Source: Paramacrobiotus metropolitanus
Taxonomy: Eukaryota; Tardigrada; Eutardigrada; Parachela; Macrobiotidae
Assembly: GCF_019649055.1 (NCBI RefSeq)
Contig: NW_026570495.1
Coordinates: forward strand, 1 to 64,000
DNA length: 64,000 nucleotides
Direction of reading: 5' to 3'
The notes beneath the pieces were generated by a model. It was given only the letters and a program-made list of their open reading frames with translations, was not told the origin of the DNA and ran no database searches. Position numbers and translations under genes: made by a program. Each line of letters begins with the position of its first letter. The first letter of the stretch is position 1. Positions 1-64,000 of the stretch are shown here, piece by piece.

Positions 1-452
1 AAAAAATATGGGATAATAATACCTTTAAAATGTAGACTTCCACAAGAAGTGCAGCACGGACTGTGAAGCAATCCGGCTCATTTAGAAATAAAATAATAAC
101 AACGACTGTAACAAACAATGCTTTAGATGGATACTTTACTTTAGATACAGTAAAAGTCTTCATTCATTCCATGTATTTTCCGCATATGCCACTCACTACG
201 ATATCGCCATAAAAAAGTATATCCTACAGTCAACAAATTGATTTGATCTACTTTCCTAACTCAAAAGTCATCAAGAAAAATCCGATGCTAATCAATTCTT
301 ACTACACTGTGCAATACCCAAAACATTATAGCTAAACATCCAGAAAAATGAGTAAATAATACAGTAGCTCCTTTACAGTTTACTTAGAAAACAGGATGCC
401 AGTTTTAAAATAATTTTCAGGAATAAATTAGAGTTATCAGGCTGCTACATAC
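1..452. other. intron of the PH-domain gene
   Basis: AT-rich sequence after the GTATGT donor of the second PH exon on the minus strand. I see no coding signal; the next exon lies outside the window. Confidence 0.4.
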
Positions 453-3084
453 CTGGAAAGACTGTAGCTCCTGCAACGGTCCGCAACGTGCCAATCCAAT
501 CCTGCATATCCGTGTGATTCTCCGCGGCCAGCTGGTAGATTTCGTTGGCCAGTGTGAGCGTGAAGGAGTGCTGATTGGGATTGATATTGGAAACGTGCTG
601 GCACTGGCTGAGCGTGATCACCCGCAGTGGCTCATGCGATAAGGAACTCCTGTGATCCTCGTACAGCTCCAAAATGGACGGCTCTCATCGTGGATGCAAA
701 ATAAACAATAATACGCCTTTTCCCGCTAAACAACAAAACACCCACACAGCGTTAACCACCAAAATATAAATATTTTTCGTCTTATAGCGCATAGTTTTTT
801 CACACGTCCATATGTCACACAACGACATTTTTCATTCAACTTCTTAGGATCATTGCTCGCAATTCAAAGAAATATCAGTAAGAAAAATTTCCATCGAATC
901 ATGATGCTACAAGATTCTTTCAATGAGCCGGTTTGTGTTGCATTTGTTGTTAACAAAATTCCACCCAGCAAAAAAAAGTTCAAAATCCCAAGTTTTACAG
1001 TACTTATCAAACTTATTTAAACTGTCAAATAAAATCCCACCAAAAGAACGGTATGTTGAAGCAGTTATTTTTGATTCTTTCCAATTTTTAATTAAATTAT
1101 GTAATGACCCAGCCCAATGAAAATCTTGCATACTAAAAATAAACAGTTTAGCCAGAATATCCTATAAACTATAATGTGCTGATTTCGTAATGGGAAAATG
1201 ACGCAAATCAATCAACATATGGCACCCTATCCAACAGCCCCGAAATCAGGATCGATAATCGGTTATGCAAACAGAAATGCTCAAAAGCCTAATCATAAAC
1301 TCTAAACATTTTCTAAACAATTTCTGATAAGCATTTTCACTTGTTTAAACCTAATCTCCTTCACGGCTAACATTCAAACCTCCACGGAAATTGTATTATC
1401 ATGATTCATAGAAACAATGGGCGCATTTCCGTCGAATAAAAGCGGTTCCCGAAATTACCTGATACAACCACCATCGACCGATACCGGAAAATTATTTAAA
1501 ATGGTTTGACAGTGGAATAAAAAGAAAAACACGATAATAAAATTTTAACCTGGAAATTTTCGAATTAATCGCTCAAAACCACATTCAGTACGATATCAGA
1601 ATCAATATAAAACCGACACATAAATACTGTACTGAATACGAAAACAAACTGAAACATAGAGGGAACAAATTGAAATAAATATTAATGAAGCCGGAAAAAT
1701 TCGCAACAGCTCTTCAGTGAAGCTTCAGGAAAGAAAAAAACGTGTCAAGTGAAGCTGTAACAGCGTGAACACTGTGTAAAACATCTAATAACTCATCCAG
1801 GTGTAACACAGCGAGTAAGAAATAATTTGAGGAAACGCACCCTGAAATCGTACTCGAGCATTCTCATGGCAGCAGTCACTTGAGAAATATGAGTGAGTTT
1901 GACTCACAGACGAATCTCCAGCCGATGTTTACCAACGCAAAATCATCCATTCATCACCAGAAATTTTGTATACACCTGCTTTTAAAATGAATAACACTGC
2001 TCAAAGCCCTGGACTGGGTCAGTGCACGGGCGAAACAATTGCCCGGATTATTCATCTTTTGTTTTCTGCACATATTTTCATACATTTCACACCACTCGTT
2101 TTCGCACAGATCGAACGCGGCACGGACCAGATAAAAACGGGAAAATGGAAAATCGTTACAAATCGAAAATCATAAAAGTCAAATGTCAAAATTAACAGCA
2201 ATAAAAAGCCAAGCCCCGATCATTTAGCAGCTGATCAGCGTGCTTATGTATTCTACGAGCAGAAATTCACTGGCAGAGTTCGAAAAAAAACGCGCGCCAA
2301 AATTACAATACAATTTTCAACGAAAACTTGTCACTACGTTTTTCATTGTTGCCTGATGCTATTCATGTAAAAATTCCAAGAAATAAGATAAACTGGTATT
2401 TTTAGGCGATGAGATGTAACCAGCCGGATATAAACAATTAAAAATCTGACTCACGTAATGCTTAAATTTCATTTAAAAATTTAGATTTCAATCGAAAAAT
2501 GTTGCCGCTACATACACTGTCGTTCATAAAAAAATTTCCAAGAAGCAATATAAAACACAATAACAGATTTCTCAGTACGGACTGTAAAGAAGTAAAAGTA
2601 TAGGAATATAAGCAATTAAAATCTGGCCAAAATACTATAAACTGCTGACGTACATAAAAAGCCAGCTTTCATCGCTTCAATATCTGAGTATCCGAATTTT
2701 GAATTTCCTTCATTTTTGCGAATAACAGCACAAGTTTTGGTCAGAACTCTGAACCCACTCTTCCAAACTACGGTAAAGTATTTCCTGTGCGATCTACCAA
2801 CTCACCTGTCGAGTAAAGATCCGTTTTTCCAATGGGATCAATTTTAGCTTCCCGCTTTTATAAATCTCCCGTATTTCGATGTCCTTCTGCCAGCCGTCAT
2901 CGGAGGCAGCTGACGATGTACTGCCCGTCGACAGGGACGAGAACGTGGACGACGAGGATGAATGGCTGTGCGTGGAGTGACTAGACGCGGAACTCGGCGT
3001 TCGACATGTCATTTTGCGCGGTACATCCTCATCGACAGTGCGCTGATTATGGATCCTCACCAGTAAATCTTGAAAGGACGGCAT
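453..3084 (-). CDS. PH-domain protein, DOK/IRS-like adaptor, 5' part only
   Basis: Two exons are visible. Exon 1 runs 3084 to 2806 from the ATG beginning MPSFQDLLVRIHNQ, contains a long Ser/Thr tract (about residues 28-63), and ends with KSGKLKLIPLEKR at a clean CAG|GTGAGT donor. The next exon runs 681 to 453, phase 0 in, with a GTATGT donor. It carries the core of a pleckstrin-homology fold: LELYED, LRVITLSQC, SFTLTLANEIYQLAAE and the C-terminal helix MQDWIGTLRTV with its invariant Trp. PH domains bind phosphoinositides or partner proteins at membranes, and the spacing resembles DOK and insulin-receptor-substrate adaptors. The beta-2 strand is short, so a small exon may lie in the intron between them. 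The gene continues beyond the left edge. PH identity is confident; the family is inference. The start could lie further upstream in another exon. Confidence 0.6.
682..2805 (-). other. intron between the two PH exons
   Basis: AT-rich, stop-rich in all frames, bounded on the minus strand by a GTGAGT donor and a GAGAG acceptor. A very short exon carrying the missing beta-2 strand of the PH fold could hide here, but I could not pick one out. Confidence 0.4.
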
Positions 3085-6000
3085 GGACACGCCGTTGAAC
3101 GATATACAATCCAACAGATAAAAATTCCCTTCACAATCTAACAAACGTTGACTAATCCACACCGGAGAGGATTCGAATGATGGGCCAAAATATTAGCACG
3201 TGATTTCATGAGAAAAGTTGTGTGGTAAACAGTTCGCCAAAAACCATAATTTCTCATGTGGTTGGAGTTTTTGCCCATTGAGTTATGGAAAATGCGTACC
3301 CTCGACAATAACGCTTCATACAGTCGAAAGAGCTGCTTGAGGCAGCCGAGCGGTGCACCGTTGCCACTGCGTGCTGTTGAATTGTACGTACTCCCATTGA
3401 AGGCGTGCCAGCACGTTGAGATGCACTGCGCTGCCAAGCGTTGCACTCGTACTGCAGTCTGCTACAACTCCGTCTCTCTCTCTGTTTCTCTCTCTGGTTC
3501 TCTCTCTCGACTCAAATGCGGTTTGGCCGGGGCATTCATTCATAAAATGAAACTCGCGTGAATGAATGAATGGGCCAGGTTAGCCGGCTACGCAACAGGA
3601 AGGCGGAATGTTTAGAGCGTAAAATGGAAACCGGATTTTACAGTAAAAATATGCCGTTTCAGTCAGAGAACTCAAGGATGCCATCGATTTGGTTCACACG
3701 CTGAATGAAGCAGTTTATGAGAGAATTTATTTCAGGATCCTGTTCTTGAGGATCTGCTTGTCGAATTTTTTTTATCAATCAGACTTTTACGTTCTGAATG
3801 CCACGTAAAATAAACGAATAATTCCAGAAGACCGCGTTAAATTAAATGCAATATAATCTCAGAATTTGTTCCGTTTTTAGACTATTACTGTCCACATTTT
3901 ATTTTTATATCAAACAAATTATCAGGGGAAATTCAATACATGTAAGAAAGCGTCGATGCTAATTAGAACACCTGTTGCTCCATTACTCTGCGGATGATAT
4001 TATCGTTAATCTTTATTGCTAATTATTACCAAATGTCTTAACAGCATCAGTAAGCATTTAACAGCTTTTTTCCCACAATGATGCATTTCCTTGCCGGTTG
4101 GTGTGGTCAGTCGAGAACAGTGCGTTTTATCGACGGTTGGGCAAATAATAATCTGGCTGAACATCAGCGTCATCTTCGTCTCGGCTTTTCCATATCGGTC
4201 AGTTTAATCAGCAAGCGCCTTGTGTAACACTCTACAGCGCATACCGACCGCCCGCCCTTCAGTCCACAATGAATGAATGATTCACATCCACATATATTTT
4301 TCATGCCATAGATCAAAAGATTCCGCTAAATGCAGAGCAATCATCATCAGTGATCTGCTGCATGGTGGATATACGGCTGGTCATTCATGCCATGGCTAAC
4401 ATAACGTTGTTCATAGTTGCAACGGAATGGAAATACTGTTAATTATGTGTGCGAACCGGGTTCTTATTACTGACTCATGGTCAGGCATAAAAAAAGCAGC
4501 CGCAACATAGGTCAACTTTACAAGACGCTCGCTGAGTGTGAATCGCACTGTTTTAGAATGTCCATAATATGGAAATAAGCGATTGCATACCCCGGGGTCT
4601 ATAATAAGCCTCGTATCATTAAAAACGTTTACAAATTAATTTAATAACAGCATACGTACGAGCCTTTAATTTACCGTTTTGTAAATACAAACTGCATATA
4701 TAAATATATTTTCTATAATTTGTTTATATAAAATATTTTGGAAATTACAGTATCCGTACTGGACCGTACATGCGCTCAAGACAAACATATTAATAACATC
4801 GACTTCCGTTTGTGTATTTGACTTATTTTCGAATTTCCTGCTGCCAGTCTGGAAAAAAACTCCTGGTTTCAAAATTTCGCATACAGTTCGATTAAAATAT
4901 TTGGTAGGCTTCTATTCGACGCAAGTTTCCTATATAGCATAGCATTTTATCGGTTTTCTACAACACGGCCTTACATATACGTATATAAAGTTCAACTGCA
5001 TACAGATACATGTTATACTTTAAACTTATCATCTTTAATAAAATTTCGTTAAATAATTCAAATTGTGTGATTTAGGCATTACCTTTTGCGTTATACTACG
5101 CATGTGTAATATTAGTATACATAAAAGGCCTATATCTGTGACAGTTATTCATAATTCCAGTAACATCGATCGGTGCTCGTAAATTTAAGTTTAACCAGAT
5201 ATAATAATACAAACATTAAAGAACAATTTGCAAATGGATGGGTAAACGGTTATGCGATCAGATTACATCCCATCCATTGCCGAGTGACATTTTCCGCAGC
5301 ATTACTCGCACAATCTCAGGATCATTCGGCAGTTCATTTGCATTGGCGATCAGGTTGTGGAATTAATTATCCGGCTTGCAATGTGCATCCTGTGCATGAC
5401 AATCATACTGCGCATGCCGGTGTCGACGTTGCGATGCACTCCGGTCACGTGATCACTGTCCAGCCGGATGTATGTACATAATACCGCAGTCCGGCAGATG
5501 AAGAGGACACACCTAGTTTCGAGTACTTATATGAACGCCCGTGCGTGCCTGTAAATTCTGCATATCAAAAGGGAAGGGGCCGCCACCTATCTACTGCCGC
5601 CTGCCGGTATATTAAGAATTTAGGATCCAAAGGTGCACTTCTATAATTCTATCCACACATCTTAAAGAGTTTAAGACCGTGCTACGGTTCTGACGTCCAC
5701 TTATACGATGATTTATGCTAATGAGAATCGGAATGGCGCTTAGCACTTCCATTCACCATAAATTAACTGGAGAATCTCATTCATTGTAGTCATCTGGGAA
5801 CGTGCCTATTTAAAGTTTATGGCGCTCGATGAAGTGCGAAATAAATCCAATCCTCGTTCTGTGTCTTTGAAACAGAGCATTGCTTTAACCGATCAACTGT
5901 ACGGTACAGCTCTACAAGTGATATACATATTGCTTTAATTATTAATTTTGATATACAGGTATACTTCTATCTGTCACGGTGAGAAATTTGCGGACTGTCT

Positions 6001-7889
6001 TGGTAAACTATCTAAAGCATATAATTTTAATATTTGGATGTTTTTGGTAAAATAATTAGTGTGATAATGTGCAATAACGTGCTATAATTCAGCCCTTGCC
6101 TGTGGTATCTTTTTGAAACTCGTAATAAATATTCCAATTATGGCAGATGAATTCAAGTGACGCTGGAGCTAAGTACAAAAACATGCATGCACCATGTCCC
6201 ATTACGCTTTTTAATTTTATTATATAACTTTTTACATAGTTATGCCGCTTACACTTTGAAATCAACCCGTACAGTACACACTGCAGTACTAACAGAGTTT
6301 TCTCGCTAAGTTGTGGTCGCTAATTATTTGAAAACAAAATACAACACCATGCAACAAAATATAATACAAAAATTAAATTTTCTGCTTGGTTTTTCCATGT
6401 ACAGAGTACATTCTATGTTCTTCGAGGTTTTTTCATTGGGGGAATAAAAAAACATTTGCACGGAAACAGTCGAAACAAATCTGGTAGAAAAAAATGTATT
6501 CATGGTAAAAGTAAGAGAGTATGGTCAAATAAAATCTCTCACATCAAGTCGTTGCACATGGTCAATCAATCATGGCATTATTTTGATTTTTAGCGGCAAC
6601 TTTTACATGTTGCCATCCGGTGTAATTGTCCGGTCAACCACAAAAACAACAAGTACCGGTTTGGTGAGGCCCAAAACATGCTAGACGGCAGACAATTAGT
6701 TAGTTCCGACAACTTGATTTCATACTGTGCCGATAATCTAATATTACTGCAGACAGCCGTACATATACTGCTGGCGGATGTACAATATGCCGCGCATCTC
6801 TGTCACCTTTTGCCGGAGACGCGCATTAAAACAAACCATGTGCGCGCGATGTTAGCATAAGCCCCATTAGGATTTCCTGTAGCACAGCAGCGCATCACAC
6901 ACGGTGTTGTACCGGGGTTATTTATACAAGCCCCGGAGGAGGATGCTGTGTGGTTGTGGTCACTCATAACGGTTAATGCCGAAGAGTGCGTGTGTGTGTA
7001 TCTTCACGCGCACACATTTCCGTCTATTCGACATCTTAACCGTTATTAATATATCCGCTACTTAAAATGAGTTATGTGGCCGCGATTTTGATTTGAACCA
7101 ACTGTTCCACATTCTAATGTCGTCAACGCTGGATCGTCTCCGCGTTGTAAGACGGACGATGAGAATTTTCACACCATTAAATTATGGTGGGAAAATGTCG
7201 TGGAATTAGAATTTTAGCCACTCGTTGATGAAGTTCAGCTGTCAGGCAGAATCTTCGCTTTTAGGATGGGCAATGGTCCGGTGTCGAAAATGCTACAACA
7301 AGGATTTTTGGTTATATTCCTTCTCACAATTGCGGTTAACAATTGTACCAATCTGCCGTCATATTTTTGAAATCTGGGTTTCTCAAAAATCACTTTCATC
7401 TCACATGCGGAAAATAAAAAGATACGTCACAATCTACAGATTTACTAATTATAAACAATCTTGTTGCAGTCGGTCATTGAGTATTATTGTATTCAGACAT
7501 CCAAAACATATTCCGCCACTGTTCTATGTTACGTTACTGTATAGCAGCCGATGCCCAACTGCTTGGTTTTGATACAACGTCAGATTATAAAATGTCTATC
7601 GTTGATTTTGGTGTGTAGGCATTTTTTTCATGCCTATACAACGGTACAGTAACATCACTTTTATTAGTTTTATATGTTCGAACCGTTGTAATAATTACTG
7701 CGTTTACTATTCCGAATACGAAATACATTCTGAAAAACGGCTGCAAAAATTTTTTAGACTTGCCGCAATTAATTTGAATTTTAAGAAATGCAGAACATTT
7801 TGACTTGTGAGCAATTATTTCGGAACGCGAAGTATACATGCCAAAATAAATAAATAAATGTCAAAATCAGCTCAAGATACACGTCATTA
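3085..7889. other. intergenic stretch without recognised genes
   Basis: Only short open frames with no protein-like composition occur here. It lies between the divergent-side start of the PH gene and the 3' end of HPS1. It includes the GAGA tract, a GT-rich run near 6990 and many AT-rich stretches. I support no gene in it. Confidence 0.4.
3466..3515 (-). promoter_or_regulatory. GAGA-type purine tract upstream of the PH gene
   Basis: About 45 bases of TCTCTC repeats on the plus strand, that is GAGAGA on the coding strand of the PH gene, roughly 390 bases upstream of its predicted ATG. GAGA tracts are common near invertebrate promoters. It may equally be a plain microsatellite. Confidence 0.25.
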
Positions 7890-10800
7890 TCAATATAACA
7901 AGCGTGTTATTAAAGATTGCTGTTTTCGCGGTCGGGCGGATGTTGTTGTGGTCAGTTGAGTGAGCCGGTCGATGAGTCGTTGCTGCAGGTTGCGTATGCG
8001 ATTGCCGGAAGTGGAGGGGATATGCCACGTGAACAGTTCGTAGCGGTGAGGGGTTTTCGTACTTGCTGGTGCTGGTTGGCTGATTTAATAATTGAACAAA
8101 CAATTGAAGAATGCAGTTACAGTAGATAAATATTTAATGTGTTAATTTATAAATACTAATAACCTAATGTGGGCATATATGTGCGTTTCTCATCCATATT
8201 TCCCGTAAATTTCAGCTATGTTTTGCAAGCAATTACATGGTTCTGCGCACCTTGTTCTGATTGCGTCGAATTGACTGTACGCACACACTCGCCCATGATT
8301 TTCCACTATGATTGGTTGTTGCAGCGATCTTGTTCGCGTTGGAATGAGATCCAAAATTAAATTGATGTCATTCAATATCTGTAACATGCAAACTGTTTAT
8401 TGGGTGAATGCTGCAGTCCAAATCATAACTAATATTAAAAACTAATCGTAAATACGTTGTTCTGCAATCGGGATATACGAGTATGTATACGGTATCCTGA
8501 TGCTACCCTCGTGTGGGTGTTTAACGATGGCTTATATGTGCCACTGTTCATGCTCGTGCGATCAAGGACTGGCTAAATCACCGTTGCATAGTGCATATCC
8601 CGTTGTACAAGTACACTGTACAGTACAGAGAGCGGAAAACGCCTGCTTGTGCCTTGTAGTAGTAAAATGTATAAAATTTTATTATTGCCAATCTTTTATT
8701 ACCAAAAGCATGTCCGTACTGGTTGAGTTTTCACTATTTACAATTTGATCATGTATCTTATCACTTTTTTAATTATTACGGCATTTTACGGCTCTTACGA
8801 TCAAAACAATCAATTTATTAGAATACTTCTACTGATGTAATATCACACTGGCATGCTGCAGCATCGAAAGATTTATTTTACCCTAATATCTGCCACTATT
8901 TTCAAAAGCTTTTGTTTTCATGTGCTTCAAAAAATATTTGTTTTTAAAAAATATTATCCAGTTTCTGGTAGTTCGCTTTCCCAACTGTTTCAAAAGCTTT
9001 CTAAGCATGTTTGCAACGGAAAAGCGAAATCAGTTCCACGCACAGGAGCAGATACATACAACTTAAGTAACTCTGCAATAAGAAACTGTGTGCGTTTACC
9101 ATACTACGGCTGCTTTCCGCTAGTGATGGTGACAGACAAAATTCTGCCTGGCGATCCACAAAAACAAAATGTTTAACGTCACCGGCATCTCGCAGTACGT
9201 CGGAGATTGCGATTTTGGACGCCAGCTTGGCTGTGATGAACGAATTCATATCTCTCAAACGTTCAGAAATAATTTGTTGAGCGGTCTTCATCCCCAGCAT
9301 GAGATTCCGCCATTCATTGTTCCCATGAGGATCCAGGCAACTGGAGCTGATGTAGGAGATAATTATGCGTTTTATCTGTTCTGTATACGTTGCAGACTGA
9401 GCTAGCCAGGTAGAGGAAATCGGAAAGTGTGAGTTCTTTAAAATCGTGCGCAAATTTGAGACCACATTCTGGGCGCCGAGGGACAACTACAAAAGTATAA
9501 GGCCTATATATATATTTTAGATAAGGTCAAGGTGGTCACAGGTGCAATGCTGATCATGGGTTTGCATGGTGCATAATATATTCTCAGTGACCTTTTTATA
9601 TTCCGGAGCACGGATAACTTTTTCCATAATCTCCAAAAGTTTGAGCATTTCTTTTTTGCTGGACTGAGATTCTTGGTACTTGGTTGAGTGCACATGGGTT
9701 ACCATAATCTGGAGGGCATCATACAAATACGACACCAAGTTTCCGCTTTGAGCCTAAAAGTTAATTAAGGAAGAATTTACCTATGTGCAGTTACAATACA
9801 ACATAAACGTTTATAATGTTTTTCCACGAACTCGGCCTATTAATGCGAGATGAAAGGATGGGGAAATTTTTAGCACGTGCACCCGGTGCGGTCGAATAGC
9901 GCCGTTACTGTGGCGGAAGAGCAGCGTAAAAAGATGACCAGTTCGGCATGACGGATATGGATGGTATGCTCTTAAAGTTCACCGTATCCGAGCTGGGCAG
10001 TGGCGCGAAAGATCCACTGGATGAATTTGCGCAGGAAGAACTGGGACTTGTGGAATCCTTGTCCTCCAGATGGATCACCTATCATGAGAAAACACCAATT
10101 TAGCATTTAAATTTAGTTTTATACGGTAAAAAAGTTTGTATCCTATCATATACTTGTCGGACATTGTTTCCTGCGGATGAATATTCAGAGACTGATGAGG
10201 AAGAAAAATCCAGCAACATGGATAATAACGTAGCATCTTGAAAATCAATGGTGTTCTCGGAATCAATGCTAAAACACAAAATTAAAATCTCGTTTACAAA
10301 GTATTTGCGCTTTTCGAATGGGTAATAATTGGTTGAATAAATTTTCTCCATAAACATGGAATCTTGCATGTGCGAGGGTCTATCGCAACCTTCTCGCGGA
10401 CGCTTAAATAATATTTTCTCACCGGTGATGAGAATGAGCAGTTATAACCTTTCCCATGCAATACAAGTTTATTTCCTCGATAGAGTATTTGAAAGGGTCC
10501 AGATTGAGGATCTTTTTTAAGGCCGACTCACAGCTTTCTACTATGCTTTCCGGAAGGAAAACGTGTTCTGCAAGCTGTATGCATAATATAATATTACTGT
10601 ACACAACTCTATAATACTACAATAGATTGTGTTTCTAGAGAATGCGTGGTAAACTATTAGTAATGTGTGCTATTGCGCATACGTGTAAAGTGTACCGCCT
10701 ACAGAACTTACTTGAAAGATGCAAGTCGGCTCTTCCTTGGCGAATCTTTCCAAATTTTTTACCGCATTCTTAATTAGCCAGTATTCGTCAGCGGGATCCT

Positions 10801-11661
10801 GATCTCCATCGTCAAGGAAAATGCTGGAAATAAGCAATGGCTACGTAGGCATAAGCAAAATATGTTTCCACATTTGGTATGTATACTTGGAGTGGAATGA
10901 TACGAATCCCATTCGAAACAGCCGTTTAATAGTTAATCCCAAGAATGTCACATAATGGAACGGAAGCGTGGAGGCCAGGATGCATGTTAATTCCATCACC
11001 TGTATTGTTTAAACGTCAGTAACAAAAACTATCATCAAACGCCAACGGCAGTGGTAAAACAGGGTACATAATAGAGTAGTTTAAACACGTCTATAATTAT
11101 AATTAATAAGCCACAGAGGAATAACTATGCATCCGGATCCATGCGCAAATGAATCTATGCCCTGGATAACTACTCTACATAGAAGCGGTGAAAGATTAAA
11201 ATTTACAGCATAATTTTACTTTTATCTGTTTACCCATATATATAGCGTACATACGCGGAAGAAAAGCAGATGAATGTTGTTGGTACCTTCCATAATACGA
11301 AAACCATCGGATAGCTCGGAAGCCAGGAACATGTGCGATGCCAAAAGTGGCGTGAAGAAGTAGCTAATATCTTCCACAGAATCATTCTTCTAGATTCCAA
11401 AGAAAACATAGTACTTAATTTCATTACGATATCTATAATAATTACAGTACCATACACATAAATAGTCAAAAAGGCAAACAGTTTGTTGACAAGTGGCGAA
11501 ACATGCGCCGCATAAAGTACCCAGTTGTCATCCCTATTTAAATCCGATGAACATCCACTGGATCTCCGCTGGAGACTTTGTGTAATCAACCCAAGCAGCT
11601 CCTCATCGCAAGCATGGTAAACCAATTTCTGCAGGTTCTCGAAACAGAAAATCCCGTACAT
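7890..11661 (-). CDS. HPS1: HPS1 orthologue, BLOC-3 complex subunit
   Basis: Multi-exon longin-type protein. HPS1 with HPS4 forms BLOC-3, the exchange factor for Rab32/38 in lysosome-related organelle biogenesis. Visible exons on the minus strand: 11661 to about 11455 (ATG, MYGIFCFENLQKLVYHA); 11389-11255; 10999-10904 (ILASTLPFHYVTFLGL); 10823-10712 (LERFAKEEPTCIFQ); 10567-10423 (FLPESIVESCESALKKIL); about 10268-10160; a Ser-rich linker near 10075-9890; 9752 to about 9520; about 9435-9100 (STWL, then DVKHFVFVDRQ and SPSL); and a last exon about 8060-7890 (HRYELFTWHIPS, IRNLQQRLIDRL, stop TGA). Their order and spacing follow vertebrate HPS1 from N to C terminus, including the FxYVDR...APSL block and the RCYELLALH-like C terminus. 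At least one exon between 9100 and 8080 was not found. Introns near 11.42 kb are about 60 bp. Confidence 0.75.
8081..9099 (-). other. HPS1 region with unassigned exon(s)
   Basis: Between the exon ending at the GTAAAC donor (9099) and the last exon, the family expects about 100 more residues (aromatic-rich beta strands). The stretch is AT-rich and I cannot identify them. Either the exons are divergent or this part is lost. Confidence 0.3.
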
Positions 11662-12917
11662 TTTTAATACCTGGTTGCATTAATGCGAAACAATATTATG
11701 GGATACAACTGCAGACAATCAGGAACGATAGGCAATATACCTTTTAGCTAGAAAATTTAGATACTCGCACTAACAACAAGGTGCGCGCAGATAATCTGAA
11801 AAGCACATTACATAAACTTCTTTGTAGTGTTTTGCTTTAATCGTACGCATCTCGTAGATCTAGAGTTCTGGTAATTCTTCTGAACGTAGATTTTCTATAC
11901 TTCCAGTGCCTACTATTCATTACCGTACTCCTGCTGTGTGAAAGATCCGCGATATGTGGATTATCTTAATCACAAAATAAACAGCATGAGATGATAACGC
12001 TATCGCTGTACACTCCAAGGTGTCTATTCGAGTAAGCACGCTAAAGCAAAGGACCCTCTCTCTTAAGATACAGCACCTTAGAGATTTTGCTGCTGAGCTT
12101 AGGACTTGTGTTATTTCACAAATTTCCTAGCGGAAATAGACTTTTCCCACAATAATGCAGTCAGACACAAGACCAATATCATTGGAAATCCGAGGTTACT
12201 TCACAGTCATTAGAGTAAACATAAAATGCTAAAAGACATTTTTATTATTATGGAATCAGCTTTAGATGGTTACGGCATAACGAGTGCCTCGTCTCGATAT
12301 TCTTGCAAAGAAATACCGGCGCAACTGGCTGGTCAGCCGTTGATCTTTCAACCCGGTTCGCCAGGTAGCACTTTTTTGACGTGTGTTGTGCAGACCAGAG
12401 ACGTGACGGCGACAGTATGTTTAAGTAGAGTTATCGCGCAATGTTTGACGTTAATTGGTACGTCTGGAGTACGTAGACTACGTAAAATTACAACGAAATT
12501 GTTACAATTAAAACGCATCCGTCCTGGCTCCGTATTTTGACGGTGCTCGGCACATCTAATCCATGAATGCCTTTTTACGAAATCGAACCGGGCAACTACT
12601 GTACAAGTAAAAGTACATACCGGTTATGTGCGTGAGTCGTAAGTGCAAAATCGTGCTTATTTTTATTATCTAAAAATGGTATCTCATACTACCTAAATTC
12701 AGTGAAAAGTCATCACTGAAATGCGAAACAAAATTACGGAAATTGTGTGCCATCTTTTTTGGTAAATGTGTGTTGAGTAGTATAGCTGGTGATGGTACAA
12801 TACGGTACATACAGAGTATATAAATATGCTACAACAATTCAGTCATACTTACTGGTTAGTAAAAATAAGTAATGAGTTAGCTCCAGTGCTACGGTGGCAA
12901 AATCGTTACACTCATGA
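11662..12917. other. spacer upstream of HPS1
   Basis: No convincing gene. An open frame at 12226-12540 on the plus strand has no domain I recognise and no support from splice sites. The stretch presumably holds the HPS1 promoter and the 3' flank of the receptor gene. Confidence 0.35.
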
Positions 12918-13768
12918 CTATTTTGTGTTTACAATGCGGGTGTTCCCTGTTTGTAAATGCGGGGGACGTTCCGCCTCCGGTATTTTGCAGTACCGAATCA
13001 TCTTGACAGTCCGCTTTAAAAAATCCCGGCTGACTGCACAATACAGAAAAAATTTTAGGGAAATTCCGGCGAAGAGGCAGTTTCTATATCCCACCGCTCC
13101 AATGACAGCCTGCTCTACGGTAAAGTGAAACAAGCATCCCTGCTCCAAGGCTTGACTAATATTCCATAGGAGAAGCGGTACTTTGGCAAAAAGGTCGGCA
13201 ATTACGGCCGCTACAAGCATCTGGAAGGCGGCGGCAGACTGCTTTTCCCCACCATGCGCCCTGATATTTTTATCTGGTTTTGGCGGAGTCATCGGCAGTG
13301 CGGCGTTCGAATTATTATTATTTTTAGGGACATTCTTGTTCTTTTGCAGTTTTCGCATAAGACGACGCTGCACCAACCGCCCTCCGGCGGTTACGTTAGA
13401 AACAATTACGACAATCATCGTAAACAGCGGAACCAGCATCTGTAATAACAGCTAAGCTTGTCAGTGATTAAGCGATCCTGTGGCGTCAAAGGTCACTTAC
13501 GTGACTGGCAAAGAATTCCACCGTGTGCCACTGTTTAGCCCAAGTGTCGCGAGCGCGAGCGTCTGCCTGTGTAGCGAATGTGGCTATTTCCGACATAAAG
13601 GCTGCCAGAGCAAATGGGATTATGCAGATCAAGAATATTCGGACGCGGCGCACCGTGAAGGTTGTTGCGAAGCGCAGTGGCGCGCAGATGGTCAAAACTC
13701 GGGTCAGACTGTAAGCTGTAATGGTCCAGTCGGAACACAAAGCAGCGGCATAACCTGTGAAACCAGTG
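12918..13768 (-). CDS. rhodopsin-family (class A) GPCR, helices 3-7, 5' end missing
   Basis: Two exons separated by a 61-bp intron (13440-13500, GTAAGT...TTACAG). The 5' exon (about 13768-13501) carries helix 3, TAYSLTRVLTICAPLRF, where TRV replaces the usual DRY, then helix 4 (IFLICIIPFALAAFM). The 3' exon (13439-12918) carries helix 5 (VPLFTMIVVIVSN), a basic and Asn-rich third loop, helix 6 (VIADLFAKVPLLLW), helix 7, and SLKFFLYCAVSRDF at the place of NPxxY plus helix 8. That last motif resembles invertebrate neuropeptide or FMRFamide-type receptors. Helices 1-2 are not visible between this exon and the retrotransposon at 15272, although an acceptor (AAAATAG) precedes helix 3. They may lie in a more distant exon or be lost. 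Ligand unknown. Confidence 0.65.
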
Positions 13769-15271
13769 CTATTTTTTAGGCAAAATCAAACACTATAAAC
13801 TTAATTTTATAAAAAACCTGTATACTCTGATAATCATCATCGTCCCAATCTTACGTACAAGTAAGTGCGTCATCATTCCATCCCGGTTCTACGGCAAGCA
13901 ATTTTTTGACGTGCTTTAGACATCATCGGAGCACAAAACGCCGTCTTTAGAACGGCATGTTTCAGTATACTTATGGAGCTCCTTTTTATGTACATTTTCA
14001 CATCTAAAATACATGGTCTACGAAACTATATTATGGCTTTTTGAAACTCAAAAAACAACCATCCAAAGGACATCTTTTGGATGAAGAAGACATGGGCGCT
14101 TTTTTCTCGAATAGAACCGGGGCATTGTTTTAACTTACCGCAGTAGGTGCATACCGCTAAAAATCCTCGAACGTAATAATAATTATTACCGAGATGTCCA
14201 TATAGAACTCGGTTCTGTAAAACAAACGATTGCCCAGAGAAAGCAGAGTGCATGTTTGTAACTCTGAATTGCGGATGGCCGGAAAAAAAGCCTAACGTAT
14301 ATATATTTGCACCCGGCGTGCCGGTACAGCGATATCGTTCTATGCCCGATTTGGGTATTATTATTTTTGCACTTTGGGTACAACTGGGATTGTATTGAAT
14401 CTGCGACGGTCAAGAACATTTCATTCCACGTTTCTTACCGCACTTGCAGGGTTTGATTTTTGTTGCGAGTAAGTGAATTTACCGTATTCGGATGCCTACG
14501 AGTACCTGTATATCACATTATGGTATGTAGTCGGACAAAGCATAAGGTACCGTAAACACAATCTATGTAGATCTGTAGTTACGTCAGCGTTTTACCAAAA
14601 CTTTAAAATTACTGCACACGTACTTAAAAATACTAATTTTCGCCAGTTTTTTTCTATTATAGGCTCCTTTGTCCTTTGGTCTGTTGCAATAATAACAGTA
14701 AGCTTCAGAAACTGCATTACGTTGTGTAGTAGACGTATTCATCGTCCAAACTGTACTGATAATTTCAAATATAAAAAAGTAACGGAATTAAGCAATTTCA
14801 GGTCTGCGTTGCATGCAAGGAGTCATACATATGTGACCTTTTAGTAATATAAAGTCCCAAAATTCTTCTCTTCAAATTTTTTTAGTGCAGAGACGTGCAA
14901 GCAAGGTGGAAATACACCGTTAAGCTAGGCTGTGCGTCATATTGCTGTTATAACGCACTTCAATGCTCCTAACTGTTATGAAGACCCTCAGCAACCAGGT
15001 TCGGTTAGCCTCAGGAAGATTTGGACACATGAAGAATAAGCAATCTCAGTTTGTAATCTTTTTATCTTTCCTAAAATTTTCATTAATAAAAGCGTTTGCG
15101 CTGAGAGAATTACACTTAATGACAATGTACGCGAGTACTAGTGTACATAATACTAATTACTAAGTATATGTTATTTACACTGCTTGCATTACGGAAGAAA
15201 CTACGGCCGCACTGCGGCGCATGTATGTACGAGTAAACGAATTTTTGGTTTGCCATGCTGCCACTAACTGT
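13769..15271. other. spacer between receptor exons and retrotransposon
   Basis: Where the receptor's helix 1-2 exon would be expected I find no hydrophobic exon on the minus strand. The sequence is AT-rich and stop-rich in all frames. Confidence 0.35.
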
Positions 15272-15518
15272 TTAAAGATAAATTAAATTTATTTAATTGC
15301 GGTTAATTTGCATGAGCGGCAGTTGTTTTCCCAGACAGCCCACCGCTGGTTTCCGTGGCAACATCCTACACATGATGCTATAGTAGAGTATTACCTTACA
15401 TTGCTGTATAGCATGTGTTTAATCATTCATATTCGGCATTTCATTACATGTCTACACTTGACTTCAGCTTTGCTCCGAATAATGGTTTTTAGCGCAAACT
15501 GCAAGTCCAAACTGTTTT
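15272..15518 (+). repeat. split direct repeat A1
   Basis: Left terminal repeat of the Ngaro/PAT element, starting TTAAAGATAAATTAAATTTA. It matches 19562-19808 over its full 247 bp, and homology stops sharply after ACTGTTTT. Confidence 0.9.
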
Positions 15519-15628
15519 GTCCAAGATCGCAAGTTTGAGTCGTTCGTCTGAACTGATCGGAGTACTGCTATACTGCACACATCATCTCGTGTTTTTCTAT
15601 CTGCACTACCTCTGTACCCGCACATATT

Positions 15629-16825
15629 ATGGCACCTGACGGGCGACGTGGCAGTTCGAATCGTGGGCGTGGGCGACCTCGCGGATCCGGACGTGGTGTC
15701 ACCAACACAAGACGAAGCACCCGAAGCGCAACTACTAATCCCGGTATCACCAAAAAGAAATCGGCAATGGAACAACAATTAGAACTACTGAAGAAACAGA
15801 TCGCTGATCTATCGGCATCCGTCGCCACAGTAGTTCCGGCATCCGACAACAGTGTGCGGTCGTTTTCTCCGTTATCAAGCCGTGTTCGAATCGAGAACTC
15901 CGGCAAGTCCGGCAAGTCCGCCAGTTTACAGCACCGCCTGCGCGACCTATCACCTGTGTCTGACCCAGGTAATGCAGTAACCGTAAGCGATGATCCCGGC
16001 GTCTCATTCACCGGTAATGCTGCTACGACTCTTAGCCGTAAAGCGACTGCAATTTTCGATTCTCTACCGGAAAATGTTAAGATTTTGCTGACACCCGTTG
16101 ACAAACCTTTGCTGTACAAATTGTTCAGTAAGAAAGAGTTCGTAAACCTCAGTGACCTTTTGCCCAACATCTGCATGTCACATGCACCATCCACGTCGAA
16201 GGCATCCGCGGCAAAGACCGAACCGATTCGCGATTTCCACCAGTGGTTCAGAGCATTTAATGTTCTTAAAATGTATCGGTGTGCAGTGCATCCGGAACTG
16301 AGCTTGCCGATGTCTAAGTACATGGATCACATTGCTCAGACAGCCGCGCTGAAAGGCATTGCAACCGAACAATGGCTTGCTTACGACCGGCAGTTTCGGC
16401 TTGCAGTCTGTCGCAACCCTGATGACGTTTTGCAGTGGTCCCGAAAGAACGATGATGCTTATACAGAATATTTATCTCAACCTGTCGGGCATGATACTGA
16501 TCATCCCGTTATTGGTGCGAGTCGAACCAACGTCATCCAGTGCTACCACTGTAGTGAATTCGGCCATATTCGACCGGAATGTCCGTTGCTGCTGCGCAGT
16601 AATGCCGGCAGCCGCCGTACCTCCTGGGTTGGGCAGTCTTTTCTCAACCTCCCCGCCGGCAACGGGGGATCTAAAATCGACGAAGTCTGCCACCTTTGGA
16701 ACAAAGGACACTGCACAACTGGTATATTTTGCCGTTACGGCCGCCAGCATCGATGTGCCAACTGCGGTCAGCGGGAGCATCGCGAACCACAGTGCAAAGC
16801 AAAAGCAGGCAACGGTGCCCAATAG
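15629..16825 (+). CDS. Gag-like protein of the Ngaro/PAT element
   Basis: 398 codons from ATG. The N terminus is Arg/Gly-rich (RGRGRPRGSGRG, residues about 12-23), then a Ser-rich segment and a helical middle. The C terminus holds a CCHC knuckle CYHCSEFGHIRPEC (C-x2-C-x4-H-x4-C), a Cys-rich module with CHLWNKGHC and CRYGRQHRC, and a second CCHC knuckle CANCGQREHREPQC. Such proteins bind element RNA and form particles. The stop (TAG, 16823-16825) precedes RT, which is read in the +1 frame, so RT is probably made by frameshifting or reinitiation. Confidence 0.85.
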   Translation: MAPDGRRGSSNRGRGRPRGSGRGVTNTRRSTRSATTNPGITKKKSAMEQQLELLKKQIADLSASVATVVPASDNSVRSFSPLSSRVRIENSGKSGKSASLQHRLRDLSPVSDPGNAVTVSDDPGVSFTGNAATTLSRKATAIFDSLPENVKILLTPVDKPLLYKLFSKKEFVNLSDLLPNICMSHAPSTSKASAAKTEPIRDFHQWFRAFNVLKMYRCAVHPELSLPMSKYMDHIAQTAALKGIATEQWLAYDRQFRLAVCRNPDDVLQWSRKNDDAYTEYLSQPVGHDTDHPVIGASRTNVIQCYHCSEFGHIRPECPLLLRSNAGSRRTSWVGQSFLNLPAGNGGSKIDEVCHLWNKGHCTTGIFCRYGRQHRCANCGQREHREPQCKAKAGNGAQ

Positions 16826-18425
16826 CATCATTACGCCACTGAAAGCGGATGCATTTGCGCATTTTCTAAAAATGCACCCGGATCGACCGTACGTTTCATT
16901 AGTACTGCAGGTACTGCGTTCTGGAGCGGATATCGGTTATCGCGGTCCCGTTCGTACTCTATCTACTCCTAATGCAGCGTCCGCTCGTATGTATTCACAG
17001 CACCTCCAAAATCAAATTGATACGGAAGTTTCACTACTGCATTCAGTCGGACCATTTATTACTCCGCCATTTAGTACATTCGTTATAAATTCACTCGGCG
17101 TCAGGCCTAAACCGGATGGAAAATACCGCATATTGATGGATATGTCTCGCCCAACTGGAGAAAGCGTTAATGATTACATCAACAAAGATGATTACTCGCT
17201 AACATTCTGTAGCGTCGACGATGCAGTACGTCTCCTTCTCCAGCTGGGTAAAGGTGCGTTGATGGCTAAATTCGACATTCAGCATGCGTTCCGTTTGGTG
17301 CCTGTTAGACCGGCTGACTGGCATTTGCTTGGCTATCAGTGTAACGGTCTTTTCTACTTTGATATTGTTCTTCCTTTTGGTTCGCGTTCCTCTCCGTATT
17401 TGTTCTGTCTGATTTCTGATGCTGTACACTGGATCTTTGTGCATGAAACTGGTCATATTTACATGTTACACTATGTTGACGATTTCTTTCTAGCCACTAC
17501 TTCTGACTCACATTTTTGTTCTCAGCTGATGATTAAATTTAGTGACCTTTGCACTTTGTTGGGCGTGCCGCTTGCTACTAAAAAAACCGAAGGCCCATCT
17601 ACCAAACTAAAATTTCTCGGCATCCTTCTCGATTCGGTTTCGCAAACTCTTAGCTTACCGCATGGCAAGCTGACTGAAATGGTGACCATGCTCACTATGT
17701 GGAAGACGAAAACTGTATGTACTCGTACCGAACTTCAGAGCTTAATCGGTTCTCTTATGTTTGCGTCTAAATGTGTGCCGGTCGGTCGGCTGTTTACGAG
17801 AAGGCTGATTGCTAATCTGTCATCGGTCACTAATGCGGAAAAACTTTTTCTTGACGACGACTTCCACAAAGATGTTGATTGGTGGTTGGAGTTTCTTCCA
17901 AAATGGAACGGCACAGCGGAATTCTTAGAGGTTAACTGGACTCGCTGCGATGCGATTCAGTTATTTACTGATGCTTCTTCTACGCTTGGGTGCGGTGGTT
18001 ATTTTAACGGCGCATGGTTTCAGCTACGCTGGCCACCTAATATTTTGGACGCTAAATTTTCCATAGAGTGCCTTGAGATCATTCCCATACTTGTAGCGCT
18101 TACATTATGGGGATCACAGTTAAAAGGAAAAAAAGTAATTTTCCACTGTGACAATCTTGGTGCATCTCAGGCGTGGGAAAATTATAAATCGCGAAGCAAG
18201 ATTGTATTGGAGCTGATGCGGCGAATGGTGGCCATAGCAGCACGAGTTAATTTTACAATGACGATTAAGCACATATCTGGTATCGATAATAAGATTGCTG
18301 ATGCTTTGTCCCGTTTTCAGATAAATCGATTTCTCATGTTAGCGCCAAATGCCGATTTGAACCCCACGCCAGTGCCGGAAAATATCTTGCGCGAGCTTTA
18401 CGATTATCACCTGATGTATCATTAA
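16826..18425 (+). CDS. reverse transcriptase-RNase H of the Ngaro/PAT element
   Basis: About 530 residues. The frame stays open far upstream inside gag, but protein-like sequence begins near 16822 (SIITPLKADAFAHFLK, then HPDRPYVSLVLQ and GYRGP). RT motifs: FDIQHAFRLVPV (A), LPFGSRSSPYLF (B), the catalytic box YVDDFF (C) and LKFLGILLD. RNase H follows with acidic residues in LFTDASS, SIECLEII, HCDNLGASQAW and GIDNKIADALSR. The fused RT-RNase H without protease or integrase is typical of DIRS/Ngaro elements. All catalytic acids are present. The end overlaps the open recombinase frame. Confidence 0.88.
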
Positions 18426-19357
18426 ATTCTCTTGACTCAACTATTAATAAACTGCGTTCTAATCATATTGCGACATCTTCCCGGAAAACTTATCAGAGTG
18501 CGTTAAACAGATTTATTGAGTTTTGCAGAAAGTTTCGCCTGTCTTCGGCACACATTACTAAATCTACCGTATTACGTTACGTGGCATTTCTCTTCGAAAG
18601 CGGCTTATCTTATTCATCAGCTAAAGTTTATTTATCAGCACTTTTTAATGCATTCAGAGAATGTGGTCTCAGTTTTGAGTTCAATGCACCGAATATTTCA
18701 CAATGTCTCATTGGTTACAAGCGTCTGCGCGGTACTGTTTCTGATCGTAGACTACCAATTACTATCGATCATATGCGAATTATGAAACTTAACATCGACT
18801 GCTCCTCCCTTCTGTCACCCTATGAAAAACAGTTATACTGGAGCATGTTTACATTGTGTTTCTTTGCTTTTCTGCGCATTGGAGAAATTATCCCATTATC
18901 TGGAAGCCACTTTATATTGTTCAAGGATGTGTCATATGAAAAAGGGAAGGTTTATTTACACCTCCGGTCATCTAAAACTGACCAATATCGCGAAGGTTGT
19001 CGCATTTCGTTACAGGCTTCCGGTCGGTCAGTCTGTGCTGTACGGGCGATGCGGAGCTACCTAGCACTTAGAAAAAGTCTAAAAAGCCCGCACACTGCCC
19101 TGTACCTCACCGCCGATGGCCTGCCGGTGCAGAGATGTGCCTTTACTCGCGAGCTCTCTTTGGCTTTACACGGAGTTCCTAATAATCATCTGTTCACCCC
19201 ACACAGTTTCCGGATAGGTGCCGCTTCCAGTGCAGCCGCTAATGGAACACCATTTCACGACATTCAGCGTGCCGGACGCTGGAGATCTGATGCTTACGCA
19301 TCCTATATACGCCAGGAAGTTCCACTAACCGGCATATCGCTTTACCCAAAGCCTTAA
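18302..19357 (+). CDS. tyrosine recombinase of the Ngaro/PAT element
   Basis: Frame open from 18302; conserved sequence begins about 18440, with no ATG before the N-terminal core-binding domain (SSRKTYQSALNRFIEFC), so translation probably continues from RT by frameshift. The catalytic domain has the first Arg in FFAFLRIGEI, the box HSFRIGAAS supplying His and the second Arg, AGRWRSD, and the nucleophile Tyr in YASYIR. All expected R-H-R-Y positions are present. In this class it integrates a circular DNA copy without target duplication. The stop lies 18 bases before B1. Confidence 0.88.
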   Translation, partial: CFVPFSDKSISHVSAKCRFEPHASAGKYLARALRLSPDVSLNSLDSTINKLRSNHIATSSRKTYQSALNRFIEFCRKFRLSSAHITKSTVLRYVAFLFESGLSYSSAKVYLSALFNAFRECGLSFEFNAPNISQCLIGYKRLRGTVSDRRLPITIDHMRIMKLNIDCSSLLSPYEKQLYWSMFTLCFFAFLRIGEIIPLSGSHFILFKDVSYEKGKVYLHLRSSKTDQYREGCRISLQASGRSVCAVRAMRSYLALRKSLKSPHTALYLTADGLPVQRCAFTRELSLALHGVPNNHLFTPHSFRIGAASSAAANGTPFHDIQRAGRWRSDAYASYIRQEVPLTGISLYPKP

Positions 19358-19375
19358 TTTGGGGCCGTTGTTTGG

Positions 19376-20060
19376 GGGGTTCGGCTTGCAGGGGAACGGC
19401 CAGCTGGCATGCTCCCGCACACCCGCTACACGGGCATTCGGGACTGTCACGCTGAGCGGTACAGCGCACTGGATGTGCCTGCTACAGCCCGTTCTCAAAC
19501 AACCGACATCCTGCAAACGCCCAATTTCAATACCGTCCCGCCATTTGAAAGCGAATGCAAATTAAAGATAAATTAAATTTATTTAATTGCGGTTAATTTG
19601 CATGAGCGGCAGTTGTTTTCCCAGACAGCCCACCGCTGGTTTCCGTGGCAACATCCTACACATGATGCTATAGTAGAGTATTACCTTACATTGCTGTATA
19701 GCATGTGTTTAATCATTCATATTCGGCATTTCATTACATGTCTACACTTGACTTCAGCTTTGCTCCGAATAATGGTTTTTAGCGCAAACTGCAAGTCCAA
19801 ACTGTTTTCCCAACCCACCCGCCCTATGTGCGGTGATGTGTTTGTACCGTACATTTGTTCACAATAAAAAGGGGTTCGGCTTGCAGGGGAACGGCCAGCT
19901 GGCATGCTCCCGCACACCCGCTACACGGGCATTCGGGACTGTCACGCTGAGCGGTACAGCGCACTGGATGTGCCTGCTACAGCCCGTTCTCAAACAACCG
20001 ACATCCTGCAAACGCCCAATTTCAATACCGTCCCGCCATTTGAAAGCGAATGCAAATTAA
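19376..20060 (+). repeat. right-end repeats B1, A2 and B2 of the Ngaro/PAT element
   Basis: B1 19376-19565, A2 19562-19808, a 62-bp spacer 19809-19870 ending in AATAAAAA (possible poly(A) signal), then B2 19871-20060. B repeats begin GGGGTTCGGCTTGCAGGGGA and end GCGAATGCAAATTAA. Confidence 0.88.
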
Positions 20061-20899
20061 TTACGATAAGTAGTTAACTGCTTACCTTATTTTCTGAAAT
20101 AACTTGCTTTGTTAGCATTACGCGATACCATCGTACGCCTCAGGAACGGCTACATTTTGTAATACAGGAACTGACATCTTAAAAGCTTGGTTTCACGATT
20201 CTCATGGCTGCAACCAGACACTTTTGTTTAAAAATTTAAATAAAAAGTTACACCAAAGAGTGACTCACATTATACTCCAGTGTTTTAAGGTTTTATATGT
20301 AGAAAGCCAAATTTCCTGAATTTTAATTTTCAACTTCCTGATCGTGATGTGAACGTACCACATCATGAAAAGCTTATTTTAAGCAGAGATATGCAGTTGT
20401 GAGTCTTAAGACTCTTGACTGCTGTTACATTACTTACTTATCATATAATTCAGAATACAAATAAACCATGTGATATAATTATAAGTTTTACAGCTTAAAC
20501 GAGTATAATATGGTCTATCTGTAGTTAAAGAAGACTGCAAATACACAACTTCAAAACAATTTTTTCTTCTCGTGGAACAACAAATTTATTTGTCGTTGTT
20601 GATTTGTGCATTAAATTGGCTAGTCCCCAGTTGTTTGGGCATTAAATATTGCTTTGAAATTGGGAGTTAACTGCATTATAAAGTGCACTTTAACGTATTC
20701 GATATGCCAGCAATACTAGAAATATCGGCGCCTCCCACGGCGTTTATACAGTGTATGTTGTACGCGCTGATAAAAAAATGGAAATACAAGAATAGATTTT
20801 AATCCGGCTTGTTCGATTACATATTTGCATTCTAATATCGGCTGACAGCGGTGGCGCACGGAGTCGGACGCACACGGTCCATTAAATGTGCAGATGCGT
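20061..20899. other. spacer between retrotransposon and clarin 3' end
   Basis: AT-rich. I see no gene and no missing receptor exon here. Confidence 0.35.
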
Positions 20900-23139
20900 T
20901 TAATACATAAACATATTGTCATTGCTAGGCACAACATGCTTAACGGAAGGTCGTCTGAGTTCAATGTCTTTGAGTGTTAATAAAATGATATTAAAGGCAA
21001 ACAGTAGCATGGCCACCAGGCACAGCCAGAAGGAGAAGCCCAGTTCCGCGCTGCCGCAGGTGCTGAACTTCGGTCGCGGATACAGGAGCTCCGCCGGAAG
21101 AACGTTGTACTGGAAGTGCGTATAGAACAGGATCACCCATATCAACATGGACAGCAGGAACTTATCACTGCAAAATACGATTTCCAAAGTTAAAAATAAA
21201 CACAAAATAACCGTGTAAGTAGTATAGAGGTTGTATCTTGTGGCTCCAAATTAAATTTCCAGAAAAAACTCTGATACCAGTTTTATACATTAATTAATTG
21301 TGTGTTCGTTTAATTTGATTTTTTGAATGCTGTCAAAACAGAATTTAATACACAATCCAGAATATATGCATTCATTGATAGAAGTTATCCAAACTAACGG
21401 TGAATAAATGTTTAAGGCTGCTTATTCTTGTTATACGTATTGGATCATAAAAAATTCTGTTTCCTTTTCCATGTCTAACGGTAAATCGAGTAGCATGATA
21501 CTAACCAATCGCTTGGATTTAGTGCAAAAAATGATCGAAGCAGTGGATTTCGCACTTTAAATGCACCCAAAACAAATGTATTTTATCGTTACCAACTTAC
21601 CTCCGATTCCATTCCAAATGTACATGCCGAAAATCCCATTGATTACAGATATAGGTGTGTATGTCGTATTGAGAAGTCCGTAAACTGCTGCAACAACTCC
21701 AAAGAAAATTCCCAGACAGACGAAGAATATGGTTGCTGCCCATAATCCAAAATTAAAAAGATGGACATTTTGAAAAATCCTAGTTGGACCTTTGGAAAAA
21801 ATAAGTCGGTTACGTCTATGAATCGGAAGCTGACTATTACGATTTAAACCTGTAGCTGTTGTTCGTTTGCATATTTGGCTTGGAAATTCAGAATAATGTA
21901 ATATGTTAATGCGTGATTTAAAACTGTCGTTATATGTAGCGATGCTGCAACGCAATACAACGTTGTGAAGATCATATACATACTACGCCGTAAAACAAAG
22001 GAAGTACGGGTGTTAATAACATTGGTGATTAACATGCCTTCGGGTTCACTCATGCACAGTTCACCATATGGGAGATCGGCATCGGAAAGGTCAAGAGCGG
22101 ATACATTGCTCAACAGGTGCTGTGCTGGCTGTTGTGTCGATGCAGCCGGCAATGCGATACTGTGTTCCGGATCCACGATCATCAGGTGGTAACACGACAC
22201 ATCGCACACAGCTTCACTCAATGCAACAAACATCGGTTAACACGCTGGTCATTATTATCATATCCATACATATGCAGCTGTTTCCCACTTACTAATTTGC
22301 AGTGCTAAAATATTTGATGTCATTTACAACCATAAGTTCAGAACCACTCCTGAATTAATTTTTTACGATTATACACGCTCGAACGTAGTACAAAATTAGG
22401 GATATAATAACTGTTATTTACGTGCATTTATGATAGCTTAGTTCCACGAAACAAGTTCAATAAATTTGTAAAGTGATTAATTATAAAATAATGTCAGGCA
22501 ACAGTAGCAAGACAAGTATAGACAAGCTGAATTATGTTAAAAATTTATTAAAGTCTTTAAAATGTTTAATCATATTTAAAATTTATCAGTGTTTTAATAT
22601 CTGTATACTATATTATGGAAAAATAAAATGAAAGTTTCAAATAAGTGACATCTACAGTGTATAAATAAGTGTCAAATAAGTGTATAATTTGTGGCACAGT
22701 GGCACTAATATTACAGATTCGCTTAGCACTAATTACGTAAAGGTACGTAATGCGATATCAGCGTACTCGCACATGCATTGCTCACTTTTCAATTCAGCCT
22801 GGCGATCACCAAGGCCTTTATTGTAGCGGACAAATCCACGGAACAGTCCGAAATTAATCCAGCCACCTGGCCGGTTTTTCGTGAGGATTTGCTTGGCGAA
22901 GCGATAGGTCTCGTTGTCGCCGGCAGTCGCACCGGCTAACAAAGATGCCTCATCAATGGGATTGCTGTTAATAGTACTAATGGAGTGCTGTTGTTGCTGC
23001 TGTTCGAGTTGATGTCTTTCAGCCGGGAAACAATCCAGTAATCAGTGGCTAACGCCGTCGATAATAGGGCAATACCAATACAACTGGCCAGAAACGTGAG
23101 AAAGATCAACACTCGTTTCTTCCGTTCACTTTCTTCCAT
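20900..23139 (-). CDS. clarin-like four-helix membrane protein
   Basis: Exons on the minus strand: 23139-22786 (ATG, MEESERKKRVLIF), about 22220-21984, 21779-21601 and 21167-20900 (stop TAA), with donors GTGAGC, GTATGT and GTAAGT and a TTTTGCAG acceptor. Helix 1 is FLTFLASCIGIALLSTALA. The first loop has WINFGLFRGFVRYNKGLG, close to the clarin signature around YGLFxG...CGLG. Helix 2 is IFFVCLGIFFGVVAAVYG. Helix 3 is split over an intron (GIFGMYIWNGIGG then FLLSMLIWVILFY), as in clarins, and helix 4 is FWLCLVAMLLFAFNIILL. Clarins are plasma-membrane proteins of sensory cells. Odd: helix 1 and the WINFGLF part of exon 1 are in different frames (see findings), so this copy may carry a one-base indel. 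Confidence 0.7.
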
Positions 23140-24211
23140 TGTTATGACCAGTCGGTTATAACTGGTGCGGTGTCGTCGTTAAAAGTACGGACATTTCCAA
23201 TCGGCTGTATGTATTTGAAAAACAGACGTGATAATGTACTCCTGTTATGAGAACAAAATGGGCGATGAACTTGCTTAGCAGCGAATACAGCGAATACAGA
23301 GATAAACATATTAAAGCAAAAACAGCTAAACCATATCCTTAAAAACGCAAAATTTTATCTACAACCATGTTAATTTTTGACAGAATAAAAATATTCAGAC
23401 AGTAGACCGAGCGATAACGTCTTTTTAATTACGGGATATTTAAACCTTACAACTTAAAACCTTCCACTTGTTGCATTCTAATAAAACTTTTAAGATTCCA
23501 CGTCGGACTGTTTATAGCCAGTGTGTAACGTTAATATTTAAAGAGAAAAATAAAAGCTTGAAACTTCAAAAAGAGCCCACGAAAAATATTACGAGTACTA
23601 AAAATTGTCAAACATAAAGTTCCATCATTTTCTTACAACTGCTAGTAAATTCACAGCTTATATTCATACTAAACCACTAACCTGCCACTTCACAGTAATT
23701 ATTAGGCGGAACCTCCTTTTGTTTTTATCTATGAATTTTTTATACAACCTGAGGTGTGAGTGTTTTTGCGTAATTGTGTAATCTTTGCGCTGATATATTC
23801 GTAATTAATTGGTTGCACAGAAAAGCGCAACTTAATCAGCAGTTAGTTTTATATAAGAAAATGTTGCGAAGAAGCTTTCAGAGATGACTCGCTACGACTT
23901 ATGCACTTCGTCACAATTTTCACTTGTTTACAAGTGAGAGATGTACATACCTGAGAAAGCGTTAGTAATCCATGAGAATTTATGAGTAAACTGTAAACGA
24001 GATTCTCTAATCAACAAAATATTCGAGTCATACTAAAAGGATAACATCATATTAGCGGAATCAACTGTCCGTCCCGTCGTCGTCGGTTGCCGGTCAGGTA
24101 AAACCAACGCGAGCCAGCTAGAGCAGCAGTAGCACACAACAAGTGGGACAAGGTAAAACAGCTGACGTGAGAGTATATTTGGTTATTTAAATCATCTCTA
24201 ACGTAAAGCTT
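23140..24211. other. spacer upstream of the clarin-like gene
   Basis: AT-rich, no coding signal; presumably contains the clarin promoter. Confidence 0.35.
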
Positions 24212-24367
24212 AGGACAAAATGGTCGCATACCCAACATCTCCACATTCAGTACGAATGCAGCGCAGTGCACTGTACGACTGAGTTCAAAATATCCGTTTC
24301 GTACAAGTGCACTGCACCGCTTGCGTACAGAATGCTGGGTATGGGGCTATGCGACCATTTCGTCCTA
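24212..24367. mobile_element. foldback (hairpin) MITE-like element
   Basis: Two arms of about 70 bp in inverted orientation, starting AGGACAAAATGGTCGCATA and ending with its imperfect complement ATGCGACCATTTCGTCCT, with TA at both borders. Short open frames in both directions here are products of the palindrome. Confidence 0.6.
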
Positions 24368-24969
24368 CATTGTACACAGCTTTAGCTCTTCCACCAACAG
24401 ACAGACAGAAAAAACGCACAGCAGCAACAGCGCGGTTAGAACAACCCCCCGTTTGGAGAGACCGACATTGTACATATGTACAATAATATTACACGACTCG
24501 GATGGGATTTGCACAGGCTGGGATATGATCAACACACCTGATTTGTTGCGCTCAAGTGCCAATGAAAGGTTATATCCACTCCAAGCATACTATACACGCG
24601 GAAGTCAGAAATGCGCGTACCCCCCAACACTTTCGCTTGCAGACGCGCCAGATACGTACAAATAATACGTACTAACGTACAAATAGAGGTACATGCAGTT
24701 TTTAAAGCACTCGCTAGTGTCTGATTGAAGCCGTGATAATCATGAAAAGAAGTAAAAGAAATGGTACTTACCATTAGTGCACACTGCCGGTGTGCCATTG
24801 TTTTAGGCGTATCCTCAAAACGCAGGGAATTTCCAAAACGTTTCCGCATGTAGCTGAACCCCACCTTCTGCATATGGATGCGGAGCGCCCAAATCTATGG
24901 AAGACACCTTTTCCTGCAAAATTATTTTTAAGTATGGACTTCAAATGAATTTAAAAAGTTTCGAAAATT

Positions 24970-25190
24970 CCGCCAGTGTTTCGACATTGGCCTCCCGTTT
25001 TAGTACTAACGCCACATGATTTCTCAACTGGATGTTGGGGTATAAACAGTTTTTATGCCACCGCATACCTATCATTTGGGTGCAAATTTCATAAAACAAT
25101 GGAAATATCTGTATATGTTAGGGAGTGCGCGGAAGCCAAAGTTTTCGTGTACTTTTATGTGTGTGCTAATTCGGTAAAATGTAAAGCTCT
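24970..25190 (+). repeat. partial copy of the TTAA-type MITE
   Basis: Similar to the inner right half of the element at 25292-25724 and of the copy near 34.5 kb: an ACTGGATGTTG-like segment, then GGAGTGCGCGGAAGCCAAAG and TTTTCGTGTAC. Termini are not preserved. Confidence 0.45.
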
Positions 25191-25291
25191 ATAGAAGTAG
25201 TGTATAATAGTAAGTACTTGCTCAGTTGACTGTAAACCCGTTCTGTAAACGATTCCTATTGTAAGTTTTCTTCAGCAACATTTGTAAACAC

Positions 25292-25724
25292 TTAAGGGAT
25301 TTGGCCCGGTACATAGCATCAAACTCGTATGTACATCCAGGGGAACTTTCACTGTCGCGCCACTGTTCTAGCATGTTTTTAAAATTTTAAAGTGATTTTC
25401 AAAAATTCACTTCAAAATTTTAAAAACCGAAAAGAATCGTGGAAGTCTGGATCCGTGTAAGAACGATCTTCATGGTTATGCGCATTTACGTGCAAAATTT
25501 GAAAAGGGATGGATCCATGCATTTAAACTTTTTGGAATTTTCTAACAGCCGTAACTCCCGAACTGGATGTTGCGCTCAAAAATGGATTTCACGCCTATGT
25601 ATACAAATCTTCTGGCTACACAATGTCAAAAAGCAACTCAAAAAAGTGTTTGGAAGTGCGCGGAAGCGATTATTCCCGCGTATGTACACGAAATTGGTGC
25701 TTTGTACCGGGCCAAATCCCTTAA
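25292..25724. mobile_element. MITE with TTAA ends
   Basis: 433 bp bounded by TTAA on both sides. Inverted termini start GGGATTTGGCCCGGTACA on the left and end TGTACCGGGCCAAATCCC on the right. TTAA target sites are typical of piggyBac and Kolobok groups. No transposase frame. Related copies lie at about 34.23-34.67 kb and 56.93-57.26 kb. Confidence 0.7.
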
Positions 25725-25919
25725 CATTTTTTTCTACCTGCAACGAGGTTTACAAAACTAAATGCCGCTTGCGAGACAATTATAGTGCTGGTAACGTAAT
25801 GAAACCAATAAATGCAGCAACAGCAGCATTTTTATGATCACAATAATTTAAATCAGTAGTGCTTGCCTCGATGCAATTTCTAGAAATTAAAAATGCAACA
25901 GCAAGACGGAAATAGTGAG

Positions 25920-26105
25920 TAATCAATAACTGACTACGGAGAAAAGCATCGTGGGATGCCATGGTTTTTATGGGATGTACGATTGAATTTGTGCACGCAT
26001 AACCACAAAATAACGAGGTGCGCTGTCTACTCCTACTGTATACGTGAATAACGCTAACAGTTAATTATTAGGACAAAAGCGGCCACGGTGTAATTAGGTA
26101 TATTT
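25920..26105 (+). promoter_or_regulatory. orphan copy of the A-type upstream block
   Basis: Homologous to blocks just upstream of A2 (56575-56770) and A3 (62235-62400): GAGGTGCGCTGT, TGAATAACG, then AGCGGCCACGGTGTAATTAG matching GGCGGCCGCGGTATAATTA upstream of A3. No A-type exon follows here. The next A gene (A1) starts 10 kb downstream beyond transposons, so this may be its displaced promoter or the relic of a lost copy. Confidence 0.5.
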
Positions 26106-26899
26106 TCGCGTAGCATGAAAGAGTAATCCCGAAACTATCTCTGTGACTACACGGCGTTATTTAAAAGCCGGAGCATATGTTATTGCTCACGATCTTCCGT
26201 GTAGACCATATTGTTAGTACTAACATCAGTGAGTCTACTCGCGGCAACACACGGGTCAGAACACCTGCCATGCAGTATACATTGCAACGAAATATCAAGG
26301 AAATATCAAGGAAATAGATCTATATTATGATCTGCCACCCCGTGGAACTTGGCTAGAAAAAACCGCTGAACAAATTAAAAAACCGATTTCACCATTAAAC
26401 TCTGCATGTTCCAAAAGGGTTGCACATGCATTTTGTTTTCAAAAATATCTGCCCTGAGACCATCGCTCGGATGCCGGCACCGGTGCAGGCATGAGTTCAA
26501 GGTGACCTTGAAAGATCCTTTAAAAAACGTTGCGTGGAGAAATTATTAGTATTTAAAAATGCAGTAAAACCTGTGACTTTGAACACTCGCGTAAATTGAA
26601 CACTGGTATACATTGAATGGGCATTACGGAACCGGCGCGTCTCGTAGACTGCGATTGCGATTGCTGCTCACTTGCGATTGCTGCTCTGAGCTGGCTGGTC
26701 AAGTTGCTTGTAAAAGTCCACCTTTGCTAGCGGATGTGTTATTAAACTGGTGCTTTGCGAAAGCTGCCGTGATCCATCTCTTAAACTACGGAACCTTTGT
26801 TTTGCCACCAACAACAACACCGGATTATTGTTTTTGTTTAAAACCACCATGTCAACCCACCAATCATTCAATCCGGCAGGAAGAACGACTTAGGCAACA

Positions 26900-29304
26900 T
26901 CTGCATGACGTGGTATGCGGTAACGTGCAAATCGATATTAAAACTATAATATCTTCTAATACCTCTCGTCTGAAAATACTTCCTCCGAACTGGTATAAGT
27001 TGCATCATACCGCACCGGTCCGTTTTCATTCTTTTCTTGGTGATTTTTGCAATCAACTCATTTCTGCATGCGATTTACGTGTCTGGGCCGCACATGAATG
27101 CCTCGAGATTTTTTCATGGGGATTAGCGCAGTATGCATTACTAGTACTGCAATGCAGACAGTCACAAGGGAAGTTTTTAGTAAAAAACTGTAAATTTGCA
27201 GTACCAGCTGCGTTGATCAAGGAAAGGAGAAAGTGTGTACCGAAATAAATAAACTGAAACGAAATAAGCGCAGGATGGGGTCAGCTGATAGGGAGTTTTT
27301 ATTATCATATGCGGAAAGACTGCAGTATCTGAAGACTATCCGGAAAACTTTGTCAGCCAAAATCACGCAGCTGAGGTTTAATGCCGAGCGTAAGGAAAAC
27401 GATAGCTGGCGGAAACGAATGTGGAATTTTATTGACGTAAATTTAAAAGCTTCCAGCCGATGCTCCTTCATGCCCTTAAAATGTCCGATATCGAAGAATA
27501 CTTTACCAATGTTTGTAACCCGCAAAATCTCCTCCTCTAAATTTTTCTTGGGTGAATAAGTTAAACTAAACTTATAACCACCGCCTTTGATAATTCGCCT
27601 ATTTTCCTCCGATATCAAAACATTTTGGCACAGAATGACGCAGCTGCCGGGTCAGGATTGGATGGCATTAATTATTTTTGAAACCGTATCCGGCTGTACA
27701 TACATTCTTAGCTAATATGTTTAACCGATTATTGTCTACCGGTACGACGTGCAGTTCATGGCAGGTGGGTAAGACGGTGCTGTTATTTAAAAAGGGGGAC
27801 AGCTCTGATCCAGATTATCGGCCGATCACGCTGACCAGCTGTATCGGCAAAGTTTTCATTCAGTAATTTCGAAAAGATTGATGTCCTATTGCGTAAAAAA
27901 ACAAAATAATCAACACGGATATTCAAAAGGATTTATCGAGGCGACCAACGGGTGTGGAGAACATTCTTTAAAATTGCTCAAACTGATTGAGCAACAGCGT
28001 TCGAAGAAACGCGCTATGCATGTTGCATGGCTGGACGTAGCTAATGCATACGGCTCCGTGCGTAAGGACGTTCTTTTAGCGGCGTTACGCAGATATAATG
28101 TCCCTGAATATTTGATCAGTTACATTAATAATTATTACACGGGGATTGGCGATTAAAGTCTATCATAACGATACGTTTTCTGAGCGTATCCCTTTCAATG
28201 TCGGACTGTTCCAGGGTGATACTATGAGTTGTTCGCTGTACCTTATTGCATCTAATTGTGTAATTGAGTTTTTGAAGAAAATCAAAAACGTGGAATTGCG
28301 TTTGATAGCGTTCCAGAGAAAAAATAGTTTCGCCTGCATTCGCCAATGATTTGACGCTTGTTACTAACAATAATGCCAGCATGAAGAGACTGCTACGTGA
28401 AGTTAATGTGCGTATGAAGTCCGTCGGGTTGCATTTAAATGCCAGCAAATGCCGCTGTTTTTCACTTTCTAAGGGACTTTCGTCTGATACTACTTTCGAA
28501 ATTAATGGGGAGAGCATTTCAAATATCTCTAACGATCCTATGAAATTTCTGGGTGTTCATATTTTTAATAAAAATCAATCGGTTAACAGTGGAAATTTGA
28601 TTTTTTCGAGCCTGGATGCATTGTTAAAGAAAGTCGACCACCCTAACTTGCGCAGCGTTTTTAAGGTACGAATCTACAATGAATACGTTATGTCATGCAT
28701 GCGATTTGTCTTGACAATGCACGATCTTAGCTTATCTACTGTTAACTCGCTCGAAGCACTTGTTAATAAAAATGGTTAAATTTGACTGTTTCTGCTAATT
28801 GTGATTTCTTTTACGTGAACGAGGGATTAAACCTCAAGTCGGTAAAATCTGTGTATCTGCAAGCACATGCAGCTTTCATCGCTGACGCGATATGCTCTGC
28901 AGATGTTGTTGTTGCAGTAATGGATGGGGAGGGTGTTAGCGCAGCTTGTGCTAATGATTCTGTTGTTGTGGACATTGTGCAGTCCACGGTCGAAGCCGGC
29001 AGGCAATCGGGGTCTAATAAATCGGCAATTAAGAGCCTGGTGAATAAGAAAGTGAGGCAGCATGTGTCCGCTTCTAAAGAAAACCGCATCGACTCATTAA
29101 TTCAGCAGGGAGCGTGGCGGGAAATCGCAAAGGCACAGATAGTTGATGCTCCTTGGAAATCCATTTTGTATGATCTTTCTGAGAACATCGTTTCCTTTAT
29201 GATCGAATCGGCTCTGAATATTTCTCCCTCTTTTACCAATTTACTAAAGTGGGGACAAATGGTGTCAGCCAAGTGTGATTTGTGTGGGGCCGATAAAGGA
29301 TCTC
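26900..29304 (+). pseudogene. R2-like (RLE-class) LINE, reverse transcriptase part, decayed
   Basis: Reverse transcriptase pieces in order across at least six frame changes: a linker with SDIEEYFTNVCNPQN (27.48 kb), VLLFKKGDSSDPDYRPI (27.78 kb), a GFIEATNGCGEHS segment, motif A AWLDVANAYGSV (28.03 kb), motif B GLFQGDTMSCSLYLI (28.21 kb), motif C AFANDLTLV (28.34 kb; the first catalytic Asp is Asn), GLHLNASKCRCFSLSKG and MKFLGVHI (28.54 kb), then a C-terminal finger beginning CDLCGADKG (29.28 kb). Phrases such as WLDxxNAYGSV and the later endonuclease place it with R2/HERO/NeSL-type LINEs. The N-terminal part (26.6-27.25 kb) has no motif I recognise. The element is dead and split by the insertion at 29305. 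Confidence 0.8.
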
Positions 29305-29639
29305 GGTAAAGAATGAGATCAGTAACCCCGTATAGGTAGCGTACGTAATTTGCGTACGCAATTTAAAAGCACAACTTGCATTAGCTGCAGTGCATCTCTT
29401 GAGAGCTAATCTGGGTTTATCTGTAATTACGCAGTAGCGTGAAGGAGTCTTTCACTTTATACTCAGCCATTAAGAAAGATGTCAATGCCTGACGGCAGGT
29501 TTGGCGCTTGCTTGTTGCACGAGATGAGTTTTTTTAATATGAAGTCAACTGTTGAGATGAGTTCGGCAGTCAGACCTTAAATTAATCAAGACTCGGCAGC
29601 ATTTGCACAGTCCGTCAAGGCTGCTGTCAAAGTTTCTTC

Positions 29640-31200
29640 AGGTATGCCAGGTATGATTTTTCCATATTCGCAGCATACGCACAGATATGCCGGCTTTGAT
29701 TTTCCCATATTCGCAGCATTCGTAGGTTTCGCCAAGGGTGCTTTAAAGGCCAAGCAAAGTAAGCCTAGCCAAAGACATACCGGTTCTGATTTTTTCATAT
29801 TCGCAGTATTCGCAGCGTTCGCCAAGGGTGGCCTAAAGTTCAACCAAAGTAAGCCTAACTAAAAACATGCTAGGTCTGATTTTTCCATATTCGCAGCATT
29901 CGCAGCGTTCGCCAAGGGTGGCCTAAAGGTCAACCAAAGCAAACCTAACTAAAAACATGCCAGGTCTGATTTTCCCATATTCGCAGCATTCGCAGCGTTC
30001 GCCAAGGGTGCTTTAAAGGTCAACCAAAGTAAGCCTAACCAAAGACATGCCGGTTCTGATTTTTCCATATTCGCAGCATTCGCAGCGTTCGCCAAGGGTG
30101 CTTCAAAGGTCAACCAAAGTAAGCCTAACCAAAGACATGCCGGTTCTGATTTTTCCATATTCGCAGCATTCGCAGCGTTCGCCAAGGGTGCTTTAAAGGT
30201 CAACCAAAGTAAGCCTAACCAAAGACATGCCGGTTCTGATTTTTCCATATTCGCAGCAATCGCAGCGTTCGCCAGTGCTACTTTAAATGGCAGCTTACGT
30301 TAGCCTAGCCAAAGACATACCGGGTCTGATTTTCCCATATGCGCTGTTTTTCCCAAGGTTGCCTGAAAGGTCAAGCAAAGTAAGCCTAACCAAGGACATT
30401 TCCGGTTCTTACTTTCCCATGTTCGCAGCATTCATTGCGTTCACCGAAGGTACTTTAAATGTCAACCAAAGTAGCCTAGCCAAAGACATGCCAGGTCTGA
30501 TTTTCCCATATTCGCAGCATTGTCAGCATCAACCAAAATAACACTAACCAATGACTTGCCGGAAAATCACACCTGCAAGGTCTGGTTTTCCCATATTCGC
30601 AGCGTTCGCAGTGTTCTCCAAGGTTCCTGCTCATTTCAGTCTAAGTAAGTCTAACCATTTGTATGCCGGTTCTGATTTTCCCATATTCGCAGCGTTCGCA
30701 GTGTTCGCAGGGGTTGCTGCTAAGGTCAGTCTAAATAAGGCTAACCGCCCCGCAGCGTTCGCCAAGGGTGCTTTAAAAGTCAACCAAAGTAAGCCTAGCC
30801 AAAGACATGCCGGTTCTGATTTTCCCATATTCGTAGCGTTCGCCAAAAGTGTTTTAAAATTTCAACCAAAGCAAGCCTAGCCAAAGACATGCCGGCTCTG
30901 ATTTTCCAAAATTCGCAGCATTCGCAGTGTTCGCAGTGTTTGCCAACGTTCCTGCTGAGGTTATGCTAAATAAGCCTAACCATTAGTGTGCCGGTTCTGG
31001 TTTTCCTATGTTCGCAGTGTTCGCAGTGTTCGCCAAGGTTGCTGCTAATGTCATTCTAAATAAGCCTAACCATTGTTATGTCGGTTCTGATTTTCCATAT
31101 TCGCAGCATTCGCAGCGTTCGCAGTGTTTGCCGACGTTCCTGCTGAGGTTGTGTTAAATAAGCCTAACCATTAGTATACCGGTTCTGGTATTCCTGTATT
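29640..31200. repeat. 90-bp minisatellite
   Basis: About 16 imperfect tandem units with phrases such as CCATATTCGCAGCATTCGCA, GCGTTCGCCAAGGGTG and CAACCAAAGTAAGCCTAACC. The best-conserved units (29.95-30.25 kb) repeat every 90 bases, hence the 30-residue periodic open frames on both strands. A stray unit fragment lies near 32.53 kb. Confidence 0.85.
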
Positions 31201-32196
31201 GGCGACATTCGGTCAGCTCGCTAAGGAAGCGGTTTAAGTCGATCTTCATATTCTGTTCCTGTTTTATGTAATCTTGTTATTAGCATTATGTATGCCAAGG
31301 GTTCTGTCTATGACACGAGTTGATTATTACGTAAGTCTGTTTTAGTATTTGCTGACTACCTTTAGCCCTTGTAACAACAGCACGACAAGGTTTTTAACCC
31401 CGGATTGAATACTTAATGGAAATCCTGACCACACGCCAATAAAATGCAATTAAAAATATTAATTAAGTTTATTCAATCTTTATAAGGTTTTGGCTTGGCC
31501 CCCACTTGGCCCTCTCTTCTTATGCGACAAGTCAGTAACACTGCCTCGTACTGTTAATTCAGTTACTATAATATAAATTAGTTATGTGTACATTCCAAGC
31601 TGTAAAAAAATGTTAAGGTATCCTGGATACACTTTAACCTTTAGCATGAACTTGGCGAATCTTGCGAACACATGCGAATATTAAAATTGGGATTCGGACC
31701 CAGACTGATGCGATGCAATTAGATTTTGCGTACATAGTAGAAGCTTAACAATGTACAACAGTATTTACTGCGGCCGTAAATAAGTACTGTACTCCGATAA
31801 TATCAAGAGCGTAATACCGATTCCCAAAATTTAATGCAAGCGTGAGAGCAGCCAACACTAATAATTGATCTTGATGTAGAAGGTTGTAATCAAAAAAATT
31901 AAAGACACTGGAATGATCATACAAATTATATCCTAACCCTTAACATAAGCCTCGTTGTACGGTATGTGTACTAGTAGCAGAGTTCAAAAGTACGCGGTGG
32001 TGCTATGAATAAATTTCTTTGCAACAATTCTTTTATACGGCGAAAGAGTAACGGTATAACGATCAAGTTCACGTCTGTTGTGTAAATGCGATAGGAAGAA
32101 TTACAAGTGTGCTAAGCTTGGTGTCGCATACAGTATTCCCTATCATGGTGTGGCTAGGCATCGACGACGCCGATTTATTGAAGTCATAACATATAC

Positions 32197-32320
32197 TCAC
32201 GTAAGGCCGCCCACCTAAGGCACCAATTGCGATCAAGGATTTAGCTATACTTATAGATGATAATAAATACTTACGTAAGGCCGCCCCTAAGGCACCAATT
32301 GCGATCAAGGATTTACTAAA
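32197..32320. repeat. two-copy tandem repeat of about 75 bp
   Basis: TACGTAAGGCCGCCC followed by TAAGGCACCAATTGCGATCA occurs twice, about 75 bases apart, inside the nested element. Confidence 0.7.
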
Positions 32321-32686
32321 CTAATAGATATTTGCGTATGCTGCCGTTGGAGTTTTAGCTATCACCAAAGCCGCCGTCTCATCAACTCCTCGGCATTTCC
32401 ATAGAATTTGCATAGTTCGTAAGTAATCCACATTCATGAAGTCTGCCATGACCGCCATTACATTAATGATGCAGTAGTACAGACAAACAATACTGGCAGT
32501 CTGGCACCAACATATATGCCAGCCTCGTTTCCCAATATTCGCAGCGTTCGCCAAGGGCGGAACCGGGGTCAACTGCATTGCATCATTAATTAATTAGTGC
32601 AAACGTTCGTTAATAAGTGAGTGCTGTAGGCTACGCAAAAATACGTACGCTTGCACAATGAGGGGTTACTGATCTCATATGGAGCC

Positions 32687-33296
32687 AGGATCTCTGTGTC
32701 ACATAATTAATAGCTGTCCGGTATCGCTTAATAGCCACAGATACACTTGGCGGCATAATAGCGTCTTACAAGCTATCTTTCTCTCTTTGACCGGTGTGGC
32801 TGATAAAACTAAATGGGAAGTTCTATGTGATCTCAATCCTAACAGCTATGAGACTCATGTTAGTACTGTCCCTGTTGATGTCTTCCCTACTTCCCTTTCT
32901 CCTGACTTGTGTTGTATTAACCGCCGGGAGAAGCGTCTTATTTTAGCGGAGCTGACCATTCCCTTTGAGACCGTACATGGATTCGCCAATGCCGAGGCAC
33001 GGAAACACACGCGTTACACCCCGCTGGTACAACAACTAACCGGCGCCGGCTGGCAGGCGGACTACTACCACCTCGCAATAGGTTCAACGGGAATGGTCGC
33101 ACGTGACGCCATGATCAGTATGGACAAAATAGCCAACACCATCCGGCCGGTTACCGCCTTACCGCAATCGAAGTCGCTGTTTAAAAACTTAATGACTATT
33201 GCTGTGTCTTGCTCATATGTTTTTTTTTTGAATAAATCTAACAAGGACTGGATAGTACCAGGCCCAAGTAATTTGTTCAATGTTCATGCACGCTAG
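32687..33296 (+). pseudogene. LINE C terminus: zinc finger and restriction-like endonuclease
   Basis: Continuation of the LINE interrupted at 29304. It holds the second half of the CCHC finger (LCHIINSC), RYTWRHNSVL, and an RLE-like block KRLILAELTIPFETVHGFA with downstream ARKHTRYTPLVQQL, ending NLFNVHAR and a stop. This frame is open over about 200 codons. The RLE cleaves the target DNA in R2-class elements; here it is part of a dead copy. The 3' UTR extends to roughly 33.45 kb. Confidence 0.75.
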
Positions 33297-34229
33297 TCGT
33301 TCTTCCTCGCCGGTCGTCCTCAGCACGGTCGACAATGATGCTGTTTCAGATTAGTGTCCGATCTCATGTTTTCCGATTATTGTTGTTGTGGCAATCTGTT
33401 CCGTTACACTTTACCTTATTGCGATTGTAATAAAATAAGACTGTACAGTTGTAAGAAAGAACAGGCCAGATTTTCAGTTTAGTCTCTCCATGCTTTCCCT
33501 TTTACTCCATTTTGTTTTGAGAATTTCGTTGAAAATTTCACGAAATTAAAATTAAATTTAATGCTGCTGGAGGTTTTGGGTTTTAATGCCGGGAGACTAA
33601 GCGACAGTAAGGCGAAAGAAGAAAGCATATAAGTACGAAATATATGAACATAAGTAATTATTACTGTCCTGTTCTTTCACGCAACTATAAGAATAGTGTT
33701 CTGGCAGTAATTCCAGGACCTGCGCGCCTGGGTAGGGACTGAATCGCAATAAAGGTTGTATTTTTTCACAGGGGGGACCTCGCGTATATTAAACATCTCT
33801 CTAAAGTGAACATTGAACAAGTTACCTGGAACGGATCTAATAATTTACTAATATTTAGTCCTTTCAAAAATAAACAAAGCGCCAGAATCTGGTTTGGGAG
33901 CGAAAAAACACAAAAAAATTGCGTTTAACGGACCAAAGTTCAGCAGCCATTTGCTTGTTACAACTTAAACACAACACGATTTTTGATTTGTTATGCGCGA
34001 AAATCCGTATAAAGGGCTTGCTAACGCGGCTGTCCACCTTGAGGCGGCGCCCGTTGAGCGTTCGCCCTCAGAAGCAGGAACCACTGCCCACAGGGGCGAC
34101 CCCCTGGGGGCAGCTGTTCTGTACATTGAACAGGCGTCTACATTGAACGAAAAATTTGGATCAGCAGGTGTTCAAAGTACGCAGGTTTTACTGTACAGAG
34201 TAGTGAAGAACAAAACTGAATTTTGTCAG

Positions 34230-34675
34230 TCTTCTTCAACCCGACTTCAAGACCGATATTCTTCAAATTTTGCATGTAAACGCACATACAAATAAAGATC
34301 GTTTTGACATCGAACCAGAGTGGTTGGAAAAAATGGTGCAGAGTGGGTTCGGTGTAAAAACTATCATTATAATAATATGGATATACGAAGATTAGAAGAG
34401 GATTTGATATATAATGAGACTTTAGGTACACCTGAAACATCTAAACGTTTTGGAATTTTGATTCACCCATAACTTTCCAACCGGATGTTGTGCGCGCAAA
34501 CGGATTTCACGCCTTTGTATACGGCGGTATACCCATCTTTTGGACAAAATACGAGTATCATAAAGTAATGCGAAATAGTGATCTGGAGTGCGCGACAGCG
34601 AAAGTTCCCGCGGTTTTACACGAATTTGGTGCCACGTACCGGGCCCAGTCCCTTAAACATGTCATTTAAAGCAGT
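34230..34675. repeat. TTAA-type MITE copy, one clear end
   Basis: The right end (GTACCGGGCCCAGTCCCTTAA) and much of the interior match the elements at 25.3 kb and 57 kb. The opposite end is not clear. Confidence 0.5.
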
Positions 34676-34689
34676 TAGTAAGAGAACCC

Positions 34690-36000
34690 GCCTTACGTGA
34701 AAATCAGCAAATCCAGTGACCGAACTGATTGAATGACCGAACTACCACCACTGTTCAGTGAAACGAGCTCTCTAGGGGAGTGAGTGACGGATTACTACCA
34801 CTATCCAGTTATCAGTTCGCTAGGTGATTGAGTGACCGAACTACTCCTGTCCCAAGAAAAGAGCCGCCTAAGCGAGCGAGTGACCAATTGCACGAAAGCG
34901 ATAAATTTTTTAAAAAATTTTAATAAATTTACAGTTTATTTTTGGGCCATTCAATTTCACCGAAATTATAAAATGTTTACCTAATCAAAATCATTTGAAT
35001 AAACTGGCAGCGGAGTGTGCACCACAAAAAACGCGGAGACGAATCCGTAGCTGTTTCGAAGAAAGAAATGAAGATCTTAAGAAGTCCTGCTCAGTTCTAA
35101 TAGAGCACTTGAGCTGTCGAGTGAACAGAACCGCGCAAAGGGTCACACTATCCACTGACCAAACATTCCCAATACCGGGAAGCCTTTGTGACCGCATGTT
35201 GACGGTAGTCACAGGACCTGGAGTTAGTGTTAGTGATTTTCAGTTCAGATAAGATCGGAACCGTTACTACTGCCCAGCTCATGCAGTGATAACACTAGCA
35301 CTGTAGCTGACGCCCTGTCGATGATTAGACCCGTGTAAAGGCTCACTCGCCTATCCACCTACAAAGTCTACCGAAAAAAGGAAACGGTCGCCATTGTACA
35401 AAATCAAAAATTTTACTACTGCCCTTTGATCAATACTATACCATACCAGTGTCCACCAACAGCCCATACCAATATTTAGGGATCACTGATCAGGGCTGCT
35501 GAGTGAACGGACTTACAGTATACACGACCTGCTGTTAATACCACTGTTCGAAAATTAGGTCCATGTGATCACTGTCGCTCGTTATTACTGTGGATCGACC
35601 GGCGTTCAGTGCTGCCAACTGAACCGAAGTATTAAAAGATTTACACAGGTCTAGCCCACTGAATAATGAGGCAAGACCAATTTTATTCCACGATCAAAAA
35701 TTATTATGTTCTTAACAATTAGCGGAACAGTTACTAAGATATTTAGCACCGCTCCTAGATTATAGTGGTGCTACTAAAAATTTTGTATTACAGTAAGTCA
35801 TGAACCGATCAGCTATTAATGTTTCATGATTAGTGTAGGCTACGAACCGAAGACAATGCGTAATCCTAAAAACGTTCAGTAAACGAGGCGAAGCCGAAGC
35901 CGTTTCTTAACAAGAAACAAACTTGAAAAATAAATAAATCTACAACAACCATTGTTATTCAAGAAATTGAGTGTGGACCACAAGAGCATCTGAGGCGAAG
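34690..36000. repeat. complex short-period repeat region upstream of A1
   Basis: Imperfect repeats of GAGTGACCGAACT at spacings of about 50-60 bases in 34.70-34.90 kb, and two copies of GAGGCGAAGCCGAAG near 35.88 and 35.99 kb. No coding signal. It could be a decayed non-autonomous element. Confidence 0.35.
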
Positions 36001-36070
36001 CCGAAGATGACTCTTGTACTACATATCTATATTATATTATTCTGCAAACGATTTTCTGACTGTCTGGGCA

Positions 36071-37081
36071 ATGCATCGACGTGATTTTCACTGCCATTTC
36101 CAATATCAGTTTGTAAGAAGCGGTACTATTGTCGGTGTGGGAGTTCTCAGCATCGTGGCGGGACTGACCGCAGTGTTCCTGAACGCTTTTGCCCCTGGGA
36201 GTGAGTATTGTTCTCATAGTATTTTGCTGTTCATATCATGTGCACGTTCGGCTTGTGAAATATTGTAAACTTTTTCTTGAACGCAGACTGTTGCATTATA
36301 TCTGTACCTTTAAGCAACAAACAGTCGCATTTGTGTATGCTATAGTAAAGTATTTAATAGTGCATGTACTTAATACGTGTACCGTACTGTGCAATATGTA
36401 TCAGCTTATGCACTGTATAATATATATTATGTACACCAACTATCTTTCTACCGGTATGCAGTCCCGAAGTCACTAATTTCTGTACGTTTGAGTTTTGTGC
36501 TTAGGATTTTGCACTGCATATATTAAAAACCAATTCAGCGCCCTGTATTACTATTGTATTCTTCGCCAACAAACCACTGGGTTCATTACTTCATCGTAGT
36601 GCTGTGGTCCTTGCCACACTCCATTTATTTGCTGCTCCAGTCCACGAACATGATGACCGCATCCGGTATGGTCTGCACCGGCTGCTGTGTGTTATACGGG
36701 CCGTTCAGCCGACGCTCGTATATCGTTACCATTGTAACAGCTGTTATGACCACGAGCTATGGCGCGTTCCTTTTGATGCAATTCACTGCCGGCGGCAACT
36801 GTGCTACTATGATGCTGTTGGTGACACGTTATCAGAACACCCCAAATTGCGATTTCTTCTGCAGTGACGACCTCTCGATCGCCATAAGCAGTGTTTCCGT
36901 GATTGTACAGTACATACAATGGATCCACTTTTTCATGGGGGCCACGTGGGTGATTGCCTGCTGGTCCAGTCTTCCTGATCGGTCTGCTGCGTCATGGCAA
37001 TATTCCCGAATGAAGACGGACGATCAGGAGAACGAGGACGAAATTGCGCTCCTTCAAAATGACGAGCATAACGATCATTAA
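36071..37081 (+). CDS. A1: A-type tetraspan membrane protein
   Basis: Family not recognised. Exon 1 36071-36200 (ATG, MHRRDFHCHFQY; helix 1 LSIVAGLTAVFLNAF) ends phase 1 at GGGA|GTGAGT. Exon 2 36600-37081 follows the TCGTAG acceptor. Helices 2-4: IYLLLQSTNMMTASGMVCTG, YIVTIVTAVMTTSYGAFLLM and VIVQYIQWIHFFMGATWVIA. Conserved with A3: LWSLPHSI, AGGNCA.MM, CxxxCxDDL, GATW, then a cytosolic acidic tail (RMKTDDQENEDEIALLQ). About 203 residues. The loop between helices 3 and 4 has three Cys, probably disulphide-bonded. It heads the tandem array. The upstream block expected of A genes is missing nearby and may be the one at 26 kb. Confidence 0.65.
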
Positions 37082-38930
37082 CAGAGAGCGGTTCGTCAAG
37101 CTCCGATCAGTTTTGAGCGTCAAATGAACTCTGCTTCGTTGTCAATAATTACGCTTGACCTTTCGTTTCGCTTACAAAGTTACGCTATTACTGTTGCTGT
37201 ATTTGTGCGCTAAAACTTCGCCAATTTGCCGGATTTTTAGTATAATTAATTTAAAAATTTCCGCTCAGCTTTGTGAATTATTTTGAAAAACACTTTTTGG
37301 TACCGTCAATCTCGTTAACTAGTTTGGTGAAGCTGCTATTGAAGTTATGCTTTTTTTATTCTGAAATTCACTTTCAGTTTTTGATCACAAGAGTAAACTT
37401 GTTTCTCTCTAAAAGTATTTGCTTATGTCAGCTTCGCTTTATCTTGAGCAGAATATTTTTCGTAACCGCCAAGTTTCTCAACTGGTATGGTAAGTTTAAT
37501 ATCCGCTACATATTCCGCTGTTAAATATCTGTATTCGCCTTTTGCGTACTGTCAGTTTCCGTCAAGTTGGCCGAAAATGCTAAACATTATCGTTTCGTTT
37601 CGGAAATCTTATTATGTAGTTTGCGAACTCTAGATGTTTTTCCGGAGTGTTGATTGCAAGCTGCGCGAGGTTGATGCTAAAAGCGGAGGATGGACAACTT
37701 GGCTCAGCTACCGAAAGGAGGCCTTAATAGAAACAAGGATCTACAGATACCTTAATTAAAAATTGTACTTACTGTTGTTAATCACATATCAAGCGTGGAC
37801 GCACTGTATGTTTACGAACATTCCTTTCTATTCTGTTCTGCCGTATATTATTAATTTATCGTTAAGACATTTGATACATACAGCTGTTTAAACAACAGTA
37901 GTACTCGTACAGCTCTTACGGGTACTTTGCATTCTGTTGGACGAAAAAGCATGTGACTTTAATAATTAATAACGGCATTAAATTTTTATTTGCTGAATGT
38001 TAGGTTTGCGCATCGACTGTTCCGTAAGAACGATAATTCAACGGCAAATTATGGCAACACCATTTCTGCAATGTGAGAGGGTAGCCTGACTAAAATAAAC
38101 TGCAAATATACTGTACATAGATTCGTAGAACACAAAACACTGGTTACTATGTATAAGTACAGGGAACATTTGTTTATTTTTGCCTGGAAAATTATTCGGT
38201 GTATGCGAATGTGCTGTGTGTTGTAATTAACTACATCGACCACTACCGAGCTAAATTATCAATCACTACCGGAAGCAGATCTAAGGCTGTATAGGTGGCA
38301 TATTATCTACGTAACAACAAGGAACTTGTAGCGCACATCTAGCAGCATTCATAATTAAATTTTGTTTTTTTTTCACAGATAGTGAGATCAACATGCTCGG
38401 TGCAGGCCTGATAAATATCATACGAATATGATGTCTAGCACGAATCATACAAATAGGTCTTATAAATTGGAAGTGCGCCATGCTTTGCTTACGTTAAGTC
38501 ATTTCTTTAAACTAAATTCATGAGAGTTTTGCTTCGGACAAATACGTTCATAGTGACTTCATACATTCATATAGTAATCCTTACAGGAGCATTGCATATA
38601 AAACAGGCCTATTTGAAAATTGCACAATTATACTTTTAATGTGCGGAATTTTGAAAATCTGTAGTGGCTGTGTATTTACAGTCCGTACAGAAACATTAGT
38701 AATAATGTCAAAACTATATAAGCATGTCACAAATACACAATTAGTACATGCAAGCAAAACCCATGGTAATGACTGATGATTGCTCGTTGATGTTGTTCTG
38801 ATGATTGACTGATGACTGATGATTGCATAGTTAGTAATACTTAGTTAATGTAATTCTCCAGGCTGGCAGTTATTTGTTAGTTTATTAAAGTATTTCGTAT
38901 AAAGTGACGCTAATGAGTAATGCCGGACGC
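37082..38930. other. A1 to B1 spacer
   Basis: AT-rich, no gene. A short GATTGACTGATGACTGAT-type microsatellite lies at 38768-38826. Confidence 0.35.
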
Positions 38931-38934
38931 AAAC

Positions 38935-39165
38935 AGCGCAGCGCATTTTGAGGCAGCGCCACCTGGTTACTTACGAGTAGAAACCGTTGCAACTTCCGGT
39001 ATGACTTCATCCGGCTGTTTGTGTTGCCGTGCGTCTCTAATCTATCGGTTGCAATGTTCAGTGCATATTCCTAATGATTGCCGATAAACTATGGTATGGT
39101 GGCTAGACCAACCCGGCTATACCACGTAAAGGTAAGAGCTGACGGGAGCCAACCATGAAAAAAGG
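38935..39165 (+). promoter_or_regulatory. B-type upstream block of B1
   Basis: Conserved in all five B genes. Order of motifs: GGCAGCGCCACCTGG, GCAACTTCCGG, ACTATGGTATGGTGGCTAG, then GAGCCAACCATGAAA at a TATA-like position about 370 bases before the ATG. Confidence 0.5.
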
Positions 39166-39520
39166 GAGAAATCAAATATTGGGATTCACCATAATTTACT
39201 TATAGAACGTACGAGTAAACCGGCACACTAAAATTAGTTGTATTACCGCTATTGATTTTCATGAAATGGTGGTTTAAATCACTAGTTAGTAGCTATTCTG
39301 TACTGTACACCGACCAACGCTGTTATTTCCAGGACTGACGGGAATCATTTACTGCATTACAAGCACCGTCTGACTCATAACCGTTAGTCCCATTTTATAT
39401 ATCTGGAGAGCTCTAATCTAGACTCTACCGCCTTCGTTGAACGTTTCAACGTGCGCTGTTCGAGAATTTTGCTGGTTCCTCGTAAAAGATTGACAGTGCA
39501 CTGTACATTATATCCGAAAA

Positions 39521-40951
39521 ATGTGGCTGCGCAAAGTCGGACATCGTCTTGTAAGATCCCAAGCGGTGCTTGTTTTCGCAGTCAGCAACATGTTGGTTTC
39601 CGGAGTGGCCACTGCCCTTGTCGTCCTGGCAGCTGGGCGTGAGTAGTGTCATTCTGATTTAAAAAATTATAAAATTTTGCTCTGTAACTGCTCGGTCAGC
39701 GGCAAAATAGAAGTCACAGCCGTGAAGAAGTTCAGCCGTCTTCGAAATTACGAGCACTAATGTGTATGAAAAGTTTAGATTGGGGCAAAATCAATGCGAG
39801 GGGGAAGTTTACAGTAAATGCATGTAGCAAGCAGCTTCTTTATAAGCATTTTGAATAACTGAATTACTTACTAAAATTTTGCCAAACGTTGTTGGTTGCA
39901 TTGGCATAGGGACTAGAGGCAATTTAATAATAAACATGTATGATCTAAATTATATTATTGTTTAGGCCGCCAGCCAGCATGAACCTTTCTGTTTAAGTCA
40001 AATTTAGCCGCGTAGACCGCAAAGCCCTCACTCAATCTTGAAAAATTCAAAAAATGCTGATTACAATTTACCAGAGGTCAATACAAACTCAGAAAGGTGT
40101 CGGGTTCTTGGATAATACGGCCGCTGCATCTGCAATGCGGGTGTGCCGATATGGCAGCCCGCCTCAGTGGCATCTCTTGATTTGTAAATTGTACGAGTAT
40201 TCAGTTTTTCAGACTTTGCAAAATCCTCCCACTAATTATTAAAACTATGGTTTGTTCTACAGTTTCCACTGGTTGGTGTTGGTCGTACCCGGATCTCACA
40301 AGTCTGCACTTGATGATGCTGGTGCGCTCATTGCTTTACAGCACCATAGGTACGGCAGCTTATTCCGGAGCGTTTTGCAACTACAAATGTGAGAAGCACT
40401 TAACTGCCCAGGATCGCAAGAAGGCCGGCCGGTATTTTGCCTTTGTGATCTTCATCGATGCAGTATTACTCCTCTGCTTCGTGTTTCACCTGTATGACCT
40501 CGTACACTTCCGCCGATGCGTGAGTGCTCGCTCCTGGTTGCCACTTGATTTAGCAGGGGTGTGCTGCGCATCTTCGGAGCCTAATCTTTACCGAGCATAC
40601 GTAAACTTTGGTTGGATGTACTTTCTGATTTACGGCATCTGCTTGGCTAACGCCCTCTTCTCCATTGTTCTGAGCGTGATTATTCGGCATAAGATGGGTA
40701 CAAAGACAAGCACTGTGGTTGGAGCTAAGGATAATGAAAATGGTGGAACAGACATTACAGAGAAAGATATTAGTACTGTAAAGAACCCGGGGATGGATGA
40801 TCTGGTGGATAGCAAAGACCCTCGCGGCCGCTTGTTGTGTACTGAATGTGAAACCGAACGGAAGACCCGGTGCAAGGAGAATCAAAGTCAGAATCTCCCG
40901 GAAGTCAAAGAACTGCTCGCTAGCGAGCAAGCAGCAGCGGCCGAAGCTTAA
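39521..40951 (+). CDS. B1: B-type tetraspan membrane protein with CxxC tail
   Basis: Family not recognised. Exon 1 39521-39638 (118 bp; MWLRKVGHRLVRSQ then helix 1 VFAVSNMLVSGVATALVVL) ends phase 1 at GGGC|GTGAGT. Exon 2 is 40263-40951. Order: GWCWSYPD; helix 2 to AYSGAFC; loop NYKCEKHLTAQDRKKAGRYF; helix 3 VIFIDAVLLLCFVFHLY; loop FRRC...VCC; YVNFGWMYF leading into helix 4 IYGICLANALFSIVLSVII; a charged tail with LLCTECETER and a Glu/Gln/Ala-rich end. About 269 residues. The 624-bp intron has a CTACAG acceptor. Intact. Confidence 0.68.
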
Positions 40952-41637
40952 TGCATTCCCTAACGAGTTCGCGGACGAGATTCTGGACTGACGCAATAAA
41001 TGAAGGCTTGCTGAGGTTTTGTTGAAGTTCATTGAAAGGTTAATCCTGGCTTAGATTGCACGGTTTGTATGGATTTCATACTTCCGGGCGAAATTAATTC
41101 ATTAATATTAGAATTCATCAACATCATTTAGGCACTTTGCAGTCAAACAATTTAATTATCAAAGACATTGCTGCTGATCGATCACCAGAAAAATGTATAA
41201 GTCCTTCCGTGTTACTGTATTTCGCTGCACAGTATGTACGAGTGTGTTCTGTTTATTTAATCGTAAGAAATAATAAACCACCCGAAACGATTCGCGACAA
41301 CATCGTCTAACCAGTAATCATGAGACCGAGCGTGGAATAACACAGTAGCATATAAATTTGTATTCAGAAAATACTAAGACAAGTTAGACAACTAAAACAT
41401 ACTGCAGAACAAAGAACATTTGGTTTTATATTTACAAATATATTATATTCGTACAAATATATAGAAAGATTATTGAGTGCAAATTTTTTTCACAATTATT
41501 ATGTAAATGCACGAGTTTTGCTCACTGAGAAACACTCAAATGAAGAAAATATCCCAGTTACCCCGGGGTAAGATTAATTAAATGATTAACTGCAACGGCA
41601 CAGTGTCTATGTTGACACTTCTGACAGAGATAAACAA
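40952..41637. other. B1 to B2 spacer
   Basis: 3' flank of B1, AT-rich, no gene seen. Confidence 0.35.
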
Positions 41638-41860
41638 CGTAGCGCATATCCGGCATTTGGCTACGGAGTAGTGGGAACCGCTGCAACTTCCGGCATTACT
41701 CTAGCCGGCCGTTCAGGTTGTTGTCCCTCTCTAACCTAACGGTGTGCAGTACTGCTCATTTCTTATGATTTCCGGTAAACTATGGTATGGCGGCCAGACC
41801 AACCGTGGCTGTAGGACGTAAGGGTTAGATTTAACGAGAGCCAACTATAAAACAGGGCAG
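41638..41860 (+). promoter_or_regulatory. B-type upstream block of B2, with TATA box
   Basis: Same block as upstream of B1: GCAACTTCCGG, GTAAACTATGGTATGGCGG, GAGAGCCAACTATAAAACAG. Here the TATA-like site is a full TATAAAA (41846-41852). The other copies carry degenerate versions, so this copy best shows the presumed core promoter. It lies about 450 bases before the ATG, implying a long leader or a leader intron. Confidence 0.5.
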
Positions 41861-42064
41861 CAATTAATATCGGAATGTACCATAAACCGAGTGGGTCTGG
41901 TCGAACTCACAGGTGCCATTCCCGAAATGTAAAGCAGGAGGTACGAGTATACCCGCTAACCCGCGCACCAAAATCTGATGCATGTATACCTATTCTATTG
42001 ATTTCATTAGATGATGATTTAAATCTCTGGTTGCAAGCCATGTATTCCTACCGTCACTACTGTT

Positions 42065-42114
42065 GTTTCCACGATCGTGGAAACGATCGTTCCTGACAGT
42101 CGGACTGTCAGGAA
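42065..42114. repeat. two adjacent perfect palindromes in the B2 leader
   Basis: GTTTCCACGATCGTGGAAAC (42065-42084) is a 20-bp palindrome. TTCCTGACAGTC, one base, then its complement (42090-42114) forms a second. Other B copies have only one simple form of this sequence. Confidence 0.7.
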
Positions 42115-42297
42115 TCGGTTAATACATTGTAAGCATGACGTCTGACTCATAACCGTCTTACTCAAAATCCCATCTCCTGTATCTTGGAAGGCTGTCTAAT
42201 CTGGATTCCACTACTTTCCTGTCAACGTGCACTATTCGAGAACTTTAGTGGTTCCTCGTGACAATTAATACAATAATCTCTACATTTAGTCCTCACA

Positions 42298-44054
42298 ATG
42301 TGGCTGCAAACAGAAGGACATCGCCTTGTAAGATCTCACGATGTACTTTTCTTGGCAGTCAGTAACCTGGTGGTCTCGGGAGTGACCGTTGTCCTAATCT
42401 TCCTGACAGCCGGGCGTGAGTATTGCCATTCCGATTTTAAAAAGTAGCTCTGTAGCCCGGAACGGGTGACTAGAAATCAAGTGTAATCGATAGAGTTTCT
42501 GTCTGTAAAAGTTTACCATCATTAGAATTACTACTGTTACTATTTCGGTAATTCCTGTAAAACAGTTTAGATTAGAGCAAAATGAATGTTACGTGGGGAA
42601 GTAATAATTTCAAATACTCGTAAATCTATGTACAGAGCACGCAGGTGTCTCGTACATCGTTATAATTATGTATTTCCACAGGAGGATAGAGATTTACTTC
42701 CACAGGAGGATAGAGGTTTTGGTTGTTTTTTATGTTTATTTTGACTGCAAAGTAGAGTATCCGCGCTTGCACTTTATTTTACCAGTGAATTACCGTATCA
42801 ACAGCTGAAATCCTGCGAAATTTTGTTAATGCAAATAGAGGCGGTTTAATAATAATGAACAGTATATTAATGTTGTTTAAGCGGCTAGCCTAAATCGTCT
42901 TATTGAGATCAATCCTAGCCGTGCAGGCGATTACACAGTCCTTACGCGACCTAGATAAATTAAAAAAAGGCAGATAAATTACAATTTACATACATATTAT
43001 TAATATTCAAAGATTCACAAACGGCGCGCTAAGACTGGTGTCGGGTCCTCACTCTCAGCTAATGCGGCCGTTACAGTTGCAGTGCGATCCCACCTCAAGT
43101 GTACAGTCATGTTCTCGCCCAGAATAATACCTTTTTTAATAAATTTGTACGGATATCGACTATGCTGTTGCAGATAGATCTTCTGTTACATTTACCGGTA
43201 CGTCATACATGTACAAAACCCTAAAGCCGTTCTCACACTTTGCGAAAAGTAGCCGCTAATCGGTTTGCTCTGCAGTTTTCGCTGACTGGTCCTGGTCCGG
43301 CTGGTCGAATTCGGCGTCCCGGGATTTCTTCCGCCTGCATATCTTCGTGCTAATGTACCCGCTGAATTACGGCAGCTTGGGCGTCAAAGCTTATTCCGGA
43401 AAGTTCTGCAACTACAAATGCGAGAAGCACTTAACAGCCGGGGATCGCGGGAACGCCCGGCAGTATTTTGACCGGGTGTTCAACATCAATGCATTGGCGC
43501 TCGTCACCTTAGTGCCTGAACTGTACCACTTCGTATCCTTCCGCCTGTGCATGAGTACCCACACGGGGCTTAACTCAACACAGGAGTGCTGGTTCGGCGC
43601 CGGTGCTAATGGTACTGGTGCTGATGCTGGTGGGTCATCGGCTTCGAAGCCTCACCGAGCATTCGTGGACTTTGGCTACATGTACATTCTGATAGACGGC
43701 ATCCACATGGCGAATGCTCTCTTCTCCATGGCTATGAGCACAATGATTATGCGTAAGATGGACACAAAGAAAACCACCGTGGATGGGAACGGAGATCATG
43801 AAAATGTTGGCAGTTCGGAGGCCGGCACTGGAAGAAACCAAGGGATGGATAGGAAAGACACCGATGGCCCTCTGCTGTGTATCGTGTGTGAAAGTGAAAG
43901 GATGACCCGGCAAAAGGAGAAGCAAAGACAGAAGAATCTCCAAGAAATCAACGAAGAGATCGTTAGATTGCAAGCCCTACTGGTATCAGCTGAAGCCCTG
44001 AAACGCAGGTATGCTCTCTTACCTATAGCGGACGGGAATCCCGGGTTGAATTGA
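42298..44054 (+). CDS. B2: B-type tetraspan membrane protein with CxxC tail
   Basis: Exon 1 42298-42415 (MWLQTEGHRLVRSHD; helix 1 LAVSNLVVSGVTVVLIFLTA), donor GTGAGT in phase 1. Exon 2 43276-44054 after a TCTGCAG acceptor. Features: DWSWSGW, AYSGKFCNYKCEKHLTAGD, helix 3 NINALALVTLVPELYHFV, FRLCMSTHT, a loop enlarged by a Gly/Ala-rich insert (GAGANGTGADAGG), RAFVDFGYMYILI, helix 4 MANALFSMAMSTMIM, tail LLCIVCESERMTRQKEKQRQ followed by a coiled-coil-like Leu/Glu segment. About 298 residues. Intact; closest to B3. Function unknown. Confidence 0.68.
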
Positions 44055-46027
44055 ATACGCTGAACTGGCTGAAGTGCTGTTTCCGTTGAAGTGCTGTTGT
44101 AGTTCTAATTACCTGGGCTTACACTGCGTGTTTTGCCCAGATCGCTTAAATTCGTGCGGAATAATGCAGTTAACATATTATGATGCGTGGTCGAAGTTAG
44201 CAAACTTATTTACAATGACAATATCTTGGTACACGAAAAGTACAAAATATTGGTTTTGTTTCGCTATACAATATGTATATGGTCTGTTAATCTGTATATG
44301 GTCTGGTTTAAGGGATTACAGTTATCTGCAATATTATGATCTATGATGGTTATGAATACCTGTAATATTATCGATGTACGAGTATTTGTGAATTGTACTT
44401 ACGGTTACTATGAGTGGACGCGCAAAATATATAGCCGTAAATCCGGCATCTTGGTTTCCCAAATAAATAATTCAGTGCCATTACTGAACTAAAGACTAAT
44501 AATACAAAGTAGATATCCGAGTAACTGATAATAAATAACCTGTATTATTTTCGCAACCAGTGCCGCTACGAAAACTCTGCAGATCAATCCCGCCCGATAG
44601 TTTCACCTCGAACACTTCGAAATATTTCGTGGACAACACCGTCTAATTCGAGCATAGTCTAAAAGATCAGCAGAAAAATTAATATTCAAAAATACCACGT
44701 TATACTCGTATCACTCTACGATACACCTGACTTGTGTCGATATTTCGTTGTTAGAATAACGCATGTGATTTGGTAACTATGTAATTAATGGCGACATAAA
44801 ATTCAGATATATATAACAATCCCACAGGCATGCATAGCGATTTTCTTGGCAGTCGTTCCAATAATTTACACTATAAAAAATGCTACACACAAAGCAATAA
44901 GTGCGCAAAACGAAAAGGTTACAGCGGAATACATACTATAGACGCATCAGCAGACGTTGCATGTCAGCTGTTCCGGACGAATCCCCTCATCAATGGACGA
45001 ATACCGAATTTATGAAAACATTCCAAAATTATAAAAGTACTAGCAGGAAACCGATTTGTTGATTGATGGACAATTCTCCATTTGACTGTTATTGGTGAGC
45101 GAAGCTCGCTTTGTGCCTACTAATTTACCTATCTCAGTCACTGATAATTATTACTAATAATAGTATTGTGGTCGACTGGTAGTGGTCGACTCCCGCAATT
45201 TTTATCGTACTGTTTAAGAATTTTGCAAGCTCACTGCTCTATAATAGCCGGTGAGGCACAGTGCATGTGCGCATGGGCCGGGCATGGCGAAATTAATGAA
45301 CCAATAATTTGACAACTGCGCAGAATTTAAACAACAACGTAAAATTTGCAACCAACAAATAATAAACAACGTAAACACAGGAATAAGGAAAACAATTATT
45401 TTCATGTGGTATGGTCAATGGGCGTGGTGAAAACAAAACTTAAAAGTAACTTCTACACTGTGCTGTAACCAATGGGCAATGCACCGCATGATTCGCATCA
45501 TTACGGTTTAGCGATACTGAACAGTGAACAACCTGTACGAGGCCAGTTTAACTTCAATAATAAATCAAATAACTTCGATAATTTTACTTTGATAATGTCT
45601 TCTGCAACGGGGATCGGACGAGCCCCCTTACGCATACGACAAGATGACACAAGAACAATACTCGTATATTAAACCGACTAAAATAATTATGTTGGTACTA
45701 AGGTTCACAAGAACGCTTCACATACCGGAAGCCTATATGAAAACTGCTAAATTTTAACTTTTTATTTACTGAAATTAGAAAATCTGTATTGGTTGTGAAT
45801 TACAGTTTGCACAGGAACATAATTTATAAACACATTGATAATGCAGAAGTACACCCTTGTGATGGCTGTCGGCTGACGATTGGTCATAAGCGCAGTATGT
45901 AATACTTAATATAATGATATACGCTTGCAATTATGAATCAGTTGGCTAAAGTACGAGTATTTTGTCTGTTGGTGCATGTATTTTGTTGTTAAATTTTCTC
46001 TGGTATGTCAATGTCTGTATTGACTTT
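44055..46027. other. B2 3' flank, duplicated downstream of B3
   Basis: 44.08-44.75 kb matches 49.33-49.98 kb, and 44.75-45.35 kb matches about 52.09-52.75 kb, so the whole B2 unit including spacer was duplicated to give B3. No gene. Confidence 0.5.
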
Positions 46028-46278
46028 AGTGACGTAGCGCATAATTCCTACGCAGCGCCAACTGGCTACGTAGTAGTTGGAAACTTGGAACCACTGGAAC
46101 TTCCGGACTTACTTTAGCCGGCCGATCGTGTTGCCGTCCCTCTCTCATCTGTCGATTGCAGTTTTGTATACTTCTATTTTTGTAATTACCGGTAAAACTA
46201 TGGTATGGTGGCTAGGCCAACCATGGATATGCCACGTGAAGTTTAGATTTGACGAGAGCCAACCATGAAACAGGGCGG
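46028..46278 (+). promoter_or_regulatory. B-type upstream block of B3
   Basis: CAGCGCCAACTGGCTACGTA, GGAACTTCCGG, AAACTATGGTATGGTGGCTA, GAGAGCCAACCATGAAACAG. It is immediately followed by the hAT insertion. Confidence 0.5.
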
Positions 46279-46286
46279 CTATTAAG

Positions 46287-47293
46287 CAATGATGTCCCGT
46301 TTTTTTCACGGGCTCGGTAAATCACGGGAAATTCCCGCACCCCGCACCCGCTTTTGGCTCGGAAGCGGTAGCGGGAGGCTTTCTGCTCGGATCGGGTGCG
46401 GTCGGGAATATAGCCTGATTGGTACGCCCGCCCGCTACTCGTTTCTTTGAATTTTCTAGCAATTTTCTGCTAACTTAGTGGCTCAGGTTCAAAGCGAATC
46501 CAGTTGCGATACAGCAACTCCAGTCTCCTCCTCGCAAGGTGGCTTCGAGTACCGTATCTGTAACCGTGGCCGCGGCAAACCAATTTCGGAAACCGTTTAT
46601 TTCGAAATGTTCACTTTGGAAACCATTAACATCCGGAAATCACACATTTCGGAAACCAATCAAGAAACAAAAGAAAACATAATAAGAATAACAAAGGAAT
46701 TCATAAAAAAATAACAGCTTAAGGAAGCATAAAAATCTAAGAAAAGTTTAGAAAAATAAGAGAAGCTGAGAAACAAATGACAAAAATAGGAAAACTTAAA
46801 AAGCCTAATAAAAGCTAAGGAACCTAACGTAACATAAGATTAATACGAGTACAGCAGCCGTGTATCAAAATTTAATAAGCGGCGGCTAGCTACGTAGCTC
46901 CTGTGACGCAAACGTCGGTTTCGAAAGAAAATCGAATAGTTGATGGCGATAATATATTTACGGCAATTGTATAATTTGAAAGGGCGGATGCCGTTCTAAC
47001 AAATTTATAATTACGAGCCAAGCTCAGTTTTTTTTGAAAAGTAAAAGTAAGATTTAGCATGCAGGTCTAGTCTTTTAGAAAATGCCTATCCATTAAACTT
47101 TTCGACGAAACTTTACACCAAAAATTTTGTAATAAATTTGTAACAATTATTAAAATTATTGATTCATTGAAAATCGGGAATCAGAGCGGGTTGCGGGGCG
47201 GTCCGAGCGCTCGGGTGCGGGAGCGGGTGCGGGAAAGTTTTTGATCGTGAAAGTGCGGTCGGGACTTGAAAAACTGCAAACGGGACATCACTG
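46287..47293. mobile_element. non-autonomous hAT element in the B3 5' region
   Basis: 1,007 bp with 8-bp target duplication CTATTAAG (46279-46286 and 47294-47301). Inverted termini are CAATGATGTCCCGTTT on the left and the complement of CAGTGATGTCCCGTTT on the right, the classical hAT form. Subterminal regions are GC-rich with CGGGTGCGGG-like motifs in inverted orientation. A 78-codon frame (46478-46714) could be a remnant of a transposase exon. Placed just after the TATA-like site of B3. Confidence 0.85.
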
Positions 47294-47687
47294 CTATTAA
47301 GTAATGGGATGTACCATAATCCAGGTGGGTCTTGTGGAACTTATAGGTGTCCTTCCTGAAATACACTGTAGGACGTACGAATATGTATACCCGCGCACTA
47401 TATATCAGCACTATTGATTACTGTGAGATGGTGGTTTAATCTCTACTCTAGCTGGTCGCTCTGATTCCGGCCGTCGCTGTTATTTCCAGGACTGTCAGGA
47501 ATTGCTTATTTCATTGTCAGCGAAATGTTTGCACGCAGAGTATGATCGTTTCACTCGTAGTCTCATTTCCTGTATCTGGGAAGGTTTAGTCTAGGTTCTA
47601 CTGCTTTCCTACTAACGTGAAAAATTCGAGGATTTTAGTGGTTCCCTGTGAATATTAACAAACCTCGCTCTACATTTTACCCCAAAA

Positions 47688-49357
47688 ATGTGGGTGCGAA
47701 AACTAGGAGACCGTCTTGTAAGATCGCACGATGTGCTTTTCTTAGCAGTTAGCAACGTGGTGGCCGCCGGAGTAACCCTTGTCTTCGACATCCTTGCAGC
47801 CGGTCGTGAGTACTGCCATTCTGATTTTTTTTTAAATTAACCACTTGGTCAAAGGGCGACTAGAAATCGGCATTATTCAATGTAGTACTACTAATAATCG
47901 AAAAGTTAAGCGTTACTGAAGTTACTATGATGTACGAGTATCACAGTTTTGGTGGTTGCTGCAAAGCGGTTTAGATTAGAGCAAAACGAATGGGCTTTTG
48001 GGGGGCGGAAACTTTCAGATAAATCTATATACTGTGAATTACGACAGCTAAAATTATGCAAAACTTTGTTAATTGCATTGGTATAGACGGTTTAACAATA
48101 TGTAAGCAGTATATCGTTAAATGTTGATTAAGCCGTCGGCATAAACCTTCTTGGTAAAATTAATCCTAACCGTGTAGACGATCGCCAAGTCCCTACTCGG
48201 CTTTGGGAAATGGAAAAAATGCAGATTACAGTTTACATATCGAATTATTATTAGCAGAAGAGTCGCAAACCGCGCGCTAAGACAGACCGGGTTCTTGACA
48301 AATACGGCCGTTGCAGGAGCAAAAGCGAGTGTGCCAATGTGACAGCCGACCTCCGGTGTGGTCAAGTTCTTGTCCATTAAAAACTTATTTTTGTTTGTAA
48401 ATTGTACGACTAAGCAGTTATAGATATAGATCTCTTTTGTAATTACATGAACAGTACCCTAAAGCCGTTCTTTGGTGAAAACCAGCCGATCGATTGATCT
48501 TTTGGTCTGCAGTTTTAACTGGCTGGTCATGGTCGTATCGGGATAACCAGGATTTCATCCGTATGCATATATTTCTGCTAGCCTACCCATTCCATTACGG
48601 CGGCATGGGCGCCCAGGCATATTCCGGAAAGTTTTGCAACTGCAAATGTGAGAAGCACTTAACGGCCCAGGATCGCCAGGACGCCGGGAACTATTTTAGC
48701 CATGTTCGCAACATCCATGCACTGGCGCTCATCACCTTATTGCCTGACATGTACCACCTCGTAACCTTCCGCCAGTGCATTAGCACCCAGATTGTGTCTA
48801 ATTCAACCGAGAAGTGCTGGTCATCGCTTTCGGATCTGGTTGTTCGCCGAGCATTCGTGGACTTTGGTGGCTTGTACATTCTGATGAGCTGCATCCACTT
48901 GGCCAACGCCCTCTTCTCCATTGTTATTTGTGAGGCTGTCTTGCATACGATAAATACGGAAAAACTTGGACAGGAAGATAATGGCATTACGAAGGAAGAG
49001 ACCGCTCAGACCAGTACTGGAAAAAATCAGGGGATCGATGACCCCGTGGATGGGAAAGACACTGGTGGCCCCCTGCTGTGTGTTGTGTGTGAAAATGAAA
49101 GGATGACCCGTCAAAAGGAGAAGCAAAGGCAGACGAATCTCCAGGAAATCAACGACGCTCGACGCAGGTATGCCGAAGGACAACGCAGGTATGCCGAAGC
49201 TCAACGCAGGTATGCCGAAGGTCAACGCAGGCATGCCGAAGCTCAACGCAGGTATGCCGAAGCTCAACGCAGGTATGCCGAAGCTCAACGCAAGTATGCT
49301 ATCTTAGCAGACCGGAATCCCGAGTCGAATGGAATACTCGCTGAAGTGCTGTTGTAG
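47688..49357 (+). CDS. B3: B-type tetraspan protein with heptad-repeat C terminus
   Basis: Exon 1 47688-47805 (MWVRKLGDRLVRSHD; helix 1 LAVSNVVAAGVTLVFDILAA), phase 1. Exon 2 48513-49357 after a TCTGCAG acceptor: GWSWSYRD, AYSGKFCNCKCEKHLTAQD, helix 3 IHALALITLLPDMYHLV, FRQCISTQI, RAFVDFGGLYILM, helix 4 LANALFSIVICEAVL, LLCVVCENERMTRQKEKQRQ. The tail then has seven tandem 7-residue units of the type RRYAEAQ (49.16-49.29 kb), encoded by a 21-bp minisatellite and probably helical. About 320 residues, the longest copy. Frame intact. Confidence 0.68.
49155..49295 (+). repeat. in-frame 21-bp coding minisatellite
   Basis: Seven units of CGCAGGTATGCCGAAGCTCAA-like sequence, small substitutions between units, all in frame in B3. 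Confidence 0.85.
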
Positions 49358-50061
49358 TTCTAACCCGGGCTCACACTGCGTGTTTTTTTTGCCTAGATCT
49401 CTTGATTTCGTGCGGAATAATGCAATTAACATTATAATGCATGGGCGACCGTAGTTAGTAAATTTATTTACAATGACACGAAAAGTACAAAATATTTGTG
49501 TTGTTTCGCATACAATATGTATATGATCTGTTTGTTTAACGGATAACAGTTATCTCCAATATTGTAATCTATGATGGTTATGAATACCTGTAATATTATC
49601 GATGTATTTGTGAATTATGCTTACAACTGCACCAGAAGTATCGTGGGGACGAGCAAAATAGCCATAAATCCGGCATCTTGGTTTCACAAATAAATAGTTA
49701 AGTGCCATTAGTGAACTAATCGTAAAGACTTAGTCCAGAGTACATATCAGAGTACCTGATAGTAAATAACCTGTATTATTTTCGCTACCAGTGCCAATAC
49801 GAAAAACCTATAGATAAAAGCCCGGCCGATAATTTCACCTCGAACCACTCGAAATTTTTCGCGAACAACACCGTCTAACCACCAAATCGAGCATAGTCTA
49901 AAGCATTAACACAAAAATTAATATTCAAAAATACCACGTAATACCACTCTCTAATGTACCAGATTTCTGTCGACATGATACAATATACTGCCCTTTCCTG
50001 TTTCCTGAATGACCTTGAAAACTAAGTTAATATACGTCAACTCGAAAACCAGAAGGGATTA
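49358..50061. other. B3 3' flank
   Basis: Homologous to the B2 3' flank until about 49.98 kb, where the match stops and foreign sequence begins. No gene. Confidence 0.45.
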
Positions 50062-50175
50062 CAGTGAAACCTGTCTGTCACATACACCGGTAAATACATA
50101 CACCTGGAAAATACATACGCGGAAAGTTTAACCGGTGCGTCCCATAGACAGTATTAATATAGCTCTGTGCAATAT

Positions 50176-50368
50176 AGGGGGCAAAAGTAAGCGTGTTCCA
50201 CCGTTCCCCTGTACTGCTGCCGTCAGCCGACTGAAGTTTGACGTTGTGGCTGAACATGGCGCTTACGTACCGCGCCAGATTTAACCATATGTATTGCCGT
50301 AACGTCACGCTCCAGGCGGGTGACGGCAGCAGTACAGGGGAACGTGGAACACGTTTACTTTCGCCCCT
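50176..50368. mobile_element. foldback MITE, copy 1
   Basis: About 193 bp, nearly a complete palindrome: AGGGGGCAAAAGTAAGCG at the left, CGTTTACTTTCGCCCCT-like at the right, with CCCTGTACTGCTGCCGTCA inside both arms. TA borders. A second copy is at 52193-52386. Confidence 0.8.
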
Positions 50369-50373
50369 TATAT

Positions 50374-51084
50374 AGGGGGAAATCGATTGCATATTATACA
50401 CCTTCCCTGTACTGCTCCACTCATCCGTATGGCTTGCCACGTTATGGTTGAACAGGGTTTTTTAAAGCGATGCATTTATACCTGCACATTTACGCAGGTA
50501 CATGTGAATACCATGTGAGACGTAGTGATAATCAAAGTGCTGCAGTCACTGCAGTGACAGTAGAATTTGCATTTTGTTGTGCATCGCGCAAGCAGAATCG
50601 TGGGAGTGTGCACAAATCTAGTTCAGAACAGCACATTTACCACGTAGAATGATTCCCTTAATTTATTCTTCACTTTGCAACCGAAGTTGCGCAGAAGAAG
50701 CGTCTTTTTCGCCCAAAAATCGAAAATCAAAAGGATGGACGATTTCGAATACTCTCAAAATGCAAGCCAAATCACGGTGCCACACCGGGCGGTGCCACCT
50801 GCGTCACGCGCCGGAAGTTCTTAAAATTCGTTTTCTGTAACGCTGTCTTTATGAAATCTTCATGTAAAAAAACGGGCAAAAGATTTCCCACGAATACAAG
50901 GCAATTTGAAGGTAATAACTCATACTCATACCGAGATACACTTGATAAAGCGATTTTGTAGCAATCAATGTCCAGGTATAAATGTAGCGCTTTTAAAAAC
51001 CCCTGTTCACCCCTGACGTGAAAATCCATACGGATGACTGGAGCAGTACAGGGAAGGTGTATAACATGCAATCGATTTCCCCCT
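50374..51084. mobile_element. foldback MITE, larger relative
   Basis: 711 bp with arms of about 120 bp: left AGGGGGAAATCGATTGCAT, right ATGCAATCGATTTCCCCCT, sharing CCTTCCCTGTACTGCTCCA with the smaller family. TATA at the borders. Confidence 0.75.
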
Positions 51085-51719
51085 ATATATACACCTGGAT
51101 AGCACATACGGTTTTGCTTTAACCTGTGTATTTAGTAACCAGGTTTCGCTGTGGGAAGTACTGTCCTTGTAAAGTAAGCGACGAACAATGCTCCTTCTGC
51201 AGAGATATTTAATACAGTTTTGCGGCGTAATTGCTCAACAGTTTAACTTGTCACGTACTATACACATGTACACATCGGATGTGTACAACTGAATTTGGCT
51301 TACGAGAAGACATTACTGTCTAATTGGGTTATTGCGGGTAGTTCGAATATGTAAATAAAACGGCGCAAAGATGCAAAAGCCGCATTTCCCGGAATCGCAG
51401 TAATTGTCTACCTCAATCTATAGAAGTATCCACAGAGTGTTAGCAACCAGTAATCGACTACAGTATTTACGCTACGTCGTTTTTTCGTGTGATGAACAAG
51501 CTTCATAATGCCTCAAAATTTATTTTAAATGCATTAACACCTAGAGTAGGTGCGCGCATATTAACATACAGTATATGTATACGGGTACACACCAGCCTAT
51601 TCCCGTCATACTCCAGCCGGATCACGGAAGGATGTACCGGGATTGCTTGCGTCATCCTTTAATTTGCTAGTCGGCTTTTGCCCTGCATAGCGAGTACTTG
51701 AGCAGGATGCAAAAAGCAG

Positions 51720-51870
51720 CACTGATGCGCAAATGGAAACGGCTGTGTCCTGCAGAAGACGGGTTACGATTACGAGACACATTCCAAGGCTGTCAGTGTA
51801 CTTCGGGCAATGGACCATTCCAGCGACCTTGCGGGGCTGCAAAACTGGTACCCAATTATGAAAGACATAT
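51720..51870 (+). pseudogene. relic of an A-type 3' exon
   Basis: ATGCGCAAATGGAAACGGCT and TGTGTCCTGCAGAAGACGG, followed by TTGCGGGGCTGCAAAA and CAATTATG, align with exon 3 of A2 (58019-58140). The A2 frame is not kept and no exon 1 or 2 is visible. Confidence 0.4.
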
Positions 51871-52192
51871 TTGGGACCTTGACAAAATTATCTACATATA
51901 CTGTATATTGGTACTCGCAGCTTTTTCAAGCGTGACGAATATTATGTTTTTAGTAAATGTAAATGAAAATTTCACCTCTTTTCCTCAATTAATAAATTTT
52001 AAAATTGATGAAACGGTCTGCAGTAGTCAACTGCAGTTTTTTGTGACCTATCTGCATAATTACCTATACCAATAAATTAAAGACCAACGAAGATTTTCGA
52101 ATGAAAGTATTGCAATATTTTGTTGTAGGATAATGCATGTGACTTAGTAACTGATTAATGCCGACATCAAATCAGGTTCGTAATACTCGTAT

Positions 52193-52386
52193 AGGGGGCA
52201 AAAGTAAACGTGTTCCACCGTTCCCCTGTACTGCTGCCGTCACCCGCCTGGAGTTTTACGTTGTGGCTGAACATGGCGCTTATGTACCGCGCCAGATTTA
52301 ACCACATGTATTGCCGTAACGTCACACTCCAGGCGGGTGACGGCAGCAGTACAGGGGAACGGTGGAACGCGTTTACTTTTGCCCCT
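52193..52386. mobile_element. foldback MITE, copy 2
   Basis: 194 bp, same family as 50176-50368 with cleaner arms: AGGGGGCAAAAGTAAACG to CGTTTACTTTTGCCCCT, flanked by TA. The mid-section carries GGCTGAACATGGCGCTTATG. Confidence 0.8.
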
Positions 52387-52865
52387 TATATAACAACCAC
52401 GCAGGCATAGCGATTTTCGCGGCAGTCATACCAATAATTACATCTGCGCATCTCAATGGACGAATGCCAATTTTATTAAAATAATCCAAAATTTCTAAAC
52501 TACTAGCATAGTAGCAGAAAACCGTTTTGCTGGTTGATGGCTACCCAGCAGTGGTTACTAGGATTTGTTAGTACTCGTACCTATACATAATAATGCTGAT
52601 GGTCGACGGGCTGACTCCTGGAATTTTTTTTCGTTATTTTTAAGTATTTTGCGAGCTCACTGCTCTAATAGCCGGTGAGGTTCAATATGCGCATGGGCCG
52701 GGCATGGAAAACGAATGAACCAATATTTTAACATTTGCGCAGGATCTACAAAAGCGAAAAACATCTACAGTATCCCACCTGAGTACCAGCGATGTCTGGT
52801 TGTATAACACCATTTAATGCTACATCATGCGCTGAAAATTTCCCTTTTTTATAAAAAAATTATGT

Positions 52866-52895
52866 CATGAGTATAATATTCATATTATACTCATG
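52866..52895. repeat. perfect hairpin, 14-bp arms
   Basis: CATGAGTATAATAT, two bases, then its exact complement. Confidence 0.7.
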
Positions 52896-52919
52896 CATAT
52901 GCATTGTTCGGTTGTGCTT

Positions 52920-53130
52920 CTTGAGCAGCTTGTCTCCGAGACAGCGCCACCTGCCAAGTTTATCGGTGAACTTGAATGTCCGGCATAACTTCTACCGGCC
53001 GATGACGTTGTTTTCCTTAATCCATCGATTGCACACTCACCGTGATGTGACGGCCTGTGAAGGTGGTAGGATGTACATAAATGTGAGTAGACTTAGCAAA
53101 AACTGAGGTTGGCGAGAGCCAAACATAAAA
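52920..53130 (+). promoter_or_regulatory. B-type upstream block of B4
   Basis: Degenerate version: ACAGCGCCACCTGCCAAG, CCGGCATAACTTCTACCGGCC, GGCGAGAGCCAAACATAAAA. It is separated from exon 1 by the pogo-type insertion. Confidence 0.4.
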
Positions 53131-53337
53131 AACGGGCACGGATATTGAATAACACCATAGACAAAGAGCGCGTTCTTATGGGGCATACAGGTACCTAGCT
53201 CAAGTAGATTAATGGGCACGCTATTGAGTACATTAATGGGCACGTTCACCGGCACGCTATTGATCTCCATGAGACGGTGATTAAGAGCCGCAGACATTTG
53301 GGAAGGCAGCGTACATGTAGTTTTCCCAGGATTGCTA

Positions 53338-54331
53338 CCCGTACGGTCGTTCGGTTGGCCACCTATGGTAAGTGAATGGGCGATGGTCGTTCAAAGTGGC
53401 CACCTTGAATTACAATTCCCACAAACCGTTTTTCTTCCGGTTTTTTTCTTTTCTCAGTTAAGGATAACGCACCCTTTACAGAGTACTTGAAATTTTTAAA
53501 ATATCTTGAACCGTTTTCTTGCAATTGCGTCGTTAAAAAACCAGTGACGAAACACTTAAGCCACGCCACGTGAGCCACTGTACTACGCCATGAAAATTGA
53601 AGTCACTACCACAGGCACACATGTGCGGCTGCTTTGTCCCTGTGTAGGCGATACATATGCTCAATGAATGTAGTGAAACCGTGCAAATAGAATAAATGTA
53701 GCTGAGATATTAAATAATATAGAATATATAGAATAAATAGAATATAGAATAAATACGAGATATATAGAATAAATACGCTGAAATATAGAATAAATACGCC
53801 GCTGAGGGATCGGGTTCTTCAGTCGTCGTCGTAAGGTACTCCGTGAGACAGCGTGGAAATTAGCTGCTTCTTTCACTGAAAGCCCGTTAACTTTGACGTC
53901 CGTGCAAGCCGAGATGAGACGCTTTTCCATCTTAATGGTTTTTTTTTTAACAAACCAACCTTTTGACTACACTTAAACATCAATAAATCAAGAAATAACA
54001 AAATCAATCAAATTAAATATAAACGGATCTGCAATATTATGCGCAGCCGCACATGTGTGGTAGTGACTTCAATTTTCATGGCGTAGTACAGTGGCTCACG
54101 TGGCGTGGCTTAAGTGTTTCGTCACTGGTTTTTTAACGACGCAATTGCAAGAAAACGGTTCAAGATATTTTAAAAATTTCAAGTACTCTGTAAAGGGTGC
54201 GTTATCCTTAACTGAGAAAACAAATAAACCGGAAGAAAAACGGTTTGTGGGAATTGTAATTCAAGGTGGCCACTTTGAACGACCATCGCCCATTCACTTA
54301 CCATAGGTGGCCAACCGAACGACCGTACGGG
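53338..54331. mobile_element. pogo-type foldback transposon with HTH remnant in the B4 leader
   Basis: 994 bp flanked by TA (53336-53337 and 54332-54333). Ends are CCCGTACGGTCG and its complement; arms of about 295 bp are nearly identical inverted copies, so the same 71-codon frame appears at 53578-53363 (minus) and 54091-54306 (plus). Between the arms, on the minus strand (53927 to about 53790), a frame encodes LSVKEAANFHAVSRSTLRRR, a psq-type helix-turn-helix like the DNA-binding N terminus of pogo/Tigger transposases. A microsatellite of AGAATAAATA units lies at about 53700-53790. No DDE domain. Confidence 0.75.
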
Positions 54332-54490
54332 TAGGAGTCATTTATTACAATGCACACAAGCGCCTGAGTCATAGCTGTTTTAACCGTATGGAAAGCTCTA
54401 ATCTGGTTTCGACTGCTATCTATTGCACTATTCGAAAACCTGATTGGGTTCTTCTCGAAGTATTAACACGCTCTATATCTCCTCTATAAA

Positions 54491-55669
54491 ATGGGGCCAC
54501 GAGAAGGACAGCACGCACAGTCTTGTTAAATCCCGAGATGTGTCATTCCTGGCCGTCAGCAATCAGGTATCCGCTGGAGTGGCCTTTGTCCTTACCATCC
54601 TGGGAGCTGGGTGTGAGTACTTCAACCCGGTTTTAAAAAGCAATTAATTTTATAATCGCTCGATCAGTGTGCTGTTTCAAATTAAGCTATCGCTAGACTC
54701 AGAAAATAAGCAAGAGAATTACAAAATCAGCCGACAAAAAGTTTTTATTACATTTATTTTAGCATATGTCTTTATTGGGTAAATGAACACCAGGTCCTAT
54801 CTTCCAGAATTTTATGAGCTGCACTTGTAGAAAGTGAGTTTTATTTTAGGGTAATAACTGTTTATGCGTATACATATACAGTCTGTTCCCTTGTGCATGC
54901 AAAATGCGATTAATCCCTTCCCTAACCTTTTCCGTTATTTTAAAAAACCGGCTGGTAATTTACATAATGTTTTTTACTTGCAGCCTCCATTAACTGGTCT
55001 TGGTCGTACCGGGAGATCCGGATTCCCATCAGTCTGCATTTGTTCCTGTCAGGCTACGCATGCTTTCACATGGCAATAGGCAAATATTATGGCATTCTGG
55101 CCAACAGCGCAAAGCTTTGCCAAAAGCATGCGGAAAAGTTAACAGCACGGGACTTGAAAGAAGCCAAGAGGGATCTTTCCATTTGGCTCTGCGGCAGTGC
55201 ACTACTCCTCGTCGTCGTAATGCTCGAGATGCATGACCTCGTATCCTTCCGCCAGTGTATGAGTATCCAGACGGTACTTGATTCAGCCGGAGACCGATGC
55301 TGTTCGGAGCCTCATTGTAACCTTCAACCAGCATTCGTGGACTATGGCTACATTTACTATCTGATTTACGGCATCTACATGGTCAATGATATTTTCTCCG
55401 TTGTTATGGGCATGATTGTTCTAATTAAGATGTCTGCGAAAAAAGTAGCCCTGGTTGCACATAAAGGTGTTGATATCCGCGAGGAAGAGAAAGGCATGGA
55501 GAGAGATCCGCAAATGGATGCTCTGGACATTGGCAAAACCGTTGGTGGTCTGCAGTGTAGTGAGTTTCCAAAGGAAACTGTGATCAAACAGGACGAAATT
55601 CAAGGGACGATGCAGCAGCAAATCAAAGATCTGCTTGTGAGCGAGCAAACCAAAACGGCCGAAAGCTAA
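54491..55669 (+). pseudogene. B4: B-type tetraspan gene with start codon out of frame
   Basis: Exon 1 ends at 54612 (GGGT|GTGAGT, phase 1) and encodes SLVKSRDVSFLAVSNQVSAG and helix 1. The only ATG at the conserved place (54491) is in another frame because bases are missing after it, and no upstream in-frame ATG precedes the first stop. Exon 2 (54984-55669) is fully open: NWSWSYRE, CQKHAEKLTARD, helix 3 SALLLVVVMLEMHDLV, FRQCMSIQTVLDSAGDRCC, AFVDYGYIYYLIYGIYM, a tail where the CxxC motif has become LQCSEF. It may be a recent pseudogene, use a non-ATG start, or gain a start from a leader exon. Confidence 0.55.
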
Positions 55670-56574
55670 ACACCACTCCGGATTTAAATCCCATGTTATT
55701 TCTTATTTCCGCGCGCCATAGCTAAAGTAACACTGCAATGAATGGTGCTTTGCGTGAGTTCGCAGAGAAGCAACTGCGCAATTATGTTTAAAAAAACCCT
55801 CACTGTTTTGCAAAATACGCATAAAGCGTTGTGTTGTTTTATTATAATTTTTGGTTAATCCGCTTCAAGAACAATAATTATCATTATTGTTATTATGTAT
55901 TGTATTTCTATTCATTACTGTATATTGCTGTATCGCATTACTTACCCACTAGTAATCAGAAAAAAACTGTCTGTCTGTACGAGCACCACACAAATACTTG
56001 AATGAACCATATATAGATTAATTAGCAAAGCAAAGACAATTTTAAGTTTCGTACACAAGATGTGTTAAGCAAGTGCACAATCATTTCTCATGATCAGTTT
56101 AAATAGAATGAACAGTATTGACTGAACACATGCATATCAGAGCTTGCCTACCTAACAAGGTTGTGCAGCATGATTGTAACAAACGTGCCGGTTAAGACGC
56201 TAAATACAAAAGTGCCCATATATATACTAGTACGTAATTATATAATTCACCGTCCGCCGGCGAATATTGTGCAATTAAAGTGCTTTTTTACATATAATTA
56301 TACACTTTACTGGAATTAAGTTAAATGTTACGAAGATTACACCGGCATTCCGCATACGTACTTTTTATCTCTATTTCTTGGATAACCTTATAAGCAGTAT
56401 AACTCTTTTCAAGTCCGGGAACAAGAAACTGTGCAAATACTGTACTTGCAGAGCAAACTACTCGTATAAACAATATTGTTTCGCAAAAATCGTTGAATCA
56501 CACCGATTCACACGCAATCACCGTTACCGCCTGCTTGATACACTTCCTGAAATTAATTCAGAAGAGAAAGGCTA
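55670..56574. other. B4 to A2 spacer
   Basis: AT-rich, no gene recognised. Confidence 0.35.
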
Positions 56575-56770
56575 GATGATTAAGTGAACCAGTAATATGA
56601 AGGAAAAACGTCGCGGCACGTAAGAGGTTTTTATAGGTACACGAGTCTTGCAATTTCTCAGGATATTCAAGTGTGTCACTATCGAAGTGCCCCGCACAAT
56701 TACATACGTGAACAATCTTAACAATCTTCAGGAGAAAGGCGGCCGCAGTGTAATTAAGTGAATTTCTACA
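56575..56770 (+). promoter_or_regulatory. A-type upstream block of A2
   Basis: GTGAACAATCTTAACAATCTTC, then GAGAAAGGCGGCCGCAGTGTAATTAAG, homologous to the block upstream of A3 and to the orphan block at 26 kb. Confidence 0.5.
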
Positions 56771-56884
56771 AAACACGCCATATTTATCCCCGAACTTTTC
56801 TCTACTTTACCCGACGGTGTTTGTTAGCGGAAACACATTCACAAGGTGCTGTACACGACTGTACTTGCTGACGTCACTCAGCTG

Positions 56885-57260
56885 CAGCCGGAGGTTGTAG
56901 CTGAGCATAGTGCTTACATGCCGCGCCAAATTTAAGAGAAAGGGCCCGGTACATGGCACCAAATACGTATACATTCACGGGAATTTTTCCTGTCGCGCAC
57001 TTCAGATTGCTTTTACATTGTTTTAGAACATTGTGTAGTTAATTGATTTGTATACATTGCATGAAAACCGTTTGTGCACGCACCATCCGGTTGGAGAATT
57101 ATGGCTATAAAAAAATTCCAAAAGTTTCAATGTATTCAGGTGTACCAAAAGTCTCATTATGGACCACTCCTCTCGAATTTGGCAAACAACAACACATGGC
57201 AGCGAAGATTTTTCTTACACCACACCACGCCTCTAACATTCTTTGCAAATTTTAAACTGG
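56885..57260. repeat. MITE fragments replacing A2 exon 1
   Basis: 56885-56935 resembles the middle of the 190-bp foldback MITE (GCTGAGCATAGTGCTTACATG, then CCGCGCCAAATTTAA). From 56935 a reverse-oriented TTAA-type MITE copy starts GGGCCCGGTACATGGCACCA and continues to about 57260 with CAGGTGTACCAAAAGTCTCA. They occupy the place where exon 1 of A2 would be expected from A3. Confidence 0.5.
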
Positions 57261-57520
57261 ATTTCAAATATTTTAATCTATTTTTGATTGTGAAAAAAAA
57301 AATCAACTTTGATTCAGTTTAATAAGGATCTTCATTCATGCTTCTGGGCGTAAAAATGTGTATATGATATTAGCCATTAATTTGCTATTGGTCAAGTAAA
57401 GTACCGTACACTCGTACAGTACAAAATATTTTTAAAATTAAAAATCAATTCAGTGCAATAACTGTATTAGTGAATGAACTTCTGCAGTCTCCGTGAATGA
57501 TTCACTGGTTATTTTTTCAG

Positions 57521-58159
57521 TGTTGTGGTCTTTACCACATTCCATTAAGGCACTGCTCCAGTTCTCGAATATTGTGGGCGCGTCAACTTTAATCATAACC
57601 GGTAGTAGTATATTGTCACCCGGGGAATGTCGCCGGCCTATGTATTCCTATACAATTCCAATTGCTATTCTAACCATGGGCGGTAACATCCATCAACTGT
57701 TCCACTACGCTGTCGGCGGAAACTGTGCTGCTCTGGAGATTTTGGTGGCATGTAAGCAGGGCAGCCAAGACCATGACGTTTCTTGTGGTGATGATCTCAC
57801 GTCCACCATATATAAGCGATGTTTTCGTGTGCTTCCGGTGGATCCAAGTGGTCATCGGCGCTGCGTGGTTGATCGCCTGCTTTGAAAATTTCCTGGTGAG
57901 TAGTTGCCGAAAAAATTAAGTACTGACATTCCATAGCCAAAATACATTTCTGGTAAAAACTCCTGTAAATCCTGTAATGTAAAGCCATGTCATTTAACAG
58001 GATGTGAAGAAACATGACGGATCCGCAAACGGAAATGGGTGTGTCCTTCAGGAGACGGATGACGGGATCGATTGCGAACATAAGGCTTCGAAAGACCTTG
58101 CGAAGCCGCAGAATTTGGGATGCAATTATGCCAGACATGGATACATTACCATTAGTTAA
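57521..58159 (+). pseudogene. A2: A-type tetraspan gene, broken
   Basis: Exon 2 (57521-57895) follows a TTTTTTCAG acceptor and keeps LWSLPHSIKALLQFSNIV, helix 3 and VGGNCAALEIL, CGDDL. After about 57805 the A-type sequence continues in a different frame (VFVCFRWIQVVIGAAWLIAC), a single-base shift. A GTGAGT donor (57896) and a TTTAACAG acceptor define a third exon 58001-58159 (DVKKHDGSANGNGCVLQE), absent from A1 and A3, whose stop lies in the target site of the solo LTR. No exon 1 is found. Three independent defects suggest a pseudogene. Confidence 0.6.
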
Positions 58160-58622
58160 TGTTACCGCTTCCGGACTCCACTGGGGCACTGGAGCCCCGG
58201 CTGCTGGGAGGCTGGTGCTCTCTGTGATCGGCTGTGTGCGGTGACCGTGGGTCAGCGAGAAGCCGGCCGACCGGGGGTCGGCGGAAGAGAGCGACCAGTG
58301 CCCTGCGCAACCGAAGGCCCCTTTATTGAGCAAGTGCGAAATAACAGCAGAAGAAAACAGCAGGGTGTGGCGGGTGGTAAAAGAACAGAGATCACTCGCG
58401 CTCACACGATATCGAAGGAGCAAAGATAGACAGCAATGAGAGCTGCAGAACCATGCAGTGCGAGAACACGAACAGTACCAAGTGCAAACAGCATGCCCGT
58501 GCATGACGGCGGCCGCTTTGATCTAAGCGCCACGGCGACGCGCAGCGCCACCAACAACCTCACGTAACTCGCCACGCACGGCGAAAGGAGAGAGAGCGGG
58601 AGCGCATGCCCTCCAGCGAACA
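58160..58622. mobile_element. solo LTR
   Basis: 463 bp, GC-rich unlike its surroundings, beginning TGTTACCGCTTCCGG and ending CTCCAGCGAACA (TG...CA), flanked by a 4-bp duplication TTAA (58156-58159, 58623-58626). No internal retroelement genes, so it is presumably left after recombination between two LTRs. TGTTAC/AACA ends fit gypsy-type LTRs, but no coding part confirms it. Confidence 0.7.
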
Positions 58623-58815
58623 TTAATAACAATTAACTCGTTAATTGTCATATAGTTTCAAGTGTACTTGTATATGTACTGTTATTTCTACCTTCATCAA
58701 GCGAGACACACAGCATGTTTATAAAATTTTCATGTTCCGCCATCATTAATTTTAATGAATAGAAGAAGCAGTAGTCCTGTAGCTTTTATTGTCATATTAT
58801 GCAGTTCTGCGTAAA

Positions 58816-58868
58816 TACGTAAGAAGATATAGCGCTAGTTTAGCGTCAGCGCTATATCTTCTTACGTA
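58816..58868. repeat. perfect hairpin, 21-bp arms
   Basis: TACGTAAGAAGATATAGCGCT, 11 bases, then its exact complement. It could be a small foldback element or an RNA hairpin. Confidence 0.75.
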
Positions 58869-58869
58869 C

Positions 58870-59454
58870 CCCAATTTGGGCTGAATTAATGAAAATATTT
58901 CACTATCGTTGCATGGTAAAGCATGTGATTTCAGCAATTAATGGCTACATCAAATTTTAAGCCAGATTAGTATATCAGTCGATGGTACCGATTCTCACTG
59001 CAACAGTTACAATACGGCAATAATTATTTACAATCAAGAACTGCTACATACAAATTACATATACGACTAGAACGATAAGTGCACCAAATGTAGACGTTTC
59101 GGAGGTACTTATATATATGACAGGAAACGTATACAATGGCATATCAGCCTGTCCCGGTCATTAATAATAGTACTTCTACCGGTAGTGTTTGTGTTCTTGT
59201 AAAACAAACAGAAAATAGGTTATGCATCTGCACTGGCTAGGTGTCTTTAAATTGTTTTCATGAGTGCAATCACTTATCACTCTGAGATAACGTTAACTGA
59301 CTATAGTGGCTTTTGCTTGTAGAGTAATGCCATTTAAATAATAAAGCTAGGTTTATAGAATTTTACGTCATGATCAGTGCCATCAAAGGGCGCTAAAAAT
59401 TTTCTTTTCTAACGAAAATTATTATGCCATGAGAATATGCGTTGTTCGGTTCTA
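58870..59454. other. spacer with B-type 3' flank homology
   Basis: 58.88-59.0 kb (GCATGTGATTTCAGCAATTAATGGC) matches the B2 3' flank at 44.76 kb, so it represents the downstream part of a duplicated B unit. No gene. Confidence 0.4.
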
Positions 59455-59690
59455 ATATTGCAACTTAGGGCATATCTGGGACAGCACCACCTGGCAACGT
59501 ATTCGGCAGGACAGCTGTTCACTTCCGGCATTACTCCTACCGGTCGTTGGTGTTATTGTACCTCTATAATCCATAGGTTGCATATTGTGTTACAATAACC
59601 GATAGCCCGTGGTACGATAGGATGGGTTAACTAACCCTGAATAAACTTCGAAAAGTCTGGAAGTGGCGAGAACCAAACATTAAAAATAGG
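59455..59690 (+). promoter_or_regulatory. B-type upstream block of B5
   Basis: GACAGCACCACCTGGCAACG, CACTTCCGGCATTACTCCTA, then GGCGAGAACCAAACATTAAA at the TATA-like position. Confidence 0.45.
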
Positions 59691-60116
59691 CATCGCTGAA
59701 ATATTGAGCCTACCCATAAATAGGGTTCAGAGGGCCAGGTACGTACGTAACGAGACGTGCAGGTGTCAGTGTAAAAACACAGTATTAAGTGCACCCGCAC
59801 ACTAGAATTTATCATGGAAACCCTATTGATTTCCATGAGCCGATGTGTTTAAATCATCATTCACCAGCTACCTGGGCCGACGCTGTTATTTCCCAAGAAT
59901 GTCAGGATCAGTTCTTTACTACACACACTACTGCCACGGTAAGCCAACCGTCAAACTCCTAAGAAGGTACAAGTTCCATCACAAGCGTATCTGTATGGTA
60001 GCTTACCAGGTTCTAATCTAGACACGACTGGTTTTCATTCGATGTACACTATTTGAAAAATTTTGCTAGATTCCTCTTGAAAATTGTCGCAGCAAGCTCG
60101 ACATCCTATCCCAGAA

Positions 60117-61463
60117 ATGTGGCTGGTTGAGGCACGACAGAGCCTTGTTAAAACCCGGGATGTGTTCATCTTGGCCCAAAGCCACTGGCTGGCCGGTACA
60201 GTGGCCCTTGCCCTTACCTTCCTCGGATTTGGCCGTGAGTACTGGCAATTTTTATTTTGAAAAAATTACTTTTAATCGATTACTCGCTCGGTCAGCGAGC
60301 AACTGGATCAAATAAAGTACTTATGTGTTAGCACAAGAACCATGCAAGAGACGCCGAAAAACTAACCGCCGTACTTATCACTATGGGTACTGGCTACCTA
60401 TTTCCTTGAGTTTTGCGTTTGTATTTTACATATGCAGGAGAATTAAAATGCGTATTCATAGACAAATTCTTAGATAAACTACGAGTACTGAAGTATACTT
60501 AACAGCAGCCAAGGTGGGCTGCCATATCGACGAGACGGCCGCACAAACCACCGCTGTCAGTTTGTTAGCGCCCCGTTTAGCAGTGTTTTATTAATGCTAA
60601 TTGTACTAACTAATAAACTTTTACTAACTAAGAAACAGTCTTTAAGTTATTTATCGGTAATAAGAAACTAATGGAACCTTTATACATGCGTATCTTCTCA
60701 AACCATAATAATTTCGCTTTAGTTTAATAAATCTGCCCTAACCCCTCCTCAAACATCACGAGTGACGCGTTGGTAAATTTTTGCAAAAAAAACCGGCCGC
60801 TTATTTATTATTTTTTCCTGCAGTTTCCGTTGACTGGTCATGGTCGTACCTGGAGGCCCGGGCTATAGTTCATCTGCATTCGTTCCTATTAGTCTACGCA
60901 GTCCTTCACCTTGGTATGCTCGTGGCTATCCAAGTTGACTGCGGAATGCATTGCATCTGGAAATGTAAGAAGCATTTAACTGCTCGGAATATGAAGGACG
61001 CGGAACATCTTTTTTCCTTGTGCTCTGTGTCAGTGCACTATTTCTCATCATCGCAATGCTGATCATGTACCGCGTCGTGTCCTTTCGCCAGTGCATGAGT
61101 CTTCAGACGGTACTTGATTCAGCCGGAGAACGTTGCTGTGCACAGCCTCATTGTAACCTTCAGCGACCATTCGTGGACTATGGTTACATTTACTTTTTGA
61201 TTTACGGCTTCTGCATGGCCAATGCCATCTTCTCCATTGTAATGACTACGATTATTCTGATTAAGATGCCTGCAACGGAAATTGCCGTTGTGGGACATAA
61301 AGGGGATGGCATTAAAAAGTTGGAGTGCGACCTGGAAAAAGACCCGGGAATGGATGGTCTGGTGGAAGGCAAAGACATCGGCGGTCTACAATGTATTGAA
61401 TGTGTTAAGGAATTCTTGGCCCGGCAACGGCAAAAATCGAAGCCCTATGTAACAGGACATTAA
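60117..61463 (+). pseudogene. B5: B-type tetraspan gene with frameshift in helix 3
   Basis: Exon 1 60117-60234 (MWLVEARQSLVKTRD; helix 1) with a phase 1 GTGAGT donor. Exon 2 starts 60824 (VDWSWSYLEA, CIWKCKKHLTARN). At a run of six T (about 61010-61015) the frame breaks. The rest (LIIAMLIMYRVVSFRQC, AGERCCAQPHC, PFVDYGYIYFLIYGFCM, LQCIECVKEF) continues one frame over to a stop at 61463. A further change near 61440 replaces the C terminus seen in B4. One missing T would explain the first break, so assembly error must be excluded before calling it dead. Confidence 0.6.
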
Positions 61464-62234
61464 GGGACTGCTTGTTGACGAACAAGGGAAGCCACTACAT
61501 CTGCACGTGTTTGCTTTCAGCTCGCGGATGAATCTTAAGTTGAAGAGCTAATCAACTTACGTTTCAAAGACTCAATCACTGTTTGCAAAAATACGTGTAA
61601 ACCGGTTGTGTTGTTTAAACATATTTACGCTCTGTTTGCTTGAGTAATAATAATTATTAATATTGATTATTGACCCATTTATTGTACTCGTTAGACTGTT
61701 GCATAAAACCCTGCACTAGATTACTTATTAGATATCATAAGCAAAGTGTACGAGTATACAAATTTTCATATGAAGCATAGTTAGTAAACATATTCATTTT
61801 GCGAAGTATGTAATAATTATTCTTAAGATTTCCCACACGAAATGTACTAAGCATGCATTATAATCCAGAGGATCGATTAACCATGGCCAGTACATGTATT
61901 AGGCAGTATTAGGCAGTATTAAGTACAACACACAATATTCCAATTTTCGATTTGCAATTGCTCACCTTACACCATTCGTTAAATGCTACGGTATTTTGAC
62001 GTAGTGACGGGTTCACATCATGTCTGTTTGACGAAGTGGGCGATCGACGAATTTTCGTCGACGAAATGGCGGGTCACCGTTTGTTTGATAGACGTTCGAA
62101 ATGTTGCAGTAAATATTTGGAATTACACTGTTGCAATAACTGCCTGCATTAATGCATTCTTGAGAAATTAATCTACAGCACAACATGTTGTCCGGTTTTT
62201 GTGTACAGGAAGACTCCGAGAGCGAGCATTCAAA
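61464..62234. other. B5 to A3 spacer
   Basis: AT-rich, no recognised gene. TTAGGCAGTA is tandemly repeated near 61.9 kb. Confidence 0.35.
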
Positions 62235-62400
62235 AAAGTGATTACGAAGAAACACGACGTGGTGCCAGGGTTCTTATGGTATACAAACTCGTAATTGCCT
62301 CAAGATAATACACCTCATGATGAGGTGCGCTGTGTAATTGGACACATGAATAACGTTAATAATTATCTCAGAAAGGCGGCCGCGGTATAATTACGGTCCC
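62235..62400 (+). promoter_or_regulatory. A-type upstream block of A3
   Basis: GAGGTGCGCTGTGTAATTGG, TGAATAACGTTAATAATTA, GAAAGGCGGCCGCGGTATAA. It ends about 250 bases before the ATG. Confidence 0.5.
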
Positions 62401-62651
62401 CCAAGTCCACCCAGAGTAAGTCCTGCAGCCTTTTTTTCTGCGCCTGCACGACATTGCTTGTGAGCAGAACGGATATTATTGCCGTCGCACTCCCATATCT
62501 GTAAATTTCATAACTGATTCCGTATAACTGACACTAACTTCAGCCTGACACAATCTACTCTACTCGGCATTACAAAAATGTAATTCTTGCAGTATTGCGA
62601 AGAAAAATAATTATTCGTTACTCGGCTTGAGTTTTTCGGTTGTCTTGGAAA

Positions 62652-63835
62652 ATGCGTCGTGCCACATGTCCTTATCACCATGTCCAAAGCGATCCGCGGT
62701 CAACGTGGGAGGTGTCAGCAATCAGCATCGTGGCAGGACTGGTCGCTGCTTTCCTGAATGCGTTTGCGCTTGGAAGTTAGTAATCTTAGTACTGCTTTTT
62801 GAATCCATGGTATTTACGTGCACTTTTGAACTGAGAAACCCTGATTTGTCTATTATAATGTATGAGTAGCAGATGCAGGCACTATGCAGCACAAGATATA
62901 ATTACCAGTATTTACCACGTAGAACTTAAAAAATGCAAACAAGCAGTGTTCTGTTCAAACACAGTGTTGACATCCATACGCCTTTAATATTTATATGTCC
63001 TTGTTGTACCTTCTTTTTAATTTTATTATTAAATCTTGCCGACTGGTCGAATATTTTGGGCCGACCGACTTTTTTTAATCATGCAATGCAGAACTGGTTT
63101 TTTACTGTGTAGTCCTAGAGTAGAGTAGATTGTATTGGGCGTTAATTTCCTATTGTTAATCAGTCAAACAAGCCATAAGTACAAAACACAAAAACCCACT
63201 TATGGTTAGATAAAGCTACGGTAATTTCTGCATCTTTTAAATTTTGTGTTGACAGATCTCATACACTTGATCTCATACACTTGATTGTTATCGTTAGTAA
63301 ATCAAATTATTGTTGTAAATTTGTGAACGAACTATTGAAATCGCATCTAACGAACTTCTGGGTTTTTTCAGTGTTGTGGTCCTTACCGCATCCCATTCGT
63401 ATACCTCTCCAGCTCGCAAATTTTATGACCGCATTGGGTATGGTCGGCACCGGCTGCGCTATGTTATACGGGACGTTTGGGCGGCATTTGTATAACGTTA
63501 AAATTGCAACGGCTACTACGACCATGGTCTACGGCATCTACCTTCTGGCGCAATATAATGCCGGTGGCAACTGTGCGGTCATGATGATTTTGCTGTTACG
63601 TTACCAGTGTAGCCAAGATTGCGGTGTTTCCTGCGATGGAGATCTCACAATTTTCATAACTCAGGTTTTCGTGATCGTTCAATCTATTCATATCGCCATC
63701 GGCGCCACGTGGTTTATCGTTTGCTATTCGAATTATCCTGGCCGGTCTGATGCGTCGGGGCAATGTACTCGAAAGAAGACGGACAATCGGGAGAACGATG
63801 ATGAAACTGCGGTTAGTACAGTAGATGCTAAATAA
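62652..63835 (+). CDS. A3: A-type tetraspan membrane protein
   Basis: Exon 1 62652-62775 (ATG, MRRATCPYHHVQSDPRST; helix 1 ISIVAGLVAAFLNAFAL), phase 1 at GGAA|GTTAGT. Exon 2 63372-63835 after a TTTTTTCAG acceptor: LWSLPHPI, helix 2 to LYGTF, helix 3 ATATTTMVYGIYLLAQ, AGGNCAVMMILLLRYQ, CGVSCDGDL, helix 4 VIVQSIHIAIGATWFIV, tail RKKTDNRENDDETA. About 195 residues and colinear with A1. Frame intact, with the A-type upstream block in place, so this is the reference copy of the subfamily. Function unknown. Confidence 0.66.
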
Positions 63836-64000
63836 ATTTAGCAATCCATATCCAGAATATGAACGCACCTGTTTTGATTAGGTGCGTATAATATTAATAA
63901 TAATGCATAATATTAATGTCATAGTACGATCGACAAGAAGCGAAGAAACAGCAAGGAGTTTCACAACAAGCAGATGTGTTTTTCCAGTTGCGCAACGCTG
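63836..64000. other. 3' flank of A3
   Basis: Short AT-rich end of the window. I see nothing in it. Confidence 0.3.

Follow-up and report, generated by a model that had tools for sequence, protein, structure and literature searches.

A tandem array of genes for small, probably four-pass membrane proteins in the tardigrade Paramacrobiotus metropolitanus

The stretch of DNA analysed here (the window; 64,000 nucleotides of contig NW_026570495.1 from Paramacrobiotus metropolitanus) carries, at 36071-63835, eight related gene copies, all on the + strand. The array is genuine, though as an instance of gene multiplication by duplication it is fairly ordinary, and on balance we lean towards reading it as a tandem array of a fast-evolving family of small, most likely four-pass membrane proteins. 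The copies, in their order along the strand, are as follows.

A1, 36071-37081, + strand: exon 1 36071-36200, exon 2 36600-37081; 203 aa; intact
B1, 39521-40951, + strand: exon 1 39521-39638, exon 2 40263-40951; 268 aa; intact
B2, 42298-44054, + strand: exon 1 42298-42415, exon 2 43276-44054; 298 aa; intact
B3, 47688-49357, + strand: exon 1 47688-47805, exon 2 48513-49357; 320 aa; intact
B4, 54444-55669, + strand: exon-1 reading frame 54444-54612, exon 2 54984-55669; start uncertain
A2, 57521-57919, + strand: exon 2 alone; frame change near 57810; pseudogene-like
B5, 60117-61463, + strand: exon 1 60117-60234, exon 2 60824-61463; frame change near 61000; pseudogene-like
A3, 62652-63835, + strand: exon 1 62652-62775, exon 2 63372-63835; 195 aa; intact

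The head-to-tail arrangement on a single strand, the number of copies, and their order were all found as an earlier note on this DNA had claimed. Its description of every copy as a short helix-1 exon plus a long exon applies to seven of the eight, but not to A2, for which no exon 1 was detected with A1 exon 1 as the query (tblastn, E ≤ 5). In the seven two-exon copies, the intron is in phase 1 and placed after helix 1, the last base of exon 1 is A, C, or T, followed by GTGAGT (GTTAGT in A3), and exon 2 is preceded by AG; the splice sites are thus kept between copies, again as claimed. The tail of B3 contains a QRRYAEA-type repeat. Elsewhere in the window, 13 kb from the array and on the opposite strand, lies a tentative clarin-like gene (21557-23178, - strand); an Rfam scan of the window gave nothing relevant to the array.

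Similarity among the array copies is far above chance. A1 exon 2 as the query matched A3 (E 1.2e-45) and A2 (E 4.2e-14), and B2 exon 2 matched B3 (E 6.4e-69), B1 (6.3e-45), B4 (3.4e-17), and B5 (8.2e-15). Family loci in the genome were found on two contigs only, the array contig (C275) and contig C231, the latter carrying A4, B6, and two C-type copies (C1 and C2). The two subfamilies recognised earlier, A and B, are borne out, but their number is not, as C brings it to at least three. A weak extra match on contig C45 (E 0.43) was rejected because the family motifs were absent on inspection.

The intron phase is identical across A, B, and C. When the helix-1 sequences were anchored on the intron, zero shift gave the best register in all three subfamily comparisons. 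Over 21 columns, permutations scoring as well numbered 41 for A-B, 0 for B-C, and 36 for A-C (each of 3000), and over 24 columns 64, 0, and 28 of 3000, respectively; the C1 acceptor site for this comparison was picked by analogy. Judged from these short alignments, helix 1 favours a single origin, from which the three subfamilies would descend. The hhalign comparison of A with B was weak (probability 4.6%, P 0.0089, 35 columns), and support for A-B homology comes mainly from exon 1, intron phase, and intron position.

B1-B3 sit in repeated duplication units, of which the following noncoding parts were delimited.

38953-39194, + strand: noncoding head of duplication unit 1; parts match 41670-41885 and 46052-46270
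41658-41885, + strand: noncoding head of duplication unit 2
46052-46285, + strand: noncoding head of duplication unit 3
44084-44743, + strand: B2 3' flank, 77% identical to 49339-49976 downstream of B3

The part of the B2 flank at 44200-44743 had no genome match beyond the B2 and B3 flanks, and a mobile element was rejected because this sequence is present at these two places only. The two flanks are less diverged than the exons of B2 and B3, one stretch of 150 columns being only 7% diverged, and their similarity may come from gene conversion. The copies themselves would have arisen by unequal crossing-over and would persist by birth and death.

Four hydrophobic segments were called in both A1 and B1, the fourth of A1 being displaced towards a loop, which agrees with the four helices proposed before. 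That proposal sits less well with B2 and C1: helix 2 of the B copies is weakly hydrophobic (1.16 in B1), with no segment called there in B2, and C1 has five called segments. Most likely, the family members are small membrane proteins with four passes and both ends in the cytosol. By eye, the first outer loop of A and B spans approximately 10-25 residues and the second, read from the alignments, approximately 25-50. Aligned Cys residues are common to A1, A3, and A4 (111, 127, and 131) and to five B copies (125), and the second outer loop of B2 and B3 contains N-glycosylation motifs. The B tail is long and contains a CxxC motif and, by prediction, a long helix. Structure predictions, which covered exon 2 only and therefore omitted helix 1, were of low confidence (pLDDT 45.5 and 56.5); in the B2 model, passes 2-4 come out as helices and the tail includes another, long one. 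A Foldseek search with the low-confidence B exon 2 model returned a best E of 1.0 and nothing below E 0.001.

The family had been described as unrecognised, and our searches agree with this. Neither Pfam (ten window stretches, nine of them array exons, two C231 stretches, and six spliced proteins) nor NCBIfam (seven stretches) gave a match reaching a curated cut-off. The lowest E values, 0.001 (B1) and 0.0012 (B4) in Pfam and 0.0016 (B3 repeat tail) and 0.0036 (A1) in NCBIfam, fell under the curated bit cut-offs and were taken as chance. PDB sequences searched with A1 and B1 gave no match at E ≤ 10, and viral contigs searched with the A and B alignments gave none. In the literature, titles and abstract openings held no recognisable description of this family.

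The copies might still belong to a known tetraspan family (tetraspanin, claudin/PMP22, clarin, DUF4728, MARVEL, or MS4A) and have diverged so far that its signature has eroded. Their size, topology, and Cys-bearing outer loop are alike, the CC pair that B1, B4, B5, and B6 show by eye in their second loop is reminiscent of tetraspanins, and the tentative clarin-like gene is not far away. However, no strong match to a named tetraspan family appeared as far as we examined: such families were absent from the Pfam results at E ≤ 10 for the six spliced proteins, a negative limited by the HMMER filters, which discard most matches above approximately 0.1, and the same scan gave no profile match to MARVEL or MS4A/CD20. 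Searched against the genome, the tetraspanin profile (PF00335) gave 51 matches and the DUF4728 profile (PF15860) five, one of them over the cut-off, none on C275 or C231; the sole match of the clarin profile (PF25807) was the neighbouring gene, under the cut-off. We regard eroded membership as unlikely, if the most serious competitor.

Compared with named systems, the array family shares with tetraspanins the probable four passes with both ends inside and a Cys-bearing second outer loop, but this loop is shorter, and the CCG plus further Cys of the large tetraspanin loop is not matched, CCG being seen in B6 only. The claudin/PMP22/clarin proteins (PF00822, PF13903, and PF25807) also have four passes; their first outer loop is long, whereas that of the array family is short, and by eye the W-GLW-C-C first-loop motif of claudin/PMP22 is absent from A and B. 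The insect DUF4728 proteins have a similar layout, in which the turn joining helices 2 and 3 is positive, and MS4A/CD20-like proteins likewise combine a short first loop with a longer second one.

Not all copies are sound. A2 and B5 look like pseudogenes, and B4 may be damaged: an ATG occurs at the usual position but in another frame, and reading back through exon 1 to the preceding stop reveals no in-frame Met; with these defects, five of the eight copies look intact. On C231, B6 and C2 are also broken. Such losses are what a decaying array, in which most copies and perhaps all are nonfunctional, would show, and exon 2 and the intron have diverged to about the same extent, so that some of the seemingly intact copies may indeed be without function. 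Yet five copies are open, and neutral change at K 0.37 is expected to bring approximately seven stops; in simulations of neutral change of B2, none of the 2000 runs at K 0.37 kept an open frame, and at K 0.19 1% did so. Moreover, gap lengths are multiples of three in 19 of 27 cases in exon 2 versus 21 of 66 in introns, exon 1 (JC 0.27-0.32) is less diverged than the intron (0.37-0.51), and dN/dS lies below 1 in the four pairs tested by resampling. General decay is improbable.

The earlier note had taken the high divergence between copies, with splice sites and Cys kept, to suggest diversification under selection, which would resemble that of reproductive or immune surface proteins. The NG86 estimates do not bear this out: dN/dS was 0.47-0.81 and below 1 in all nine pairs (0.54-0.69 among B1-B3; 0.49 for A1-A3), and the bootstrapped intervals stayed below 1 in all four pairs resampled (upper limits ≤ 0.91). 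Some measures point the other way. Amino-acid divergence is high; YN00 put one of the nine pairs above 1, namely B3-B4 (0.70/0.60), but B4 may be damaged; dN between B2 and B3 (0.31-0.33) exceeds the JC of their 3' flank (0.19), but the flank similarity may be due to gene conversion; and in helix 3 of B1-B3 pN (0.31) exceeds pS (0.17; 20 codons, without significance test), but helix 3 is an odd target. Given the NG86 values, the exon 2 divergence, and the three damaged-looking copies, positive selection is, in our judgment, slightly less probable even than decay. The data fit birth-and-death duplication under weak purifying selection, and they caution that strong divergence of tandem copies need not imply positive selection.

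With respect to function, the proteins of this tandem family are perhaps tetraspan-type membrane organisers. The short, Trp-bearing first loop and the Cys-bearing second outer loop may help to bring in partners at a junction or on the cell surface, and in B the long cytosolic tail, with its CxxC motif and predicted long helix, may join in. A more specific proposal, which we put forward tentatively and hold to be possible rather than probable, is that a tetraspan family originated in tardigrades, or changed there until it could no longer be recognised, that duplication of an A-B-C block spread its three subfamilies, that it serves a tardigrade-specific surface or junction role, and that the C275 array continues with genes of type C beyond the end of its contig. 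The array adds to this tardigrade genome a multigene family, as yet unnamed, of probable membrane proteins, with exact gene models and subfamily definitions for comparison with RNA-seq and other tardigrade genomes. Membrane channel subunits or chemosensory receptors of a novel four-helix type are the least probable of the readings considered, as no channel or receptor family was matched over its cut-off in Pfam, although tandem birth-and-death arrays such as this one are typical of chemosensory genes and the C231 cluster has two unnamed ORFs with six segments each nearby.

The array at 36071-63835 (+) of contig C275 is real, larger than first reported, and partly damaged; the event is an ordinary tandem expansion of a gene family, and it is the family itself that is unfamiliar. 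Similarity searches and frame reading recovered the eight plus-strand copies of the earlier note in the order A1, B1, B2, B3, B4, A2, B5, A3. Its gene layout also held, whereby exon 1 encodes a short N-terminus and helix 1 and the long exon 2 encodes the remainder, as did the conserved splice sites, with a GTGAGT donor (GTTAGT in A3), an acceptor ending in AG, and an intron in phase 1. A1, A3, B1, B2, and B3 are open throughout. Five of the eight copies thus look intact, since exon 1 of A2 was not found (tblastn, E ≤ 5, A1 exon 1 as query), A2 and B5 each change frame, and the exon-1 frame of B4 has no in-frame Met. This damage could be assembly error, because the published assembly is described as built from nanopore reads and polished afterwards (PMC8277472).

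C275 is 74,652 bases long, of which the window covers 1-64000. We searched the whole genome (169.8 Mb; 533 contigs, from C1 with 4,484,719 bases to C533 with 10,170) and found relatives on a second contig, C231:

A4, exon 1 90924-90795, exon 2 from 90350, minus strand
B6, exon 1 87372-87255, exon 2 from 86853, minus strand, tail frameshifted
C1, start 83587, minus strand, member of a third subfamily, C
C2, minus strand, broken C-type copy

Subfamilies A and B stand as proposed, but not the total of two, as C is present on C231. The C1 donor is in phase 1 in the exon-1 frame, and the A genes served as the model for choosing its acceptor. Five protein queries against the whole genome yielded no further credible copy among the best candidates scored; a weak match on contig C45 was rejected as a family copy. 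The final 289 bases of C275 (74364-74652, or 364-652 of L013, a stretch beyond the window) have one other genome match, C231:84396-84676, a spacer about 800 bases before C1, and no open frame is kept in both. This match suggests that the C275 array may extend past the contig end toward C-type genes. Adjoining the second cluster are two ORFs of 357 and 362 aa, at C231 75383-78866 (+) (5383-6453 and 7781-8866 of the local stretch L019). Both have six hydrophobic segments, and neither matched a Pfam family above cut-off.

A common origin of A, B, and C is likely, not proven, given the helix-1 register, the shared intron phase, a Trp shortly past the exon junction, and their neighbouring positions. 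The A-B profile comparison was weak (hhalign probability 4.6%, P 0.0089), and its sole local match covers exon-junction residues. When exon 1 was compared ungapped and anchored at the intron, the true register scored highest among 11 shifts for A-B, B-C, and A-C alike. In 3000 column permutations it was equalled or beaten 41 (A-B), 0 (B-C), and 36 (A-C) times over 21 columns, and 64, 0, and 28 times over 24 columns, with exon 1 of B5 and C2 taken in although both genes are broken. For A-B, an earlier permutation run on 29 columns yielded p 0.0006, which became 0.006 with the helix permuted separately.

That the family is unrecognised was borne out in the libraries searched: neither Pfam nor NCBIfam gave it a match above the curated cut-offs, and A1 and B1 had no match among PDB sequences. 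The tetraspanin profile, used as a control, had 51 matches in the genome, some over cut-off, and none at the C275 array or the C231 cluster; genome searches with the DUF4728 and clarin profiles likewise gave no match at either. The genome's one clarin profile match, under the curated cut-off, is a tentative clarin-like four-helix gene at 21557-23178 (-).

Hydropathy analysis called four segments in A1 (the fourth off-centre) and B1, missed helix 2 of B2, and made five calls in C1. The N-terminus and the segment linking helix 2 to helix 3 carry positive residues, judged by eye, which suggests that both termini are inside. Cys is kept in the second outer loop of A and B, and the B tail carries CxxC in B1, B2, B3, B5, and, in a different frame, B6; it is lost in B4. 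From such sequence features, the proteins are predicted to be membrane organisers of the tetraspan type.

The units of B1-B3 have a noncoding head in common:

38953-39194, upstream of B1
41658-41885, upstream of B2
46052-46285, upstream of B3

B2 (44084-44743) and B3 (49339-49976) also have a common 3' flank, of which 44200-44743 matches the genome at these two flanks only. The protein tree, in which A2 and B5 were each entered as a single open piece and B6 was trimmed at its frame break, pairs B4 with B5 (99/97) and B2 with B3 (91/92), leaves B1 and B6 without resolved placement, and separates A1+A3 from A2+A4 (97/95). If correct, this A tree of four rows would place the split within A before the separation of the C275 and C231 loci.

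NG86 dN/dS, computed, as for YN00, from the separate dN and dS values of the run, was 0.47-0.81 in nine pairs (among A1, A3, and A4 and among B1-B4). The YN00 ratio was 0.49-0.87 in eight of the nine and 1.15 in B3-B4, a pair with many changes in which B4 may be damaged. Bootstrapped values were 0.62 (B1-B2), 0.69 (B1-B3), 0.54 (B2-B3), and 0.49 (A1-A3), with all intervals below 1, and pooled domain counts for B1-B3 gave pN > pS in helix 3 only. No dN/dS count included A2, B5, B6, or a C copy, and the bootstrapped and domain counts also omitted A4 and B4. Over alignable columns, JC divergence was similar in exon 2 (0.37-0.48) and intron (0.37-0.51), lower than intron in exon 1 (0.27-0.32), 0.30-0.33 in the noncoding head, and lowest in the B2-B3 3' flank (0.19); the B1 flank gave no useful alignment with the others (0.81-0.83). 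The B2-B3 flanks are less diverged than the exons, one 150-column stretch differing by 7%, which could mean either that the proteins changed faster or that the flank underwent gene conversion. Coding constraint is real, as indicated by neutral simulation of B2 (at K 0.37, about 7 stops arose and none of 2000 runs kept the frame open; at K 0.19, 1% of runs did) and by gap lengths, multiples of three in 19 of 27 exon-2 gaps versus 21 of 66 intron gaps.

Elsewhere in the window, 15272-20060 holds retroelement-like ORFs, which we take to resemble reverse transcriptase and tyrosine-recombinase, between identical repeats:

15272-15518 and 19562-19808, repeat pair, 100% identical
19376-19565 and 19871-20060, repeat pair, 100% identical

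ORFs of this kind between such repeats suggest a recent DIRS-like insertion. A possible rhodopsin-type receptor gene lies at 12918-13785 (-), with Pfam 7tm_1 at E 0.08 only, and a tandem array of ~90-base units at 29672-31211 can be read as a repeated peptide, with open frames on both strands. Directly upstream of B4, 53335-53632 and 54334-54043 form an inverted repeat, 97% identical and about 400 bases apart, possibly the ends of a mobile element.
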